Part shown: piece by piece, positions 1 to 64,000 of the stretch
Numbering within the stretch: the stretch's first letter is position 1
Layout of the letters: each line of letters opens with the position of its first letter
From: Beroe forskalii
Taxonomy: Eukaryota; Ctenophora; Nuda; Beroida; Beroidae
Length of the DNA: 64,000 nucleotides
NCBI GenBank assembly: GCA_011033025.1
Contig: WFMF01000127.1
Coordinates: 248,001 to 312,000 of the forward strand
Direction of reading: 5' to 3'
Position numbers and translations under genes: made by a program
Notes under the pieces: generated by a model
What the model was told of the DNA's origin: nothing
Seen by the model: the letters and a program-made list of their open reading frames with translations, nothing else
The model's database searches: none

Positions 1-753
1 AAGCACTAAAACAGGTCAACTTAAATAAGATTTGGATTGCAGTATTTAATATTAGCAGTCTTCCAAGCGAAATAAGCAGTTCAGAGTTACGTCATTATCA
101 GGGTTTAGAAAGATGAATTGATGACGTCACACCGCCTTTTGCACGTGCGAAACTTTCATATATGCGCGCTGCCTCATAACATTTACGTGAGCGGATAACC
201 AATTGCGTTAGATTACATTATATAAATACAAAAGGTCAATATATTTGAGTTAGATAACAAATCTAGAATATAATTTTTATGTGAACTAAGGAATTGAACC
301 GCGTCAAAATTTATATGAAATATTTCAGAGGAGGGGAAGGAAATATTTGGGTTAAATCATACGGAAAATCAGACAGAATGTCTGCGAAATTTGCCAATAT
401 TTAACTTGAAAATCAAATGTCAAAAATAGGCCAGCTGGGGGAGGGAAAAATTGAAAATTCATTCAGAATAAAATGAAAATTAATAACTATAGCTACTAAC
501 CCTTTTAGTTAATCGAAAATTATATCAGTCATAATTATCCCACATAATATGATCATTAAATGATTAATAAGATGTTAAAATTACCAATAAATCAAATAAT
601 AATTAGTATCGTGGATTTAAACAAAACTCCCATCATGCTTTGCTATAATGCCCATTCTAGGAAAATTGTGGTTACTCGTGTCAAACAGGCGTTTAATAGT
701 ATCGTCACTATAATGACCAAAACATATTATAACCCACCCGCAGCATCCCCAAA

Positions 754-815
754 ATCGTCATGACATTGACCAATCAGCAGGCGAGTTTACAGTAAATCGC
801 ACGCTCGATTGGTCA
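754..815. repeat. CCAATCAGC fold-back element, copy 1
   Basis: Inverted CCAATCA / TGATTGG-type ends flank a short GCGAG/CGCAC-containing centre. Close relatives occur at 42895-42962 and 47858-47915, so this is a dispersed MITE-like family. Confidence 0.55.
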
Positions 816-1189
816 AAATCAAAGGGACCTATGGGTAAGCTAATACGCCGTCAATAATAGATTAAAGTTAAACTCGAGCCCTCTGCCAATCTGTCACCAG
901 TCACAATGACAAACATATCACACGTTGTTTCAGTGTTGTGTCGACTCGCATAAAGTGCATCAAACAGTAGTATGCCGGTGAGGATTTCAAAGCGGGACCA
1001 GTTTCTGATCGTGCGGTTGTGTTTCTTTTCACTTTTTTGTGCTCAGTTTGTTCTGATTGATGCAACTCGTACAAACAGGTACACGGCGACAGTTTGAGCG
1101 TTTTTTGTGTGCGCGGCGTATAGACATCATTCATATTATGACACCTGTATATAATACGCCTGTTTATTATTACAGCCGTCAGCCTGACA

Positions 1190-1440
1190 CCACTTGTAAG
1201 ACACTTTGACACCACTCAATAACTCACTTTGACACCAGTTAACTTTACAGTCTGGTAGTAACACTTTCCTTTAATCCTTTGACACCAGTTAACTCACTTT
1301 GACACCAGTTGACCAACTTTGACAACAGTTAACTCTCCTTGACACCAGTTGACTTTACAGTGTGGTAGTATAACCACTTACCTTTGACACCAGTTAACTC
1401 TCTTTGACACCAGTTAGCTCTGAAAGCCAATCGACTATGA
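1190..1440. repeat. Minisatellite, unit about 18-20 bp with TTTGACACCAGTTAACTC
   Basis: About ten degenerate units sit just upstream of the first recognised TGF-beta exon. The reverse complement contains AACTGGTGTCA, the same core as the arrays at 12205-12812 and 54247-54525. Confidence 0.85.
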
Positions 1441-1453
1441 CATCACTTTTCAG

Positions 1454-4400
1454 GAAGCGATCTACACCAGACTACCTGATAGAACTCTACCACAAGTTTC
1501 ACAGTGGCAGTGTGGATTTAGATGAGGAGGAACAGGATTCTAACAAGATCTACACCATCTACTCAAAAGGTTAGAATCTTAAACACACCAATCTCAAACA
1601 TTCTGCACGATGTAGCCGACGCCAGACAATCGGAAGAATTTCGCTCGTATTTGAAACTTTTTCTATCTCACTATTGTGCTGTAAAATGCCTCCAACTAAA
1701 AGGATCCAACTGGAAGAGTCTCAGTGCTATATAGCAAAGACCTCGCTTCATGTGATTAGTGTTTTTGGCGTGGTCAACTGTTGCGTGAAGTCACCTTCTA
1801 CCTTGTGCTTCCATACTGCTCCTAAACACGAGCCCTTATGCCCTCCGCAAGAATTTGGCATTGAATTATGACGTCATTATATTGCTTTAAAATGGTGAAT
1901 TGATGTCGTCTAACAGCCTGTTATATTCGTGTTGAATAACACTTCGCACAATTTATTGAAAAGCCAGACATCGACCGTCTGCCTGATTGGGATTGGATAA
2001 TTGAAATAATTAATTCTGGGTAATCATATAATTATTGGTTTATATCAGACGGTATACGAACAAATGTCAATCACAAAACGTGTGCCGTTATCGTTGATAT
2101 ACTCTAATTGACAGGGCTAACACTTCCAGAAGGATAAGATAAAGAGATAGAGTATAATGGAGTATATTTATTATTTGGGTGACTTGAAGTGGTTTTGTCA
2201 TCGCGGCATTTATATATTTGGAAGGAGGACAATTCACAAATTTCTATTTAAGACCAATTTCATGAATTGTCCATTAGAATTCTGGTAGACACTACAACTT
2301 GCCTCATGATAACCCTGTCCGTCGTAATGGTTTGGTAATTGAGCAGTTAGGCATCATATGATAAACGGTTTTTATCTTGACATGAAATTTGTGGTCTGAA
2401 AATGTTGGAGAATGAAGTCTGAAAAACTGACCATCTTAACAGACGTTTTTAAAGGGCATATCATTTTCCAACAGGAAATAAATCACCCCTTGTCACTGAA
2501 GTGCTTCTAGTTCTTCTAAACATTAAACTGCTTAAACACCAAAATACTATAAGAGTAGGATTATAATTTGACAAACACTTATCTTCAGGTGACTCTACCG
2601 AGACAGCACGCTACTTACCACAGAGAGCAAAGTTGAAGTTCAATGTCTCATCTCTCAAGGAAGACGACCGGATCATAGGTAAAAAAACTTTTACAGTGAT
2701 AGTTCGAACTGCAGTTTGTGCGTTTTCTGTGTGCGCGGCGAATTCAGGCTCGTAAATAACATATCTGAACGCCGCGCACACAAAAACCGCGTAAACTGTA
2801 GTTCTAACTGTCTCCACAGGACTTTGATGATAATATTAAAATTGCAACCCCTTCCGAAAATCTAACTAGATCCAGTAAAGCTTTATACCACTCCTTTGCA
2901 TTGCTTCAAAATCAACAGCTATTAATTTATCACAAATTATTTCACCAGGGGCCCATCTGAGAATTTTCGTGGAGAGACTGAACACAAACTCTAGTGATCC
3001 TGAAACCCCCGAAACCGATGAAACAATCGATCCTGAGACTGAAGGGTAGGCTGAGTTTATACTTTTGTAACTAACGGAATTCAAAGCTAATCGTCTTTCA
3101 CCAATGTTATAGATGATTTATCTTAGTAACCTACTTTTCGTTTGGTGACTCAAAACTAACCCGAAATGTGGCTAAAAGTCCTACAATCATGACAGGAAAT
3201 CCCACAAGAAGTCTGGAGGGAAGGAAATAGCCCTGATAATCAAAACAACCTGCACCACAATGATAAAGAAAGTGACTGATGGGTTCATATCTTTTCGGAA
3301 CGCGGTGGAGACACACTAAACTGGTTGGTTATGGTTGAACAGTTAACAAGATTTCTCATAATTCCCCTGAGAATCCAGCAATTTCTTTCCTCTTGAAGAG
3401 AAAAGAAATTGCTTAATAAAAAGGAATGGATTTTCAGTCGAAAATTGACGTTGGTACAGTTGCACAGTTTTAGAAACAAATTTCTCTTAACCGTATGTTT
3501 GTGCAGATCACGAGGGCCGACACTGGACGGTGGACGAAACTAAGAGTAACATCCGCAGAAAGAACGCTGAACAGTCTGAGACATTACCGCGAGATATTCC
3601 ACTTTGATGTGTGGTGCAGCGTATCCACGCAGATACCAAAAGGTAGCCCGGTGACAGTTCGAACTGCAGTGTGGACGTCTTAAGTGTGCGCGGTGTAAGT
3701 TGGCACAATGGCGCGGCGCACAGAAATGCAATTTACATGTCTGCAAGCCGCGCAAACTTAAGCCGCGCACACAAAAGACGCGCAGAGTGCAGCTCGAACT
3801 GCTCCTGGTAATTTTGTGGGTACAATGACTAATGAGCGTTTTGAAATGTACAGACTATACATTGTACGATGTACATTGCGAAATTAAATTGTACATAACA
3901 TACAGCTAAGATGATACATTTTACAACGTATGGTGTAAAATGTATTTTGTATAATAAACAATGTAGTATAACATACTGTACCTAACTATACCGTAACTGC
4001 AAACAAGATTCTTTCACTCTTTCAGCATCCACCTGGAGATTTCATTCGGTGGACAGTGATAAGGATACACCCATCTTATCACCTCAGGTAAATGACATTG
4101 TTCATGTTGTCAGAAAAAATGATCAACTTTCCCAATCTAGAAACTGTACGACCATGCCTTACTGTTTGCGCGTCAACTTTTATCGAAAGTACAGCAATGA
4201 GCAAATTAATTGGGCGTCTTAAAAAACAATCTCTCCCTAAATCTCACCTTTCATTCTCTCAGAGCGACAAAGAACCGTCTCTGGTGGTATACGTCTCCAA
4301 CAACCACACCCGTCCTTTCCGGAAAATGGTGGAGATGAACCAAAAAGAACGGAATTTGGTGAGGCGGGACCTAATTGACTCCGAGTCCTCCTCGAGTGCA

Positions 4401-5945
4401 GGTAAGAGTTGTTAAATAGGTTATTTTAAAAAGTACAGCAAAAAATACGATACGCTTTTCTTTCTGAAAATTGTTGATTTTTTGGGGATACAATATTGAA
4501 TATAATCAGCCGTAATTTTTCATTTTTGACAATTTTTGCACGCATTTTAATAACAGCCCTGGTACAGGTTACCGGGGAGCACGGAACTCGTACGGAAACC
4601 GGGGCTGTCACCACCAGGACTTCCACCTGGTCTTCAAGAAGATAGGCTGGGACAACAAGATACTCTACCCCCACGAGATGAACATCCGGCGCTGCGTGGG
4701 GCGGTGCCCCTTCCCCATGTCCAGCAACATTGCACACTCCACTCATGCTTTTATGCAGGTATTTGGGGGTGTTACAGGGGAGGGGGAGAGGATGGTTGTC
4801 AGGGGAGGGGGGGTGTCAGGTGGTGTGTGGGGCGGTGCCCCTTCCCCATGTCCAGCAACATCGCACATTCTACTCACGCCTTCATGCAGGTTATTAGGAG
4901 GGGGGGAGTTAGGGGTCAGGGAGAGGGGGTTGTCCGGGGGGGGGGTGCCCCTTCCCAATGTCCAGCAACATCGCACATTCTACTCACGCCTTCATGCAGG
5001 TAATTGGGGGGGTTCCCGGGGAGGGGGGTAAAGAGGGTTCTATAAAAATTTTCCCGGGGGGGGTTTCCCGGAGGGTTTCCTGGGGTTCTGGGGGGATTTC
5101 CGGGGGGGTTCGTTCAGTTCACTACTACACCGTACCTGCAAAAGAAAAGGTAAAAGAGGGTTCGATAAAAAATTCCCGGGGGAGGGGGGGGGGTTTCCTG
5201 GGGGATTTCCCGGGGGGGGTTCGTTCAGTTCACTATTACACACCGTACCTGCAAGAAAAGGTAAAAGAGGGTTCTATAAAAAATTTCTCGTGGGGGGTGT
5301 TGGGGAGGGGGTTCCCGGGGGTTTCCTGGGGGGATTCCCCGTGGAGGATTTCCCGGGGGGATTCCCCGTGGAGGATTTCCCGGGGGGATTTCCCGGGGGT
5401 GGGGGGTCGTTTAGTTCACTATTACACACCGTACCTGCAAGAAAAGGTAAAAGAGGGTTCTATAAAAAATTCCCGGGGGGGGGCACACCGTTCAGTTTAT
5501 TATTACACACCGTACCTGCAAGAAAAGGTAAAAGGGGGTTCAATAAAAATTTTGTGCTTGGTCGGACATAACAATAGTTATAATAACATGTCCTGTTTGA
5601 TCCTGCAGGCGAGATGGAACGCCCGGTTCCCGGAGGACATCACCCACCCATTACATGATGGGGGGTAATTAGGGGGGGGGGCGTTTATTAGGAGGAGGGG
5701 TGTTGTAAGGCGGAGGGGGGGGGATGTCAGGGGGAGGGGGTAGTAAGGGGAGAATTATAATTTCTGTTTTATTTCCGTTTGATCCTGCAGGCGAGATGGA
5801 ATGCCCGGTTCCTGAGGACATCACAGCACCTTGCTGTGTGGCACAAGACTACAGGTTACACTCACTGATCCTCAACGGGGCTGAAGCCAACATGTACATC
5901 AAATCGTTTGAGGATATGGTCATTACTTCCTGCCATTGTGGGTGA
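1454..5945 (+). CDS. TGF-beta superfamily ligand (BMP-like), 5' incomplete
   Basis: Secreted dimeric growth factor; such ligands bind type I/II serine-kinase receptors. Exons: 1454-1569, 2589-2678, 2949-3045, about 3505-3642, 4026-4087, 4263-4401, 4568-4758 and 5791 or 5796-5945. Most GT-AG junctions keep phase; the join from 3045 to about 3505 does not, so an exon edge there is unresolved. The prodomain has the family pattern (KLKFNVSSL, then AHLRIFVERL, later FDVW and LVVYV). RGAR just before the first mature cysteine could be the furin site. The mature part shows C-x9-FKKIGWDNKILYP, then CVGRCPFP, STHAFMQ, PCCVAQ and a terminal CHCG before TGA. The cysteine before the CC pair and the two in CHC fit the knot. 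The last exon has a frame problem (see findings). Signal-peptide exon not seen. Confidence 0.88.
2693..2813. repeat. GC-rich fold-back element (MITE-like family A), intronic
   Basis: Inverted ends built on GTTCGAACTGCAG and TGTGTGCGCGGCG surround a short AT-rich centre. It begins about 14 bases after the splice donor of the exon ending at 2678. Relatives: 3649-3807, 22779-22912, about 26851-26947, and partial copies at about 1083-1130, 10733-10815 and 33020-33066. Confidence 0.75.
3649..3807. repeat. GC-rich fold-back element (MITE-like family A), intronic
   Basis: Same inverted ends as at 2693-2813, again only a few bases after a splice donor (exon end 3642). The centre differs and holds an extra GCGCGGCGCAC arm. 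Confidence 0.75.
4826..4999 (+). repeat. Two intronic copies of the end of TGF-beta exon 4568-4758 with its splice donor
   Basis: The last ~65 bases of the Cys-knot exon (encoding CVGRCPFP to HAFMQ) are repeated at about 4826-4889 and 4937-4999. Both copies keep the CAG-GT junction (CAGGTTATT, CAGGTAATT). The first copy lacks an obvious splice acceptor of its own. Between copies the DNA is very G-rich. Confidence 0.85.
5030..5560 (+). repeat. Tandem array: G-rich segments alternating with a CCGTACCTGCAAGAAAAGG unit
   Basis: About five units contain GGTAAAAGAGGGTTC, then TATAAAAAAT, then runs of 5-9 G with CCCGGGG. The long open frame across it is compositionally biased and not a credible protein. 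The G-runs could form quadruplexes. Confidence 0.8.
5598..5648 (+). repeat. Partial copy of the last TGF-beta exon with its acceptor
   Basis: This copies the polypyrimidine-CCTGCAG acceptor and about 40 bases of the final exon at 5791, then diverges. Relative to the final exon it has one extra base in GTTCCCGGAGGAC, which puts PEDIT in frame with the strong CAG acceptor. Confidence 0.8.
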
Positions 5946-7010
5946 GAAATATATGGGGGATGTGGAAAAAGTGGAAATATGGACTGAGAACTGGGGAGGA
6001 ATGGGGACTGCAGAGATGAGGATAAAGTGGAAATATGGACTGAGGAGGGGAAGCTGTGGATTAGGGAAGTGGATTAAGGAATTATAATCAACTTACAGCA
6101 TTGAACCGTGGATTCACTGATTCAGTTCCAACCTTGCTTTAGCTTTTGGTGATTGGAATGACTGAATGAGGAATAGCAGCAGCAATCATAGCTTTGGTAT
6201 CTTGAATTGACATGACATGCGCTGAAAGATGATAGGTCATTGGTGGATGGTAGATGCATAATGGAACTGGTATTTGAATTGTCAATGAAAATTTGTTAAT
6301 TGACATGAAGAATTCTACAGAGTATGAATCATCAAAATATTATTTAAGTTAATATTTGCATCATCGAGAAATATCACTTTAAGAGAACCCTTTTAGCAAG
6401 CAATTCATAACGTGAGAATGTTTACTGAAAATCCACATCGGAAACGAATTAAAAGCGAGCCATTTCTAAAAATTACAAATTTCAAAATTATTCGAATACA
6501 CATAATGTCAATGAAGTTGATTTCAGTGTAATATTTTCTAATTCTCTACTTAAAGAATTTGTAAAATTGTTTAAAATTCTCACAAATTCTCACATAACCA
6601 TATAGGTACCTATAATTCTTTGTAATCTTTCATCAATGAACCATACGCTAAACATTCACTTTGCTCCTCTTAAATTCTAAGCATTTCCATCACTATTCCC
6701 ATCGTAATCAAGTGTAGCAAGTAAAAATATTGGCGTCTTTTTCATAATTCATAAGTGGTCACTGTTCCAAATCATGAAAAGTACAATGATCTTGAATTGA
6801 GTAATTCAAATCTTGCCGCTTTCATTGAGCTAGTTCAAGTTATATCAGCTTATCAAAGTATCAATATCTATTCCGAACAATATTCGAATGTATCATCTCA
6901 GAGTGTCAGAGTCACTGTATTCTCCATCAACTCTACACAGCTGACTGCGTCTGATGAATGCAAGCACTAAACAGGTCTGTCAACTTTTCACTATGAATTA
7001 TCTCCTATGT
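5946..7010. other. 3' flank of the TGF-beta gene
   Basis: AT-rich DNA with no recognised exon. About 5950-6060 has short G/A-rich direct repeats (GTGGAAATATGGACTGAG). The open frame at 6755-6970 resembles nothing I know. Confidence 0.5.
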
Positions 7011-7011
7011 A

Positions 7012-9060
7012 ACCTACATTTGTTGAAACTTGGTTTAAATGTTCATTGTATGTCCCTGAACACAACTGTAAAGTATGAAACGAATCGTATGTGTAGTTTC
7101 CATTTTAGAACACAAGGAAATCTCTCATTTCAAGAAAATGGTACAAAATCGGCTTTGAAGTCGATTTAGTCAAAAACTACACCTTGGAATTTGTTGAAAC
7201 TTGGTTTATATGTTCATTGTATGTTCATTGTATGTCCCTGAACACAACTGTAAAGTATGAAACGAATCGTATGTGTAGTTTCCATTTTAGAACACAAGGA
7301 AATCTCTCATTTCAAGAAAATGGTACAAAATCGGCTTTGAAGTCGATTTAGTCAAAAACTACACCTTGGAATTTGTTGAAACTTGGTTTATATGTTCATT
7401 GTATGTCCCTCAACACAACTGTAAAGTATGAAACGAATCGTATGTGTAGTTTCCATTTTAGAACACAAGGAAATCTCTCATACCAAGAAAAGTGGTACAA
7501 AATCGGCTTTGAAGTCGATTTAATCAAAAACTACACCTTGGAATTTGTTGAAACTTGGTTTATATGTTCATTGTATGTCCCTGAACACAACTGTAAAGTA
7601 TGAAACGAATCGTATGTGTAGTTTCCATTTTAGAACACAAGGAAATCTCTCATACCAAGAAAAGTGGTACAAAATCGGCTTTAAAGTCGATTTGGTCAAA
7701 AACTACACCTTGGAATTAATTGAAACTTGGTTTATATGTTTATTGTATGTCCCTGAACACAACTGTAAAGTATGAAACGAATCGTATGTGTAGTTTCCAT
7801 TTTAGAACACAAGGAAATCTCTCATACCTCGAAAGTGGTACAAAATCGGCTTTGAAGTCGATTTAGTCAAAAACTACACCTTGGAATTTGTTGAAACTTG
7901 GTTTATATGTTCATTGTATGTCCCTGAACACAACTGTAAAGTATGAAACGAATCGTATGTGTAGTTTCCATTTTAGAACACAAGGAAATCTCTCATACCA
8001 AGAAAAGTGGTACAAAATCGGCTTTGAAGTCGATTTAGTCAAAAACTACACCTTGGAATTTGTTGAAACTTGGTTTATATGTTCATTGTATGTCCCTGAA
8101 CACAACTGTAAAGTATGAAACGAATCGTATGTGTAGTTTCCATTTTAGAACACAAGGAAATCTCTCATACCAAGAAAAGTGGTACAAAATCGGCTTTGAA
8201 GTCGATTTAGTCAAAAACTACACCTTGGAATTTGTTGAAACTTGGTTTATATGTTCATTGTATGTCCCTGAACACAACTGTAAAGTATGAAACGAATCGT
8301 ATGTGTAGTTTCCATTTTAGAACACAAGGAAATCTCTCATACCAAGAAAAGTGGTACAAAATCGGCTTTGAAGTCGATTTAGTCAAAAACTACACCTTGG
8401 AATTTGTTGAAACTTGGTTTATATGTTCATTGTATGTCCCTGAACACAACTGTAAAGTATGAAACGAATCGTATGTGTAGTTTCCATTTTAGAACACAAG
8501 GAAATCTCTCATACCAAGAAAAGTGGTACAAAATCGGCTTTAAAGTCGATTTAATCAAAAACTACACCTTGGAATTTGTTGAAACTTGGTTTATATGTTC
8601 ATTGTATGTCCCTGAACACAACTGTAAAGTATGAAACGAATCGTATGTGTAGTTTCCATTTTAGAACACAAGGAAATCTCTCATACCAAGAAAAGTGGTA
8701 CAAAATCGGCTTTAAAGTCGATTTAATCAAAAACTACACCTTGGAATTTGTTGAAACTTGGTTTATATGTTCATTGTATGTCCCTGAACACAACTGTAAA
8801 GTATGAAACGAATCGTATGTGTAGTTTCCATTTTAGAACACAAGGAAATCTCTCATACCAAGAAAAGTGGTACAAAATCGGCTTTGAAGTCGATTTAGTC
8901 AAAACTACACCTTGGAATTTGTTGAAACTTGGTTTATATGTTCATTGTATGTCCCTGGACGCAACTGTAAAGTATGAAACGAATCGTATGTGTAGTTTCC
9001 ATTTTAGAACACAAACTACACATACGATTCTTTTTCATACTTGGTTTATAATTTCATTGA
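7012..9060 (+). repeat. ~172-bp satellite, left arm (about 12 monomers)
   Basis: Monomers containing TTGTTGAAACTTGGTTTATA start near 7018, 7190, 7371, 7543, 7715, 7886, 8058, 8230, 8402, 8574, 8746 and 8918. They are nearly identical. Each shows overlapping ~76-codon open frames, but 172 is not a multiple of 3, so the same DNA is read in different frames in successive monomers; this argues against coding. Confidence 0.97.
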
Positions 9061-10660
9061 CATGTCAATGAACATATAAACCAAGTTTAGATATGAGAGA
9101 TTTCCTTGTGTTCTAAAATAAACTACACATACGATTCTCATACTCTACAATAATGTTCATTGACATACAATGAACATATAAACCAAGTTTCAACAAATTC
9201 CAAGGTGTAGTTTTGATTGAATCGACTTTAAAGCCGATTTTGTACCACTTTTGTTGATACGAGAGATTTCCTTGTGTTCTAAAATGGAAACTACACATAC
9301 GATTCGTTTCATACTCTACAATAGTGTTCATTGACATACAATGAACATATAAACCAAGTTTCAACAAATTCCAAGGTGTAGTTTTTGATTAAATCGACTT
9401 TAAAGCCGATTTTGTACCACTTTTCTTGATATGAGAGATTTCCTTGTGTTCTAAAATGGAAACTACACATACGATTTCTTTCATACTTTACAGTTGTGTT
9501 CAAGGACACACAATAAACATATAAACCAAGTTTCAACAAATTCCAAGGTGTAGTTTTTGATTAAATCGACTTTAAAAGCCGATTTTGTACCACTTCCTTG
9601 AAATGAGAGATTTCCTTGTGTTCTAAAATGGAAACTACACATACGATTCTTTTCATACTCTACAATAGTGTTCATTGACATACAATGAACATATAAACCA
9701 AGTTTCAACAAATTCCAAGGTGTAGTTTTTGATTAAATCGACTTTAAAGCCGATTTTCTTGATTTGTACCACTTTCTAAAAATGGAAACTACACATACGA
9801 TTCTTTTCATATTTTTATTTCAACAAATTCCAAGGTGTATTTTTTTAAATACTTTAATTTGTGTTCAACTACACATACGATTTCTTTCATACTTTACAGT
9901 TGTGTTCACAATAAACATATAAACCAAGTTTCAACAAATTCCAAGGTGTAGTTTTTGATTAAATCGACTTTAAAAGCCGATTTTGTACCACTTCCTTGAA
10001 ATGAGAGATTTCCTTGTGTTCTAAAATGGAAACTACACATACGATTCTTTTCATACTCTACAATAGTGTTCATTGACATACAATGAACATATAAACCAAG
10101 TTTCAACAAATTCCAAGGTGTAGTTTTTGATTAAATCGACTTTAAAGCCGATTTTGTACCACTTTTCTTGATATGAGAGATTTCCTTGTGTTCTAAAATG
10201 GAAACTACACATACGATTCTTTTCATACTCTACAATAGTGTTCATTGACATAAAATGAACATATAAACCAAGTTTCAACAAATTCCAAGGTGTAGTTTTT
10301 GATTAAATCGACTTTAAAGCCGATTTTGTACCACTTTTCTTGATATGAGAGATTTCCTTGTGTTCTAAAATGGAAACTACACATACGATTCTTTTCATAC
10401 TCTACAGTAGTGTTCATTGACATACAATTAACATATAAACCAAATTTCAACAAATTCTAAGGTGTAGTTTTTGATTAAATCGACTTTAAAGCCGATTTTG
10501 TACCACTTTTCTTGATATGAGAGATTTCCTTGTGTTCTAAAATGGAAACTACACATACGATTCTTTTCATACTCTACAGTAGTGTTCATTGACATACACT
10601 GAACATATAAACCAAGTTTCAACAAATTCCAAGGTGTAGTTTTTGATTTATTCGACTTTA
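9061..10660 (-). repeat. ~172-bp satellite, right arm in inverted orientation (about 9-10 monomers)
   Basis: The same satellite in reverse, head to head with the left arm around a short palindromic centre near 9050-9075 (TTCATTGACATGTCAATGAA). Most right-arm monomers carry a variant in which the variable box reads GTTCATTGACATACAATGAA; a few near 9481-9520 and 9885-9905 keep the left-arm type. One or two monomers near 9760-9905 are shortened. Confidence 0.95.
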
Positions 10661-10893
10661 GTCGTTCTAAGTATTCGCCGGTAACACGCGATTCTAGCCA
10701 GAAAAAGTGGTACAAATTTGAAGAAAGTCCTACCGGCGTCTAGACATACAAATACCATGTCTGTACGGCGCGCAAACAAAACTGCGCTAACTCCAGGCAC
10801 GCACGTTCAAATTACTGTTTTGTAGAAATTTAGGACATCGATTTCTCAGAGAGACCCAGGTGGCGAAATATCTCTAATTCCTTGCATCCCCCT

Positions 10894-13270
10894 CTATTTG
10901 AGGAGTTTCTGAGTATCGTCTTCAGAATCTTTCCCGAAACATCCCGGCATCAGGGACTCCTTGACTTCCCGACACATGGCGCAGTACCCAATCAGCGTGA
11001 AGAGGCCCTGAGGAAGGAGGAAAATTTAAGGTAGGAACTGGAAAATAGGTGGTTAGAAGGCAGTCTTGAACCATCCTGACATCACCGGCCAGAGAAATGG
11101 TTAGTTGGGACATCAACTACAGTTTTGGGTTGCTTAAAAAACCGGTTAACCGGTTATTCAGTCTAAATGTGTGAAAATATAATATATGGGCCCATGATTT
11201 GTGAAATTCTATCAAAAACGTATCGAGATGCATCACAAACCTGAGCAGCGAGGCAGAATCGAGCACTGATTTCCACGTAGAAGTTAGCTCTCAAAGCAAA
11301 GAGAGACCAGGAGGAAACAACGCTCAGGAAGACAAGACCAGACCCAACAACATCACCCTGAGGTGAGAAATTATCTATTAATAATATCCGGAAGTTGATG
11401 AAAATGATTCGTCAAAATACTAAAATAATGGAGTTATGGAGAAATTATGAACAAGGAATTTCAAAGCTGGATAATATTTTGGGAGGAAAAGTCCATCTGG
11501 TGTCGGCTAACTCACCCCAAATCCCTCCTTGGCACTAGCATTTGTAATAACCAGCATGGTATAGACCAGGATGCCAACGAAGATGTAAGCAAACTGGGGG
11601 ATGGTGAGGAAGAAGAATTCCATCTCTTGATTAAACCAGCACCTGCGATAAAATATTCAAATGAGGCGAATAAAAGATCCGTTTTTTAAATCACGAGAAT
11701 AATGACGGCATATTAATTACATGTTGTCAAAAATCATAAACTCAAAGCTATCCAATTAATGGAGAAAAAATGAGATTGGTGTCAACAAGGCTTTCATAAA
11801 AAACTTACGTCTGGGCATCGAAGGGTTGTCCAAAGTTAAGAGAGCCTCGAGGTGAAGTCAACTTATTGACAACCATGAAAGCACTGGGAACAAGGAAGGC
11901 TAGGATGTACACAACAGGAATCATCTTAGGGGAGGAATGTCTTCTTCAGCGAAAAGAGAAAATGGGTGAAATGACGGGTAATAAATCTGAAAAGAAAATG
12001 GTGCCAATATATCCTATGTCAAATACTACGTAGTTTTTGCTCATGACTACTCATGAGACCAGTGCCACAAACCTTGAAACTGAACTTCTTCCCCGGTTTC
12101 AGATCGGAATCCGACTTTCCTTGGACGAACTTGCGGAGGCAAATAAACTCTACGGAAAGCCAGAGAAGAGCTGCTAGCGAGAAGGAATCAACTGAAATGA
12201 TAAAACTGGTGTCAGCGAGTAGACTGGTGTTAGTGAGTAAACTAGTGTCAGCGATTAACCGGTGTCAGCTAGTAAACTGGTGTCAGAAACAAACTGGTGT
12301 CAGCGATAAACTGGTGTCAGCGATAAACTGGTGTCAGCGATAAACTGGTGTCAGCGATAAACTGGTGTCAGCGATTAACTGGTTTCAGCGATAAACTGGT
12401 TTCACCGTTAACTGGTGTCAACGATAAACGAGTGTCAGCGGTAAACAGTAAACATTGTGAGCGATGCAACTGGTTAAACTGGTGTCATCGAGTAAACTGG
12501 TGTCAGCGAGAAAACTGGTGTCAGTGATAAAGCGATAAAATGGTGTCAGTGAGCAAACTGGTGTCAGCGATAAAGCAGCAAATTGGTGTCAACGATAAAC
12601 TGGTGTCAGCAATTAACTGGTGTCAGCGATTAACTGGTGTCAGTGAAAAAGCAGTGAACTGGTGTCAGTGATAACGGATAAACTGGTGTCAGCCATGAAC
12701 TGTTGCCAGAGAGTAAACTGGTGTCAGTGTGATAAAAACAATTAACAGTGTGAGCGATACAACTGGTTAACTGGCGTCAGCCGTCAGTGAGTAAAACAGT
12801 GTGTCAGTGTGATAGAAACTCACAAATATAGAGCATGTAGACGCAGCTGATGTTTGCTGGTGTCATCCAGAAAGCGAGGTTCATGAGTAGATGAGTACCG
12901 ACCATGGCAAATATCACGTGCAGTCGACACTGCATAAGCGGCTTCCGTCGAGTGCTGTAATTTGGGATAGGGTAAAGGTTTGAATGTAGAATAGATTAAA
13001 AACTTATCAATTATCAAAGGTGCATTATAAAGCACCTTTTTCTCAACAAAATGTATAATTTCTGAACTTCTGAAGCCGCCGGAAATAATAATTGAGTATT
13101 GGTTGAATTCTCAATATTTCTTCCTACTCGGCTTTGATGATGAGGAGGAATGAAAAGGCAAGGATTCCAATAGCCACCAAGGGTAAGATCCTTTCCAGTT
13201 CCAACATTAGAGGACCCGCAGCGTTACCCACAGTAAGGTTCCCAAACATGGCCTCAGAATAATTCCTAGT
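10894..13270 (-). CDS. Seven-transmembrane domain exons of the adhesion GPCR
   Basis: Exons, 5' to 3' on the minus strand: 13128-13270, 12824-12954, 12073-12170 (or 12173), 11809-11924, 11516-11642, 11241-11357 and 10894-11007. TM1: ILPLVAIGILAFSFLLIIK; its end (GA) joins in phase with the C opening the next exon. TM2: CRLHVIFAMVGTHLLMNLAF. TM3: LLWLSVEFICL. TM4: IPVVYILAFLVPSAFMVV. TM5: FAYIFVGILVYTMLVI. TM6: GSGLVFLSVVSSWSLFAL. TM7: AQGLFTLIGYCAMCREVK, the strongest family match (adhesion receptors typically have QGLFIF...EVR here). The cytoplasmic tail is short and acidic (KDSEDDTQKLLK, stop). Confidence 0.9.
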
Positions 13271-16200
13271 CTGGAAAAATTGGGAGTGTTGGCAATAGAG
13301 AACCATTTTTACCAGGTTTTCTTACCAAAAGAAAACATTCTCTTTGTTTGAAAAAATGAGAATAATATTCTACAAGTTACTGCTATAGTGCTATACTTAG
13401 TATCACCTGCACTACCCCGACGAACATCCTCCACCCCTCGCAGTTACACACTACGTAGTTTCCTTCCAGGGACACGGTGGTGTTAGCACACGGGTCCCTA
13501 ACCCACTGGATTGAGTCACTCTCTTCTAGTCTCTCTGAAATGATAGATCAAAGGTTAGCACATGGATCCCGAGCGCATGATCGAGCCCCCCGTCAATCAA
13601 GCGATTGGATGGAGGGACGTCCTTCAAGCTTTTCTGAGAATTGAAGAGTCGACGGCACTTGAATGAAAATTGAGGTGGGTATTATCGACAAGACAAAAAG
13701 AATTTATCATCTAGGCTGTTTTGGATGATCACTTCTGTTTCTCTGAGAATTTTGATTTTAAAACAGGCTCTGAATTTAACAAGTCATCTGTTTTCGGGTT
13801 ACGAAACTGTGAATTAAACTCTTTATTAGTCATTATATTAGTATTATCATAATCAATGAATAAAGATCTAATAGTACTGAATTTTAGGCAGGTTCGGTAC
13901 GTTTCTAGGTCCGTTAAGATCGTTTAGCTCAGCTTAGCCGGTTGTTTCGGATAGCTTAAGTTTTAGCGAAGCGTGTTATCCTCATTAACGTAGTAGATGT
14001 GAACAGCCTGCACATCACTCGATTGATTGTGATGAAGGGATTGATAAAGACATACAAATTTATTGTCTGCGTCCCAACGTTCAAAACATTTCATCAAAAG
14101 AACAGCAAAATACTGCGCGTCTTCATCAAGCCCTCCCATCAATCGAGCGATATCCACACGTTACGTTATTCCCCGTAGCAGATTTTCATTACGTTATTCC
14201 CCGTAGCAGATGTAAATAGTATGTGAATAGCAGATGTGAATTTCAACTCACCGTTTTCCCATCTTCCTATGTCATATACAGCACATGCATAATGACGGTC
14301 TTTGTTTAGCTAGATATTAGCGAGGTTTTACAGTGTGTCAACATAATTATGGGAACGGGTGTGGAGTTGAAAATGCTCCGAATTCAGAGCCTCTATAATC
14401 CTCATAAATTCACTTTTAAGTATAATTGCAAGGTTTTACAGTGTATGAACATAATAATAGAAGCAGGTGTTGAGTGGAAAATGCACCAAATTCAAATATA
14501 ATCCTCATGGAATGATAGAATCATGCGAACGTCAAACATGCATGTATGTACAGTATGTATGTAATCTGTATGTATCAGACATAAAATCGACATCTTTTAT
14601 CAAACATGCTCTACCTTTTTTGAAGAGGTGAAGTTGACACTGATTCTCTGGTCTTCCCCGGGGATAGAAGAGTTCTGTGGCAGATCCACCCACGCTACCG
14701 GACTGAAAGAAGGGGACTGATTAAAAAGAGAGGACTGAAAAGAGGGAGGTATTTTAATTTTCTGATCTCCAAACTCGATGATCTAGCAGGATTCTATCAT
14801 TCTACCCTGACCTCCGACGCGCGCATTTTTTACAACAATATACTTCAAATGCCGGGCTGTTGCGCGCTAAGGGTGGGAGAAATTCACCTTACGATGTTGC
14901 TGTTGCGCGCTAAGGGTGGGAGAAATTCACCTTACGATGTTGCTGTTGCGCGCTAAGGGTGGGAGAAATTCACCTGACAAGGTTGCTGATGTCGGTGCCC
15001 GGGAAATATTTGTTTTGTAGGACCCACAGGAAGCTACTCTTCACGAACAGATTAGCACTCAACTGCAATAAGAGGAGAAGGGTTTAAAGTGGTGGGTGGA
15101 TGGATGAAAGTTGAAAGTTGAAATCGATATTCGAATTTGCCTCAAGGCAAGATTGAGAACGTACATTTCCCTATTTCAGCACATTTTAGAACGTAGATTT
15201 CACTATTTATGATAATTATCTGTAAATTTTTACGACTTACATCAACCATCCAATTGTCGTAAACGAGGATTGAAGAAGAAAAGGCTTTGGCGTCTGTCTT
15301 CAGTTTAATCGCAGCGTAGGCGAACTTTCTGTTGAAATTCTCGCTGATCGTAGAAACCCACGCGTTGATAATATTGGCAGCAGTTACTATCAGTCTGCAG
15401 AAATAATAGTTCAATAAATATCTTAGGAAGCAAGTTGAAAACCTTTAAAGACGATATTGATACGAGAAAGTTTGAAAAACAGGAGCTTTCGAATAGCATG
15501 TGATATTCGTCGACAGCTAAATATATCCAAGTTTCGGCTTGAAACCTTCAGAAATACAGAATCAGGATGACCTATGTTTACAATCTCAATTGGCATCAAT
15601 TTTTACTGAAATCTGACAACTATACTCGCTGTAGTGATTGAAAATCAAGTTTTTCACGAACTGGTTTAATTGCGATAATTCCAGGTTTTCATTGTACCCA
15701 AACTTCCACGGGTCTAGAAGGATGTATCGCAAGGCGTTGTAACAGTGAACCTTTTCCTGCGGAAGATTTTTAAGTGTTTTTCTCGATCATAATATCTTTA
15801 AATTATATGAAATTAAAATATCATAGTTAAGTACTTTGCCGAAAGATAACATTTTATCAGCGTGGAATTGATGAGATATTCCCTGGTGAAAAACGGGTTT
15901 AAAATGCTAAGATACATTCATAATTGATTAATCATTGTTCATTTAGAAATGGCGACAAAAACCACCTTTTCCATCTGAATTGCCCCATGAATTTCTCACC
16001 ATTTTGTCGGTGATGTTAGAAGTGAACTTGTAAAGATGGTCAAGAGAAGAGAGAACTTCCTCTGCTGTCAGATTCACACTCAGCAGATACTCCAGAACCT
16101 CGCACGAAACCTTCTTTTCCTGCTGATGAGATGGAATGTTTGGTAAAATAAGTAACGAGTAAAAAGTGTGAACCGGGATATTATGCTGTAGAGAATATGG

Positions 16201-19200
16201 AATGTAGTTAGATTTCGGTCATCCCAGGGCGAATTACGCTCGTATCCCGGAGGACTCTAGAGTTCCCCGCAAATTCCATTACCGTTGCAACGATCATGCA
16301 AGGTAGTTTCAGCTTTTCAGGGAAAACCAGCAGCGATTTACGTTTGATTGATTGAAACAAGTACCCTCATGGGGCATTTATGCCGCTTTTATGAGCAGGA
16401 AAAAAGTGAAAATTTTATAATACGAGAATGTGTCAGGGGCTTTAAAATTTACTGACACAAAATTTTAGAATACCAGCTTGGAAGTTGGCTTCTAACCTCC
16501 TTCGTTTCATAGGTTGGCTCGTCTTGATCATCGTCATCAGGCACCGGTCCTTGATCATCAGGCGCCTGTCCTTGATCATCAGACGCCTGTCCTTGATCAT
16601 CAGACTCCTGTCCTTGATCATCAGGCGCCTGTCCTTGATCATCAGGCGCCTGTTCTTGATCATCAGGCGCCTGTCCTTGATCATCAGGCGCCTGTTCTTG
16701 ATCATCAGGCGCCTGTCCTTGATCATCGGGCGCCTGTCCTTGATCATCAGGCGCCTGTCCTTGATCATCGGGCACCTCTCCTTGATCATCAGGCGCCTGT
16801 TCTTGGTCACCAAGCGCTTTTCCTTGGTCTCCAGGATCAGTTTCTTCGTCATTTGTGTCAGTAGCTTTTTCGGGCAAAACGTCTTCACCCTGTAGTATGA
16901 CTTCATAAAAACAAAACGTTTGCGTACAAAAATTAAGATTTATCAACAGCAGTTTTATAACGTTTCATAGGAATTGAAACACACTTGATATAAGAAAATT
17001 GGTTTGTCAATGTCAGTTGCTCATTTAATTTTTATATTTTTTCCGCTCAGATTGCCGTGTATTTCAGTGATTTACCGCTAGCAGAAATATGACCAGCTCC
17101 CTATCAAAAAAGTGATTTACCGCTAGCGCAAGTCTGACGAGTTCCCTATCAACTTGAATCCCAGAGTACCTCACCAAATCCCACTCAGAGTAGTAACATC
17201 TCCTGGTGGCAGTTACAATGACATCATCATCTGAATCTGTGATGGCGTCATCATCAATCTGTGATGACATCATCAGGTTTGTTGTGTCATCAGGTGTTGC
17301 GGTGTCATCAGGTTTGGTGTCATCAGGATTTGCGGTGTCATCAGCTGCTGATGTGTCATCAGCTGCTGATGTGTCATCAGCTGCTGATGTGTCGTCACCA
17401 GCTGATGTGTCGTCTTCAGGTGATGTGTCATCATCAGGTGATGTGTCGTCTTCAGCTGATGTGTCGTCTTCAGCTGATGTGGTGTCATCAGCTGATGTGA
17501 TGTCATCAGGTGTTTCGTCGTCATCAGCTGATGTGTCATCATCAGGTGATGTGTCGTCATCAGTTTGATGTGTCATCAGGTGATGAGTCGTCAGGAGTTT
17601 TGGAGTCATCAGGATCAACTGTGATGGTGTTCTTGTCTCCTGGAAAAAATAATTTTCTAAAATTTCAAGTGTCAATATTCTCATTAGATGTGACTATCAT
17701 TAAGTATGTCAAGCACACATTTTTGTACGTTTCAAGAAGAACATTTTCAAGAAAAATGAAGAAACTTTATGTCACATGATTTGAATCATGAAATATCATG
17801 ACTGTTTTGGTACCGTTTTGGTAAGAAAAATGGAAGAGAGTTTGTTGTGACTCTATGATAATAAATAATCACTGTTTTGGTACCGTTTTTGGTAGTAGCC
17901 CATGTTATCTGTCCCAGGTTGCTGATGAAGGGGTTAGTTTCATTGTAGGAGTAGCAACAGGTTGGGTCGGGTTCGCACTTGGGGACTCCAGGATTGGGGC
18001 GTGTCAGGAAGACATGTAGCTGACATCAACCGCTCGTTGATCCTGGAAATTGTCAGGATATTTGTAGGAATTTTCAAAAAAATATTCAACGAATTTTACA
18101 GGAATGTTCAAGGAAATTGCAGTATTGCACGCAGGGTATGTATCTATATTGCACTCCTGTTGCAAGGGGCTAGCCGACATCAGTCCAGAAATAAGTTTAT
18201 CATGGGATGAAAATCGGACACTAGGAAACGACTAAATTCATCTGTAGCTAGAAGCGTTTCGCCCATTCTATTGATAGACGCTCGGAATCTGGAATAGATA
18301 CCTTATTACATGAAATTAAGAAAGCAGTTAATTAAGAAACCGGCAAAAGTTTCTGAGAAACTGCACTTTTTCGCGCGCGCACGTTACTTTAATTATATGT
18401 AGATTAATTTTGTAGGTAATTTCTTAGTAATTCTCTTTTAATGACTATTAATTCTACCCATTAATATTAAAAAATTTGTATTTCAAAAGCCAAAAAGGAC
18501 TCAAGTCCTCAGTTGACTTACCCTTTAGATCCTTTGCCCGGTTGAAATGTAATTTGAAAATTTTACAAACTTATAGGTAAAGAGATGTCCAGAAAAAATG
18601 TTATAAAATTTATAATCTCGATTCTATACATCTATGAAATTTTCTTAATTTATTCCAGTTCCAAAAAGTTTCTTAATGCCTTTTGTAAACAAAAAGGTTT
18701 CTTAATTTGCTGCTTTCTTATTTTCCTGCCGATTAATTAGTTGCTTACTAAATTTGTTACAATAAGGTAGGCGGTCGCAATACTAATACTTCATTAACGT
18801 TGCGCGCGGTGCCAAATTGCTGAGAATGAATGCACTTTTTTCGCGCGCGCGCGGTGTAGAGGTATACCTGTTGCAGTGCCCATCACAAGAGTTATAGGTG
18901 ACTACCTTCTCTCTGTTTAGACTTTAGGAAACCCTTTCCTGGCCCAAACTTTAACCCTAATCCTTAAATCCTTATCCAGATCCTGAGCTCTAACCAGACC
19001 CTTGCATTTGCTCAGAGTTGAAATGTAACAATATATAATGTCGTGAGATAAAAAATATGTCCAGAAATTACAGGTGATATATTGTTAACCTGGACCTGAT
19101 ATACATCCTATTTTTCGCCTTCCCAAACCACGATCTCTGCCAACCCTCCTCTATGCCTTTTTGTAAACAAAAAGGCCAATGGGGAAGGAAAATATGTCTG

Positions 19201-22200
19201 TTCCCTCACTCAGCTCATATGTGTACCTGTAGCAGTGTCCATCACAGGAGTAGGTGACAACCTTCTCTCTGTGGGGCCCCTCTGTAAAGGCAACCCTTTC
19301 GGATGCAAGGTTGTAAGATGAGGTTATGTCCGTTTCCTCATTCAGCTCATATTATGTGTACCTGAAGCAGTGCCCATCACAGGAGTAGGTGACTACCTTC
19401 TCTCTGTAAAGGTAACTCACAGCCCCCATGCTGCTCACAGGGTTCCCAGTGTTAGCGTAGTTTACAGGGATCTTACAGCAAACTGTGGGGATTTAAGCAG
19501 GGATTAATGGTGGGATTACAAAAACAGTCGGGATTGATGGACATCAGAGAGAGATCTTACAGCAAACTGAAGGGAATATAGTCAAATCATGCAATGTCAG
19601 ACGTCTCTGAAAAAATAAATCGAAATTCTCAATTTGTTAAATGCAATTGAATTGAAAAATCATTAAGTTACTCAACAGCCGGGAGTCGGGACTTATGGAT
19701 ATCATTATCATGGAAAAATACTTAATAAGTAAATAAATAATAAATAAGTAAATAAAAACATTATAAATTTTGTGGGATAGACAGTAATGCAGAGGAATGG
19801 AAAATCCTAAATAGAAGCTTTAGAAATATTTTGAGGGACCGGGCACAACCTGGGCACGCCTGTGCCCAGGTTGTGCCCCAGGTGTGCAAGACTTACAAGA
19901 TTCCACAGTGAAAACATGGTCTAGTTTCAGGCGTGTCTTATCACCAATAGTAAGCCATTCGTGATCATCCCTGTTCTTAGTAATCTGAGGCATGTCTTAG
20001 GGAGCAAGTGAAAACCTTCAATGATACGATAAAGTTTAAAATCAGAAGCTTTCGAAAATCATATGATTATCGTCGTCAGCCATTTGATAGAATCACAGAA
20101 ACTGCAGAATTGAAAGAAAAAAAATCTGCAAACGAGGCACATAAATCTATGAATCTGTGAAAAAGATCGCTTCAAGTTCGAATCAGAAGAAGTCACAAAT
20201 TTGCTTAAACTTTTAAACTTTATAATTTTGAACGAACTTGATGTAAACGAACTTGATGAAGCATGGTATCACCTGTTTGGGAAGTTTATCCTCAGGAAGC
20301 GGTGAAATCAGATCTCCCGCAATACACAGCGCATCGTTCCACCAAATGGAGAAACACGGACACTTCTTATCAAAATACACCTTCTTATCTGAAATATTAG
20401 GGCATCGCTCATGAAATACAGCTTATCCGAAACAAGCTTGTCATCACAAAGGCATCAAAGTTCTATCCTCATCAATTATTGATTTGAATTTTGAAGAAAT
20501 ACCAGTCTCTTTCGATAAGTTGAATTTCCGAAATTGCATCATCCGATGTGATTCATTTTAATAATACTTAAGCCACTCATATTTCAACTAGAGTATTGAC
20601 TTCAGAAAGATCCCCAAATTTTACCCCACATAAATACACCTCCTAAGGTATTCTGTATTGAATACTTAAACAACTCACTGTTCATGAGGTAGACCCTCCC
20701 AGTGAGGAGATCACTGCCTTGAGATTCACTTGTCGGGGAGTCCACGTAGGCTTTAATACACATCTCCGCGTTAGAGCCGTCCTCACTCGTAAATACCGGG
20801 AAGTCACAACACACTGTCGGGAATTTTAAATTCGGAAAGGCGAAATCTTCGCTTCCAAAATAAGGACCCGGAACTTTTAAATAAAGGGCGTTTTGTCGGG
20901 GATTGCTCATTTATGTAAAAGGACTCTTGTTTAGTCCTGTTTTCTATAGGTAGAAGTGCAACACATGGCTGCATCGGGAAATATTTTGAACAGAAAATGA
21001 AGAGTCTACCATCACTTCTTTGTGTCAACCCACCTTTCTTGACAGGGATGACAGTGTCGTTGTACTCTCCCCCAGTGCAGGCAATGAAGAAGTTGGTCTG
21101 GGTAATCTCACTACTGACTGGATCAGCATACTCAGCCTTGTGATCAGCCGAAAATTCAAACTGAGGAGGGGAGGGGTGAAAATATAAAATATCAATTTAG
21201 GGAGCAAGTTTGAAACATAAAATCATATGAAAATATCAATAGCAGGAGAAATCGAGCAGAAAAAAAACAAAGAAAAAATGTTGACACAAATATTGAAAGC
21301 ATAAAGATTGATAGAAGCTAACTGATCATTTCATTTTCGAAATAAGTAGCGTGAAATGCTGTACCTGGTAGCAGTCGAAATGCTACCTGTTAACCTGGTA
21401 ACAGTAACCTGGTAACAGTAACCTGGTAACAGTAACCTGGTAACAGTAACCTGGTAACAGTAACCTGGTAACAGTAACCTGGTAACAGTCAGTATTCCTG
21501 ATCCTATACTCCACCACAGTCCCATCAGCAATGTGGGTGTAGTAGGTTTTAGGGTTATCGGAAGAGGAGTAGTCTGGGTCGGGCACTTCAAACCCGGATA
21601 AAACCTGGAAAAAGGACTTTCAGAGTAGTACCGATGCGGACAATTTAGCTCAATTTCCCGATACCTTTGGGTTGCTTTTCGAGTCATCTACGAAAATAGG
21701 CGGCAAAAACAGCGAAAACAATAAAACACCAATATTAACAATTTACTTTTCTACCTCGTATTTCTCAGGGTGGAGCATCCCCTCCGTGGAGCTTAAAGGG
21801 GGCGAATAGGGGGCGAAAAGGGGCGTGGACGGAACACTCGGTGACCGGCAAGTGAATGACATATGACATCTGAACCACGTGAAAACAAACCTCGTATTTC
21901 TCTGGGTGGAGCATCCCCTCCGTCGAACACGCACCAGCTGGAATGTTGGAGGAGATGGCATCTGATCCACACCCGGGTGGGTTACGATCCCACCCGTTCA
22001 CTGTACACCTGGTATAGGGAAGTTAGTAAGTTACGGTGACATGTCGATTAGACTGTAATTAGACTGTGAATATCATTATTTTCTTATTTCTGTCGAACTC
22101 CTTCATTTCACAGTTCTCGGGCTGTTGATATGATAGCTGTCGGTGAGCCGCGCAAATTACGATTTACGCTTCAGTGGTGGCATGACCCCTCACAATTATG

Positions 22201-25200
22201 AGGCGTAAAAGTGCAGAAAAACAACCTGTAAACGTAGTTATCTTCAAACGCCGCCTCGTAAATCTCTAGTGGCGCCACCTCCAAGTTATTTCCCGGTGCA
22301 ACGTACGTCTGAAAGTGACGTTATTGTCATGGCTAATAATTATTTTATCTTGAAGGTCTTACTTCCATTTCAACAACCGTACGGCCAATGACAGGAATCG
22401 AACGCGGGGTCTTTCGATCACGAGGCAGACTGGATACCATTACACCAACTGACCAATGGCTAATTGATGACGCCATAATCATAGTTAACATGGATGAATC
22501 AGGATGATATATCAAAACAGCGTCATAGCAAATCAATGGCTTCACCTGAGAGTAATTGTACTAGATACCGTGGAATAATATTGAAATATTCTGTATACCC
22601 TGATCTCAAACCCTGGCTCTGTTCCAAACCTGAGAGTTGTAGATAGGGTAGCGCAACACCACCCCAGGACTGACTACCAAGATATCAAAGCAAGGTTTGA
22701 GAATGTAATGATCCGTGGTGGCTGGAGGGTTCTCTTCTCGCAGCGACCTGGTGTGGAAGATCTCATAATAAACGCTTAGCGGTTACAGCTCCAACTGCTA
22801 TTTGTGCGTCTTTTGTGTGCGCAGCTTATGTTTGCACGGCGTACAAACAAGTTATTCATTGCCTATACGCCGCGTAAACTTAAGCCGCGCACAAAAAACG
22901 CGTAATAATTTTAACAGAAATTCTAAGAAGCGTAAATTGAGTAATATTATGACTTAAGTGGTGATCATAGCGAGGTTAAATCTCGAAAACAATTCTTGAG
23001 CGAGTATCTCAACCCACCTAAACCCACCTAAACCCACCTAAACCCACCAAAACCCACCTAAAAACATCGATACTGCACTGGGAACCAGAGTTTGTCAGCT
23101 CTATCAGATCAACCTCTACTGTGCCTGCAAACATAGGTTATAACAAACGACCAATCAGCGACCAGTATCATACCAATCATCTGCACTGATAAAAGCGCGC
23201 AAAAGCCGTCAATTACGCGCACTGCAAAATTCACGGCTTTATCAAGCCTCTCTTTATCAATTCGCACATACGAGTACTAACGTCACCTGGTATGATATCC
23301 ATGTCATCCGTACAGTACTGCGCAGGTGCACGTTCGTCGCATGGCAACGGGGTCACCTCACAGATGAAGGTCTTGGAGCCGGTGTTGAGGTTGGGAGGGA
23401 TTATAAGTTTTGGTTTCTGAGTGTTTGAACCCTCATCCCATGTACCGTCCTCAATCTGTGGAAGAATAAAAAACACGAATCAAACCCTGAAATTTGTAAT
23501 AACATCACAAGGACATGATTACTTAATTAATTAATTATCAAGGAACAATTATATTTAAGATTAAAATGAAATAATACCAAAAATGTTGCTAATAATTTTA
23601 CAAATGTCTGGGCATTTGATATTAGCAAAATTTCGAGAAATTCAGAGCGTATAAAATTTTTAATTATTGAAATTTAAAATTGTATGAAATTTGAAACAAC
23701 CCCAAAAAATTCGACTCACTTCGTAGGGCCCGGAGTTGTCCTGAGTGTAGGGGAACCCATCAGTGTTCCGCCAGGTCACTGCCACAGGGTACCTCAGCGA
23801 TGAAACCTGAAATATGACAGGGAACATTATACGCATGTGTGTGCAGATCGCTCGAAAAGAAGTGCTCGAATGCTCGACATGCTGGTAATAATGTTGCGAT
23901 ATACACGCCTCTTCTTGTAATAACTTTAGATACTAACGATTGCGCGCGCAACTCTACACAACTTACTTTTGCAAGCCCAAGTGCTTCCCCATGATAATGA
24001 CGTCATCAATCCATCATTAAAACCCCTGATTATGACGCAGACTCTCCCACAACTCAAAGAGTACCCGCTTACCTGCACACTGAGAGTAACCGCGACACCA
24101 GCTTGTATCGTCTGGTGATCGGGAGCCATGTGGAACACACCCAGAAACGCACGGAGTATCCCTAAATTAGGGGGAGTTATCAAAGTTACAGAGGGCATAC
24201 TCGCATACTTAACATGGTCAAGGGGGTATCCCTAAATTAGGGGAGATATGGTTTAGGGCATTTGGTAGTTGACATTTGATATGGAATACATCCAGGAACG
24301 CACCGAGTTTTTCATATGGAGGGTATGAAGGATATAGAAGGGTAATAAGTTGGCACCGGTATGCATATGGAGGTATGAAAGTTAAGACTATTTAGAGGTA
24401 CCGAAAAATGGCGGTATGGAAGTTAAGGACGGCAATATTGGTAGTGATATTTGTTGAACATAAACACAGAAACGCTTTATATATAGGGGAGTAAGGGTTT
24501 GATGACTTTACCACCTGGGGGTGCACCATACCGGTTATGCCGCCATTTATATCATCGGTTGTGTATTTGAAAGTGTATCTTGATACTTTGATATGTATGT
24601 ACAACATTTTTTGGCACTCTTGTTAGCTTCATACCTGTAAGTATCGTGGTCAAACACCGAACAGAAATAGTCGGTACTGAACTGATTCAGCTTAGCCGGT
24701 ACAGACAGCGTCGTCACCTGGAAATACAGAGAATTCAGATGAAAACAGAAGCTATAGAAGTACAGAATGTTAGGAATTAGAAAGCAAGTTCACTAAGTTT
24801 TCACTGTAACCGACCGTTCAGCAAACGTCACGAAAAACTCAAATGACGGACGGACTTGATCCCCAAGATTTAAATTTGATTTTCACACCTGAGCTAACGT
24901 TCATGTTATTATCCCAAACAATTACATTACTTTATCTTAATCAAATTAAGTCGGCATTAAATTAAGAATGTCAGATGGCCATGATGTCATGTGATGAACA
25001 TCATCACCTGAAACTTCAGTATCAACAGAGGAATGAATGTGCATCTGTCGAAATTTCTTAATAAGATGAATCATGATATATTATTTTGCAGTAGATCAAA
25101 TAGAATCTTTAGTCACATGACTCCAATTTATTAAATCAATAAGTCGACAGGACAAATAAGCGTTCATAATGATGTAACTATCTCTCCTGAAAATGGTGAA

Positions 25201-28200
25201 GCGATGTCGTTTAATTGTAGAGCCGCGGTGCTGATTATTAAGACTTAAAGATTCTAGATTCTAGAAAGAATATTTCGAGATTCCTAGTAACGCACCTGTC
25301 GTTTCTCGTACTGTTAGATTTAATGTCCCTTCTCGTTTTCGAGCTCGCAAAACGCCAGTACGCCACAGGGAAGGGGGAGGGAAAAGGGGTCATAGGGGGA
25401 GGGTTCCGGGTAGGAAGGGGCAGAGAAATGTGAAGAGGGGGAGGGGTATGGGGAGGGCAGGGGGAGGGGTAGGACGAGGGCTTTCCAGACCCATGATATT
25501 TCTATACTATAGAGAACCCACCTGTCGTTTCTGATACGCATCGTAGTTCATGGTAAAAGTAAACTCTCCGCTGCTTTCTTCCGTCATCTTTTCCCCGCCG
25601 CGCCCTGGGGACAAGTATTTACTATTTATATTACCTGATTGGAACGACCAATCAGGGCACAGAATCGTGCAAATCTTGATCGTTGATTGGTAAAAATTCA
25701 ATACTTGTCAAAATTAAATGTTGTCGATAAGATTTATAATTGCTATGATTCATATACGCGTATTTTTTTCGGTAGATTAGTAATGAGAAGTCTTATGACC
25801 TGTCTGTCGTTATTTTCAAACACAAAGACATTTCATTTTCACAAAGACTAAGGAGGGTCCACTTAAAAACTTTGTAAGCTCTTAGGCCTTATTTCCTTCG
25901 GCCGTTTGTAATAGAAAAACCCGCGCATCCTTTATTTACTAGATCCTATGTCCGAGCAACGCAATTTTACGAAATTCACACAAATTTCTTGACCTCTTGT
26001 CAGTTTAAATATACGCTTTCCAGTAAGTTATTTATAAGGCGAGGATTTTATTTATTTCCTTACCTTGGCTCCAGTACACGTCCAACTGAGTCTTCATTCC
26101 AGTGAAGGTACAGGTCAGTTTCACTTGGGTCCCAGACCTAACTTCCTTGTTCACGCTCACAGCACTGCAGGGATATGTTTTGATCTAACCAGATGCTCAC
26201 GCCGAAACATCAAAGTAAGAGGAGTGGAATACTGGAATGTCCTAAAAGGGCTCTGGTTAGAGTAGGGATATGTTTGTACAGGGGCGTGTTGAACTCCTAG
26301 TCCTACATGCGGGGTGATCGTGCGCGGCTCACTACCTTTCATGAACAGCCAGTGAGCCGCACATGAAAAAGCCGCGCACGTAGGAGTTCGAAACGACACC
26401 ATAAGCACCTTGAGGGTATCAAGAGGGTTCTCATGCTTGTTACCATGGGGGTACTTGATTATGAAAATACTGGGTTTTCCTGAAGTTGGGTTATCATAAG
26501 TTAATCTCATTCATTAGGTTAACCACTATCATTATCAGTTGAACCACTCTTATTTTGGCGCATGATAAGACATCTTATTTAAACTCCGATACTAAGGAAA
26601 TTCAGGTTATTCGGATCAATGTATTGACCATTGGGTTCGTGAGCCTTGGACATTAGTAAGCTATTCCATTAGTTAATATTTTTCATTAGGCAGTTCCTCA
26701 AAATAACTCGGGCTATACAATCACAAGTTTTGGATTAGTCGGTTTACATAATTTGCTGGTAATAAGGCAATAAATCAGTACTTTACTCAGTAGTTCAATG
26801 ACAAATATTAATTTCTGTTTCCTCGCCGAATAAGTAAGTTTTAGCGTATTATTAGCGCGGCTTGAATTTGCGCGGCTTACTGACATGTTATTCACATCTC
26901 TATACGCCGCGCACACGAAAGACGCACAAAGTGCAGTTCGAGCTGCCCCTAGGGAACATGCCGCACCACTACACTGTTTTGAGGACGGATATTAAAATTT
27001 TATCATAATAATTTATCTATTTTGTTTGTCTTTATTTCCTCTTTTACCTGAACACGTCGACATCCAGTTCGAGAGTCCAGGGCAGTTCCATGCCGGGTAG
27101 CATAACTCCACACGTGTACACGGCATCCTCCGTGTTTCCTGCACCTGGAGTTTAGAGGTGTTAGCTTTTATAGTTCTTTATAGTCCTTTTTCATAGTCCT
27201 TATTTATAGTCCTTTCGAGTACCTGGAGTTTAGATACGTTATTAACTTTTTTACTCCTTGCACCCTGGTCCACTGTTCAGTGTTCATGAACACTTGAACA
27301 GGGAGAGTCGCCGAGGAGTGGTCAGTGAACTGCTACCTTGCACTGGTATTCTACCATTAGCATGGCATGGATTATGGAATACAAGCCCGTAATCCCTGGG
27401 GGACCTGACAGGGGAACATGTCCCTCAGTTTTTTTAAGTAGATTGCTGGAAATCCCCGACCCTTTATCATTTAAATGTGACCCTAACCAAGTAGATGAAT
27501 TCTCTCTTAGCCCCTCAATCCTCCATTTCGCCTAGGCTATAATTCTCAATTTATGATCATGACGAAACAAAAAGAAACCACTTCATTCAGTAGCAAAATA
27601 TACCACAATACCAATTTATTATATTTCACCAAAAATAGGCATCATTTCTTTTGGAAAAGTTGGCAACAAAAGTAGGTATTCAACGTCATCAAGTCGCGAT
27701 TTTAAACTTGAAAATCACGTCAGTCTAAATCGTCCACCGTCCACAAAGTGTCTACGTGTCAGGGCACTGGCAGGCGAAAGGTCGTCTCCGCTCTGTAGAA
27801 TCAAAGGAATCATCGAACTCCCCGATCTTGCTCATGGCCAGGTAATTCTGAGTACCAGCTCCCTCCAAATACGATGCGTTATCCGGCTGCTTCTTCGCCC
27901 ATGGCATCTTCTTGAACCATACCCCGAACTTCTCTCCATCGTTCCACTCCCACACCCCTTCAACTTTAGCATCATTCCCTCCCAGCCAGATCCAGTTGGA
28001 AAGATCAAACTTCCTCAGAGATGGATCAAACGCCCCCAAGAAGTACTCAGCAGCCGCTTTCATCTCCTCCACTTCTGCCAAGTTACGTACTTTAGCCATG
28101 ATCAGTCCAGCATCTTCACAAGCTTGTTTGGCTTCACTCCAAGATTTCCTGGTAGCGGAAAGGATGTATTTTCCCTGATAATCACAAGCGTAGGGGTGTT

Positions 28201-31200
28201 TCTTAAACACGAATGTGTCATCCCACATACCATCGTGGTTTATCCTCATCTGATTCTGCAGATACGTCACTCCATTTTTTTCAGTGCTCCTTTGGTCGGG
28301 TTGACTTGGTAACCACCTGTGAAATGCCTTGGGTTTCGACCCATCCGCCCATTCCCAATCGTCAGGGTTCCAATCAGCCTCCGGATCATAGTCCTCAGTT
28401 TTCTGTTCTTTGTTGTTCCTGACTTTCCTCATCCCAGCCCAAACCCACTCGTCACTCGCCCACTGGCCACTGCTCACAGGGTACGCCATAGACAGCAGCA
28501 GCTTCAGGTTTATATTCTTCTCCGGGTCATTAACCGTCGCTAAATTACCCTCGACTTCGCCTCCCAGCTCAAACTTCTTGCATCGCTCGTCAGCGGTGTT
28601 GAAATCAACCTTTTCGCTGAAGAGAACTAACTTGCAGGTGGCAAATACTCCTTGATCTAGGTTTGTTAGGAGTTTCCGGAAACCCTCCAGCTGCTTTTGT
28701 TGAATTTCAGTGAGTCCAGCTTGTCCAGGAAGTAGTAAGGCAGCAAAAGTGAGGATTAGTCTTATCATCTTCTCAAAGGGTGGGGAAAATATGAATTATT
28801 TCAGTTAATTTGTTAACTGATAAACACTTTTATCTGTGATTAACAATGATTAGAATAGAAGATATACGCTTAGAGCATGGCGTGAGATTGGTTAACTGAT
28901 AAACACTTTTATCTGTGAATTGTGATTAACAATGATTAGACTGATAAACACTTTTATCTGTGATTAACAATGATTAGAATAGAAGATATATACGCTTAGA
29001 GCATGGCGTGAGATACGCCAATAAAAATCATTGCGACATTAAAACTTAATTGCAAATAATGAAAACAAGAGGGTTATAAAGCTATGAGTAAAATACTGGC
29101 ACATCGTACGAGGCAACGCCTAATAGCGTTATTATTATTCCAATGCATAATAGCGTTATAATTCCAATATTTTAATATTTCAGTTTAAAATAACGAATCA
29201 CATTGGATCAGGGGTGCAAGAAAATGAATTAGATGAAAATAAAAGGGGGGCAATCGAGCATAAAAGATAGGGTGCCACAAGTCTGCACTCGTATGCGTTA
29301 ACCCATAGGTGTACACGTACGTTGATCGATGGATCTGTCGAAAGAACGCGAAAATTTCAACAAAAATTCAATATAAATTAAATTTTAGCAAAGCTGTCGC
29401 ACTGAAATTTGCACTTTTTTTCGACAGATTTTTCAATCGGTCCATGTGTACACGTTTAACGCTTTTGTTTCGATCACTAAACCGTTGTTCCCAGTCCGCT
29501 TTTGGAAGCGGCGGCAAAAAATATACACGGTTACTTGGATAAATTAGGTATAAGGGAATACGGAGTGGCATTGGGAATAGGGTATATGCATTAGGGAATA
29601 GGGGGTGCACTAGGGAGTAGGGATAATATTAGCGTAAAAGGGAATAGTGCGCCAGGAAATAGGATTGAAAGAGTGTAGTTGACTTATAACAGAAAAAAAA
29701 CAAGCGAAAACAGTTTGCTGCAAAAGAGTCCCCCTCCAATATATATATTCAAAAAATCTCAAAAATTCTCAGTGTATAGTTCAATTGACACACATATATA
29801 TATGCAAGAAATTTCAAATTTAACCCTCAATTTTCCACTTTGACTTTGTGAAAGTTTGGCCTCAACTTTGCCGCTTTTGGAATGCAAAGAAAGGGGTGAA
29901 CCAAGGTGCAACTTTACAATTCTCAAATACGCGAGGAATTTTCAAGCGTACGTGCAACAGTGCAAAACGCAAGCGTTAACTCAAGAGATGGAAGTTTAAA
30001 CGATATAACAGATACAAGAGGATTGTAATCAGAAGCTTTCGAAAATCTTGTGATTATCATCATCAGCTGCGTTAAATTGAAGTATTCTTTGTTAGAAAAG
30101 GATAAGAGGTTTTTACCTTTAATTATGACATGACAGGGTTGTGAGAAATTTGGACCCCCACCTATCCTCTCACATCCAAATTTCTTCCAAACGCTCCCCT
30201 TATTTCAGTGGAGATAAGGTTATTTCTACCTTAAATAAAAGACAGTGAATATGACAAATAGGGATTTAAACACCTATCCTTTCACACCCAAAATCTTCCC
30301 CTTTTTAAGCTTTTATAGTGGGTATGAGGCGATGCTTATTGCTTACCTTTGATCATGAGAGTGGTTGTGAGGGATCGATCAGAGGGCGTGTAGGCCAGGG
30401 CTCCATCTTCAGGGTTGTCAACCAGGTAGCTGAAATAATTGCCTGATTAAAAACGATATCTTGAAACGTAGCAGTCACTAACTGATTAAGTTGCACGTGC
30501 ACATCTTCCTATTTCTAAATAACTGGCTAACTGGCGGGCGTCTAGTATTTTAATAATTTTGCAGAGACTAACTTACTAACTGACTAACTAGCGCGCGCCT
30601 ATGTATTTCTAAATAAATTTGCAAAGACTAACCTCCTCAAGATCCTATCTTCTCTTTCAGCAACTATATCCATCACCCCGACCATTGCACGTCTCACTGC
30701 TCAACTCACTGCACAGCTTCTGCCCGTTAAACTCCCAGTAAACCTGAGGTTTTATTAGCTTTTTAGGTTTTCCAGGTTTATTAGTTTTAGGTTTTCCAGG
30801 TTTAGAAGGTTCAGGTTCAGGTTTAGGAGGTTTGTTAGGGATAGGCCTCGGTGTATGTTCATAAACGGATCGATAAATGTCAACAATTTGACAGAAAAGA
30901 ACATCGCGCGAACTGTAAAATGCGCGTATTTATCAATCCCTTATCAATCAAAAGGGGCAACTTTTCAGGCAAAACCAGCAAAATTGTTGATTGAGTGAAT
31001 CAAAGACTCTCATACCTCGGTAGGATTTTCTGTCACAAAGGCAAATTGGCAGCTCAGAGTAACGTCGGTTCCTGCTATTGGTTGTCTATTGTGCCCGATA
31101 ATGTCTGAAAGTTTTAAGATAACAAAAGGGTTTTAAATTTCTAAAGCACGGATAAAAACCATCATTTTGAATTACCTCTTTAAAAATGTCCCCGGTTTTG

Positions 31201-34200
31201 TCCCGTTTTTGACAACTCACTGTAAACTTGAAGGTCTAGTTTTTAACAATAAACTCACTGTAAACTTGAAGGTCTAGTTTTTACAAGAAACTCACTGTAA
31301 ACTTGAAGGTCTAGTTTTTTCACTGTAAACTTGAAGGTCTAGTTTTTACAACTCACTGTAAACTTGAAGGTCTAGTTTTTACAACTCACTGTAAACTTGA
31401 AGGTCTACTTTTGACAACTCACTGTAAACTTGAAGGTCTAGTTTTACAACTCACTGTAAACTTGAAGGTCTAGTTTGGCCGGGGAGGGTCGTCTGATTTC
31501 TGGAACGGCCCCCGCCCCAATCTCGCACTTGAAGGAAGTGGTAGAGACCACCGTGTCAGCGTGAACTATCAGCGTACCTGTGACCAAGCTGTTGTTAAGT
31601 GCGTGTTTTTGAAAAAACGACAAAAATAAGATGAGTATTTTGGCAGAAACTGTAAATTTTCCTCCCTCCAATTTCGAAATTTAGCAGCATTTTCAGATAT
31701 GAGTGAATTAAGAGAGTGGGTTACGTCATCAGTTGATTATTCTAAACTACGATAATGACATCATGAATTCGTCATTCTAAACTAAGTTGATGACGTCAGA
31801 GCTCAACAGAGCTAATTTGCACCCCCAGCATGTCGCACTTAACACATTTCACAGAATTTCATATTCTCGGTAACTCTGCAGTCTGCAGGGTGTGATGAGT
31901 AAAATCAAACATTCTAATATAATCCATCCCAAATATTGCACTTGCTCACTAAAAGCTAAAAGTTTCGCGTACCTACTCAACCGGCAATTAGACGTCACCA
32001 AGCACTGCCGCGCGCTACAAAAGATGACGTAACCGGCGAATATCACTAATGCTCCGATATATTAGTGTTAAAAACAGCTCTTGAGCAAATAGAAGAAGAT
32101 TTAGTCATCCAAATTATAATAACCCTACCTACTCAGCCTCATTACTTTATTAGTGAGCCACTACCGACATATTACAGTTCTTCTGCCCATAATTATTAAA
32201 CGGTTTCCACTCCCATTCTACTAGATTAGGATTATCACTTACCATCACTTATTGGAGTTAGAACAGCAGATTTACAATAATCTTGGAAAATCAGGACACG
32301 CAAACGCTTCTCCTACCCATAATTATTTCACAGTTTCCACTCCCATTCCACTAGATTATGAGTGGCATTTATAGGCGTTACTAGCACTAAGCATGGTTAG
32401 AACGGTGAATTTATATGATAATCTTTGAAAATAATACGTAGTTAACACAAATTATTCGCCAACACAGTATTGTTGGTTGTTGAATTTCGGTGGATCTACA
32501 AACATATTATGATGGTTTCCATAAGAGCTAGAACGGGTGAATTTAAGACATAAAACTACCCCCAAATATTTCATTCAGCTATTCCTGCTTTTGCAGCGCT
32601 CCTAAAGTCTTATATTACCACTAACTTATCAAATAACCCACTATCTGTGTAACCTAGAGTGTTTAATTGTCCTTAGTAAACGCCTATAATCGTTAGTAAG
32701 TTTCTTACGTTAGGTTTTATAGTGCATAAAAGTCAAAATAGTCCACCTTTTTCCAAGCAGGTGCTGTGATGCCCTCAATTTACTATTTTATTCTCTGATA
32801 ATGAAGTCACTCTCTGCTGTCTATCAAGTATTCACTTGGTACTAATATATTACATAATACTAATAGTATATTGCAGAAAGTAAAAGTTTTTAGCATTTTT
32901 ACCTTGCTGCTGGTCATTTTCAGTGTCGAATCTGTCCGTTACCTGAGGGTTTTTACGGTGACAGTTCGAAAATTTCAGCTTATTTTTACGGTGACAGTTC
33001 GAACTGCAGTTCGTTTTTACGGTGACAGTTCGAAATGCTGTTTGCGCGACTTTGGTGTGCGCGGCGCTTTAGTTTGAGAAAGAACTTTTTGACTCAAAAA
33101 CTCATGGTCGACTTGACAAATCTAATACAAAGTAAAAAGACGTGCAGAGTTAACTTCAACCTGCCCTTGTCAGAATTTAATTGTCTCCGTAGTTTTGAGC
33201 CCGACTTTTTAGCTCACGGCACTTAATCTCCCAGTACTGACCCTAAACTTATGTAACGCCCTAGCTCTTCTAGCAAGACCCACTTAATTCTAGCTAGACC
33301 CTATCACTTAATTCAAGCTAGACCCTGTCACTAAATTCAAGCTAGACCCTATCACTTAATTCAAGCTAGACCCTGTCACTTTATTCAAGCTAGACCCTGT
33401 AACTTAACTCAAGCTAGACCCAGTCACTTAATTCAAGCTAGACCCTGTCACTTAATTCAAGCTAGACCCTGTCACTTAATTCAAGGGAGACCCTGTCACT
33501 TAATTCAAGCTAGACCCTGTCACTTTATTCAAGCTAGACCCTGTCACTTAATTCAAGCTAGACCCTGTCACTTAATTCAAGCTAGACCCTGTCACTTAAT
33601 TCAAGCTAGACCCTGTCACTTAATTCAAGCTAGACCCTGTCACTTAATTCAAGCTAGACCTTGCCACTAACCTGAGTGTACAAATCCTTGGTGTTAGGTC
33701 CGTACACGCCAACTTTTGCCCCATTCTTGTCCTGCCATTGGATCTCTATCTTGTTTTCTAGCTTTCTGTGGGGCAATTAATGATTTAATGACTTCAGATC
33801 TCTTAAGAATGAAAAGAAATCACTCTTCTCATTGAACTATGCGACTTCTGTTCATTATTCAACGACCCGATCCGTGAAATCAGATTTCATTTCAATTTTT
33901 GCATTCACAAAATCTTAAAATGACACACAAGTCACTGCACGTGGCACCATGGCAACGCATATGGCACCATGGCAACTCATTGTTCGACTGATAATCTGTT
34001 CAATTTGCTAATTATATGTGTCTCCAGGAAATACCTAATAATTGACATATATACTTAGTATTTATTTTCATTAGCTGATTTAACGTAGGAAATTATAGAA
34101 TTAGCACTATTTTTCATTAGTTGCCGAATCTTATACTTTAACTACGTAAAAACATCGGTATAGCAGCCACCGTGATTTCCCAAATAGACGTTGTAACGGC

Positions 34201-36180
34201 CTTAATTGCGATGTTTTTAAGAACAACCCACGATCCTTACATACTTTACAGTTAAGACCCTCCCTGAGTTAATCATTAGAACCAGGAACAATTTTCGCAT
34301 TGGTCCCGTACAAATAAGAAGGAATTGACAAATGAGTTGGAATATTTACCATTATCCATGGCCGTGATTACAAAGCTAGCTTTGCAAGGAGTCACACACT
34401 TGGATTTCGTGATTTTACTATTTAATTGAGTAATTACTATAATTAAGTAATTACTATAATTGAGTATAATTGTGTAATTGCCCTTCGTCGAGGGGCCATG
34501 GCAGCTAGCTTTGCAAGGAGAAGGAGTGACGCTCTGCGTTTACGTAGTTTTACTATAATTGCCATTCGCCGTTATAGGGCCAGTGCAGCTTTACCGTTTA
34601 TGTCATTATACGGTTTTTGAGCTAGTAGGGGCCTTGCCCCCGAGGCCCGAGATTATTTCCATGGGGCCTTATTTTGAAGCTATACCTGATGAAGTTTGAT
34701 TTTCATAGGGTTATGATACACCGGTTCCGTGAGTTAAGAGAATCATTCTGATATCTGTAAGTCCTACAGAGCCATGTACGTGGATATCTTTTTATTTCAA
34801 ATCAATATCACGTACATACATACGGCTATCGCGTGGAAATTACAGAGGTCTTTCCCAGGAATAGCGACATTAAGATCACTACCTATTATGTAAATTGCTG
34901 GATGTCCAAGGTTACACGAAAACTTCTATTGTTCCTTCTCTATCCAATGCATCTGATTTCTGTAGCTCAACAAACTGAGCAACAGAAATCAGATGCATTG
35001 GATCTAGAGTTGGAACAGTAAAAGGAAATGATGGGCAGTGGACCAGAAGATCAGATCCTTTTAGCATTATGCAAATTTCAGAACCCTACATAAACCTAAC
35101 AATTGCTAGATGTCACATAATAGCATCTATTGTCAACGCATATGTGCACATTGGTTAGACTTAGATAGAAGGATAGAGATAGAACCTTTCTCACTCGATA
35201 CTTTACATTGTTTCGCTCTGTATTCAACCTTCTCCCAACATCAGACAACCGAAACACGTTCCATAACATATTTGACTTTTACCCGAGAGACTGTGAAGGA
35301 ACTACAAGGCTCCTTGGGACTGGAAACTGTATACTTAAAACTATGATAATGACGTCACATCAAAACACCTATGACATCTGCCCGACATTGGCCTTTGAGG
35401 ACAGATCTTGATGAGGGTAATTCACATTAAATATATTTGGGAAGATCATGGCACATTCTAATTTGCTACTTTGTGTTTTACATTCTTTAATTTCATTCTC
35501 TAGCTAATTCTCTTTCTGTTCATACTTTAGCAGTAAGGCTGTCGCGTGAGCAGTAAACTGATTGGGCTACTCCCCAAATTTTCCCACGCTACCTTGTCAA
35601 TTATTGAGCTCCCATGTGCGCAGTTGTCCGGCAGCCGTATCATCAAATCAATTTTAAGTTTAGCGTCAATTTGCCATATTATTAATATTCGACAAAAAAC
35701 CTCTGCGCTGAAACCCTAACTTTAAACGTGACAAGACTCACATGAATATGAGCATTTTTTGAAACCCTGGCATTAAACGAGCAGCGAGCCTACTTCAACC
35801 TACTTAGAAATGGGCTGTGACAAGTGTTCTAGTGTAGCAACCCCCCCCCTTTAAAATTCACTGTCAAACTCACGTGAATAAACAAGTAAGCGTAGCAACT
35901 GTTCCTTTTCTCGTGACAGCTGACACCGGTTCTATGACAACCGGATCATCACCGTACACAGCTGATGCAGGGTTCGACTCAGCCACTGGAAAAAAAGGAA
36001 TTTAACAGTTTCATACTGAATTACTGACAAAAGTGTTGAGAATGACATGAGGTTAAGAAAAAGTAGGTTAAAATAAAAATAGTTAATCGATATTAAAAAG
36101 AATGTTCCTTCGAATCTTCCTGACTAACCTTGTGTAATTGAAAACAACGCTAACAGTCTCACTGCCACCGGTATCTTCAT
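10894..36180 (-). CDS. Adhesion G protein-coupled receptor with Ig-like and Cys-rich ectodomain
   Basis: Surface receptor of the adhesion GPCR class; ligand unknown. It starts at 36180 (signal peptide MKIPVAVRLLALFSITQ) and stops at 10894. The chain of at least 37 short exons is described by module in the next entries. Splice phases join without conflict along long stretches: 36180 to 33672, 30429 to 24635, and 24161 through 20273. Phases are unresolved near 31588, 30743, 24161 and 19482, so a few exon edges are wrong or small exons are missing. The extracellular part is Ig-like modules, Cys-rich modules, acidic repeats, then GAIN-like, then the 7TM region. One gene is the simplest reading; two neighbouring same-strand genes spliced or predicted as one remain possible. 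A C-type lectin gene lies in the intron between 27144 and 30347. Confidence 0.82.
12205..12812. repeat. Minisatellite, unit ~16-18 bp with AAACTGGTGTCAGCGAT
   Basis: Over 25 degenerate units fill the intron between TM exons 12824-12954 and 12073-12170. It starts within a few bases of the donor of the former; the intron 5' end itself reads like a degenerate unit. Confidence 0.9.
13407..16119 (-). CDS. GAIN-like region and GPS exons of the adhesion GPCR
   Basis: Exons: 16000-16119 (VLEYLLSVNLTAEEVLSSL), about 15626-15756 (NALRYILLDPWKFGY), 15241-15394 (IVTAANIINAWVS), 14974-15062 (LSANLFVKSSFLWVL), 14615-14702 and 13407-13534. Helical sequence followed by beta-rich sequence fits a GAIN domain. 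The last exon carries the GPS: QWVRDPC, then VVCNCEGWRMFVGVV immediately before TM1. Trp, two paired cysteines (C...C-x-C) and the following F fit a GPS. The usual His-Leu-Ser/Thr cleavage triplet is replaced by Gly-Trp-Arg. The frame of 14615-14702 is ambiguous: one reading gives a GAIN-like ISVNFTSSKK but needs an acceptor two bases downstream in the next exon. Confidence 0.75.
14866..14973 (-). repeat. 43-bp tandem copies of an exon end plus splice donor
   Basis: Downstream of exon 14974-15062 the junction segment (minus strand CAG-GTGAATTTCTCCC) is repeated twice more as AAG-GTGAATTTCTCCC, each with the preceding CAACATCGT-like exon tail. The copies are nearly identical, period 43 bp. Confidence 0.85.
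16497..16889 (-). CDS. Acidic 7-residue repeat exon (PDDQGQA) of the receptor stalk
   Basis: 131 codons, bounded by CTACAG on the acceptor side and AAGGAG-GTTAGA on the donor side. It begins GEDVLPEKATDTNDEETD, then about a dozen copies of a 21-bp unit encoding PDDQGQA, ending DDDDQDEPTYETKE. It is a multiple of three and stays open on the minus strand. Such a chain is likely a disordered, highly charged extracellular spacer. The plus strand is also open across it because the repeat is low-complexity; those frames have no splice context. Membership in the receptor is inferred from position and strand. Confidence 0.65.
17175..17639 (-). CDS. Asp/Thr/Ser-rich repeat exon (DDTSAD) of the receptor stalk
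   Basis: Bounded by TTTTTTCCAG at 17640 and a TTG-GTGAGG donor near 17175. It encodes repeats of DDTSADDDTSPD, ending DDDVIVTATRRCYYSEWDL. The first ~25 codons (DKNTITVDPDDSKTPDDSS) are in a different frame from the rest: one repeat near 17560 reads CAGTTTGATG where its sister units read CAGCTGATG, an extra base. This may be a real frameshift, an assembly error, or a sign that the exon starts further in. Many Ser/Thr suggest O-glycosylation. Confidence 0.55.
17884..22747 (-). CDS. Cys-rich, sushi-like exon chain of the receptor ectodomain
   Basis: Exons: 22630-22747 (FDILVVSPGVVLRYPIYNSQ), 22226-22308 (VAPGNNLEVAPLEIYEAAF), 21891-22008 (CTVNGWDRNPPGCGSDAI), 21479-21604 (HIADGTVVEYRIRNTDCYQ), 21034-21160 (TNFFIACTGGEYNDTVIP), 20679-20813 (VCCDFPVFTSEDGSNAEMC), 20273-20388 (CPCFSIWWNDALCIAGD), 19371-19482 (REKVVTYSCDGHCF) and 17884-17985 (CEPDPTCCYSYNETNPF). 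Phases agree from 22747 to 20273. DGT-V-Y and VTYSCDGHC recall complement control (sushi) modules, but I cannot assign the family firmly. The join between 20273 and 19482 needs another small exon or a different edge. Confidence 0.7.
18870..19430 (-). repeat. Two extra copies of the end of exon 19371-19482 with its donor
   Basis: The exon tail encoding REKVVTYSCDGHC plus the donor (CAG-GTACAC) recurs at about 19225-19275 and, more diverged, at 18872-18925 (CAG-GTATAC). Each copy keeps the splice donor. Confidence 0.85.
21370..21485 (-). repeat. 14-bp tandem repeat starting exactly at a splice donor
   Basis: Minus strand: exon 21479-21604 ends TACCAG followed by intron GTTACTGTTACCAG repeated about seven times. 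Every unit recreates TACCAG-GTTACT, so there is a ladder of identical potential donors 14 bp apart. Fourteen is not a multiple of three, so use of different rungs would change frame. Confidence 0.9.
21757..21798 (-). repeat. Copy of the end of exon 21891-22008 with its donor
   Basis: About 40 bases (minus strand CACGGAGGGGATGCTCCACC... GAAATACGAG-GT) repeat the 3' end of the upstream exon, including the GAG-GT junction, 130 bp into the intron. Confidence 0.85.
22376..22462 (-). other. tRNA-like sequence (tRNA pseudogene or SINE head)
   Basis: On the minus strand, GGTCAGTTGGTGTAATGG resembles a polymerase III A box and GCGTTCGATTCC a B box at the right spacing. The T stem and anticodon stem do not pair well, so it is not a functional tRNA by eye. 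Confidence 0.4.
22779..22912. repeat. GC-rich fold-back element (family A)
   Basis: Inverted TTTGTGTGCGC / GCGCACAAAA arms with GCGTACAAAC / TACGCCGCG inside. Same family as 2693-2813 and 3649-3807. Confidence 0.75.
23009..23057 (-). repeat. 10-bp tandem repeat GTGGGTTTAG starting at a splice donor
   Basis: Minus strand: exon 23058-23124 ends TTTTTAG and the intron continues GTGGGTTTAG repeated about five times. Each unit contains a TTTAG-GTGGGT junction. It looks telomere-like at first sight but is a local donor duplication. Confidence 0.85.
23058..36180 (-). CDS. Signal peptide and Ig-like domain exons of the receptor
   Basis: Exons: 36129-36180 (signal peptide), 35874-35985 (VTRKGTVATLTCLF), 33672-33765 (NKIEIQWQDKNG), about 31455-31588 (STTSFKCEIGAG), 31016-31104 (IAGTDVTLSCQF), about 30677-30743 (VYWEFNGQKLC), 30347-30429 (YTPSDRSLTTTLMIKG), 27048-27144 (NTEDAVYTCGVML), 26064-26164 (SGTQVKLTCTF, VYWSQ), 25522-25604 (SSGEFTFTMNYDA), 24635-24717 (STDYFCSVFD), 24073-24161 (IQAGVAVTLSVQ), 23720-23806 (PVAVTWRNTDG), 23287-23455 (GSKTFICEV) and 23058-23124. 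This is the Ig rhythm: C, then W, then D-x-Y-x-C, each module split over three or four exons; about four modules. In the fourth the first cysteine of the pair is not evident. Confidence 0.8.
24130..24600 (-). repeat. Degenerate copies of the start of exon 24073-24161 on its acceptor side
   Basis: The exon start with its acceptor (minus strand CTAATTTAG-GGATAC and CGTGCGTTTCTGGGTGT) recurs, diverged, near 24225-24300 and 24450-24490. These are partial copies of an acceptor junction rather than a donor. Confidence 0.6.
26281..26400. repeat. Fold-back element (MITE-like family B)
   Basis: Inverted ends GGGGCGTGTTGAACTC / GAGTTCGAAACG with GTGCGCGGCTCACT / AGTGAGCCGCAC arms. A second copy lies at 50714-50840. 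Confidence 0.75.
26851..26947. repeat. GC-rich fold-back element (family A), left end truncated
   Basis: Contains TACGCCGCGCACAC and GTGCAGTTCGAGCTGC at the right side as in family A, with a shortened left arm. Confidence 0.6.
27615..27620 (-). terminator. Likely polyadenylation signal of the lectin gene
   Basis: AATAAA on the minus strand about 130 bases after the stop codon. Confidence 0.5.
27752..28768 (-). CDS. Secreted protein with two C-type lectin domains
   Basis: Complete intronless 338-residue frame. Residues 1-18 are a signal peptide (MIRLILTFAALLLPGQAG). CTLD 1, about residues 42-195: WVWAG, WEWADGS, then QPD and WDD, ending YACDY. CTLD 2, about 200-335: SWSEAKQACEDAG, WIWLGG, WEWNDGE, QPD, FDDSF, ending FACQC. 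In known CTLDs EPN favours mannose and QPD galactose, so both domains may bind galactose-type sugars through calcium; the usual WND is WDD in the first and FDD in the second, so calcium binding is likely but not certain. It lies inside an intron of the receptor gene on the same strand, and the receptor phase is kept across it (30347 to 27144). The lack of introns suggests a retrocopy or a compact single-exon gene. Confidence 0.95.
   Translation of the reverse strand: MIRLILTFAALLLPGQAGLTEIQQKQLEGFRKLLTNLDQGVFATCKLVLFSEKVDFNTADERCKKFELGGEVEGNLATVNDPEKNINLKLLLSMAYPVSSGQWASDEWVWAGMRKVRNNKEQKTEDYDPEADWNPDDWEWADGSKPKAFHRWLPSQPDQRSTEKNGVTYLQNQMRINHDGMWDDTFVFKKHPYACDYQGKYILSATRKSWSEAKQACEDAGLIMAKVRNLAEVEEMKAAAEYFLGAFDPSLRKFDLSNWIWLGGNDAKVEGVWEWNDGEKFGVWFKKMPWAKKQPDNASYLEGAGTQNYLAMSKIGEFDDSFDSTERRRPFACQCPDT
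28808..29012 (-). promoter_or_regulatory. Three direct repeats with paired GATA motifs upstream of the lectin
   Basis: CTGATAAACACTTTTATCTG (two facing GATA-type sites) followed by GTGATTAACAATGATTAG occurs three times within about 200 bases, starting about 40 bases upstream of the lectin start codon. A GATA-controlled enhancer or promoter is plausible; a tandem duplication without function is the alternative. Confidence 0.5.
29013..30346. other. Receptor intron, upstream of the lectin
   Basis: No exon recognised. It includes an inverted pair near 29316-29455 (GTGTACACG ends, TCGACAGA / TCTGTCGA), short direct repeats near 29560-29650, and a copy of a dispersed AGAAGCTTTCGAAAATC repeat (30020-30070) also found at 15425-15520 and 19996-20085. 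Confidence 0.5.
31200..31480 (-). repeat. ~33-bp tandem array made of an exon end plus splice donor, 8 copies
   Basis: Minus strand: exon 31455-31588 ends CTAGACCTTCAAGTTTACA followed by GTGAGTTGT. That whole segment, exon tail and donor, is repeated about seven more times downstream, every copy keeping ACA-GTGAGT. The exon tail encodes KLDLQVY. Confidence 0.92.
31722..31804. repeat. Dispersed TGACGTCA repeat
   Basis: TACGTCATC ... ATGACATCATGAATTCGTC ... GATGACGTCAG, the family described in the findings. Confidence 0.5.
33240..33671 (-). repeat. 24-25-bp tandem array beginning at a splice donor, about 16 copies
   Basis: The unit on the plus strand is GACCCTGTCACTTAATTCAA plus GCTA. The first unit overlaps the donor of exon 33672-33765 (minus strand CAG-GTTAGTGGCAAGGTCTAG), so the array appears seeded by the first bases of the intron. 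Units are 90% or more alike by eye. Confidence 0.92.
33766..35873. other. Receptor intron, gene-free apart from a hairpin
   Basis: No exon recognised. Open frames at 34833-35021 and 35110-35411 resemble nothing I know; the first spans the hairpin at 34942-35003. AT-rich direct repeats (AATTGAGTAATTACTATAAT) lie at about 34420-34480. Confidence 0.5.
34942..35003. ncRNA. Near-perfect ~60-nt hairpin, possible microRNA precursor
   Basis: CCAATGCATCTGATTTCTGT (34944-34963) pairs perfectly with its reverse complement at 34982-35001. Inside, GCTCA and TGAGC pair around a 6-base loop after one mismatch. The stem is about 27 bp in all. Size and shape fit a pre-miRNA or a very short fold-back repeat; expression is unknown. 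Confidence 0.35.
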
Positions 36181-36224
36181 CGCCTCATTCTACTTCTTCT
36201 GAAAGGAAGAGTCATATTTAGAGT

Positions 36225-36725
36225 TTGATCAAAAGGAATAAAAATGTCGAGTAAAATACAAATCCGAGTGTCAGAATTGTTCGAGACTACAAAATGAACA
36301 ATGGTTAGAATTCGAGAACTTTTGAAGATGACAGAATCGTGGAGCTTTGAAGCCTGCGCCTACAAACACACATACACAAAGAATGACAAAACCCAGATGA
36401 CAGAATTGAGGAGCTTTGAAGCCTGCGCCTACACGCAATCATACACAACGAATGGCAACACCCAGATGACTGAATTGTCATTGTGGAACTTTAACACGCG
36501 CCTACATACAAACATACACAATGAAAGACAAAACATAACCCACTAAGTGTTAGAATTACTGAAGACCGCCTGCAAGCAAAAGATGACAGAATTGTGGAAC
36601 TTTGAAAGCGCGCCTACAAACAAAAATACTCAAAGAATGGTAAAACCCAGATGACACTATGACAGAATTACTGAACTTTGAAGCCAGCGCCTACAAACAA
36701 TCATACACAATGTACCATCCACAAA
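36225..36725. repeat. ~65-75-bp tandem repeat just upstream of the receptor start codon
   Basis: About five degenerate units with AGCTTTGAAGCCTGCGCCTA and CATACACAAAGAATG lie 45-540 bases upstream of the start codon at 36180, so in the 5' untranslated or promoter region. Confidence 0.8.
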
Positions 36726-39528
36726 GCAGGATCTGATCTCACCCAAATACTCAAATTAAGAGAACAAGAGGGAGAGAGGGCTCTGCATGGCGCTGGAGAA
36801 ATAGGGGTGTTGTGATGACGTCATTATCAAAGCTCAACATGGTGCGTTGATGATGTCAAGCAGTCTATTATGATCTTGAGAGGAGGATAGTTTGGACACC
36901 CCTCTCACTACTTCCAACGGAAGAGAGAATCTCCCTTAAAATTCAAATCGTATTATTTCCATGCACGCACAATAGGCGGCTGTCTACTCCATTACTGCCC
37001 CATTCAAAGCTATGATAATGACGTCATCTCCCAATATGTGTCACTCTGAAGCGAGCTTTATAAACGCGTAGTCGGTGAGGCTTGCTTAATGGAGCCCTAT
37101 TGAGAATATAATAAAGACACCAACAATACACAAATTGGGAGGGCACCGCCATGGTAAATATGGGAAACTAACAAAATATAGACCTGGAGTTCTAATGAAA
37201 CGCCAAGATAGCTCCTAAAGTGATCTATTAAAATTGAAATGCTCATATAGATTTCGAAACCAAAAGATCGTAATTTATGCCATGCCATAATAGACCTGCA
37301 TTAGAATTAGACCGGTATCAAATCTGCCTATAGATCAGCTGGTCAGGCCAAAGTGTCACACAGACCCACGTAATTAAGAATCACGGGGCAAGACAATAAA
37401 ACTAATATTGGGGCAACCCTGGCCAATATGAATTTAAATTGAAAATTGATTAAGGTCTAGTTTTTTAATCACCGCAACAGGGTTTGTCTTCACATCACTA
37501 TGCCATTGAGGAAATTTATGCCATGTCATAACAGACCAGCATTAGAATTAGACCGGTATCCAATTGTGTCATACAGACCCTATCCCATCCCACATAATTA
37601 AGAATCACAGGTCAAGACAATGAAAATAAAATTGGAGCAACCCTGGCCAATATGAATTTAAATTGAAAATTGATTTGTCTATCACCGTATAAAAACAGGG
37701 TTTGTCTTTCCAATCCCATTCTCTCATACTCGCGTTTGAATTGTGCCTTTTTTGTCGCACTGCTATGTTTCAACTGCATCCCCCTATTCCCAAAGCACCC
37801 CCTTTGGTTATTTCAAAAGGACTATAAGAAGGCTGTTTATAATAAGGTTTAATGGATGCCCCACTTAGAGGCTTACGAAATAATTTGACCCGAAAATCTT
37901 AAAGAGATAGCGAAATAGCAGACTTAATTAAGAGATACCACGATGTCATCTACTCATCTAGATATAGGACCAACTAAGATTAAGCAAATATAATGTATTG
38001 GACGTCTCGCAAAGGCTGATCAAGATCCATGATTCGTGATCGAGTCTACCGCTCACTGATCAGATAGGATTTCAAGACATGTTGAGGGCCAGGTATAGAA
38101 ATTAGGTGCCATGTTCAGTATAATTACTCGGTAAGAAGGTGCTTTAGCATCCCATAGAATTCCGCGCATCTTTATCGATAAAGACGCGCAGATTTACTCT
38201 CCGTCAAAAATTCCGTCAAAAGCACAATTTCGCGTCTTTATCGAGGCCTTTTTCAATTGAGCGGTCTGCGCACATATGGGTAAGTGAGCATGGTGGTTTA
38301 GCGGACTATCACAAAGTCGATATCACTTATAATCACAGCCATATAGCGTCAAATGAACACCAACTCTTCACAGGAGCTTCAGTGTACCTTTTGTTCAGCC
38401 CAATAATATCAGGGAATGGAGCAAATACACACAACAACTACTAATTCACTCACCTACAAAAGTTGTACAGGAATATAAAGCGGTATTACGTCACTAATCC
38501 TCAATGATGGGACCTTGACAGTGACGTCATTGTTAACTGCCCATATAATATTCACGAAGCATTAGGGGCCTTAGTGTTAGTCTTATTCCTGACGCCTTTC
38601 TACCCAGGAAAACCCGAGTTAGAGGGATCATGGGGCTATTGTTCGAGGGCCATTTGCTGATTCAATAAATTTTGGGGGGAATATAAATTGCTTTGTTCTG
38701 AATTTGCTGCTGAAATGATTTTTCTGGGGCCTGTCGGATCTTAATAGCACAAATGATAGTCGGACTTAATTGTATAAATCTAATTGTATATCTAATTAAT
38801 GTATTAATCGTCGCATCACAGCCTGGTGCCCATTCTTCCATTGTCAATCGTGCGCAAATTTCACAAGACAAAGCACATTGATCTCACGCTCGATCACGTC
38901 ATGATTCCATCCATCAAGAGATACTACCCATAATATGTGTACACATGAATTGACTGAAATATCAGTCGGAAGAACGCACAAATTTTATATGGAAAGCAAA
39001 TTTAGCAATTATGCGTTTTTTCAAAGGTTATTTCGCCAGATCCATGTTTGGTCACGATTCCAGACCTATAATTGCTTCAAATATCACGTTTCGTAAACAA
39101 TAGCTCAATAAATTTTCTATCAAAAGCAAATTTAGCGAGAATGCGGGCACCGTAATTCAAGGGTTTTTTTTCCAATCCATGTCTTTTCGCCTTATCAGGA
39201 CATTTGGCCTAACACTAGTTAGGTCACGATTCCAAATTAAAAATTGTGTGAGTTTTATATCAAATGTCCAGTTCCAGTCAAAATACCTCAGTAGTATGGT
39301 CAGATTCCAGACCTGTAATTGCTCTGGTTCAGAGGCAACAACATTAGATTCTAGAAGATTTATTGAATGGTCGCTATTTATAAGAGAGCTGTATTCACAT
39401 TTCACTCCCAATTTTGTATTTCATTATTCACCTGTTTTGATTTGCGACCCGAAAATAAGTATAATTTAAGATGAATTAGATCAATTTTAACTCTTCTTCT
39501 AATGTTGTAAAACTCTTCTAGCAGTAGC
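36726..39528. other. Intergenic stretch between divergent genes
   Basis: No exon recognised. It holds a TGACGTCA repeat (36814-36858), a duplicated ~240-bp segment (37272-37455 and 37513-37690, sharing TTAGAATTAGACCGGTATC and CCTGGCCAATATGAATTTAA) and a fold-back element with TTTATCGA arms (38160-38262). Confidence 0.55.
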
Positions 39529-40507
39529 ATGGTGATAAAGACTGACGCCTCGACTGATCATTTGAAGATTATATTCAAAGTCTTCATTGCCATATTTGCA
39601 TTCGGTTCAGGTATGATTCTTTGATCACTTCTACAATTATGAATATGAATCATCCATTTTCACGGTTAATTTTCATCAATTTCCAATTAATCTCCAATTT
39701 CCACGTCATCATTCAACCTTTGCCACCTTTAATGAAACTCCAAATTCTATCCAAATATTTAATAGGGATCGTTCACATATTACGTAATCACCTAGGGGAC
39801 ATCAGCAGCACTGAACAAATTCAACCAAAGCTGATTACGAGGGGAGGGTTAAAATCCAAAAATTGATTACGCAATATGAACGATCCCAAATTGCCTCGGT
39901 ATCATTTTTAATCCATTCTCTACAATATTCACCGAACCGCCTCCCGCCGGATATCAACACTTTGTACGACTCCACGGACCCAGACGCAACCTCCGGATCT
40001 CTTTACGCCTGCCAAACACCCGAACTCCCCGCCGTTAACACTCTCTACAGCCTTTCTGTAACCAAACAAGCTCCTGGGGCGTTAAGCTGCGCTCTGGCTT
40101 TTACTCTGCTGAAAAGCAACGATAACGCTGCCTACCAGCTTAAAATACGGATAAAAATGGCAAATGTGTTGAATGTGGCGACTCAAAGTGATAAGTTTGA
40201 GTCGGATGCTTCCGATGAACTGAAAGGAGATCATGCCGTGAAGTATGAAAACATTCCAGAACTCAATATTGGGGAGGGAAACGTTATCGCGATAGGTATA
40301 CGAGAAGGATTCATCGATGTAACGATTAATGGATTACCTCTTCTACCGACTTTCGCTTTTAACTTGTTCGAAATCGTGGGAAATCAGCTTAGTAAAAAGT
40401 TCTCACTTCGAACAATAGGGGATTGTGTTAGCTTTGACTTGGAACAAAGCTATTCCACAGCCCTTGGTAAGTCGGTGAGTGTGCATGGTATTATAGAATT
40501 TGGCTGA
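39529..40507 (+). CDS. Small secreted protein, family not recognised (possibly galectin-like beta-sandwich)
   Basis: Two exons, 39529-39610 and 39984-40507, join in phase 1 (G + AC) to give 201 residues. Exon 1 encodes a signal or anchor segment ending FKVFIAIFAFGS before the junction. The rest is soluble, with one early cysteine pair and a pattern of short beta strands: QLKIRIKMANV, NVIAIGIREGFIDVTINGL, FSLRTIGDCVSFDLE. The G-F-I-D-V-T-I-N-G stretch and late GDCVSFDL recall galectin-type strands, but the sugar-binding H-N-P-R and W-G-E-E signatures are not seen, so this is only a guess. The acceptor at 39983 has a weak pyrimidine tract. A GGTAAG donor at 40467 could extend the gene to a further exon instead of the stop at 40507. 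Confidence 0.55.
39765..39887. repeat. Fold-back element (MITE-like family C) in the intron of the small secreted protein gene
   Basis: GGGATCGTTCACATATTACG at one end and its near reverse complement (CGCAATATGAACGATCCC) at the other, 123 bp in all. It extends an apparent open frame upstream of the real exon and so should not be translated. Confidence 0.85.
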
Positions 40508-43500
40508 CAACGTTGCGCTCATTTCAGCTCGATAAAAATGGCAGGGAAAATAACCCATATTCGTTTGTACATGGATCGATCGATAAAACGCACCTAAAAT
40601 TTAGACGAAAATTCTATGAAAAGTAAATTTTGCGCACTTTAAAATGCACGTCTTTATCAATCCCTTAATCGATCGATGCATGTGCACACATATTATGGAC
40701 TACGAAAGCGCTGAGTGCATGATCAAACTCAAAGTGATTATTAAATACGCCTGAGGGGCCAGCTTCAAAGGGATGTGCGAATGAAAACTCATCAATTCGT
40801 GAGGGTTTAAAAAATTAAAGGTAGGTTATGACAAATAAGCGGTTCCCGAAGTGGAGTATCAAATAAAATTAAAACCGGTGAGAACCAGTGAAAACCCGCA
40901 TTCAGTTTATGAGGTATAATAATTTGTAATTATTGCGACGAAATTTCTGAAAATTTGTGTAAATTTACCTTAACTCAGATATGCCTCACTATTCTTCAGA
41001 AACCAGGATGATTTACAAACCAGTTACGGACCTTGTATGACAAAAATGGACCTAAAACATGACAGAAATGGACCTACAACAGAAATGGCCCCTATTAACA
41101 CATCATCCCTAAACAATTCTTACAGAATATCTTATTCTTAAGGGTAAGATGTTTCAAATAATTCAAAATTATCCTATGAGTAAAACATTTTTTACATTTA
41201 AGATATCCCACTTTCTCAAGTATAACCCCCCTCCCTAAACCACCGTAGTCAGCCCCACCCGTGTATTATAATCACAAAAGCATAACCCCTCCAGATTTAC
41301 CTGCAACAAGCCTCTCGGCACCTTGGCATAGCTAAATGAGGGTGTCTTTGGAACAGCATGGAGATGTATGAGTGGGGTCAGCGGTATTTCTGCTTGGGTG
41401 GGTTGGCGGTCAACGGGCTGCTTTCTCAAGGCGATGACACCTAAATACCTAATATTTGTGGAGTGTGAACTCTTGAACTGTGAATCGTATCACCTGAAAT
41501 ATGAGTACCATGTCACGATTGTGTGTTCAGATCTTTATAATTCAGATTTTGATAATTTAATAATTCTTCAGATTTTTATAATTCTTGTGAATTTAGTTTT
41601 TAACTGAGTAAGATATTATCCAAGTGCTTGAGTGTCCCAGTCCCGCAGATTAGTGTTTTATAAGCGTAAACCTGAAGATATTTTCTGAAATAGACTTCAA
41701 ATGAATGAATTAGGAATAATATTTTCTAGAATAGAAGATATTTGTCATTCGAACGACGATGGAATTGATTTCTATTGTTGAATTTTCAAATTTGATATAT
41801 TCAAAATTTAACTGACGAATTCTTTGAATTTTTTCTACAAATTATGAATATAAACTCAAAGAGTCGGGGGGGGGGTAATAATCATAAATCAATTGAATGA
41901 TGGTAAGAACTGTCGTTCTTCTTTTCTGAAATCTATATATGAATGAGTGTCTTCTGCAGCTTATATATCAATGAAACTGAATCTGAAATGAAATGAATTA
42001 TGAAGATTTAATTTTCTCATTTTATTCATTTGAAGGAAATTTCATCTTCAAGCTCATAAGATAATTATAATTCGGACGACAATGGAATTGATTTCGATTG
42101 GTGAATTTTCGAGAATTTGATATTAAAAATTTTCAAAATTGCTAATACTTTCTACAAATTATGAATGTAAACTCAAAATGGGGGTGGGGGTAATAAAGCA
42201 ATGAAATTATGGTTACAAGAACTGTCGTGCTTGATCAACTTCTTCCCTGAAATCTGAATATGAATGTGTGTCTTCTGCAGCTGATGTTTATCAGTGAATT
42301 GGTGACACTGAATCTGAAATGGAATGAAGATGAAAAATAACATCAAGAAAACACAATTTAAATAATATCGAGGGCAATTCTAAGTTGCGTAATGTATAAA
42401 TTTACAGAATGAATTATTAAGATTTCATTTTCTCATTTTATTCATTTGAAGGAAATTTTATCTTTAAGCTCATAAGATAATTATAATTGGAACGACGATG
42501 GAATTGAATTAGATTGGTGAATTTTCGACCTTTGCTATTCAAAATTACTAATTACTTTCTACAATTCATGAATTAAAATTCAAGGGGGGGGGGGTATAAT
42601 AATTATAAAGCAATGAAATGATGGTAAAAACTGTCGTGCTTCATTAACATCTTCCCTGAAATCTGAATGAATGAATGTCTCCTGCAGCTGATATCAATGA
42701 CTTGTGACACTGATCTGAAATGGAATGAAGATGAAAAATAACATCAAGAAAACATCATTTAAATTATCGAGGGCAATTCTAAGTTGCGTAATGTAAGAAT
42801 GTATAAATTTACAGAATAAACGTATTGCTCTCAAATTTAACAACATTCTCGATTCTCTCTAACATTTAGCGTATATTAGCTTACCCACAGGTCCACTTGA
42901 AATTGACCAATCAGCGTGCGAATTGACCGTTTACTCGAACGATGATTGGCCAATGTCACGATGATTTGGAGATTGCCTTGAGATAAACTAACACGCTGCC
43001 GATGTTAGTATGGTACACATCTGTCTAATGTCCATGACTTATCAGAGGCGATATCGCCGATTTATTTGGTTCAAAGTCATAACTATTGATAACCTTACCT
43101 CCAAGTTGATATATATTTTTATGACCTTTGTTTCAAAAACGAATAAATCGTTGTTAATAAAAGGGTACAAAGCTCTTTTAACTTAAGCTGAAGTTAAAAT
43201 TTTACTTGAATATGTAACATAATAATCCAGTTAAGGACTTCTATTTACTAAATTTCATAATAGTCAGTGGTTAAAATAGCAAGATAATATTTGATAAATG
43301 CTATATCTTAACTTGAGCCAATTCTCTTTATTCTTAAATAAATGACAGACAAATATCATTGAAGTATTTAATGGGAACATAAATTTCGAACGATCTTTAA
43401 TTTGATATTTTATTTAACCTCGGTTACAAAAAGTTTATAAAACGCTATACTACTACTCCTTTTATTCTTTATGTCAGAGAGAACACTTCAAAAATAAAAC

Positions 43501-44057
43501 TAATAATGGTATAACTCAAATTACGTAGTGTGCAAGAAAATTGAAAAATAACTCAATACTATATAATATTGTAAATTGTAATGTTAACGTCATTGCATTG
43601 GAGGGACAAATTCGGGTTAAAATAGGGTTACAAGTGGGGCGGGTTGAAAAAGTGACAAAGAGAAATGAGGCTTTGAGATTCAGTCTTTTAATTTAAGGAA
43701 ATTCAGAGGAGGCATTGGAGAGCGAGATCTTTTTGCATATCTCGCAGTAACACTTCACCATGGCAACCAAAGACACGCGCACGTGTATTACATAGACTTA
43801 CACACGTGCATTTATTCTATGTTATATTGCATATTTTCTAAAGGAGCAGCACCAATATCACACACGCACATACGCACTACATACCAATATCATATATAAA
43901 ATTAGACATTATACTCATAGATATACACACTCTCTCTTGGTACATGTATACATTATACACATACATTATACAAAGTATAATAATTGAGCATATATGATAC
44001 AATCTACACTTAGTACATGTACACTATACATGTATGTGTATATATACACTATAAAAT
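40508..44057. other. Intergenic stretch, repeats and one doubtful exon
   Basis: It holds a fold-back element with ATCGATCGAT arms (40572-40672), three tandem degenerate ~300-400-bp units (about 41690-42000, 42060-42340 and 42470-42840, sharing GACGATGGAATTGATTTC and CTTCTGCAGCTGAT, each with a G-run), a CCAATCAGC element (42895-42962) and AC-rich DNA at 43850-44050. On the minus strand 41290-41440 has an open Pro-rich frame (IPLTPLIHLHAVPKTPSFSY) bounded by ATTTAG and CAG-GTAAAT, which could be an isolated exon of an unknown gene. Confidence 0.45.
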
Positions 44058-47000
44058 CTATTTGTTTTGCAGTGCGTTGAGCATGTTTTGTTGCTTTGTG
44101 AGTTGTTCCACCATCTTCTGCATTCTCTTCAACTCCTCGTCCTTTTCACGGATTATCTTGTCTGTGTCGTCTAGTTTGCTGCCAGGGGCTCCGCCCGTGC
44201 TCTCGTTGAGGCTCGTGTTTGTGCTGCAAAAACAATCTCTGTTGAAAAATTTTAAATCGATAACGAATATGGTTTTCAGAGTTTCTGGTTTTAATCGTGT
44301 TGATTACGTCGCAAAGTAATTTTGTCCCTCGTGACAAAACGCAAAAGAGTCGTTTAGTTGACCATAGAAGGTTAAAAGGCAGGTGGTAAAATGTGCTGAA
44401 AAATTGAAAACGTAATATGCGAACGATCACAACCTCCATATTATCATGTAGAAACTCAGACTCAGACAAATCCAGCTAAATATCGACTGACTTTATCCTA
44501 AAATCACCAGAATAACACTAACCTGTAGCTGAGTTTCTGCGACCTGAAGTTCTCGTAATGCACGTCTCGTGTGACTTCCTTCAGGTCTTGCATGTGAGTC
44601 CTGATCAGCATGTTCCGCAGCTTACCAAAGTCAGAGTGCTCCGGGTTCTCAACTGAAAATAAAGCATCAGATTTAGTCCTCTTAGGACGAGGAAAAACAA
44701 GTTATTGCTCAAAGCTGCCACTCTGTCACCTTTGAGTGATATGATTTTTCATATTTTTCATTTCGGACCTCAAAAATATTACTAAAAAGAGACGGTCGTT
44801 CGGCAATCTAGGTCTCTTATAACTCAAAATAGTTCAGATATATCAATTGCCATCGAAGAGCTCAATTCATAAGATGAAACAAATGTGTTTAGCTTCAGTG
44901 AAGCATAACTGCAGTGAAGCTTTACTTACCTTCGACAACTCCCCACGGGTACTGCCTACCGATGACTCGGTTCCCTTCCTTTACGATGAACGTGTTACTG
45001 CCGATAACCGCAAACGGTAAACTCTCCTGCGGATTAGGGATTATCACAAATTCTTTACGAGTTTATGAGGGTGAGTCGGGGACATTATAAAGTTATAGGC
45101 CAATAGGTAAGACAATATTTCAAGGATAGCAAAAAAGTCTCCTTGAAAAGTTGAATTTGGCCTCCATAAGAGTCTCAACTTAAAAGCTTCAATCCCACAC
45201 CTTTAGGTCCTTGTTCATCTCCACAAAGTCTTCATCCTCATCCGAATCACACTCAGGGAACTGGTATATCCTGATGTTGTTCTCCTCTATCTCCTCCAAA
45301 ATCTAGGAGGAATGGGTACATTAAGTGGTCTTAGGAAGGGCGGTCCTGGGTAAATGCTTAAATGTGAAAGCCTTTTAAAATTATATGGAGAAAGCACCAA
45401 TAATAATTCGAAATTGGAGGATGTAAAGTATCGCAATCGGTCCCTTGACCACTTTTGAAACGCGTCGAGTATAATTCCAAATGTCACTCACCCTAGCTTT
45501 GAGACTCCTGATCTCATTTTTGGTCAGCGTATCAGCCTTGGCTATGACTGGCACTATGTTCACTTTGTCGTGTAGTGATCGCATGAACTTGATGTCAATC
45601 GGCTTCAAACTGGAATGAATAGTTGTCAGTAGTATCTTCTAGGCGAAGTGAAACGAACTTTAAACTGTTTTTATGGTTATTTAGCTGCCATTGATCAAAT
45701 ATTCATTATTCAAATCAGAAATCTGAATTGTGGCGCAACTTCGGTCCGCCGAATTTCACATCTGTGTAACGCGCGAACAGATTTCGCTGTGAATGTGAAA
45801 ATAAGCTTCGACAATTCTACATTTTTACACAAAAGAACGCGCGTGGGCGCCAATGGAAAGACACTGGCGCTTTCGCGCGTTCCAAAAACGTACTCGATTT
45901 ACACGATGTTGCCACAATGTGACACACAGATTACGAGCAATTAGCTGAGACAATGAAATGTTAATGAGCAAGGAGAATCCACTGCCAGACCGAATAGGGA
46001 GCATGGAATTAAGGGAAATGAAGTGCATAGCAAAGGCCAAAGCAGAAAACGAAATACAGATTCTCAATTATGCGGATTTCGGACCCATACAATACCATAC
46101 ACTCATACAATACCAAAATTCAGTGAAGACTTTCCTCTTCCCAAACTTACCCCCTGCCATAAGGGCTGATAAAGTAGAGACAGCAATGTACGCGGTTGTC
46201 GACAATGTTTCGTCTGTTGAGCCCACTCTCGTCTTGAAGATAAGCCTCGTATTGGTTAGCAACGTACTTGATTATTGCTTCTTCGCTGGAAAAAATTGGG
46301 AATCACAAATATAGGAAAACTCTTTGGGAAAGAGTTAATCAGACTTATTGATGATGTCTCTACTTGAAATAATAATTTGGGCGCAGTCTTTTCGAGAAGT
46401 CTTTTCTAAAGAAAGATGTGTTAATTGTCCACAACACTAACCATTTCTCGTTATTAAGCGCGTCGCCAAACCCTGGTGTGTCAACCACAGTAAGTCTCAG
46501 TCTGACACCTTTCTCTTCTATCTCTACACAGTTAGTCTCAATAGAGACGGTCTTGTTGATGCGATCTGAGAGGGCAAGGATCTTTAAGTTTCCTGTATGG
46601 ATCTATTGGCCGCACAAGTCATTTTAGAAGATCAAAGTATTCCAAAACAACCGTATGATCTAAAGAACTCATCTCATTAGATTTTCTAAAGAACTCATTA
46701 TATTAGACTTGAAAACTCGTACAAAAGGATATCCAATACTCGAATATATATTGAAAATATTACGATGATTCCAAACCGAAAAGACTCACCCAGGGCTGGG
46801 ATGGGGGCTCGTTTGGCGTACAGATCCGTCAAGAACAGGGAGTTGATCAGCGTGCTCTTACCTAATCCACTTTCTCCTGAAAGAAGAGAAGAGTCTGATG
46901 AGTGATGAACAGGATTAAACAGGATTAAACAGGATTAAACAAATTATGATCAAATTACAATCGTAATGTCTGATCCCTATATAAAAGAAGCGTTAAAATG

Positions 47001-50000
47001 ATATCAAGGTGATCAATGTTCTCAAAGTGGTGTCAACAATTCGTAGCATTGCATGCGCATCAAAATGGTGTCAACAAACACTCGCTTTAATTTTCAATTT
47101 CTTAATTTCCTTCTTCTTCTTCCTCTTCCTCTTCCTTCACTCATCAACCCTTCCCCCCACTTTTTTCAGTATTTTGCTCCTCCGTTTTTGCTCCCCTTGA
47201 GGCCGTACTGTTGGAAATCACACTGGTCCTGTCACTTGCTTCATCCCACTCCTGTATATATCATCTTATCACGCTCATCATTATCACCACTTCATCCCCA
47301 TTAACATACTGAGCCAGTGTGTGATATTTGTATAACAATGCCTTTGTTATAAATTATATTTGAAAATTCCTTGAAAATTCCTTGAAAAATTCCTTGACGA
47401 TTCATAGTTTTTCATGCACGTCAAAGTGGTGTCAATAAACACTCAGTATCATTTCTTACTTTCTTAGTTTCCTTAATTTCCACATTGATGAAGTCCTACC
47501 CTAACAAAGTATACAGCTTTACATATATCATCCTAAGGTGTGAAGGATGGGATAAACAGATCACAATATCATCCTTATAATATAATGATGATGTCATATC
47601 ACACAATATATAATGTGACTTATGATGTCATATTACACAAAATTATGTGACATCATATTACAGCGTACAGTCTATTGATAGGTTGTACACTGCAAGGCAC
47701 GCCTAAAGTTATAACTTGTCGATGTAAGGTCACACATGAATCATTACAAGTGCGAAATATTACATCATTACTTTCAATAGCAAGTTTTACATTAGGTGAT
47801 TCATGACGATTTGAAATCATCGGCGTATTCAAGCTTGCCCGTAAGATCTCCAATGTCCGTCATGACATTGGCCAATCAGCGTGCGAGTTTACAGCCAACT
47901 TTTGAGCTGATTGGTTTGTGGGCTTGTGGTAAGTGGTTGTGCTAATAAACCAATAATAAATTGATAATATATATTCTGGATAAAACACTATTATTTATAG
48001 CTTTATAGAGCACAATGTTAATGTGCGTTATACAGGGTGGTCCGAAACTGTCACTATAGCTCAAATTACAGTATACGCGGGGAATTAAAAGTGTCATAAC
48101 TGCATGGCTTCTCCTAATGTCAAATGTATACAATACATACACTATACACTTTATACATTTTATTCTATAATGTCTGGCAATACGTCATGAATAGTGTTTA
48201 TTTTCCGTGTAACAGTTTCCTTCACAGTAAACCTTAATAGCAGTGTAATTACATCCTCTAGTTTCCAACATTATGAACCCTTTGTATGGTTTACGGCAAC
48301 AAAATACACCTTTACCCTTTACACAAATATATACAATTCAAATACAACAGGCATTGGAAAGTTATGTCATTATAACAGTTCAAAACGTACAATTAATAGA
48401 ATCCTACTGCCTATACTAAGCCCCCGTAGAAAAGATAGGCGGTTATAAACGTCATCAACTTACGAAATATAAATTTAACAATGACGTCATCCACCAATAT
48501 TCTGGCACATATAATACGCCCGAACTTTACACTTTACCAGTCAGTATTATACACACATCAGGTCTGAGACCTGTCAGATGTTGCACAGTACAACAGGGTA
48601 GATCTGTCAGCGAGCTGTTCAGACGATATTCAGTTTAATAACACTTCGGTATAATAAACATTTGAACTTGTTTCATCCTAATATATCGTCCAAAGGTCTA
48701 CAATACTCAAGAACGCCATGTTGATTGTAAGAGTTTGGCAGCTTGGAATAAGTCCACTAAACAGGATTGATGATAACAATACAAAATCACCGAATCGTAA
48801 GTTCTCTGTTCTTCGGTAAGATGAATGGACCGTTCCTTAATCCTATACTTTTTGATAAGATGTATGAAGCTGTAATTAGAAGGAATTATTTCTCTACCGT
48901 GCCCACATATAATTAACAACCTACTCAAATCTAATATTTGATTGCTGTGAATTATACAGTAAATTGAACAAAAATTGCCATATTGATTATTTAAGTCGTA
49001 AGTCGAGGGAACATGGAAAGCGTATAATTACAGTATGTAAATAACCGTGTACACAATATGCTCGTAAACTGTAACCTTGTAGAATGTAGCCTGTAATTAT
49101 CTACATATCCAGCTTCAAACAGCCCCGATCTCTAGAAGCTTGCAACATCATAAATACTAAATTACTATACATATTACATACAATCATACAAACAAACATA
49201 CACACAAAGAAATACACACAATACCCTGTTCATTTTACTAAAAACAAGAAGCAAACACACGCATACGAACAGACATACGAACAGACATTTACACGTGCGA
49301 AGAAATCAGCAGTACTAGTAGCATATATTGCATTAATAGTGTACAATTACACCGCTAATAATTACCGCTAATTACAGCGCTAATCAGGTAATTAGTGCAG
49401 ACGATGTTTGAGAGGTGTCTGGTTATACAATGATAAACCAAAGTGTTACTATTTAGTTGCTACTATGGTCTAACCTACAACACGCTATAATGATACACTA
49501 AACCAAAGTGTTACTATTTAGTTGCTACTATGGAATACGCCACAACACGTTTACAAACTTACAAGAGCAAAGAGTGAACACTAAACACTTACGAAATAAC
49601 AAAAAACCAGAGTATTTTAGCCAGAGTAAGGAAAACAGAGAGACTTACCGACAACCATAAGAGTGAACTCGAATCCTTTCTTTACACTCTTCCTGTGTAC
49701 CTGAAATGTTATTAAATTAAACGCAAATACAAAAAAAACTTGCTATTTTATTATTTTGCGGAAAACTAACACAACTTTTTGAATTAGGGGGGTCACATGA
49801 AAAATCAACTTGGACGATTCCCCACAAAACTGGCACCAAAATGATCACCACGATGAGTTCTTCCAAACAAACTAAGTTTTATTGGGTTTTTCGAAAATTT
49901 GAGAGAGTTATAGGCTGCACGTGGGCAAGGAGCCGCGCTCAAAATGTGCAACGCCGAAATTTCGCTTGAAATTACGCACATCAATCGTCCTCACAAAAAA

Positions 50001-53000
50001 CGCGATTAAATGGAAAATCATCGCTCAAACTACAAGATAAAGCATGGAAATCAAAGCTTAATCCTTTCTCTAACGTTTCTTGAAATTTTCAGTGAAATAC
50101 ATTATGTGGAAGTAGAATTATCAATCTCCAAAGTCAACTGATCAAAATTCCGACGTATTTCGTCCATAACTCGGCTCAGGATAGACGTAAAACAAATCTG
50201 AAAACACTGTTTGAAAGCTCGCAAGCGCCCCCGTGCATTCCCACGGTGCGCGCAATTCTTAATGTTGAAGCGTAGCACGTGCGCGCTGATTAGTTTCGTT
50301 GTTTGGGTATATTTTGTCAGTTTCGCGAGTCCCGGTGAAAAAATGGGTTTTGTCAAATTTCTATCTTCCCCATTTTTCATCGAATCATCATGAAACTTTC
50401 AGAAAAGTTGAAAAACATAATTAACAGCCGTCCGGATTAATTTTTTTCTGAAAATCGAATCATGAGACGAGATATGAGCATTTGTGTACAGAAATTTTGT
50501 AAAATGGTTCATTTTTGGCCATAACTTCCGTTAGGAGCAAAATTTCCAGAAAAAATTAGTCAGTACGCTAGGTGTATGTGTTCTACGGCATATATCCAAA
50601 TTTCAGACAAAACTCTTTAATACATCTTGAGTTAGGACACTTTTTATGCGAAAAAATGTGTTACACTTTTTATCGTAATTTCGTGCTAGTACTTTGTGCG
50701 CAAGTACGCGTTGTGACACCCCTATTTGAATATCGAAGCTCAATTGTGCGCGGCTTACTGGCTATTTATAACAGGCAGTGTGACGCGCACGATTACGCCG
50801 CGCACGGAAAATCCCCGTACGTATGAGTTCGACACGCCCCTATCATACTTGTATACTGAGGTGAAGTTAGATTTTGCGATGAAGTTAGATTTTGCGAGCT
50901 ACCTGCTGTAAGTACAGTTTTGACATGTTGGGTAAGAAGTCCAGAGACATTTTATTATAAGCTGACATATTGGGGGGGAGAGTGATGGAAGTCTTTAAGC
51001 CAATCACGAGAGATACTTCCTAGCTCTAAGCCAATCACGAGCTGCAATTGTCTCTAGATCTTAGCCAATCACTCGAGTAATAGATTTTTAGGTATGAACG
51101 AATCTGATTTCTTATCCAATCAAGGGAGAGATTTTTTCAGCCAATCAAGAGAAGGAAACTCCTACGCTGACGGCCAATGAGGGAACAGTACCTTCCCACC
51201 GCCCCTGTCACCCTCCTGATACAATGTTTTACTACATCTAGAATGAAAGAATTATGAAGAATATTCTCACTTCTCAGTCAGAAGTCAGAACGTTTTATTC
51301 TCGCAGTGTATTGTAGAAGTATTCTTATATTTTGATTATGAAATTCTGAAAATATAAATATTCTTTTACGAAGTAAGCAGGGTAACATAATATTCAGGTA
51401 TCCATCTCGAAAGTCACTATTCGTCACGGTACAAAAAATTTGAAGAAACGCGTTGAATACCGATTAAATTAATTCCATAGCCTTCTCAATGATTAATAAT
51501 CGATGTCCACTCCTATTTATACCCTTTTTTCTAATCTAAAGTGGCGAAAAACGTAATTAACGAAGTAAGATATGAATTTCACACGCAGGAGCGATAAGAA
51601 TTAAGAATTAAGATAAAAAGAATTCCATAAACATAAATACCTCCATATTTTCGCGAAGAGATAACAACCTCCAACCTTCACTCACACAAAATCACACCCA
51701 CACAAAAATACAACACGAAAATATATGATATATATTTGAAAATTGTACAAAATTATAATAATTTGTGCAAATCACCGCTCATCATGATATCATAGATCAT
51801 ATGTCAGAAACACAACTGTAGTACACACACAAATACACGGAATCAGTGGAGAAGAACTTCAGTTACACTCGGACTCACCATTTTATATATATAGAACCCA
51901 GACGCACGGAACATAAATATATGGGCAAGATGACGTCATTATCATAGCGTTATGTAGTGCGCTGATGAGGTTGGCAAGCGCCTATTTTTATTTCACGTAC
52001 GGGGTTTATGTAACGTAAACAGAACATATAGACGTTGCTAAGCAACGTCATTACCAAAGGTTACAGTTGTGTGTTTATGACGAGGATAGTCGCCTGTGTT
52101 TTCCTTGTGCGAAGTAATCTAATATATACTAGCATATAGTTTCAAGTAATTATCTTGAAATTCCGCTGTCATAGTGTAAGAGATCAGGCATTGAAATAGG
52201 CGGACAGGAGTGATGTAGTTATCAGAGTTTGAAATGCTTTTTCCAAGAAATAGGAAATCATCTATTTTACGTCCATGGACTGTAGGCATATATAAGAAAT
52301 TATTTAATGTTTTACATGGCGTAATTACAATGTGCTTTACCTAAATTCTTATACTGCGAAACATCTAAATATAAAGCTGTAAACATCACAATGGGAATTA
52401 AATCCATGTTCGATTCTATGACAGAGTTTATTTTACTCTGACATCAGCAACAGAAGAAATTTCTTTTTCACCAATCAATATCATCTCCAAATTTTGTACA
52501 CTCATAATTATTGAATCCGTAAAGTTTAAAATCAGCCAAATGTCGGTACTAACTAACAACTTGTACGAAGTAGTACAGCGCCACTTAGAACAATTGGTTT
52601 GTAATTGAATACAATATGTTACAGGGAGTAAAATCCATAAACACCAATACATGTGCTGAGAGCTAATATTCAAAACTTATTTGTAAATAATATCACTAAT
52701 AATAATTGTTAAAAATGAATAATTGATTGAATGATTAATTCAATATTCCATTGGACCAAACCAATTTAAGACTAATCAGAGAACAAAATCAATGAAATTC
52801 TTGAGAGACAACTTCTAACCGGGAGAGATTCACGGTCCTCATAAAATGGACGGAATAGTGAATATATATTGTGGAGGTCTCACACCGCGCACGTGAAAAA
52901 ATGTCGGTCACCTATTGGCAACTTTTCACAGTATAATAATAACGTCAACCAGTCTGTCCAATATTTAGGTATGGCAGCATTCATTTCATAGTGCAATAAA

Positions 53001-56000
53001 GCAATAAATATGGGCTTTTGCCAAGAAGAAGTTATTAAAGTAATAAATAAAACAATAGAACTAACGAAATAAATGCAATTCAAGATTAGAGCGTCGTTTA
53101 AATTTTAGTAATTTGGAGGGTCATTTGGACCCCTATCCTCGTTTGGACTTTAGGACTAGAAATCACTGAAAAAGTTGAATGATACTGAATAATTTTCAAA
53201 GCCGTAATACAGAAGCTGAGATTGCGAAGCACGTAAAATAACCAACCCTGTATCATCGGAAGAAACTAAATGGTTTCACTCCAAACCTGATTTACAACTA
53301 CATATAATCTTCCTGTATATGCCCAGGAAGATTAATATATTGGCTTAACAACATTATCAAATTCTACACAGCCACAACGATTGTTGGATCACGTTACACC
53401 TTATTATTATCAGATGTTTGGTGAACAGGTCCCTGGATTTACTGAAGCTAATAATCAATATAACATCTGCAAGATACATGATCCGGGTATGGTTATCGAC
53501 TATCGACAGCTACGACGCATAATAAAATTTAAGATATTATGGATGTGTGCGGAACTGGGACCAAACCAATGTGATATATTTAAGGTAAATTTAAAGACAA
53601 ATAAAACAACATAAAGCCATATTAGAGTAGCTCATTGATTCAATAAATTAAGGCGAGCGACTTGAAAAGTCGTGATATTAAAGTTGGATATTAAATCCAT
53701 ACAATAAATTAAGGCGAGCGACTTGAAAAGTCGTGATATTCCGAAAGATTAAATCAAGACAAGAAATCGATCAACAGATTGATAAGTTGATTCACACTTT
53801 ACAATTGAAAATAGGTCGGAACATTCCACGAGATTAATAAATCCAGACAAGAAATACATTTCAAACAACGAGAACAAGACCAGGAAGTGCAACCTTTGAT
53901 CTCGGTAGTGTGAGAAGGAGTGACGACAGCAAAACATGAACTCAAACCACAGGAGCAAAGGTAGATGGTCAAACTTCATCAAATAATCATTCAAAAATTT
54001 GAAAGTGACGTCACTCATTCAGCTCCAAGGTATAATACGACCTATTAGGGAATGTACGAGACTATAAAATTTATGGCATGATATAACGTCTATTTACTAA
54101 TATTTACCAACTGTACTTCAATATACGAGGATCGTTTGAATTCTTGTAATTTTTCATTGCTTGGCAGTAAATGTCAACGTGCTACAAGCCGTCTGAACTT
54201 GAGACGGAATAAAGCGGATATTCACATTCCAGGTGTTGCCACACGTCAAAATAAAGTGGTGTCAGAGTGAAGCGGTGTCTGAGTGAAGTGGTGTGAGAGT
54301 GTAGTGGTGTCAAGGTGAAATGGTGTCAGAATTAAGCGCTGTCAGAGTGAAGTGGTGTCAGAGTGAAGTGGGGTCCAGGTAAAGTGGTGTCAGAGTGAAG
54401 TGGTTTCAGGGAGAAGTTGTGTCAGATTGAAGTGGTGTCAGAGTGGAGTGGTGTAAGAGTGAAGTGGTGTCAAGGTGAAGTGGTGTCAGGGTGAAGTGGT
54501 TTCAAAGTGAAGTGATGTCAGTCATCAAAATAAAAAATAAAAAGAAACGTATAAATTTCTGTCACCATTACAATTTGTTGACAGAAAGAAGTTCTTAATA
54601 ACAACACAAGTAAACCTAAAATCGTTGCGATTCGCAAAACAACTCCAGCAATTTCATACAAATCAGGTCAAAAAGCGGCCAATGCGGTATCGTAATATGT
54701 ACAACATTCTTACCTGTTTACATAATATACAAGAATATTACCTCTGAAGCTTTGAAGCCTTTAATGTTCTAATGTTCGCACGGGGTGACAAAATGTACGC
54801 CTGTACAAATGTAGAAATGTATACCTATTACACGATAGCATAGAATACATCACAATTGACTCCTGATAAAACATGTGATCATACTTGCATTGGTTATGAT
54901 AAGACAGTGATCTTATAGATATCGTCAAAAATAAAACCCTTTTCGCCAACTTTCAACATCCACCGGGGGCTTATGGAGCTATTGGGGACACCCATGACGA
55001 ATCATGACAATGTCTCGATGCATGCCAGCTCTGGACTTTTATTTTCGTAACTTAGATGTCTTAACTCTTAGATGTCTTATGTACCAAATTCGTTTATCCA
55101 TCTCATCGCCTTTAAAAGAAATAAACCTAATGTATTTGTATATGAGATCACACTGTTGTATTTTGAGTGTACAACACGTTTGAGCGGTGACGTAGTTATT
55201 TTACAAATTACACCGAATTAAGCAAAGTCTTGTAGGTTTTCAGTTCTCTCTGAAGAAAGTAGAAACTAGAAAGTAGAGTGAAAGTCGCACACAAATAATG
55301 TGTTAGATTTAGAATGACGCCATTATCAGGGTTTAGAGAGGTGAATTGATGACGTCATTATCATGGTAATGACAGATGAAATGATGGCGTCATAATCAGG
55401 GTTTAGAATGGTGAATTGATGACGTCACTATTGTGGTTCAGAATGGTAAACTGAGGAAAATCAGTACGTGACAACATTGAAGGGCAAGTGTTGAGTAAGG
55501 AACGGCCGAGGTAAGGAGCTAAGTTAAGCCGCTGCTGTGTTCAAGTTTATTTTTAAGTCAAGTTTATTTTTTTCCAAGTTTATTAATATTAAGTCACAGA
55601 GGTTTTTCCAAGTTTATTTATTATTAAGTCACAGAGTTTTATGACATGGCGGACGTCGGTGATTTTAATTGGCAAGTATGACGAATAAATATACTGCATG
55701 AAATCATAATAATGATGTAACTTACTGTTTTGTGTTCAGGTACGCATTCCTATGACCTAACTTACCTACTTGCCTATATCAAATGATATAGGCGGGTTTT
55801 CAATGCAACCCCAGATCCATACTTGCAATATACAAAGCTCGGGCAGGAATATGGAAGTATGCAATTGAAGCTTTCATTTCATAATTGATAAATTGATATC
55901 AAAGTCTACAAAAGAAATAAATAAATAATGTAGATGAAACATTATATAAATGAGTATTTTCAATAGAAATATTGGTAAGTTTGTACCTGGTTAGGAAGAT

Positions 56001-56043
56001 CCGCAAAGCCAACGTAGCCACCAGTTCTTACACGACCAGACAT
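44058..56043 (-). CDS. Septin, SEPT2 group (GTP-binding filament protein)
   Basis: Septins form GTP-binding hetero-oligomeric filaments at membranes and the cleavage furrow. Ten exons: 55987-56043, 49649-49700, 46790-46876, 46442-46592, 46151-46285, 45492-45609, 45201-45302, 44930-45026, 44523-44652 and 44058-44223. They sum to 1,095 nt, exactly 364 residues plus stop, and every phase joins. N-terminus [17 protein letters not shown] and [20 protein letters not shown] (P-loop) are diagnostic of the SEPT1/2/4/5 group. Then DTPGFGD (G3), [24 protein letters not shown] (G4), [30 protein letters not shown] (septin unique element) and [17 protein letters not shown]. The C-terminus is a short coiled coil ([17 protein letters not shown]). 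Nothing is missing. The first intron is 6.3 kb. Confidence 0.97.
45835..45882. repeat. GC-rich hairpin in a septin intron
   Basis: GAACGCGCG and GCGCCA pair with TGGCGC and CGCGCGTTC downstream, with 3-base internal bulges (TGG/TTT). It stands inside a wider GC-rich island at 45730-45920, unlike the AT-rich intron around it. Confidence 0.6.
46877..49648. other. Septin intron 2
   Basis: No exon recognised. Contents: a few GGTGTCAA units (47019-47070 and 47415-47440), a repeated ATGATGTCATAT motif (47580-47660), a CCAATCAGC fold-back element (47858-47915) and a 67-bp duplication with ACCAAAGTGTTACTATTTAG (about 49430-49560). Confidence 0.5.
50714..50840. repeat. Fold-back element (MITE-like family B), second copy
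   Basis: Ends GTGACACCCC / GACACGCCCC-type with GTGCGCGGCTTACTGG and ACGCCGCGCAC arms; matches 26281-26400. Confidence 0.7.
50997..51180. promoter_or_regulatory. Cluster of six CCAAT boxes
   Basis: GCCAATCACGAG (twice), AGCCAATCACTC, TCCAATCAAGG, GCCAATCAAGAG and GGCCAATGAGG lie within about 180 bp, all in the same orientation. This is a possible NF-Y-bound internal promoter or enhancer of the septin gene, or a degenerate tandem repeat. Confidence 0.4.
54247..54525. repeat. Minisatellite, unit ~18 bp with AGAGTGAAGTGGTGTCAG
   Basis: About 15 degenerate units in septin intron 1, sharing the GGTGTCA core with arrays at 1190-1440 and 12205-12812. Confidence 0.9.
55311..55440. repeat. Dispersed TGACGTCA repeat, tandem copies
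   Basis: About three units with TTATCAGGGTTTAGA and GGTGAATTGATGACGTCA. The same unit recurs at 90-129, 36814-36858, 58234-58262 and 61768-61880. Confidence 0.75.
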
Positions 56044-57044
56044 GATTCAGATACAGCTACAAGGGTTGGAAGGGGTTAGAAAGCTATACTAAAGGTAACT
56101 TATTTCATTTCGTCATATGAAATATAAATAAATAAGTCCTAAGTTAAATGGTAAGGTACCAGCCCAGGGTTGAAAAGTTGAAAGTTGTACTATCAGCTAG
56201 TAGGCTAACAGGATAGTTAGTAAGTCAGTTGGATAATGTAACGTGGAAATATGGCGCCGGAAACGGATTAAAAATTCAATGTGAGTTCATGATATTATTA
56301 ATAATCAATGTATGAAGCAGTAAATCACAAGCGAGAAAAGTTTCAAAAAAGTAAAAAACTTCCAAAAAACTTCCTATAGGCAAAAAATATGAGTGTAAAA
56401 ACACATTCATATTCGAAAAGTATATAATAAATTAGCTTACGTAATAACTTAAATTCTGGAACACATATAACGCCATATTAAAGTCTGAAAATTAACTGTA
56501 TATTATGCTTTTCGGTAAGGTCACTGTTACTCTTCTAGGAAGCATTTTCAGAGCTATTTGGGTCAGGATGAAAAATGAAGGCTGACTTTGAAAGTTTTAG
56601 CCAATTATTGTCAATGGTGCATCTGAATGTTTAATAACTTCTACAGTTATTAATTTACTACACAACTTAAAAATCACACAACTACCAAAAAATTATATCA
56701 GCATCATTACGAAGTCCAACGTTAAAGTTGGTGAAACAAGTTTCGATGAAACTTGAGGATCGCCCGAATTTAATCTTCAGAGCGACCCTAAAACACAGTG
56801 TAATGCGAAACCGTGTTGTTAATTAACAAGTTTGAGCAAATTTGGAATGTATCTGAGGGAATTACACCCGGATTGGAAAGTTTGAAGATGACAACATCTT
56901 GGAGAGAGCATGATGGTCGTGAATGAAAAATATTTGATTTGAAGTCACCGATTAACCATTTTAACCTATGACAATGACGTATCCTTCAATAGCTTATTCT
57001 TCATTCAGGCTCGACCTACACTTCGCAAAATGCATCCAATCTTC
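56044..57044. other. Region between the septin start and Mia40 3' end
   Basis: AT-rich, no exon recognised. Septin 5' untranslated sequence and promoter must lie here or upstream. Confidence 0.5.
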
Positions 57045-60000
57045 TTAATCTTCAGCTTCAGTATTTTCCTTTTCCTCCTCTTCTTCTTCGGTTTTGGCAG
57101 CCACAATAACAGTAGATGTAGACGGCATTCCGCCGAAATCGTCTTTACCCGACTCATACACAACCTGGTACGAAACTGGTGACGAAACGATTTCTTCTGA
57201 AGCGGAAGCTGCAAGAGGACACTCTTCTTCTTTACTTTCGCTTTCTTCCTTACTTTCGCTTTTGTTTTCTTCCTTACTTTCACTTTCTCCCCTACTTTCG
57301 CTTTCGTTTTCTTCGCTCGCAGCAATAGCTTCCTGAACTTTCTGTTCCTGTTCCGCTGCTGACAGTGCTTCCCTTTCTTCTGCCTCGTATTTAGCCCTTG
57401 CTTCCTCGGCTGCAGCCTTATTACGAGCATTCAGGTCGTCATAGAACTCCTGTAGAATGGAGAAAGAAATGAAAACAGTAAATTTTACATGTAAAAATCA
57501 AGACTTCAAAAGAAATGAACCATATTGAGAATGGTCATATTATGGTCTTACAAATCAATTTAACTTAATAAGACATCATCCTGAGAAATGAGGAAGAGAC
57601 AGTAGGAGACAATAAGAGAAGAAAGTAAAACTGCAAAAGACAGTAAGAAAAGAGACTCGTACCTCGTTCTGCTGCATGCACACGCTCATCCTAAAGAAGT
57701 TGTCCACACACTCATCCCCCTTCTCCTTTCCCTGTTCCTCATCAGAACTGCTGAACATCCAACAGGAGAAGGCTGACTTGAACTCCTCCACACAGGGTCC
57801 CTCCGTGGCAAGTCCTCCTAAGGGGGGAATAATCAGGAAATGGGATACATGAGAGGGGGATAGTTCCCTCCTCCTTCTGTGCCCAGGCCTCCTGGAAATG
57901 GGGATTACTTCAGGAAATGGGGAACATAAGGGATAGTTCTCTGAGGAGGGAACATGGGGATATATTCAGGCCTGCCATAACACGCAGGGCACAGGGTCTC
58001 CGGTCTCTTCGTGCCCAGACCTCCTGGGGAGGATGAGGGAAAATTTAAACCTAATCTAAGTACACAACTTAATCAAATTTTGTTTGATTATGTACTTGAC
58101 TCCATCTTACTATCTTACCTAGACAGGGGCACTCCCAGTTGATTTCCCCCTTCTCATTAACAGCTCCAGGGTACTGCTCGTGTACTTCATCTGACACAGC
58201 CCGCTCCTCCTTCCTCTCCTCTTCTTCCTGATGATGTCATTACCATGGTTTAGAGCGGAGAGTTTTTGATTGAAAGCCCCCGTGGGGGATTGCCGCTTTT
58301 ACGGGCGAAAAAACGAATCATATAATTAAACTTTATTGAATTGAAAAATAACACACATAATACAAATTAAAAATTCCCCCGCTGGTCATAGTCGTGGTTA
58401 ATGTAGGAGTGTAGGTACCTACAACCTGCAAAACTTTCATTTATGAATATTCCGGCTGGATTTCCTTATTCCGGCTGGATTTCCTAAGGCCGGCTATGTT
58501 ATAAAGGGGAAAATTACAACTTTGCCATTCAGTTGGTTCGCCTTTATTCTGAATTTTTAACAGATTACCTTTAACATGATTTTTGTAAGACTTAGTGGTC
58601 AGGAAACTAACAGGGGGTAGAGAGTCTTCAATATCACATCTTAGGAAAAGAAGAGGGGCCTTTGAAAAAAAGAGACCTTCTATAAAAATGGTTATCATAG
58701 GATTTTAACCAATTTTTTGTTGAACCTGGAATGGGGCTGTCTTTTGAGAGAGTAGAGGCAACTGATTTGGGAATTTCAGAAGGAAAGTGTCGGACTTTGC
58801 GCAGAAATAGGGAATGCATTGAGTGCTACGGATTCCATGAATTGTCAAAATTCCGAAGTCAGCGAAATGGGGGTTTGGTATGGCCGGGGGTTTCTCCATC
58901 CCTGTATCTATAGTTTATAAAACCGGGAACAACAGCTCGTAGTCCTTTCTTTTGTTTCCTAAAGAGAGTATCGATATTGGATTTGGCCGAAAAGCCCCAT
59001 ACCAGAGAGCAAAAGTTTAGATGAGACTGGACAAAGCTATGATATATTTGTAGCCTAGCTGTAAGGGGTAGGTGTTTTTTAATTTTATACATGACTCCCA
59101 CATAACGGGACATTTTGCTAGCAATAGTTTTTACATGCTTTGACCAATTTAACGAGTCGTCAATAACTACACCGAGAAAGCGGGCTTCTTTTACAAATTC
59201 AATGGGTGTTTTAGAAATTATTAGCGGCGAAGGTAGTTGTAAGGTTTTGGATCTGGAGAAGATCATATACTTTGTTTTCTTAAGATTTAATACAAGTCCA
59301 TTAGACTCTACCCACTGAACAAGGCTCGAGACAAGCCTGTTTAGCTGATCATTAATCGATTCTATTGTATCTGCAGTAAGTATAATGTTGGCATCGTCAG
59401 CATATAGTATAAACCTGGCAAAGTCTGCAACCTCGGGTATATCATTTATATATACTATAAATAGGAGAGGCCCCTAGAATGCTTCCTTGTGGTACTCCGT
59501 ATCTAACATCCCTTAAATCAGAATTTCCACCGTTGACAGAGACAAATTGTTTTCTGCCGCTGAGATATGACTCAATCCACTTGAGAGGGGTTCCACGGAC
59601 GCCATAATGGGATAGTTTATCAAGTAGTTTGGAGTGCTCCACTAGATCAAATGCTTTGGAGAAATCTATGAGCAGTAGGAGAGAGATTTGGCGTTTAGAG
59701 AGCGATTCAATTATTATGTTTTGGGCACTTAGAAGGGCATGTTCACAGGATCGACCTGGGCGAAATCCATATTGCATCTCGTTTAGTGAGCAGTTTGAAT
59801 CTAAGAAATTAAGCAAACGGTTATGCATAAGTTTTCAAAAAATTTTGGAGAAAGAGGAAAAGCAAGGAAATTGGCCTGTAATTAGATACACTAGATTTTG
59901 AGCCCTCTTTGTGGATTGGAATCACTCGCGGTTTTCATTTGCTCAGGAAAAACACCTTCCTGGAAAGATTTGTTAACAATGAAAGCAAGTACATCTGTAA

Positions 60001-62063
60001 ATTTATGTGAATTATTCGCAATTTTCAATGCATCTATCTTTAAGTCTCTGGTAGCCTTGTTCTTGAAACCGTTTATTGTTTTATGTATATCGGCTGCGCG
60101 AACTGATTCAAGATACATAGAACGACTGACAGATCCCTTGAGAAATTGCTGATGATTAAGCGCTGTATTATTCACGTTGCTCTTCAGATCAGATGCTATG
60201 TTAGAAAAGTAGTCATTGAAAGAGTTGGCCATATCATTAGGTATGTTAATTGTGTCGCCCTTTTTGTTGATAAGCTTGTTGATATGCGTTGTTTTATTAT
60301 TACGGTTTAAGAGACTGTTGATCATTTGCCATTGCTTTCTGGAGTTATCCCTATGCTTATCGAAAAAAATCCTTGCGATATTTAATTTTAGCTAGTTCGA
60401 TATGCTTGTCACAGAAAACTTCAATCTATCGTATGTTCTCTTACTTATGGGAGATGGCCTCTTAACAAATTCGTGGTAAGCGTTCTGTCTACGCGCGCAG
60501 GCATCTTCAAGCCATGGCAAAATCCATGGTTTAGGGTTCTGCCTTTCGTTAGTACGTCGCACTCGCTTAGATTTAATGGGGTAAGCAGAATTATAGTGTT
60601 GAGTGTATATGGCTTCGAATTTGCTGTATGCCGTTTGGGTATCCATGTCAGATGTTATTGCCTCCCACTTTTCGCTACTAATTAACTTATCAAATGCCTC
60701 GTTATTGGCTTCGTTGAATAATCGAGAGTCAGAATTCTTGTCTGAACAAGAAGTCAGACTCTTGATTCTACCTATAGCCGTGCTAGTTCCAAGCGAGCAT
60801 GTGGTGTGCGTGGCGAGATGATCGGATAGATCAGTGGTAAATATATTACAGCTCAGTGTCCTATCAATATTGCTCGTATAAACATGGTCAATGAGTGTGG
60901 CAGAATGGTCAGTTATTCTGGTTGGGCGCGATACAATTTGAGCGAAACCATGATTATGAGCTGTATCAACCAAGTTTTGGCAGTTAACGTCGTCATCATG
61001 TTTAATTAGATCTTGATTAAAATCTCCAGCAATGAACTTGATTTTGTTAGCAAATCGTGTAGCATTCAACGACTTTAGTATGTTATCGTACAACTTATTA
61101 AAATTATCAGCATTTTTGGAAGGTGATCGGTAGACATTACCTAGTATGACAGTTCTAGGTTGGCCTTTACATTCAAGAATTTTAACGAACTGAAATTCGC
61201 CACTCCCACTATAATCGCTTTCTGATGTATCATACGGTGTAAATGGTTTAATATTTTCTTCGTCACATATTCTTGTGTTAACGTAAATAGCTAGTCCTCC
61301 TCCTTTCCCTGACTTACGAATAGGATCTTGGATAACTGGTAAGTGAAAACCTGGAATTTTTAAATCGTTAAGTCCGTTAGGAAGCGCAGTTGTAACACAG
61401 TTGGTTTCGTTCAAAAGGAGCACGTCAAACTTTTCGAAAAAAGTGATTTCTTCGCGCATTCTCTCAACCTTATTTGACAAGGAGCGGATGTTAAGTGAAA
61501 AAATACTTAGTTCGGTATCCCTACTGAGTGATACTACGGATGGTTGTTTGTAACTACATTTGACAAGCAGTTCTGCCACCTCGTTGAAGGCCTGGTTAAT
61601 GTTTTGCTCGTCGTCTAAAACATTTCCTATTCTCTGTGTAAGATGAGAGCTACAATAAGGGTTGTAGATTTTGTTATTGTTCAAATTCGGATCTCCTAGC
61701 AGTTCATAAGTACAGGCATGGAACCCTGGAATGATTTCCTCGCAGCATCTAGTGCACCCTAGTCTGTTATTCCAGCATTGATGATGTCATTATCAGAGGT
61801 TAGAATGGGGAATTGGTGACGTCATAATCAGGGGTGAGAGTGGGGAGTTGATGACGTCATTATCAGGGGCTAGAATGGGAAGAAACGAGATAGATCAAAC
61901 GTATGTATTAACGAAGTGAAGCGCTATTTGAGGACATTTGAGGAGTTTGTCACCGTCTATATTTCACCTTTTCTTCCTTCTCTATATGGTCGTTGTACTC
62001 TTTGAGGTCCTCCTCCGTTATAAAGTGTACGATATCTTTGCCCTCTTGGAAACTAAACGACAT
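57045..62063 (-). CDS. CHCHD4: Mia40/CHCHD4-type mitochondrial intermembrane-space oxidoreductase
   Basis: Mia40 introduces disulfides into small cysteine proteins entering the mitochondrial intermembrane space. Exons: 61968-62063, 58119-58227, 57663-57817 and 57045-57449. They sum to 765 nt, 254 residues plus stop, with all phases joining. The N-terminus MSFSFQEGKDIVHFITEED matches the CHCHD4 start. Then INWECPCLGG holds the redox-active CPC. The CHCH core follows with two CX9C motifs: CVEEFKSAFSC and CVDNFFRMSVC. No presequence, as in animal Mia40. Unusual: the C-terminal tail is a ~135-residue, strongly acidic Glu/Ser-rich domain, so the protein is much longer than the human one (about 140 residues). 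A LINE copy lies in intron 1. Confidence 0.95.
57830..58025 (-). repeat. Degenerate copies of the start of Mia40 exon 57663-57817 on its acceptor side
   Basis: Segments at about 57868-57900 and 57985-58020 (plus strand CACAGGGTCTCC... CCCAGACCTCCTGG) resemble the exon start with its AG-GAGG junction, mixed with GGAAATGGGG repeats. Confidence 0.5.
58265..61790 (-). mobile_element. LINE (non-LTR retrotransposon, CR1/Jockey-like group), broken, 5'-truncated
   Basis: Inserted in intron 1 of the Mia40 gene, same strand. 61790-60392: a Cys/His-rich start (LGCTRCCEEIIPGFHAC) and apurinic-type endonuclease with NIRSLSNK, LLNETN, GNVYRSP, AGDFNQDL and SDHLATH. 60380-58859: reverse transcriptase with FPEQMKTA, YGFRPGRSCEHAL, LLLIDFSKAFD, GVPQGSILG, LYADDAN and LGVVIDDSLNW. 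No first open frame (nucleocapsid-like ORF1) is seen. The second open frame is interrupted by about three frame changes (near 60385, 59860 and 59475), so it is dead here but not very old. The 3' end carries a GCCCCCGTGGGGG hairpin and an AATAAAG signal near 58335. The exact clade needs a tree. Confidence 0.93.
61768..61880. repeat. Dispersed TGACGTCA repeat, tandem copies beside the LINE
   Basis: Three units (GATGATGTCATTATCAG, GGTGACGTCATAATCAG, TTGATGACGTCATTATCAGG). A single further unit lies at the other side of the LINE (58234-58262), so the LINE may have split one array. Confidence 0.75.
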
Positions 62064-62794
62064 GGTGTATCCCTATTCCTAAATGCTCAGTTAGTAGGGT
62101 TAGGTATTGCTTTATTGCACGAAAAAATAGAACTATTGCAGGGAAAATAATTTAGGTTATTAACCCAGCGCGCGAGAAATAGGCTGGATAAGTAGGGTTA
62201 GTACGAAAGAAATAATTTAGTTTTTTTGAATAATATAGTTGTTAAAGGTACTATAGTTAGAGTTTCCAAATCAACACTGGCCAATTTGGTATAATGAATA
62301 ATTCATGCCCTTCTTGATTACTAATAGTTCAATAGTTCAATGAGACACGGACATCAATTATCAATAATCCATCTATGTGAATAAAAATATAAAAACTGAA
62401 TTAAGCATGATCTGAAAGTCAATTGTCTGTGATATTAAACCAAATGAAACTCCAGCATGAGGTACATTAGAAGCCTAACCACTTCTTGGCACACTTATTA
62501 TATGTGGCACAATATCTCTCAAATCTAAAATATTTAACAATAAACGTTACTGTACAAAACAAGCTACAATATTATATGAAATTTAAATGTATTGTAAAAA
62601 GCATATTCGAATGTGTTATCTTACTGCAAGACTGCATAATATGCAGACTTGAGCAATTAAAATATTGCATAAATTATAGCTAGAGAAAGAGCTAAAAACT
62701 TTACATTGAAAACTTCTATTATAATTAAAAAATAAAATTAAAACAAGCTAAAAATTTCAGAGTCATATATCATCTTCTCTACCCAACATATTTT
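62064..62794. other. Spacer between Mia40 start and the rhamnose-synthesis gene
   Basis: AT-rich with no exon recognised. It must hold the Mia40 promoter and the 3' untranslated region of the next gene, which runs in the same direction. Confidence 0.5.
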
Positions 62795-64000
62795 CTAATT
62801 ATTTATTGATTTCAAATCATTAGCTTTCATATCATGAAGAGTATCCTTTACAGCATCCTTGATAGGTCTCAACCCCGGATATAACCCCACCAATTTATCC
62901 GTGTTCAGCTCATTGTTAGACCTATCAGCAGCTAGGATCTTCAACTGTTCCGCATGAGAGAAGTTCTTCCACGTAAAGGTCGGATCCACGATTACCTTGT
63001 ACATTTGAAGGATCTCGTTATGAGAAATCAGTCCAGGGTTTGTCATGTTGTAGGTCCCTGTGATGCCCCGCGCAGCCATATCAACCATCATCGGCAAGAT
63101 CTCCTCTAACACGGTCATTGAGTTCGGGATACTACAGATCTTCTCGTAAGTTGTGATCTTAGTGATGAAGTTCCGGGGGGAGCGATCGGACGAGATGGGC
63201 ATCCTGATCCGACAGTTGAGGACGGTGTGAGGGTACAACTTGGCGAGTTGGTCAGTGAAACCCTTGACAATGGAATAGGAAGATCCGAAGAAGTTAGGAA
63301 GATCTTCTTCAGTGAAGATTCCTTGTTCATCCGTGAACTTGAAGATGCAACCAGTTCCCATGTAAGTCATCTTGATGCCTCTCTCCTCACATTCCCTCGC
63401 CAATACCATGGGTCCGAACAGGTTGTCTCTAACGTTGTGCTTCAAATGCCCGGGTTGTTCCAGCCAATCGATAGTCCCACAGCCCGGACCATGTGTTCTA
63501 CCGATGATACACACCACGTGGGCGGGTTGGACTCGGTCCAACTCTGCTCTGACTCCTGTGACGTCATCAGCACGTGCACCACCACGTGATACTGTCACGT
63601 GACATGCGGCGTAGGAGCAGTACTTGCTGCCGATCCAGCCCTTGTGACCATATACTAACCACACTGGTTTGTCACCAGAAGGGTTCGCCTTGAACGATGC
63701 GATAGTCTTATGGATGCCAGTATCCCATGTTGTCCATGGCGCCCAGCCAAGATTTTGAAGTGAGGTTACGTCTAAATCAACGATTTGGTTTTTAGGAACT
63801 ACTTCCTGGAGTTCTGACGATGATCCAGTCTGTTCTTTCAAATTTTGGAAAACTTCTTCCATTGTGAAGTCGTCTTCACTTTTGACATCATAGGTGTGCC
63901 CCGAAACACCAGATTGTAAGACAGTGCATACAGCGTCACATAGACCTTTAACATAGACGAAATTGTGCTTTTCTTCTTTTGCCAAAGGGACAAAACAAAC
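62795..64000 (-). CDS. UDP-rhamnose synthase-like fusion: end of 4,6-dehydratase plus 3,5-epimerase/4-reductase (partial)
   Basis: The enzyme makes UDP-L-rhamnose (or a related deoxysugar) from UDP-glucose in the cytosol. The frame stops at 62795 and is open to the window edge; a possible acceptor (CAAAAG) sits near 63980. The first ~95 residues (KHNFVYVKGLCDAV, then LGWAPWTTWDTGI) are the C-terminal part of an NDP-glucose 4,6-dehydratase. From about residue 105 follows the epimerase/reductase: VYGHKGWIGSKY (Rossmann GxxGxxG), YMGTGCIF, PNFFGSSYSIVKG (Y-x3-K catalytic pair), RIRMPISSDRSPRNFITKI, IPNSMTVLEEILP, YNMTNPGLISHNEIL and ADRSNNELNT. These match plant NRS/ER and RHM. The fused order equals plant RHM. 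The rest of the dehydratase lies beyond the window. Confidence 0.93.
   Translation of the reverse strand, partial: VCFVPLAKEEKHNFVYVKGLCDAVCTVLQSGVSGHTYDVKSEDDFTMEEVFQNLKEQTGSSSELQEVVPKNQIVDLDVTSLQNLGWAPWTTWDTGIHKTIASFKANPSGDKPVWLVYGHKGWIGSKYCSYAACHVTVSRGGARADDVTGVRAELDRVQPAHVVCIIGRTHGPGCGTIDWLEQPGHLKHNVRDNLFGPMVLARECEERGIKMTYMGTGCIFKFTDEQGIFTEEDLPNFFGSSYSIVKGFTDQLAKLYPHTVLNCRIRMPISSDRSPRNFITKITTYEKICSIPNSMTVLEEILPMMVDMAARGITGTYNMTNPGLISHNEILQMYKVIVDPTFTWKNFSHAEQLKILAADRSNNELNTDKLVGLYPGLRPIKDAVKDTLHDMKANDLKSINN

What the first reader, a model, noticed from the sequence alone, without database searches (positions are those of the whole stretch)
4568..58025. Tandem repeats seeded exactly at exon-intron junctions in several genes
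In at least a dozen places the DNA next to an exon edge is a tandem array of the junction itself. Donor side: 4826-4999, 14866-14973, 17810-17884 (GTACC junction), 18870-19430, 21370-21485, 21757-21798, 23009-23057, about 25297 (copy of the 25522 junction), 31200-31480, 33240-33671, perhaps 12205-12812. Acceptor side: 5598-5648, 24130-24600, 57830-58025. Unit sizes range from 10 to over 100 bp and sequences are unrelated, so this is a process, not one repeat family. Known models let AGGT-containing tandem duplications create introns or shift splice sites; here existing junctions seem to be the seed. Chance is unlikely given the number, but no statistics were run.
Basis: partly seen in the sequence, partly recalled or inferred. 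Interest (0 to 1): 0.85.

Follow-up and report, generated by a model that had tools for sequence, protein, structure and literature searches.

The report
Tandem copies of splice junctions
In this piece of animal DNA, short tandem duplications often copy the edge between an exon and its intron into the intron; this is real but was already described in lancelets as "mirages", and it looks mostly like ordinary local duplication that selection tolerates wherever the exon itself stays intact.

Summary
The interpretation, that junctions are the seed, is only weakly supported. With my gene models (46 donors, 48 acceptors), local duplications cover 7-10 of 46 donors and 4-5 of 48 acceptors, against 14-17% of intron positions and 4-5% of exon-interior positions. 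Donors are therefore hit about as often as any intron base (P 0.22-0.52) and more often than exon interiors. Counted per array, 5 of 21 intronic arrays span a donor and none an acceptor; 1.3-2.2 donor spans are expected (P 0.006-0.05), a hint at most. The best explanation is frequent local tandem duplication filtered by selection: a copy on the intron side of a donor leaves the exon intact. The same structures are published in amphioxus as "mirages" (PMC3087553, PMC3902484). The species of the window could not be determined. Unexplained: the TGF-beta exon copies differ from the exon only at synonymous sites (7 of 7, P 0.001).

The parts
4568..4758 (+). TGF-beta/BMP-like exon ending FMQ; donor at 4758/4759 (set by reading; the exon script ran on to 4944)
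   Evidence: Pfam TGF_beta 2.4e-20 on the spliced product; GDF5 4.1e-16
4696..5027 (+). donor mirage: last 54-66 bp of the exon plus G-rich intron start, copies with donors at +131 and +241
   Evidence: TRF 4696-4947 period 131; alignment
5595..5642 (+). copy of the acceptor region of the last TGF-beta exon, 182 bp upstream of the real one at 5790
   Evidence: 93.9% over 48 bp; alignment; copy has TGC>CGC and a one-base insertion
5791..5947 (+). last TGF-beta exon; AG at 5790 or, to keep frame, at 5795
   Evidence: Pfam TGF_beta
12203..12767 (-). CTGGTGTCA minisatellite filling the intron 12192-12823 of the 7TM gene, 11 bp from the acceptor
   Evidence: TRF, distances; 61-69% matches across both junctions
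14856..14988 (-). donor mirage, 43-bp unit, 3.1 copies, includes 15 bp of exon 14974-15062
   Evidence: TRF
17785..17889 (-). donor 17883 (AACG|GTACC) and its copy 70 bp downstream
   Evidence: 82.9% over 35 bp
18862..19407 (-). donor 19361 of the IGSF gene and two copies at +135 and +494
   Evidence: 89% over 83 bp and 87% over 52 bp
19466..19575 (-). acceptor 19482 and a short copy 84 bp upstream
   Evidence: 88% over 26 bp
21391..21489 (-). donor mirage, 14-bp unit ctgttaccag|gtta, 7.1 copies, 11 bp of exon 21479-21604
   Evidence: TRF
21753..21790 (-). copy of the last 36 bp of exon 21891-22008 plus GT, 136 bp downstream; similarity stops at the GT
   Evidence: 94.7% over 38 bp, alignment
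23011..23062 (-). donor mirage, 10-bp unit, 5.2 copies, 5 bp of exon 23058-23124
   Evidence: TRF
25270..25311 (-). copy of donor 25521, 226 bp downstream
   Evidence: 71% over 42 columns; 10 of 10 last exon bases
27135..27241 (-). acceptor 27144 and a copy 78 bp upstream
   Evidence: 79% over 29 bp
31205..31476 (-). donor mirage, about 33-bp unit caagtttaca|gtgagtt, 8.1 copies by TRF, 22 bp of exon 31455-31577
   Evidence: TRF
33281..33668 (-). 24-bp array of 16.2 copies beginning 3 bp inside the intron from donor 33671
   Evidence: TRF
57798..58040 (-). CHCHD4/Mia40-like acceptor 57817 and two degenerate copies (AG|GAGGNCTNGNCAC)
   Evidence: 74.6%, alignment
11241..15394 (-). seven-transmembrane (adhesion-GPCR-like) gene, 10 exons used; the last 7 read in one frame, the first 3 in another
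   Evidence: no Pfam hit; ADGRD1 at E 0.13 only
17884..35985 (-). large immunoglobulin-superfamily gene, 22 exons plus one at 17.9 kb used; 11 consecutive exons (24111-20273) read in one frame, with frame breaks elsewhere
   Evidence: Ig domains at E 2.5e-4 or weaker
44100..46876 (-). septin gene, 8 exons in one frame; no local duplications in its introns, 0 of 15 junctions covered
   Evidence: Pfam Septin 2.3e-118
57045..58227 (-). CHCHD4/Mia40-like gene, 3 exons
   Evidence: Mia40 2k3j, 4.7e-19

Best explanation
These are 'mirages': tandem duplications that happen to straddle an exon-intron boundary, in genes where local tandem duplication is frequent. Shown here: about one intron base in six lies in a local direct repeat, donor junctions are covered at about the same rate, and exon interiors three to four times less. 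Inferred: duplications arise roughly at random; those inside exons are removed by selection unless they keep frame; those that straddle a donor survive because the exon-proximal donor is still used and the extra exon tails end up in the intron; those that straddle an acceptor are tolerated a little less, because an upstream AG copy is met first. Later slippage or unequal exchange expands and homogenises the copies. No function of the copies is needed.
For: Coverage over nine settings: donors 7-10 of 46, acceptors 4-5 of 48, introns 14-17%, exon interiors 4-5%; same picture with an independent 24-mer measure. The array in the CHCHD4 exon has periods 18, 24 and 42, all multiples of 3, and so have 6 of 7 periods of the arrays at 16534-16826, 17066-17152 and 17218-17595, which I take to be coding, against 6 of 21 intronic arrays. 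Spanning units of 10 to 131 bp, unrelated in sequence. In the longer copies outside TGF-beta, changes look neutral: 8 nonsynonymous of 14, 62% expected. The septin gene, whose introns hold no local repeats, has 0 of 15 junctions copied. In amphioxus, mirages are reported not to disturb regular splicing (passages of PMC3087553).
Against: Per array there is a donor excess that chance explains only marginally (5 of 21 against 1.3-2.2 expected, P 0.006-0.05). The TGF-beta copies carry only synonymous differences, which neutral copies should not (P 0.0012). Apart from the septin and parts of the TGF-beta, CHCHD4 and Ig exons, the exon models rest on open frames and splice signals, with frame breaks between some exons, and there is no RNA. 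The lower acceptor rate is not significant (Fisher donors against acceptors P 0.14-0.38; acceptors below introns P 0.14-0.22).
Confidence: 0.66

Rival explanations
1. The donor side of introns is a genuine hot spot for tandem duplication (for example through transcription- or splicing-linked R-loops or breaks), so junctions really are the seed.
For: 5 of 21 intronic arrays span a donor and a sixth starts 3 bp from one, none spans an acceptor; P 0.006-0.05 against placement in the own intron; P 0.013 in the seed model and 0.017 in the exon-capped Monte Carlo, 0.02-0.03 with arrays of score 30 or more.
Against: Point coverage of donors equals that of introns (P 0.22-0.52); free placement gives P 0.30-0.49 for donors; only 21 arrays in one window; several nulls were tried without correction; no array spanning an acceptor is itself not unusual (P 0.09-0.25).
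Confidence: 0.2
2. Some copies are used: they act as alternative exon ends or alternative exons and are kept by selection on their coding sequence.
For: Both TGF-beta copies encode the exon's residues, with 7 of 7 differences synonymous in each once one edge codon of the +241 copy is left out (P 0.0012 and 0.0007, not independent; with that codon 1 nonsynonymous of 8, P 0.005). The IGSF copy at 21.75 kb has 2 of 2 synonymous and its similarity stops at the GT. The exon script itself scored the +135 copy of donor 19361 as a weak exon (19227-19295, score 0.7).
Against: Pooled without TGF-beta the changes are neutral (8 nonsynonymous of 14); most spanning units are not multiples of 3 and would shift the frame; I saw no clear in-frame acceptor before the TGF-beta copies (my reading); no RNA data.
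Confidence: 0.1
3. The arrays are an assembly artefact (false tandem expansion or merged haplotypes).
For: Mirage copy number differs between haplotypes and assemblies in amphioxus (passages of PMC3087553 and PMC3902484).
Against: Copies differ by scattered substitutions and indels and occur as near-perfect and degenerate arrays in several genes; no N in the window.
Confidence: 0.03

Closest known systems
Amphioxus 'mirages' (minisatellite-like duplications of exon/intron boundaries; Adh3, globin genes BflGb6 and BflGb9, TnC, PGBD5)
   Same: Tandem copies of 5' or 3' exon boundaries, extra copies lying in the intron, units from about 10 to 160 bp differing between genes, AG/GT kept in many copies, homogenisation among copies.
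   Different: Species of this window unknown; several genes in one 64-kb window are involved and coverage was compared with introns and exon interiors; RNA and polymorphism data exist for amphioxus, not here.
Intron gain by tandem genomic duplication of AGGT-bearing exon sequence (reviewed in PMC3443670)
   Same: Local tandem duplication that includes AG|GT-type sequence.
   Different: There a duplication inside an exon makes a new intron; here existing introns receive copies of an existing junction and no new intron is shown.
Ordinary intronic minisatellites
   Same: Similar unit sizes, in the same introns, similar turnover.
   Different: The repeat unit here includes the end of a coding exon and the splice signal.

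Membership tests
mirages | tandem duplication spans an exon/intron boundary | tested here: met
   5 TRF arrays span a donor; 7-10 of 46 donors and 4-5 of 48 acceptors crossed by local repeats
mirages | both 5' and 3' boundaries can be duplicated | tested here: met
   donors as above; acceptors 5790, 19482, 27144, 57817; no TRF array spans an acceptor
mirages | units of about 10-160 bp, differing between genes | tested here: met
   10, 14, 33, 43 and 131 bp; offsets up to 494 bp for dispersed copies
mirages | regular mRNA splicing not disturbed | not testable with these tools
   no RNA available
mirages | copy number unstable between haplotypes or somatically | not testable with these tools
   one sequence only; no genome held
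mirages | found in a cephalochordate | tested here: inconclusive
   no eukaryote collection to search; satellite and LINE scans of viral and prokaryote contigs gave no informative hit
intron gain by tandem AGGT duplication | new intron bounded by duplicated AGGT inside a formerly continuous exon | not tested
   would need an orthologue without the intron

The most novel reading that the evidence does not exclude
The 5' splice-site side of introns is a hot spot where tandem duplication starts, in an animal that may lie outside the lancelets, and some of the resulting exon-tail copies (as in the TGF-beta gene) are kept under coding constraint, so that mirages are a standing reservoir of alternative exon ends rather than junk.
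Probability: 0.12. Interest if true: 0.75.

Novelty: new member of a known kind. Interest (0 to 1): 0.36.

Why it matters
Junction-copying duplications are possible raw material for new or shifted introns and alternative exon ends, so their rate relative to plain intron duplications says whether genes are remodelled by a dedicated process or by chance plus selection. In this window the answer is mostly chance plus selection. The comparison used here (junction coverage against intron and exon-interior coverage, donors against acceptors, synonymous against nonsynonymous changes in the copies) can be run on any genome with annotated introns.

Tried and rejected
A first self-training exon finder predicted exons everywhere and was discarded. 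The second printed 139 rows; of my 48 exons 42 are identical to a row and 6 had one or both ends set by eye (two TGF-beta exons, two IGSF exons, one septin, one CHCHD4). On the gene strands 12 rows not overlapping a used exon were left out, among them 5000-5446 (score 25), which is a repeat, and the lectin gene. Two of its ten training stretches (4569-4757 and 57060-57430) were read in a wrong open frame and one (39900-40507) held a stop, so the codon table is slightly off. A first ungapped repeat measure gave donors 5-7 of 45 and acceptors 1 of 48 against introns 10-13%, also no donor excess; it was replaced because it missed clear copies. Searches contain errors of mine (wrong frame for two exons; one wrong codon removed), corrected. 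In one search edge codons were trimmed and copies with under 15 bp of exon were not used.

Idea that mirage donors are weaker: scores average 6.9 for 10 mirage donors against 8.0 (sd 2.35) for 36 others, with a matrix trained on the others, so it was not pursued. The copies listed all have GT because the search asked for it; 19 of 20 score within 3 units of the real site. Rfam (gathering threshold) and tRNA scans found nothing. Attempts to name the organism failed: 172-bp satellite in viral and prokaryote contigs (0 hits), LINE RT (none; one bacterial contig at 41%, 45 residues). The CHCHD4-like protein is rather divergent from 2k3j (human by recall), which I took as a mild hint against a lancelet, no more.

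Literature: seven full-text searches. Of PMC3087553, PMC3902484 and PMC3443670 I saw passages; of the others only the search listing. The original Adh paper (PMC117041) is not held and is known to me only through its citation and recall. That I found no report outside cephalochordates rests on these searches alone.
Full report
What the window is. By its genes it is animal DNA; no assembly is held for it and its species could not be named. Genes recognised: a TGF-beta/BMP-like gene on the plus strand (Pfam 2.4e-20 on the spliced product; GDF5 4.1e-16); on the minus strand a seven-transmembrane gene at 11.2-15.4 kb (no Pfam hit; adhesion receptor D1 at E 0.13), a large immunoglobulin-superfamily gene from 36 kb down to 17.9 kb (Ig domains at E 2.5e-4 or weaker), a septin of 8 exons (2.3e-118; Septin-2 3.5e-117), a CHCHD4/Mia40-like gene (4.7e-19) and a UDP-L-rhamnose-synthase-like gene (3.6e-93).

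Junction list. Exon models came from an exon-chaining script with fixed splice matrices. Of its 139 rows I kept those that chain into these five genes: 48 exons, 42 unchanged and 6 with ends set by eye. The septin exons read in one frame throughout, as do the last 7 exons of the 7TM gene and 11 consecutive IGSF exons; elsewhere there are frame breaks, so some exons or ends are missing or wrong. This gives 93 junctions, 45 donors and 48 acceptors, each with GT or AG after three ends were corrected. It is not an annotation.

The observation mostly holds. Of 14 places named, 11 contain a copy of the junction; 4 of these are single extra copies, not arrays. Typical cases: the TGF-beta exon end with copies at +131 and +241; a 43-bp unit over donor 14973; a 14-bp unit ctgttaccag|gtta with seven copies over donor 21478; an about 33-bp unit over donor 31454; and an acceptor copied 182 bp upstream of 5790. 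The two abutting places and the failed one are given in the observation check.

Is it more than chance? The repeats as such are: no local match of score 17 or more appears in one block-shuffled sequence, and the shuffled rate of 24-mers with at least 19 matches prints as 0.0. Their placement at junctions is another matter. In one search, at nine combinations of threshold and overlap, 7-10 of 46 donors, 4-5 of 48 acceptors, 14-17% of intron positions and 4-5% of exon-interior positions are covered. The ten donors include 12823 and 33671, which are weak or touch the junction by 2 bp, and miss 23057. Donors do not exceed introns (P 0.22-0.52) but exceed exon interiors (P 0.00005-0.005). One search gives the same picture (24-mers with at least 18 matches: donors 6 of 45, acceptors 3 of 48, introns 14.4%, exon interiors 4.3%). 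Counting arrays instead of bases, 22 TRF arrays of score 50 or more lie in the five genes, one wholly exonic; 5 span a junction, all donors, and 3 abut one within 12 bp. Placement nulls disagree: for the donor count free placement gives P 0.30, placement with at most 25% exon 0.017, a seed-length model 0.013; for both junction types together 0.73 and 0.09. Placement within each array's own intron expects 1.3-2.2 donor spans and gives P 0.006-0.05. I read this as at most a hint of donor bias in a small sample, with several nulls tried and no correction.

How it most likely works. Local tandem duplication is common in these genes. A duplication inside an exon changes the protein: the array inside the CHCHD4 exon (57223-57314) has periods of 18, 24 and 42, and 6 of 7 periods of three arrays at 16.5-17.6 kb that I take to be coding, though outside my exon models, are multiples of 3, against 6 of 21 intronic arrays. 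A duplication across a donor leaves the first donor, and so the exon, intact, and the copies fall into the intron. A duplication across an acceptor puts an AG copy upstream of the real one, which should be tolerated less; acceptor coverage is lower, but not significantly (Fisher P 0.14-0.38). Copies then expand and homogenise: in the TGF-beta array the two copies share six differences from the exon. The duplication and selection steps are inferred; the coverage pattern is shown.

What does not fit. In the TGF-beta array all seven differences between the exon and its +131 copy over 66 bp are synonymous (P 0.0012 under a model with a constrained exon and a neutral copy). The +241 copy, not independent, has 7 of 7 over 54 bp (P 0.0007), or 7 of 8 if one more edge codon is counted (P 0.005). 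Pooled over six copies there are 8 nonsynonymous of 21 changes (P 0.023), but without TGF-beta 8 of 14, as expected for neutral copies. So one array looks as if its copies had been coding, and the others do not. In the IGSF copy at 21.75 kb the similarity covers 36 exon bases and the GT and then stops.

Comparison with what is known. Passages of PMC3087553 describe minisatellite-like duplications of exon-intron boundaries in amphioxus globin genes, at both ends of exons, with units of about 150-160 bp, cite the earlier Adh3 case with 10-72 bp units and somatic instability, call them 'mirages', and propose intron gain from them. PMC3902484 reports 60- and 108-bp repeats abutting 5' splice sites of lancelet PGBD5. 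The present case meets each of the three defining features that could be tested; whether the species is a cephalochordate could not be settled. Tandem duplication as a route to new introns is reviewed in PMC3443670 (passages); no new intron is shown here.

Verdict. A real and eye-catching pattern, already described as a kind, with modest and inconclusive evidence for seeding at donors. Its interest would rise if the species proved not to be a lancelet or if the TGF-beta copies proved to be used.

Noticed in passing
7018-10660: A 172-bp satellite lies in two oppositely oriented halves, 7018-9014 and 9090-10660. No exact match of a 24- or 27-base piece in prokaryote or viral contigs.
   Followed up: partly
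1230-1413, 12206-12726 and 12857: The minisatellite motif CTGGTGTCA recurs in two arrays 11 kb apart in opposite orientation, and once inside the 7TM exon next to the second array: 25 exact matches against 0.39 expected. The exon copy could be the origin of the intron array, or chance.
   Followed up: partly
27756-28780: A single open frame with a C-type lectin domain (Pfam 2.6e-8) lies inside the 3.2-kb intron 27145-30346 of my IGSF model, on the same strand; alternatively the IGSF model joins two genes.
   Followed up: no
16534-17595: Repeats on the minus strand (21-bp and 18/36/54-bp units, open in frame, acidic) that look like coding minisatellites.
   Followed up: partly
23992, 36813, 37013, 51928, 55347, 61779-61865: A dispersed motif with palindromic core, TGATGACGTCATTATCA: 12 matches with up to 2 mismatches in the window, 0.02 expected; in tandem 35-bp units at 55314-55454 and 61777-61879.
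   Followed up: partly
62891-63862: A UDP-L-rhamnose-synthase-like gene (best solved match 7jid, 3.6e-93).
   Followed up: no
58859-61786: A LINE-like element: endonuclease domain by Pfam, reverse transcriptase by my recall of its motifs, in several frames.
   Followed up: no
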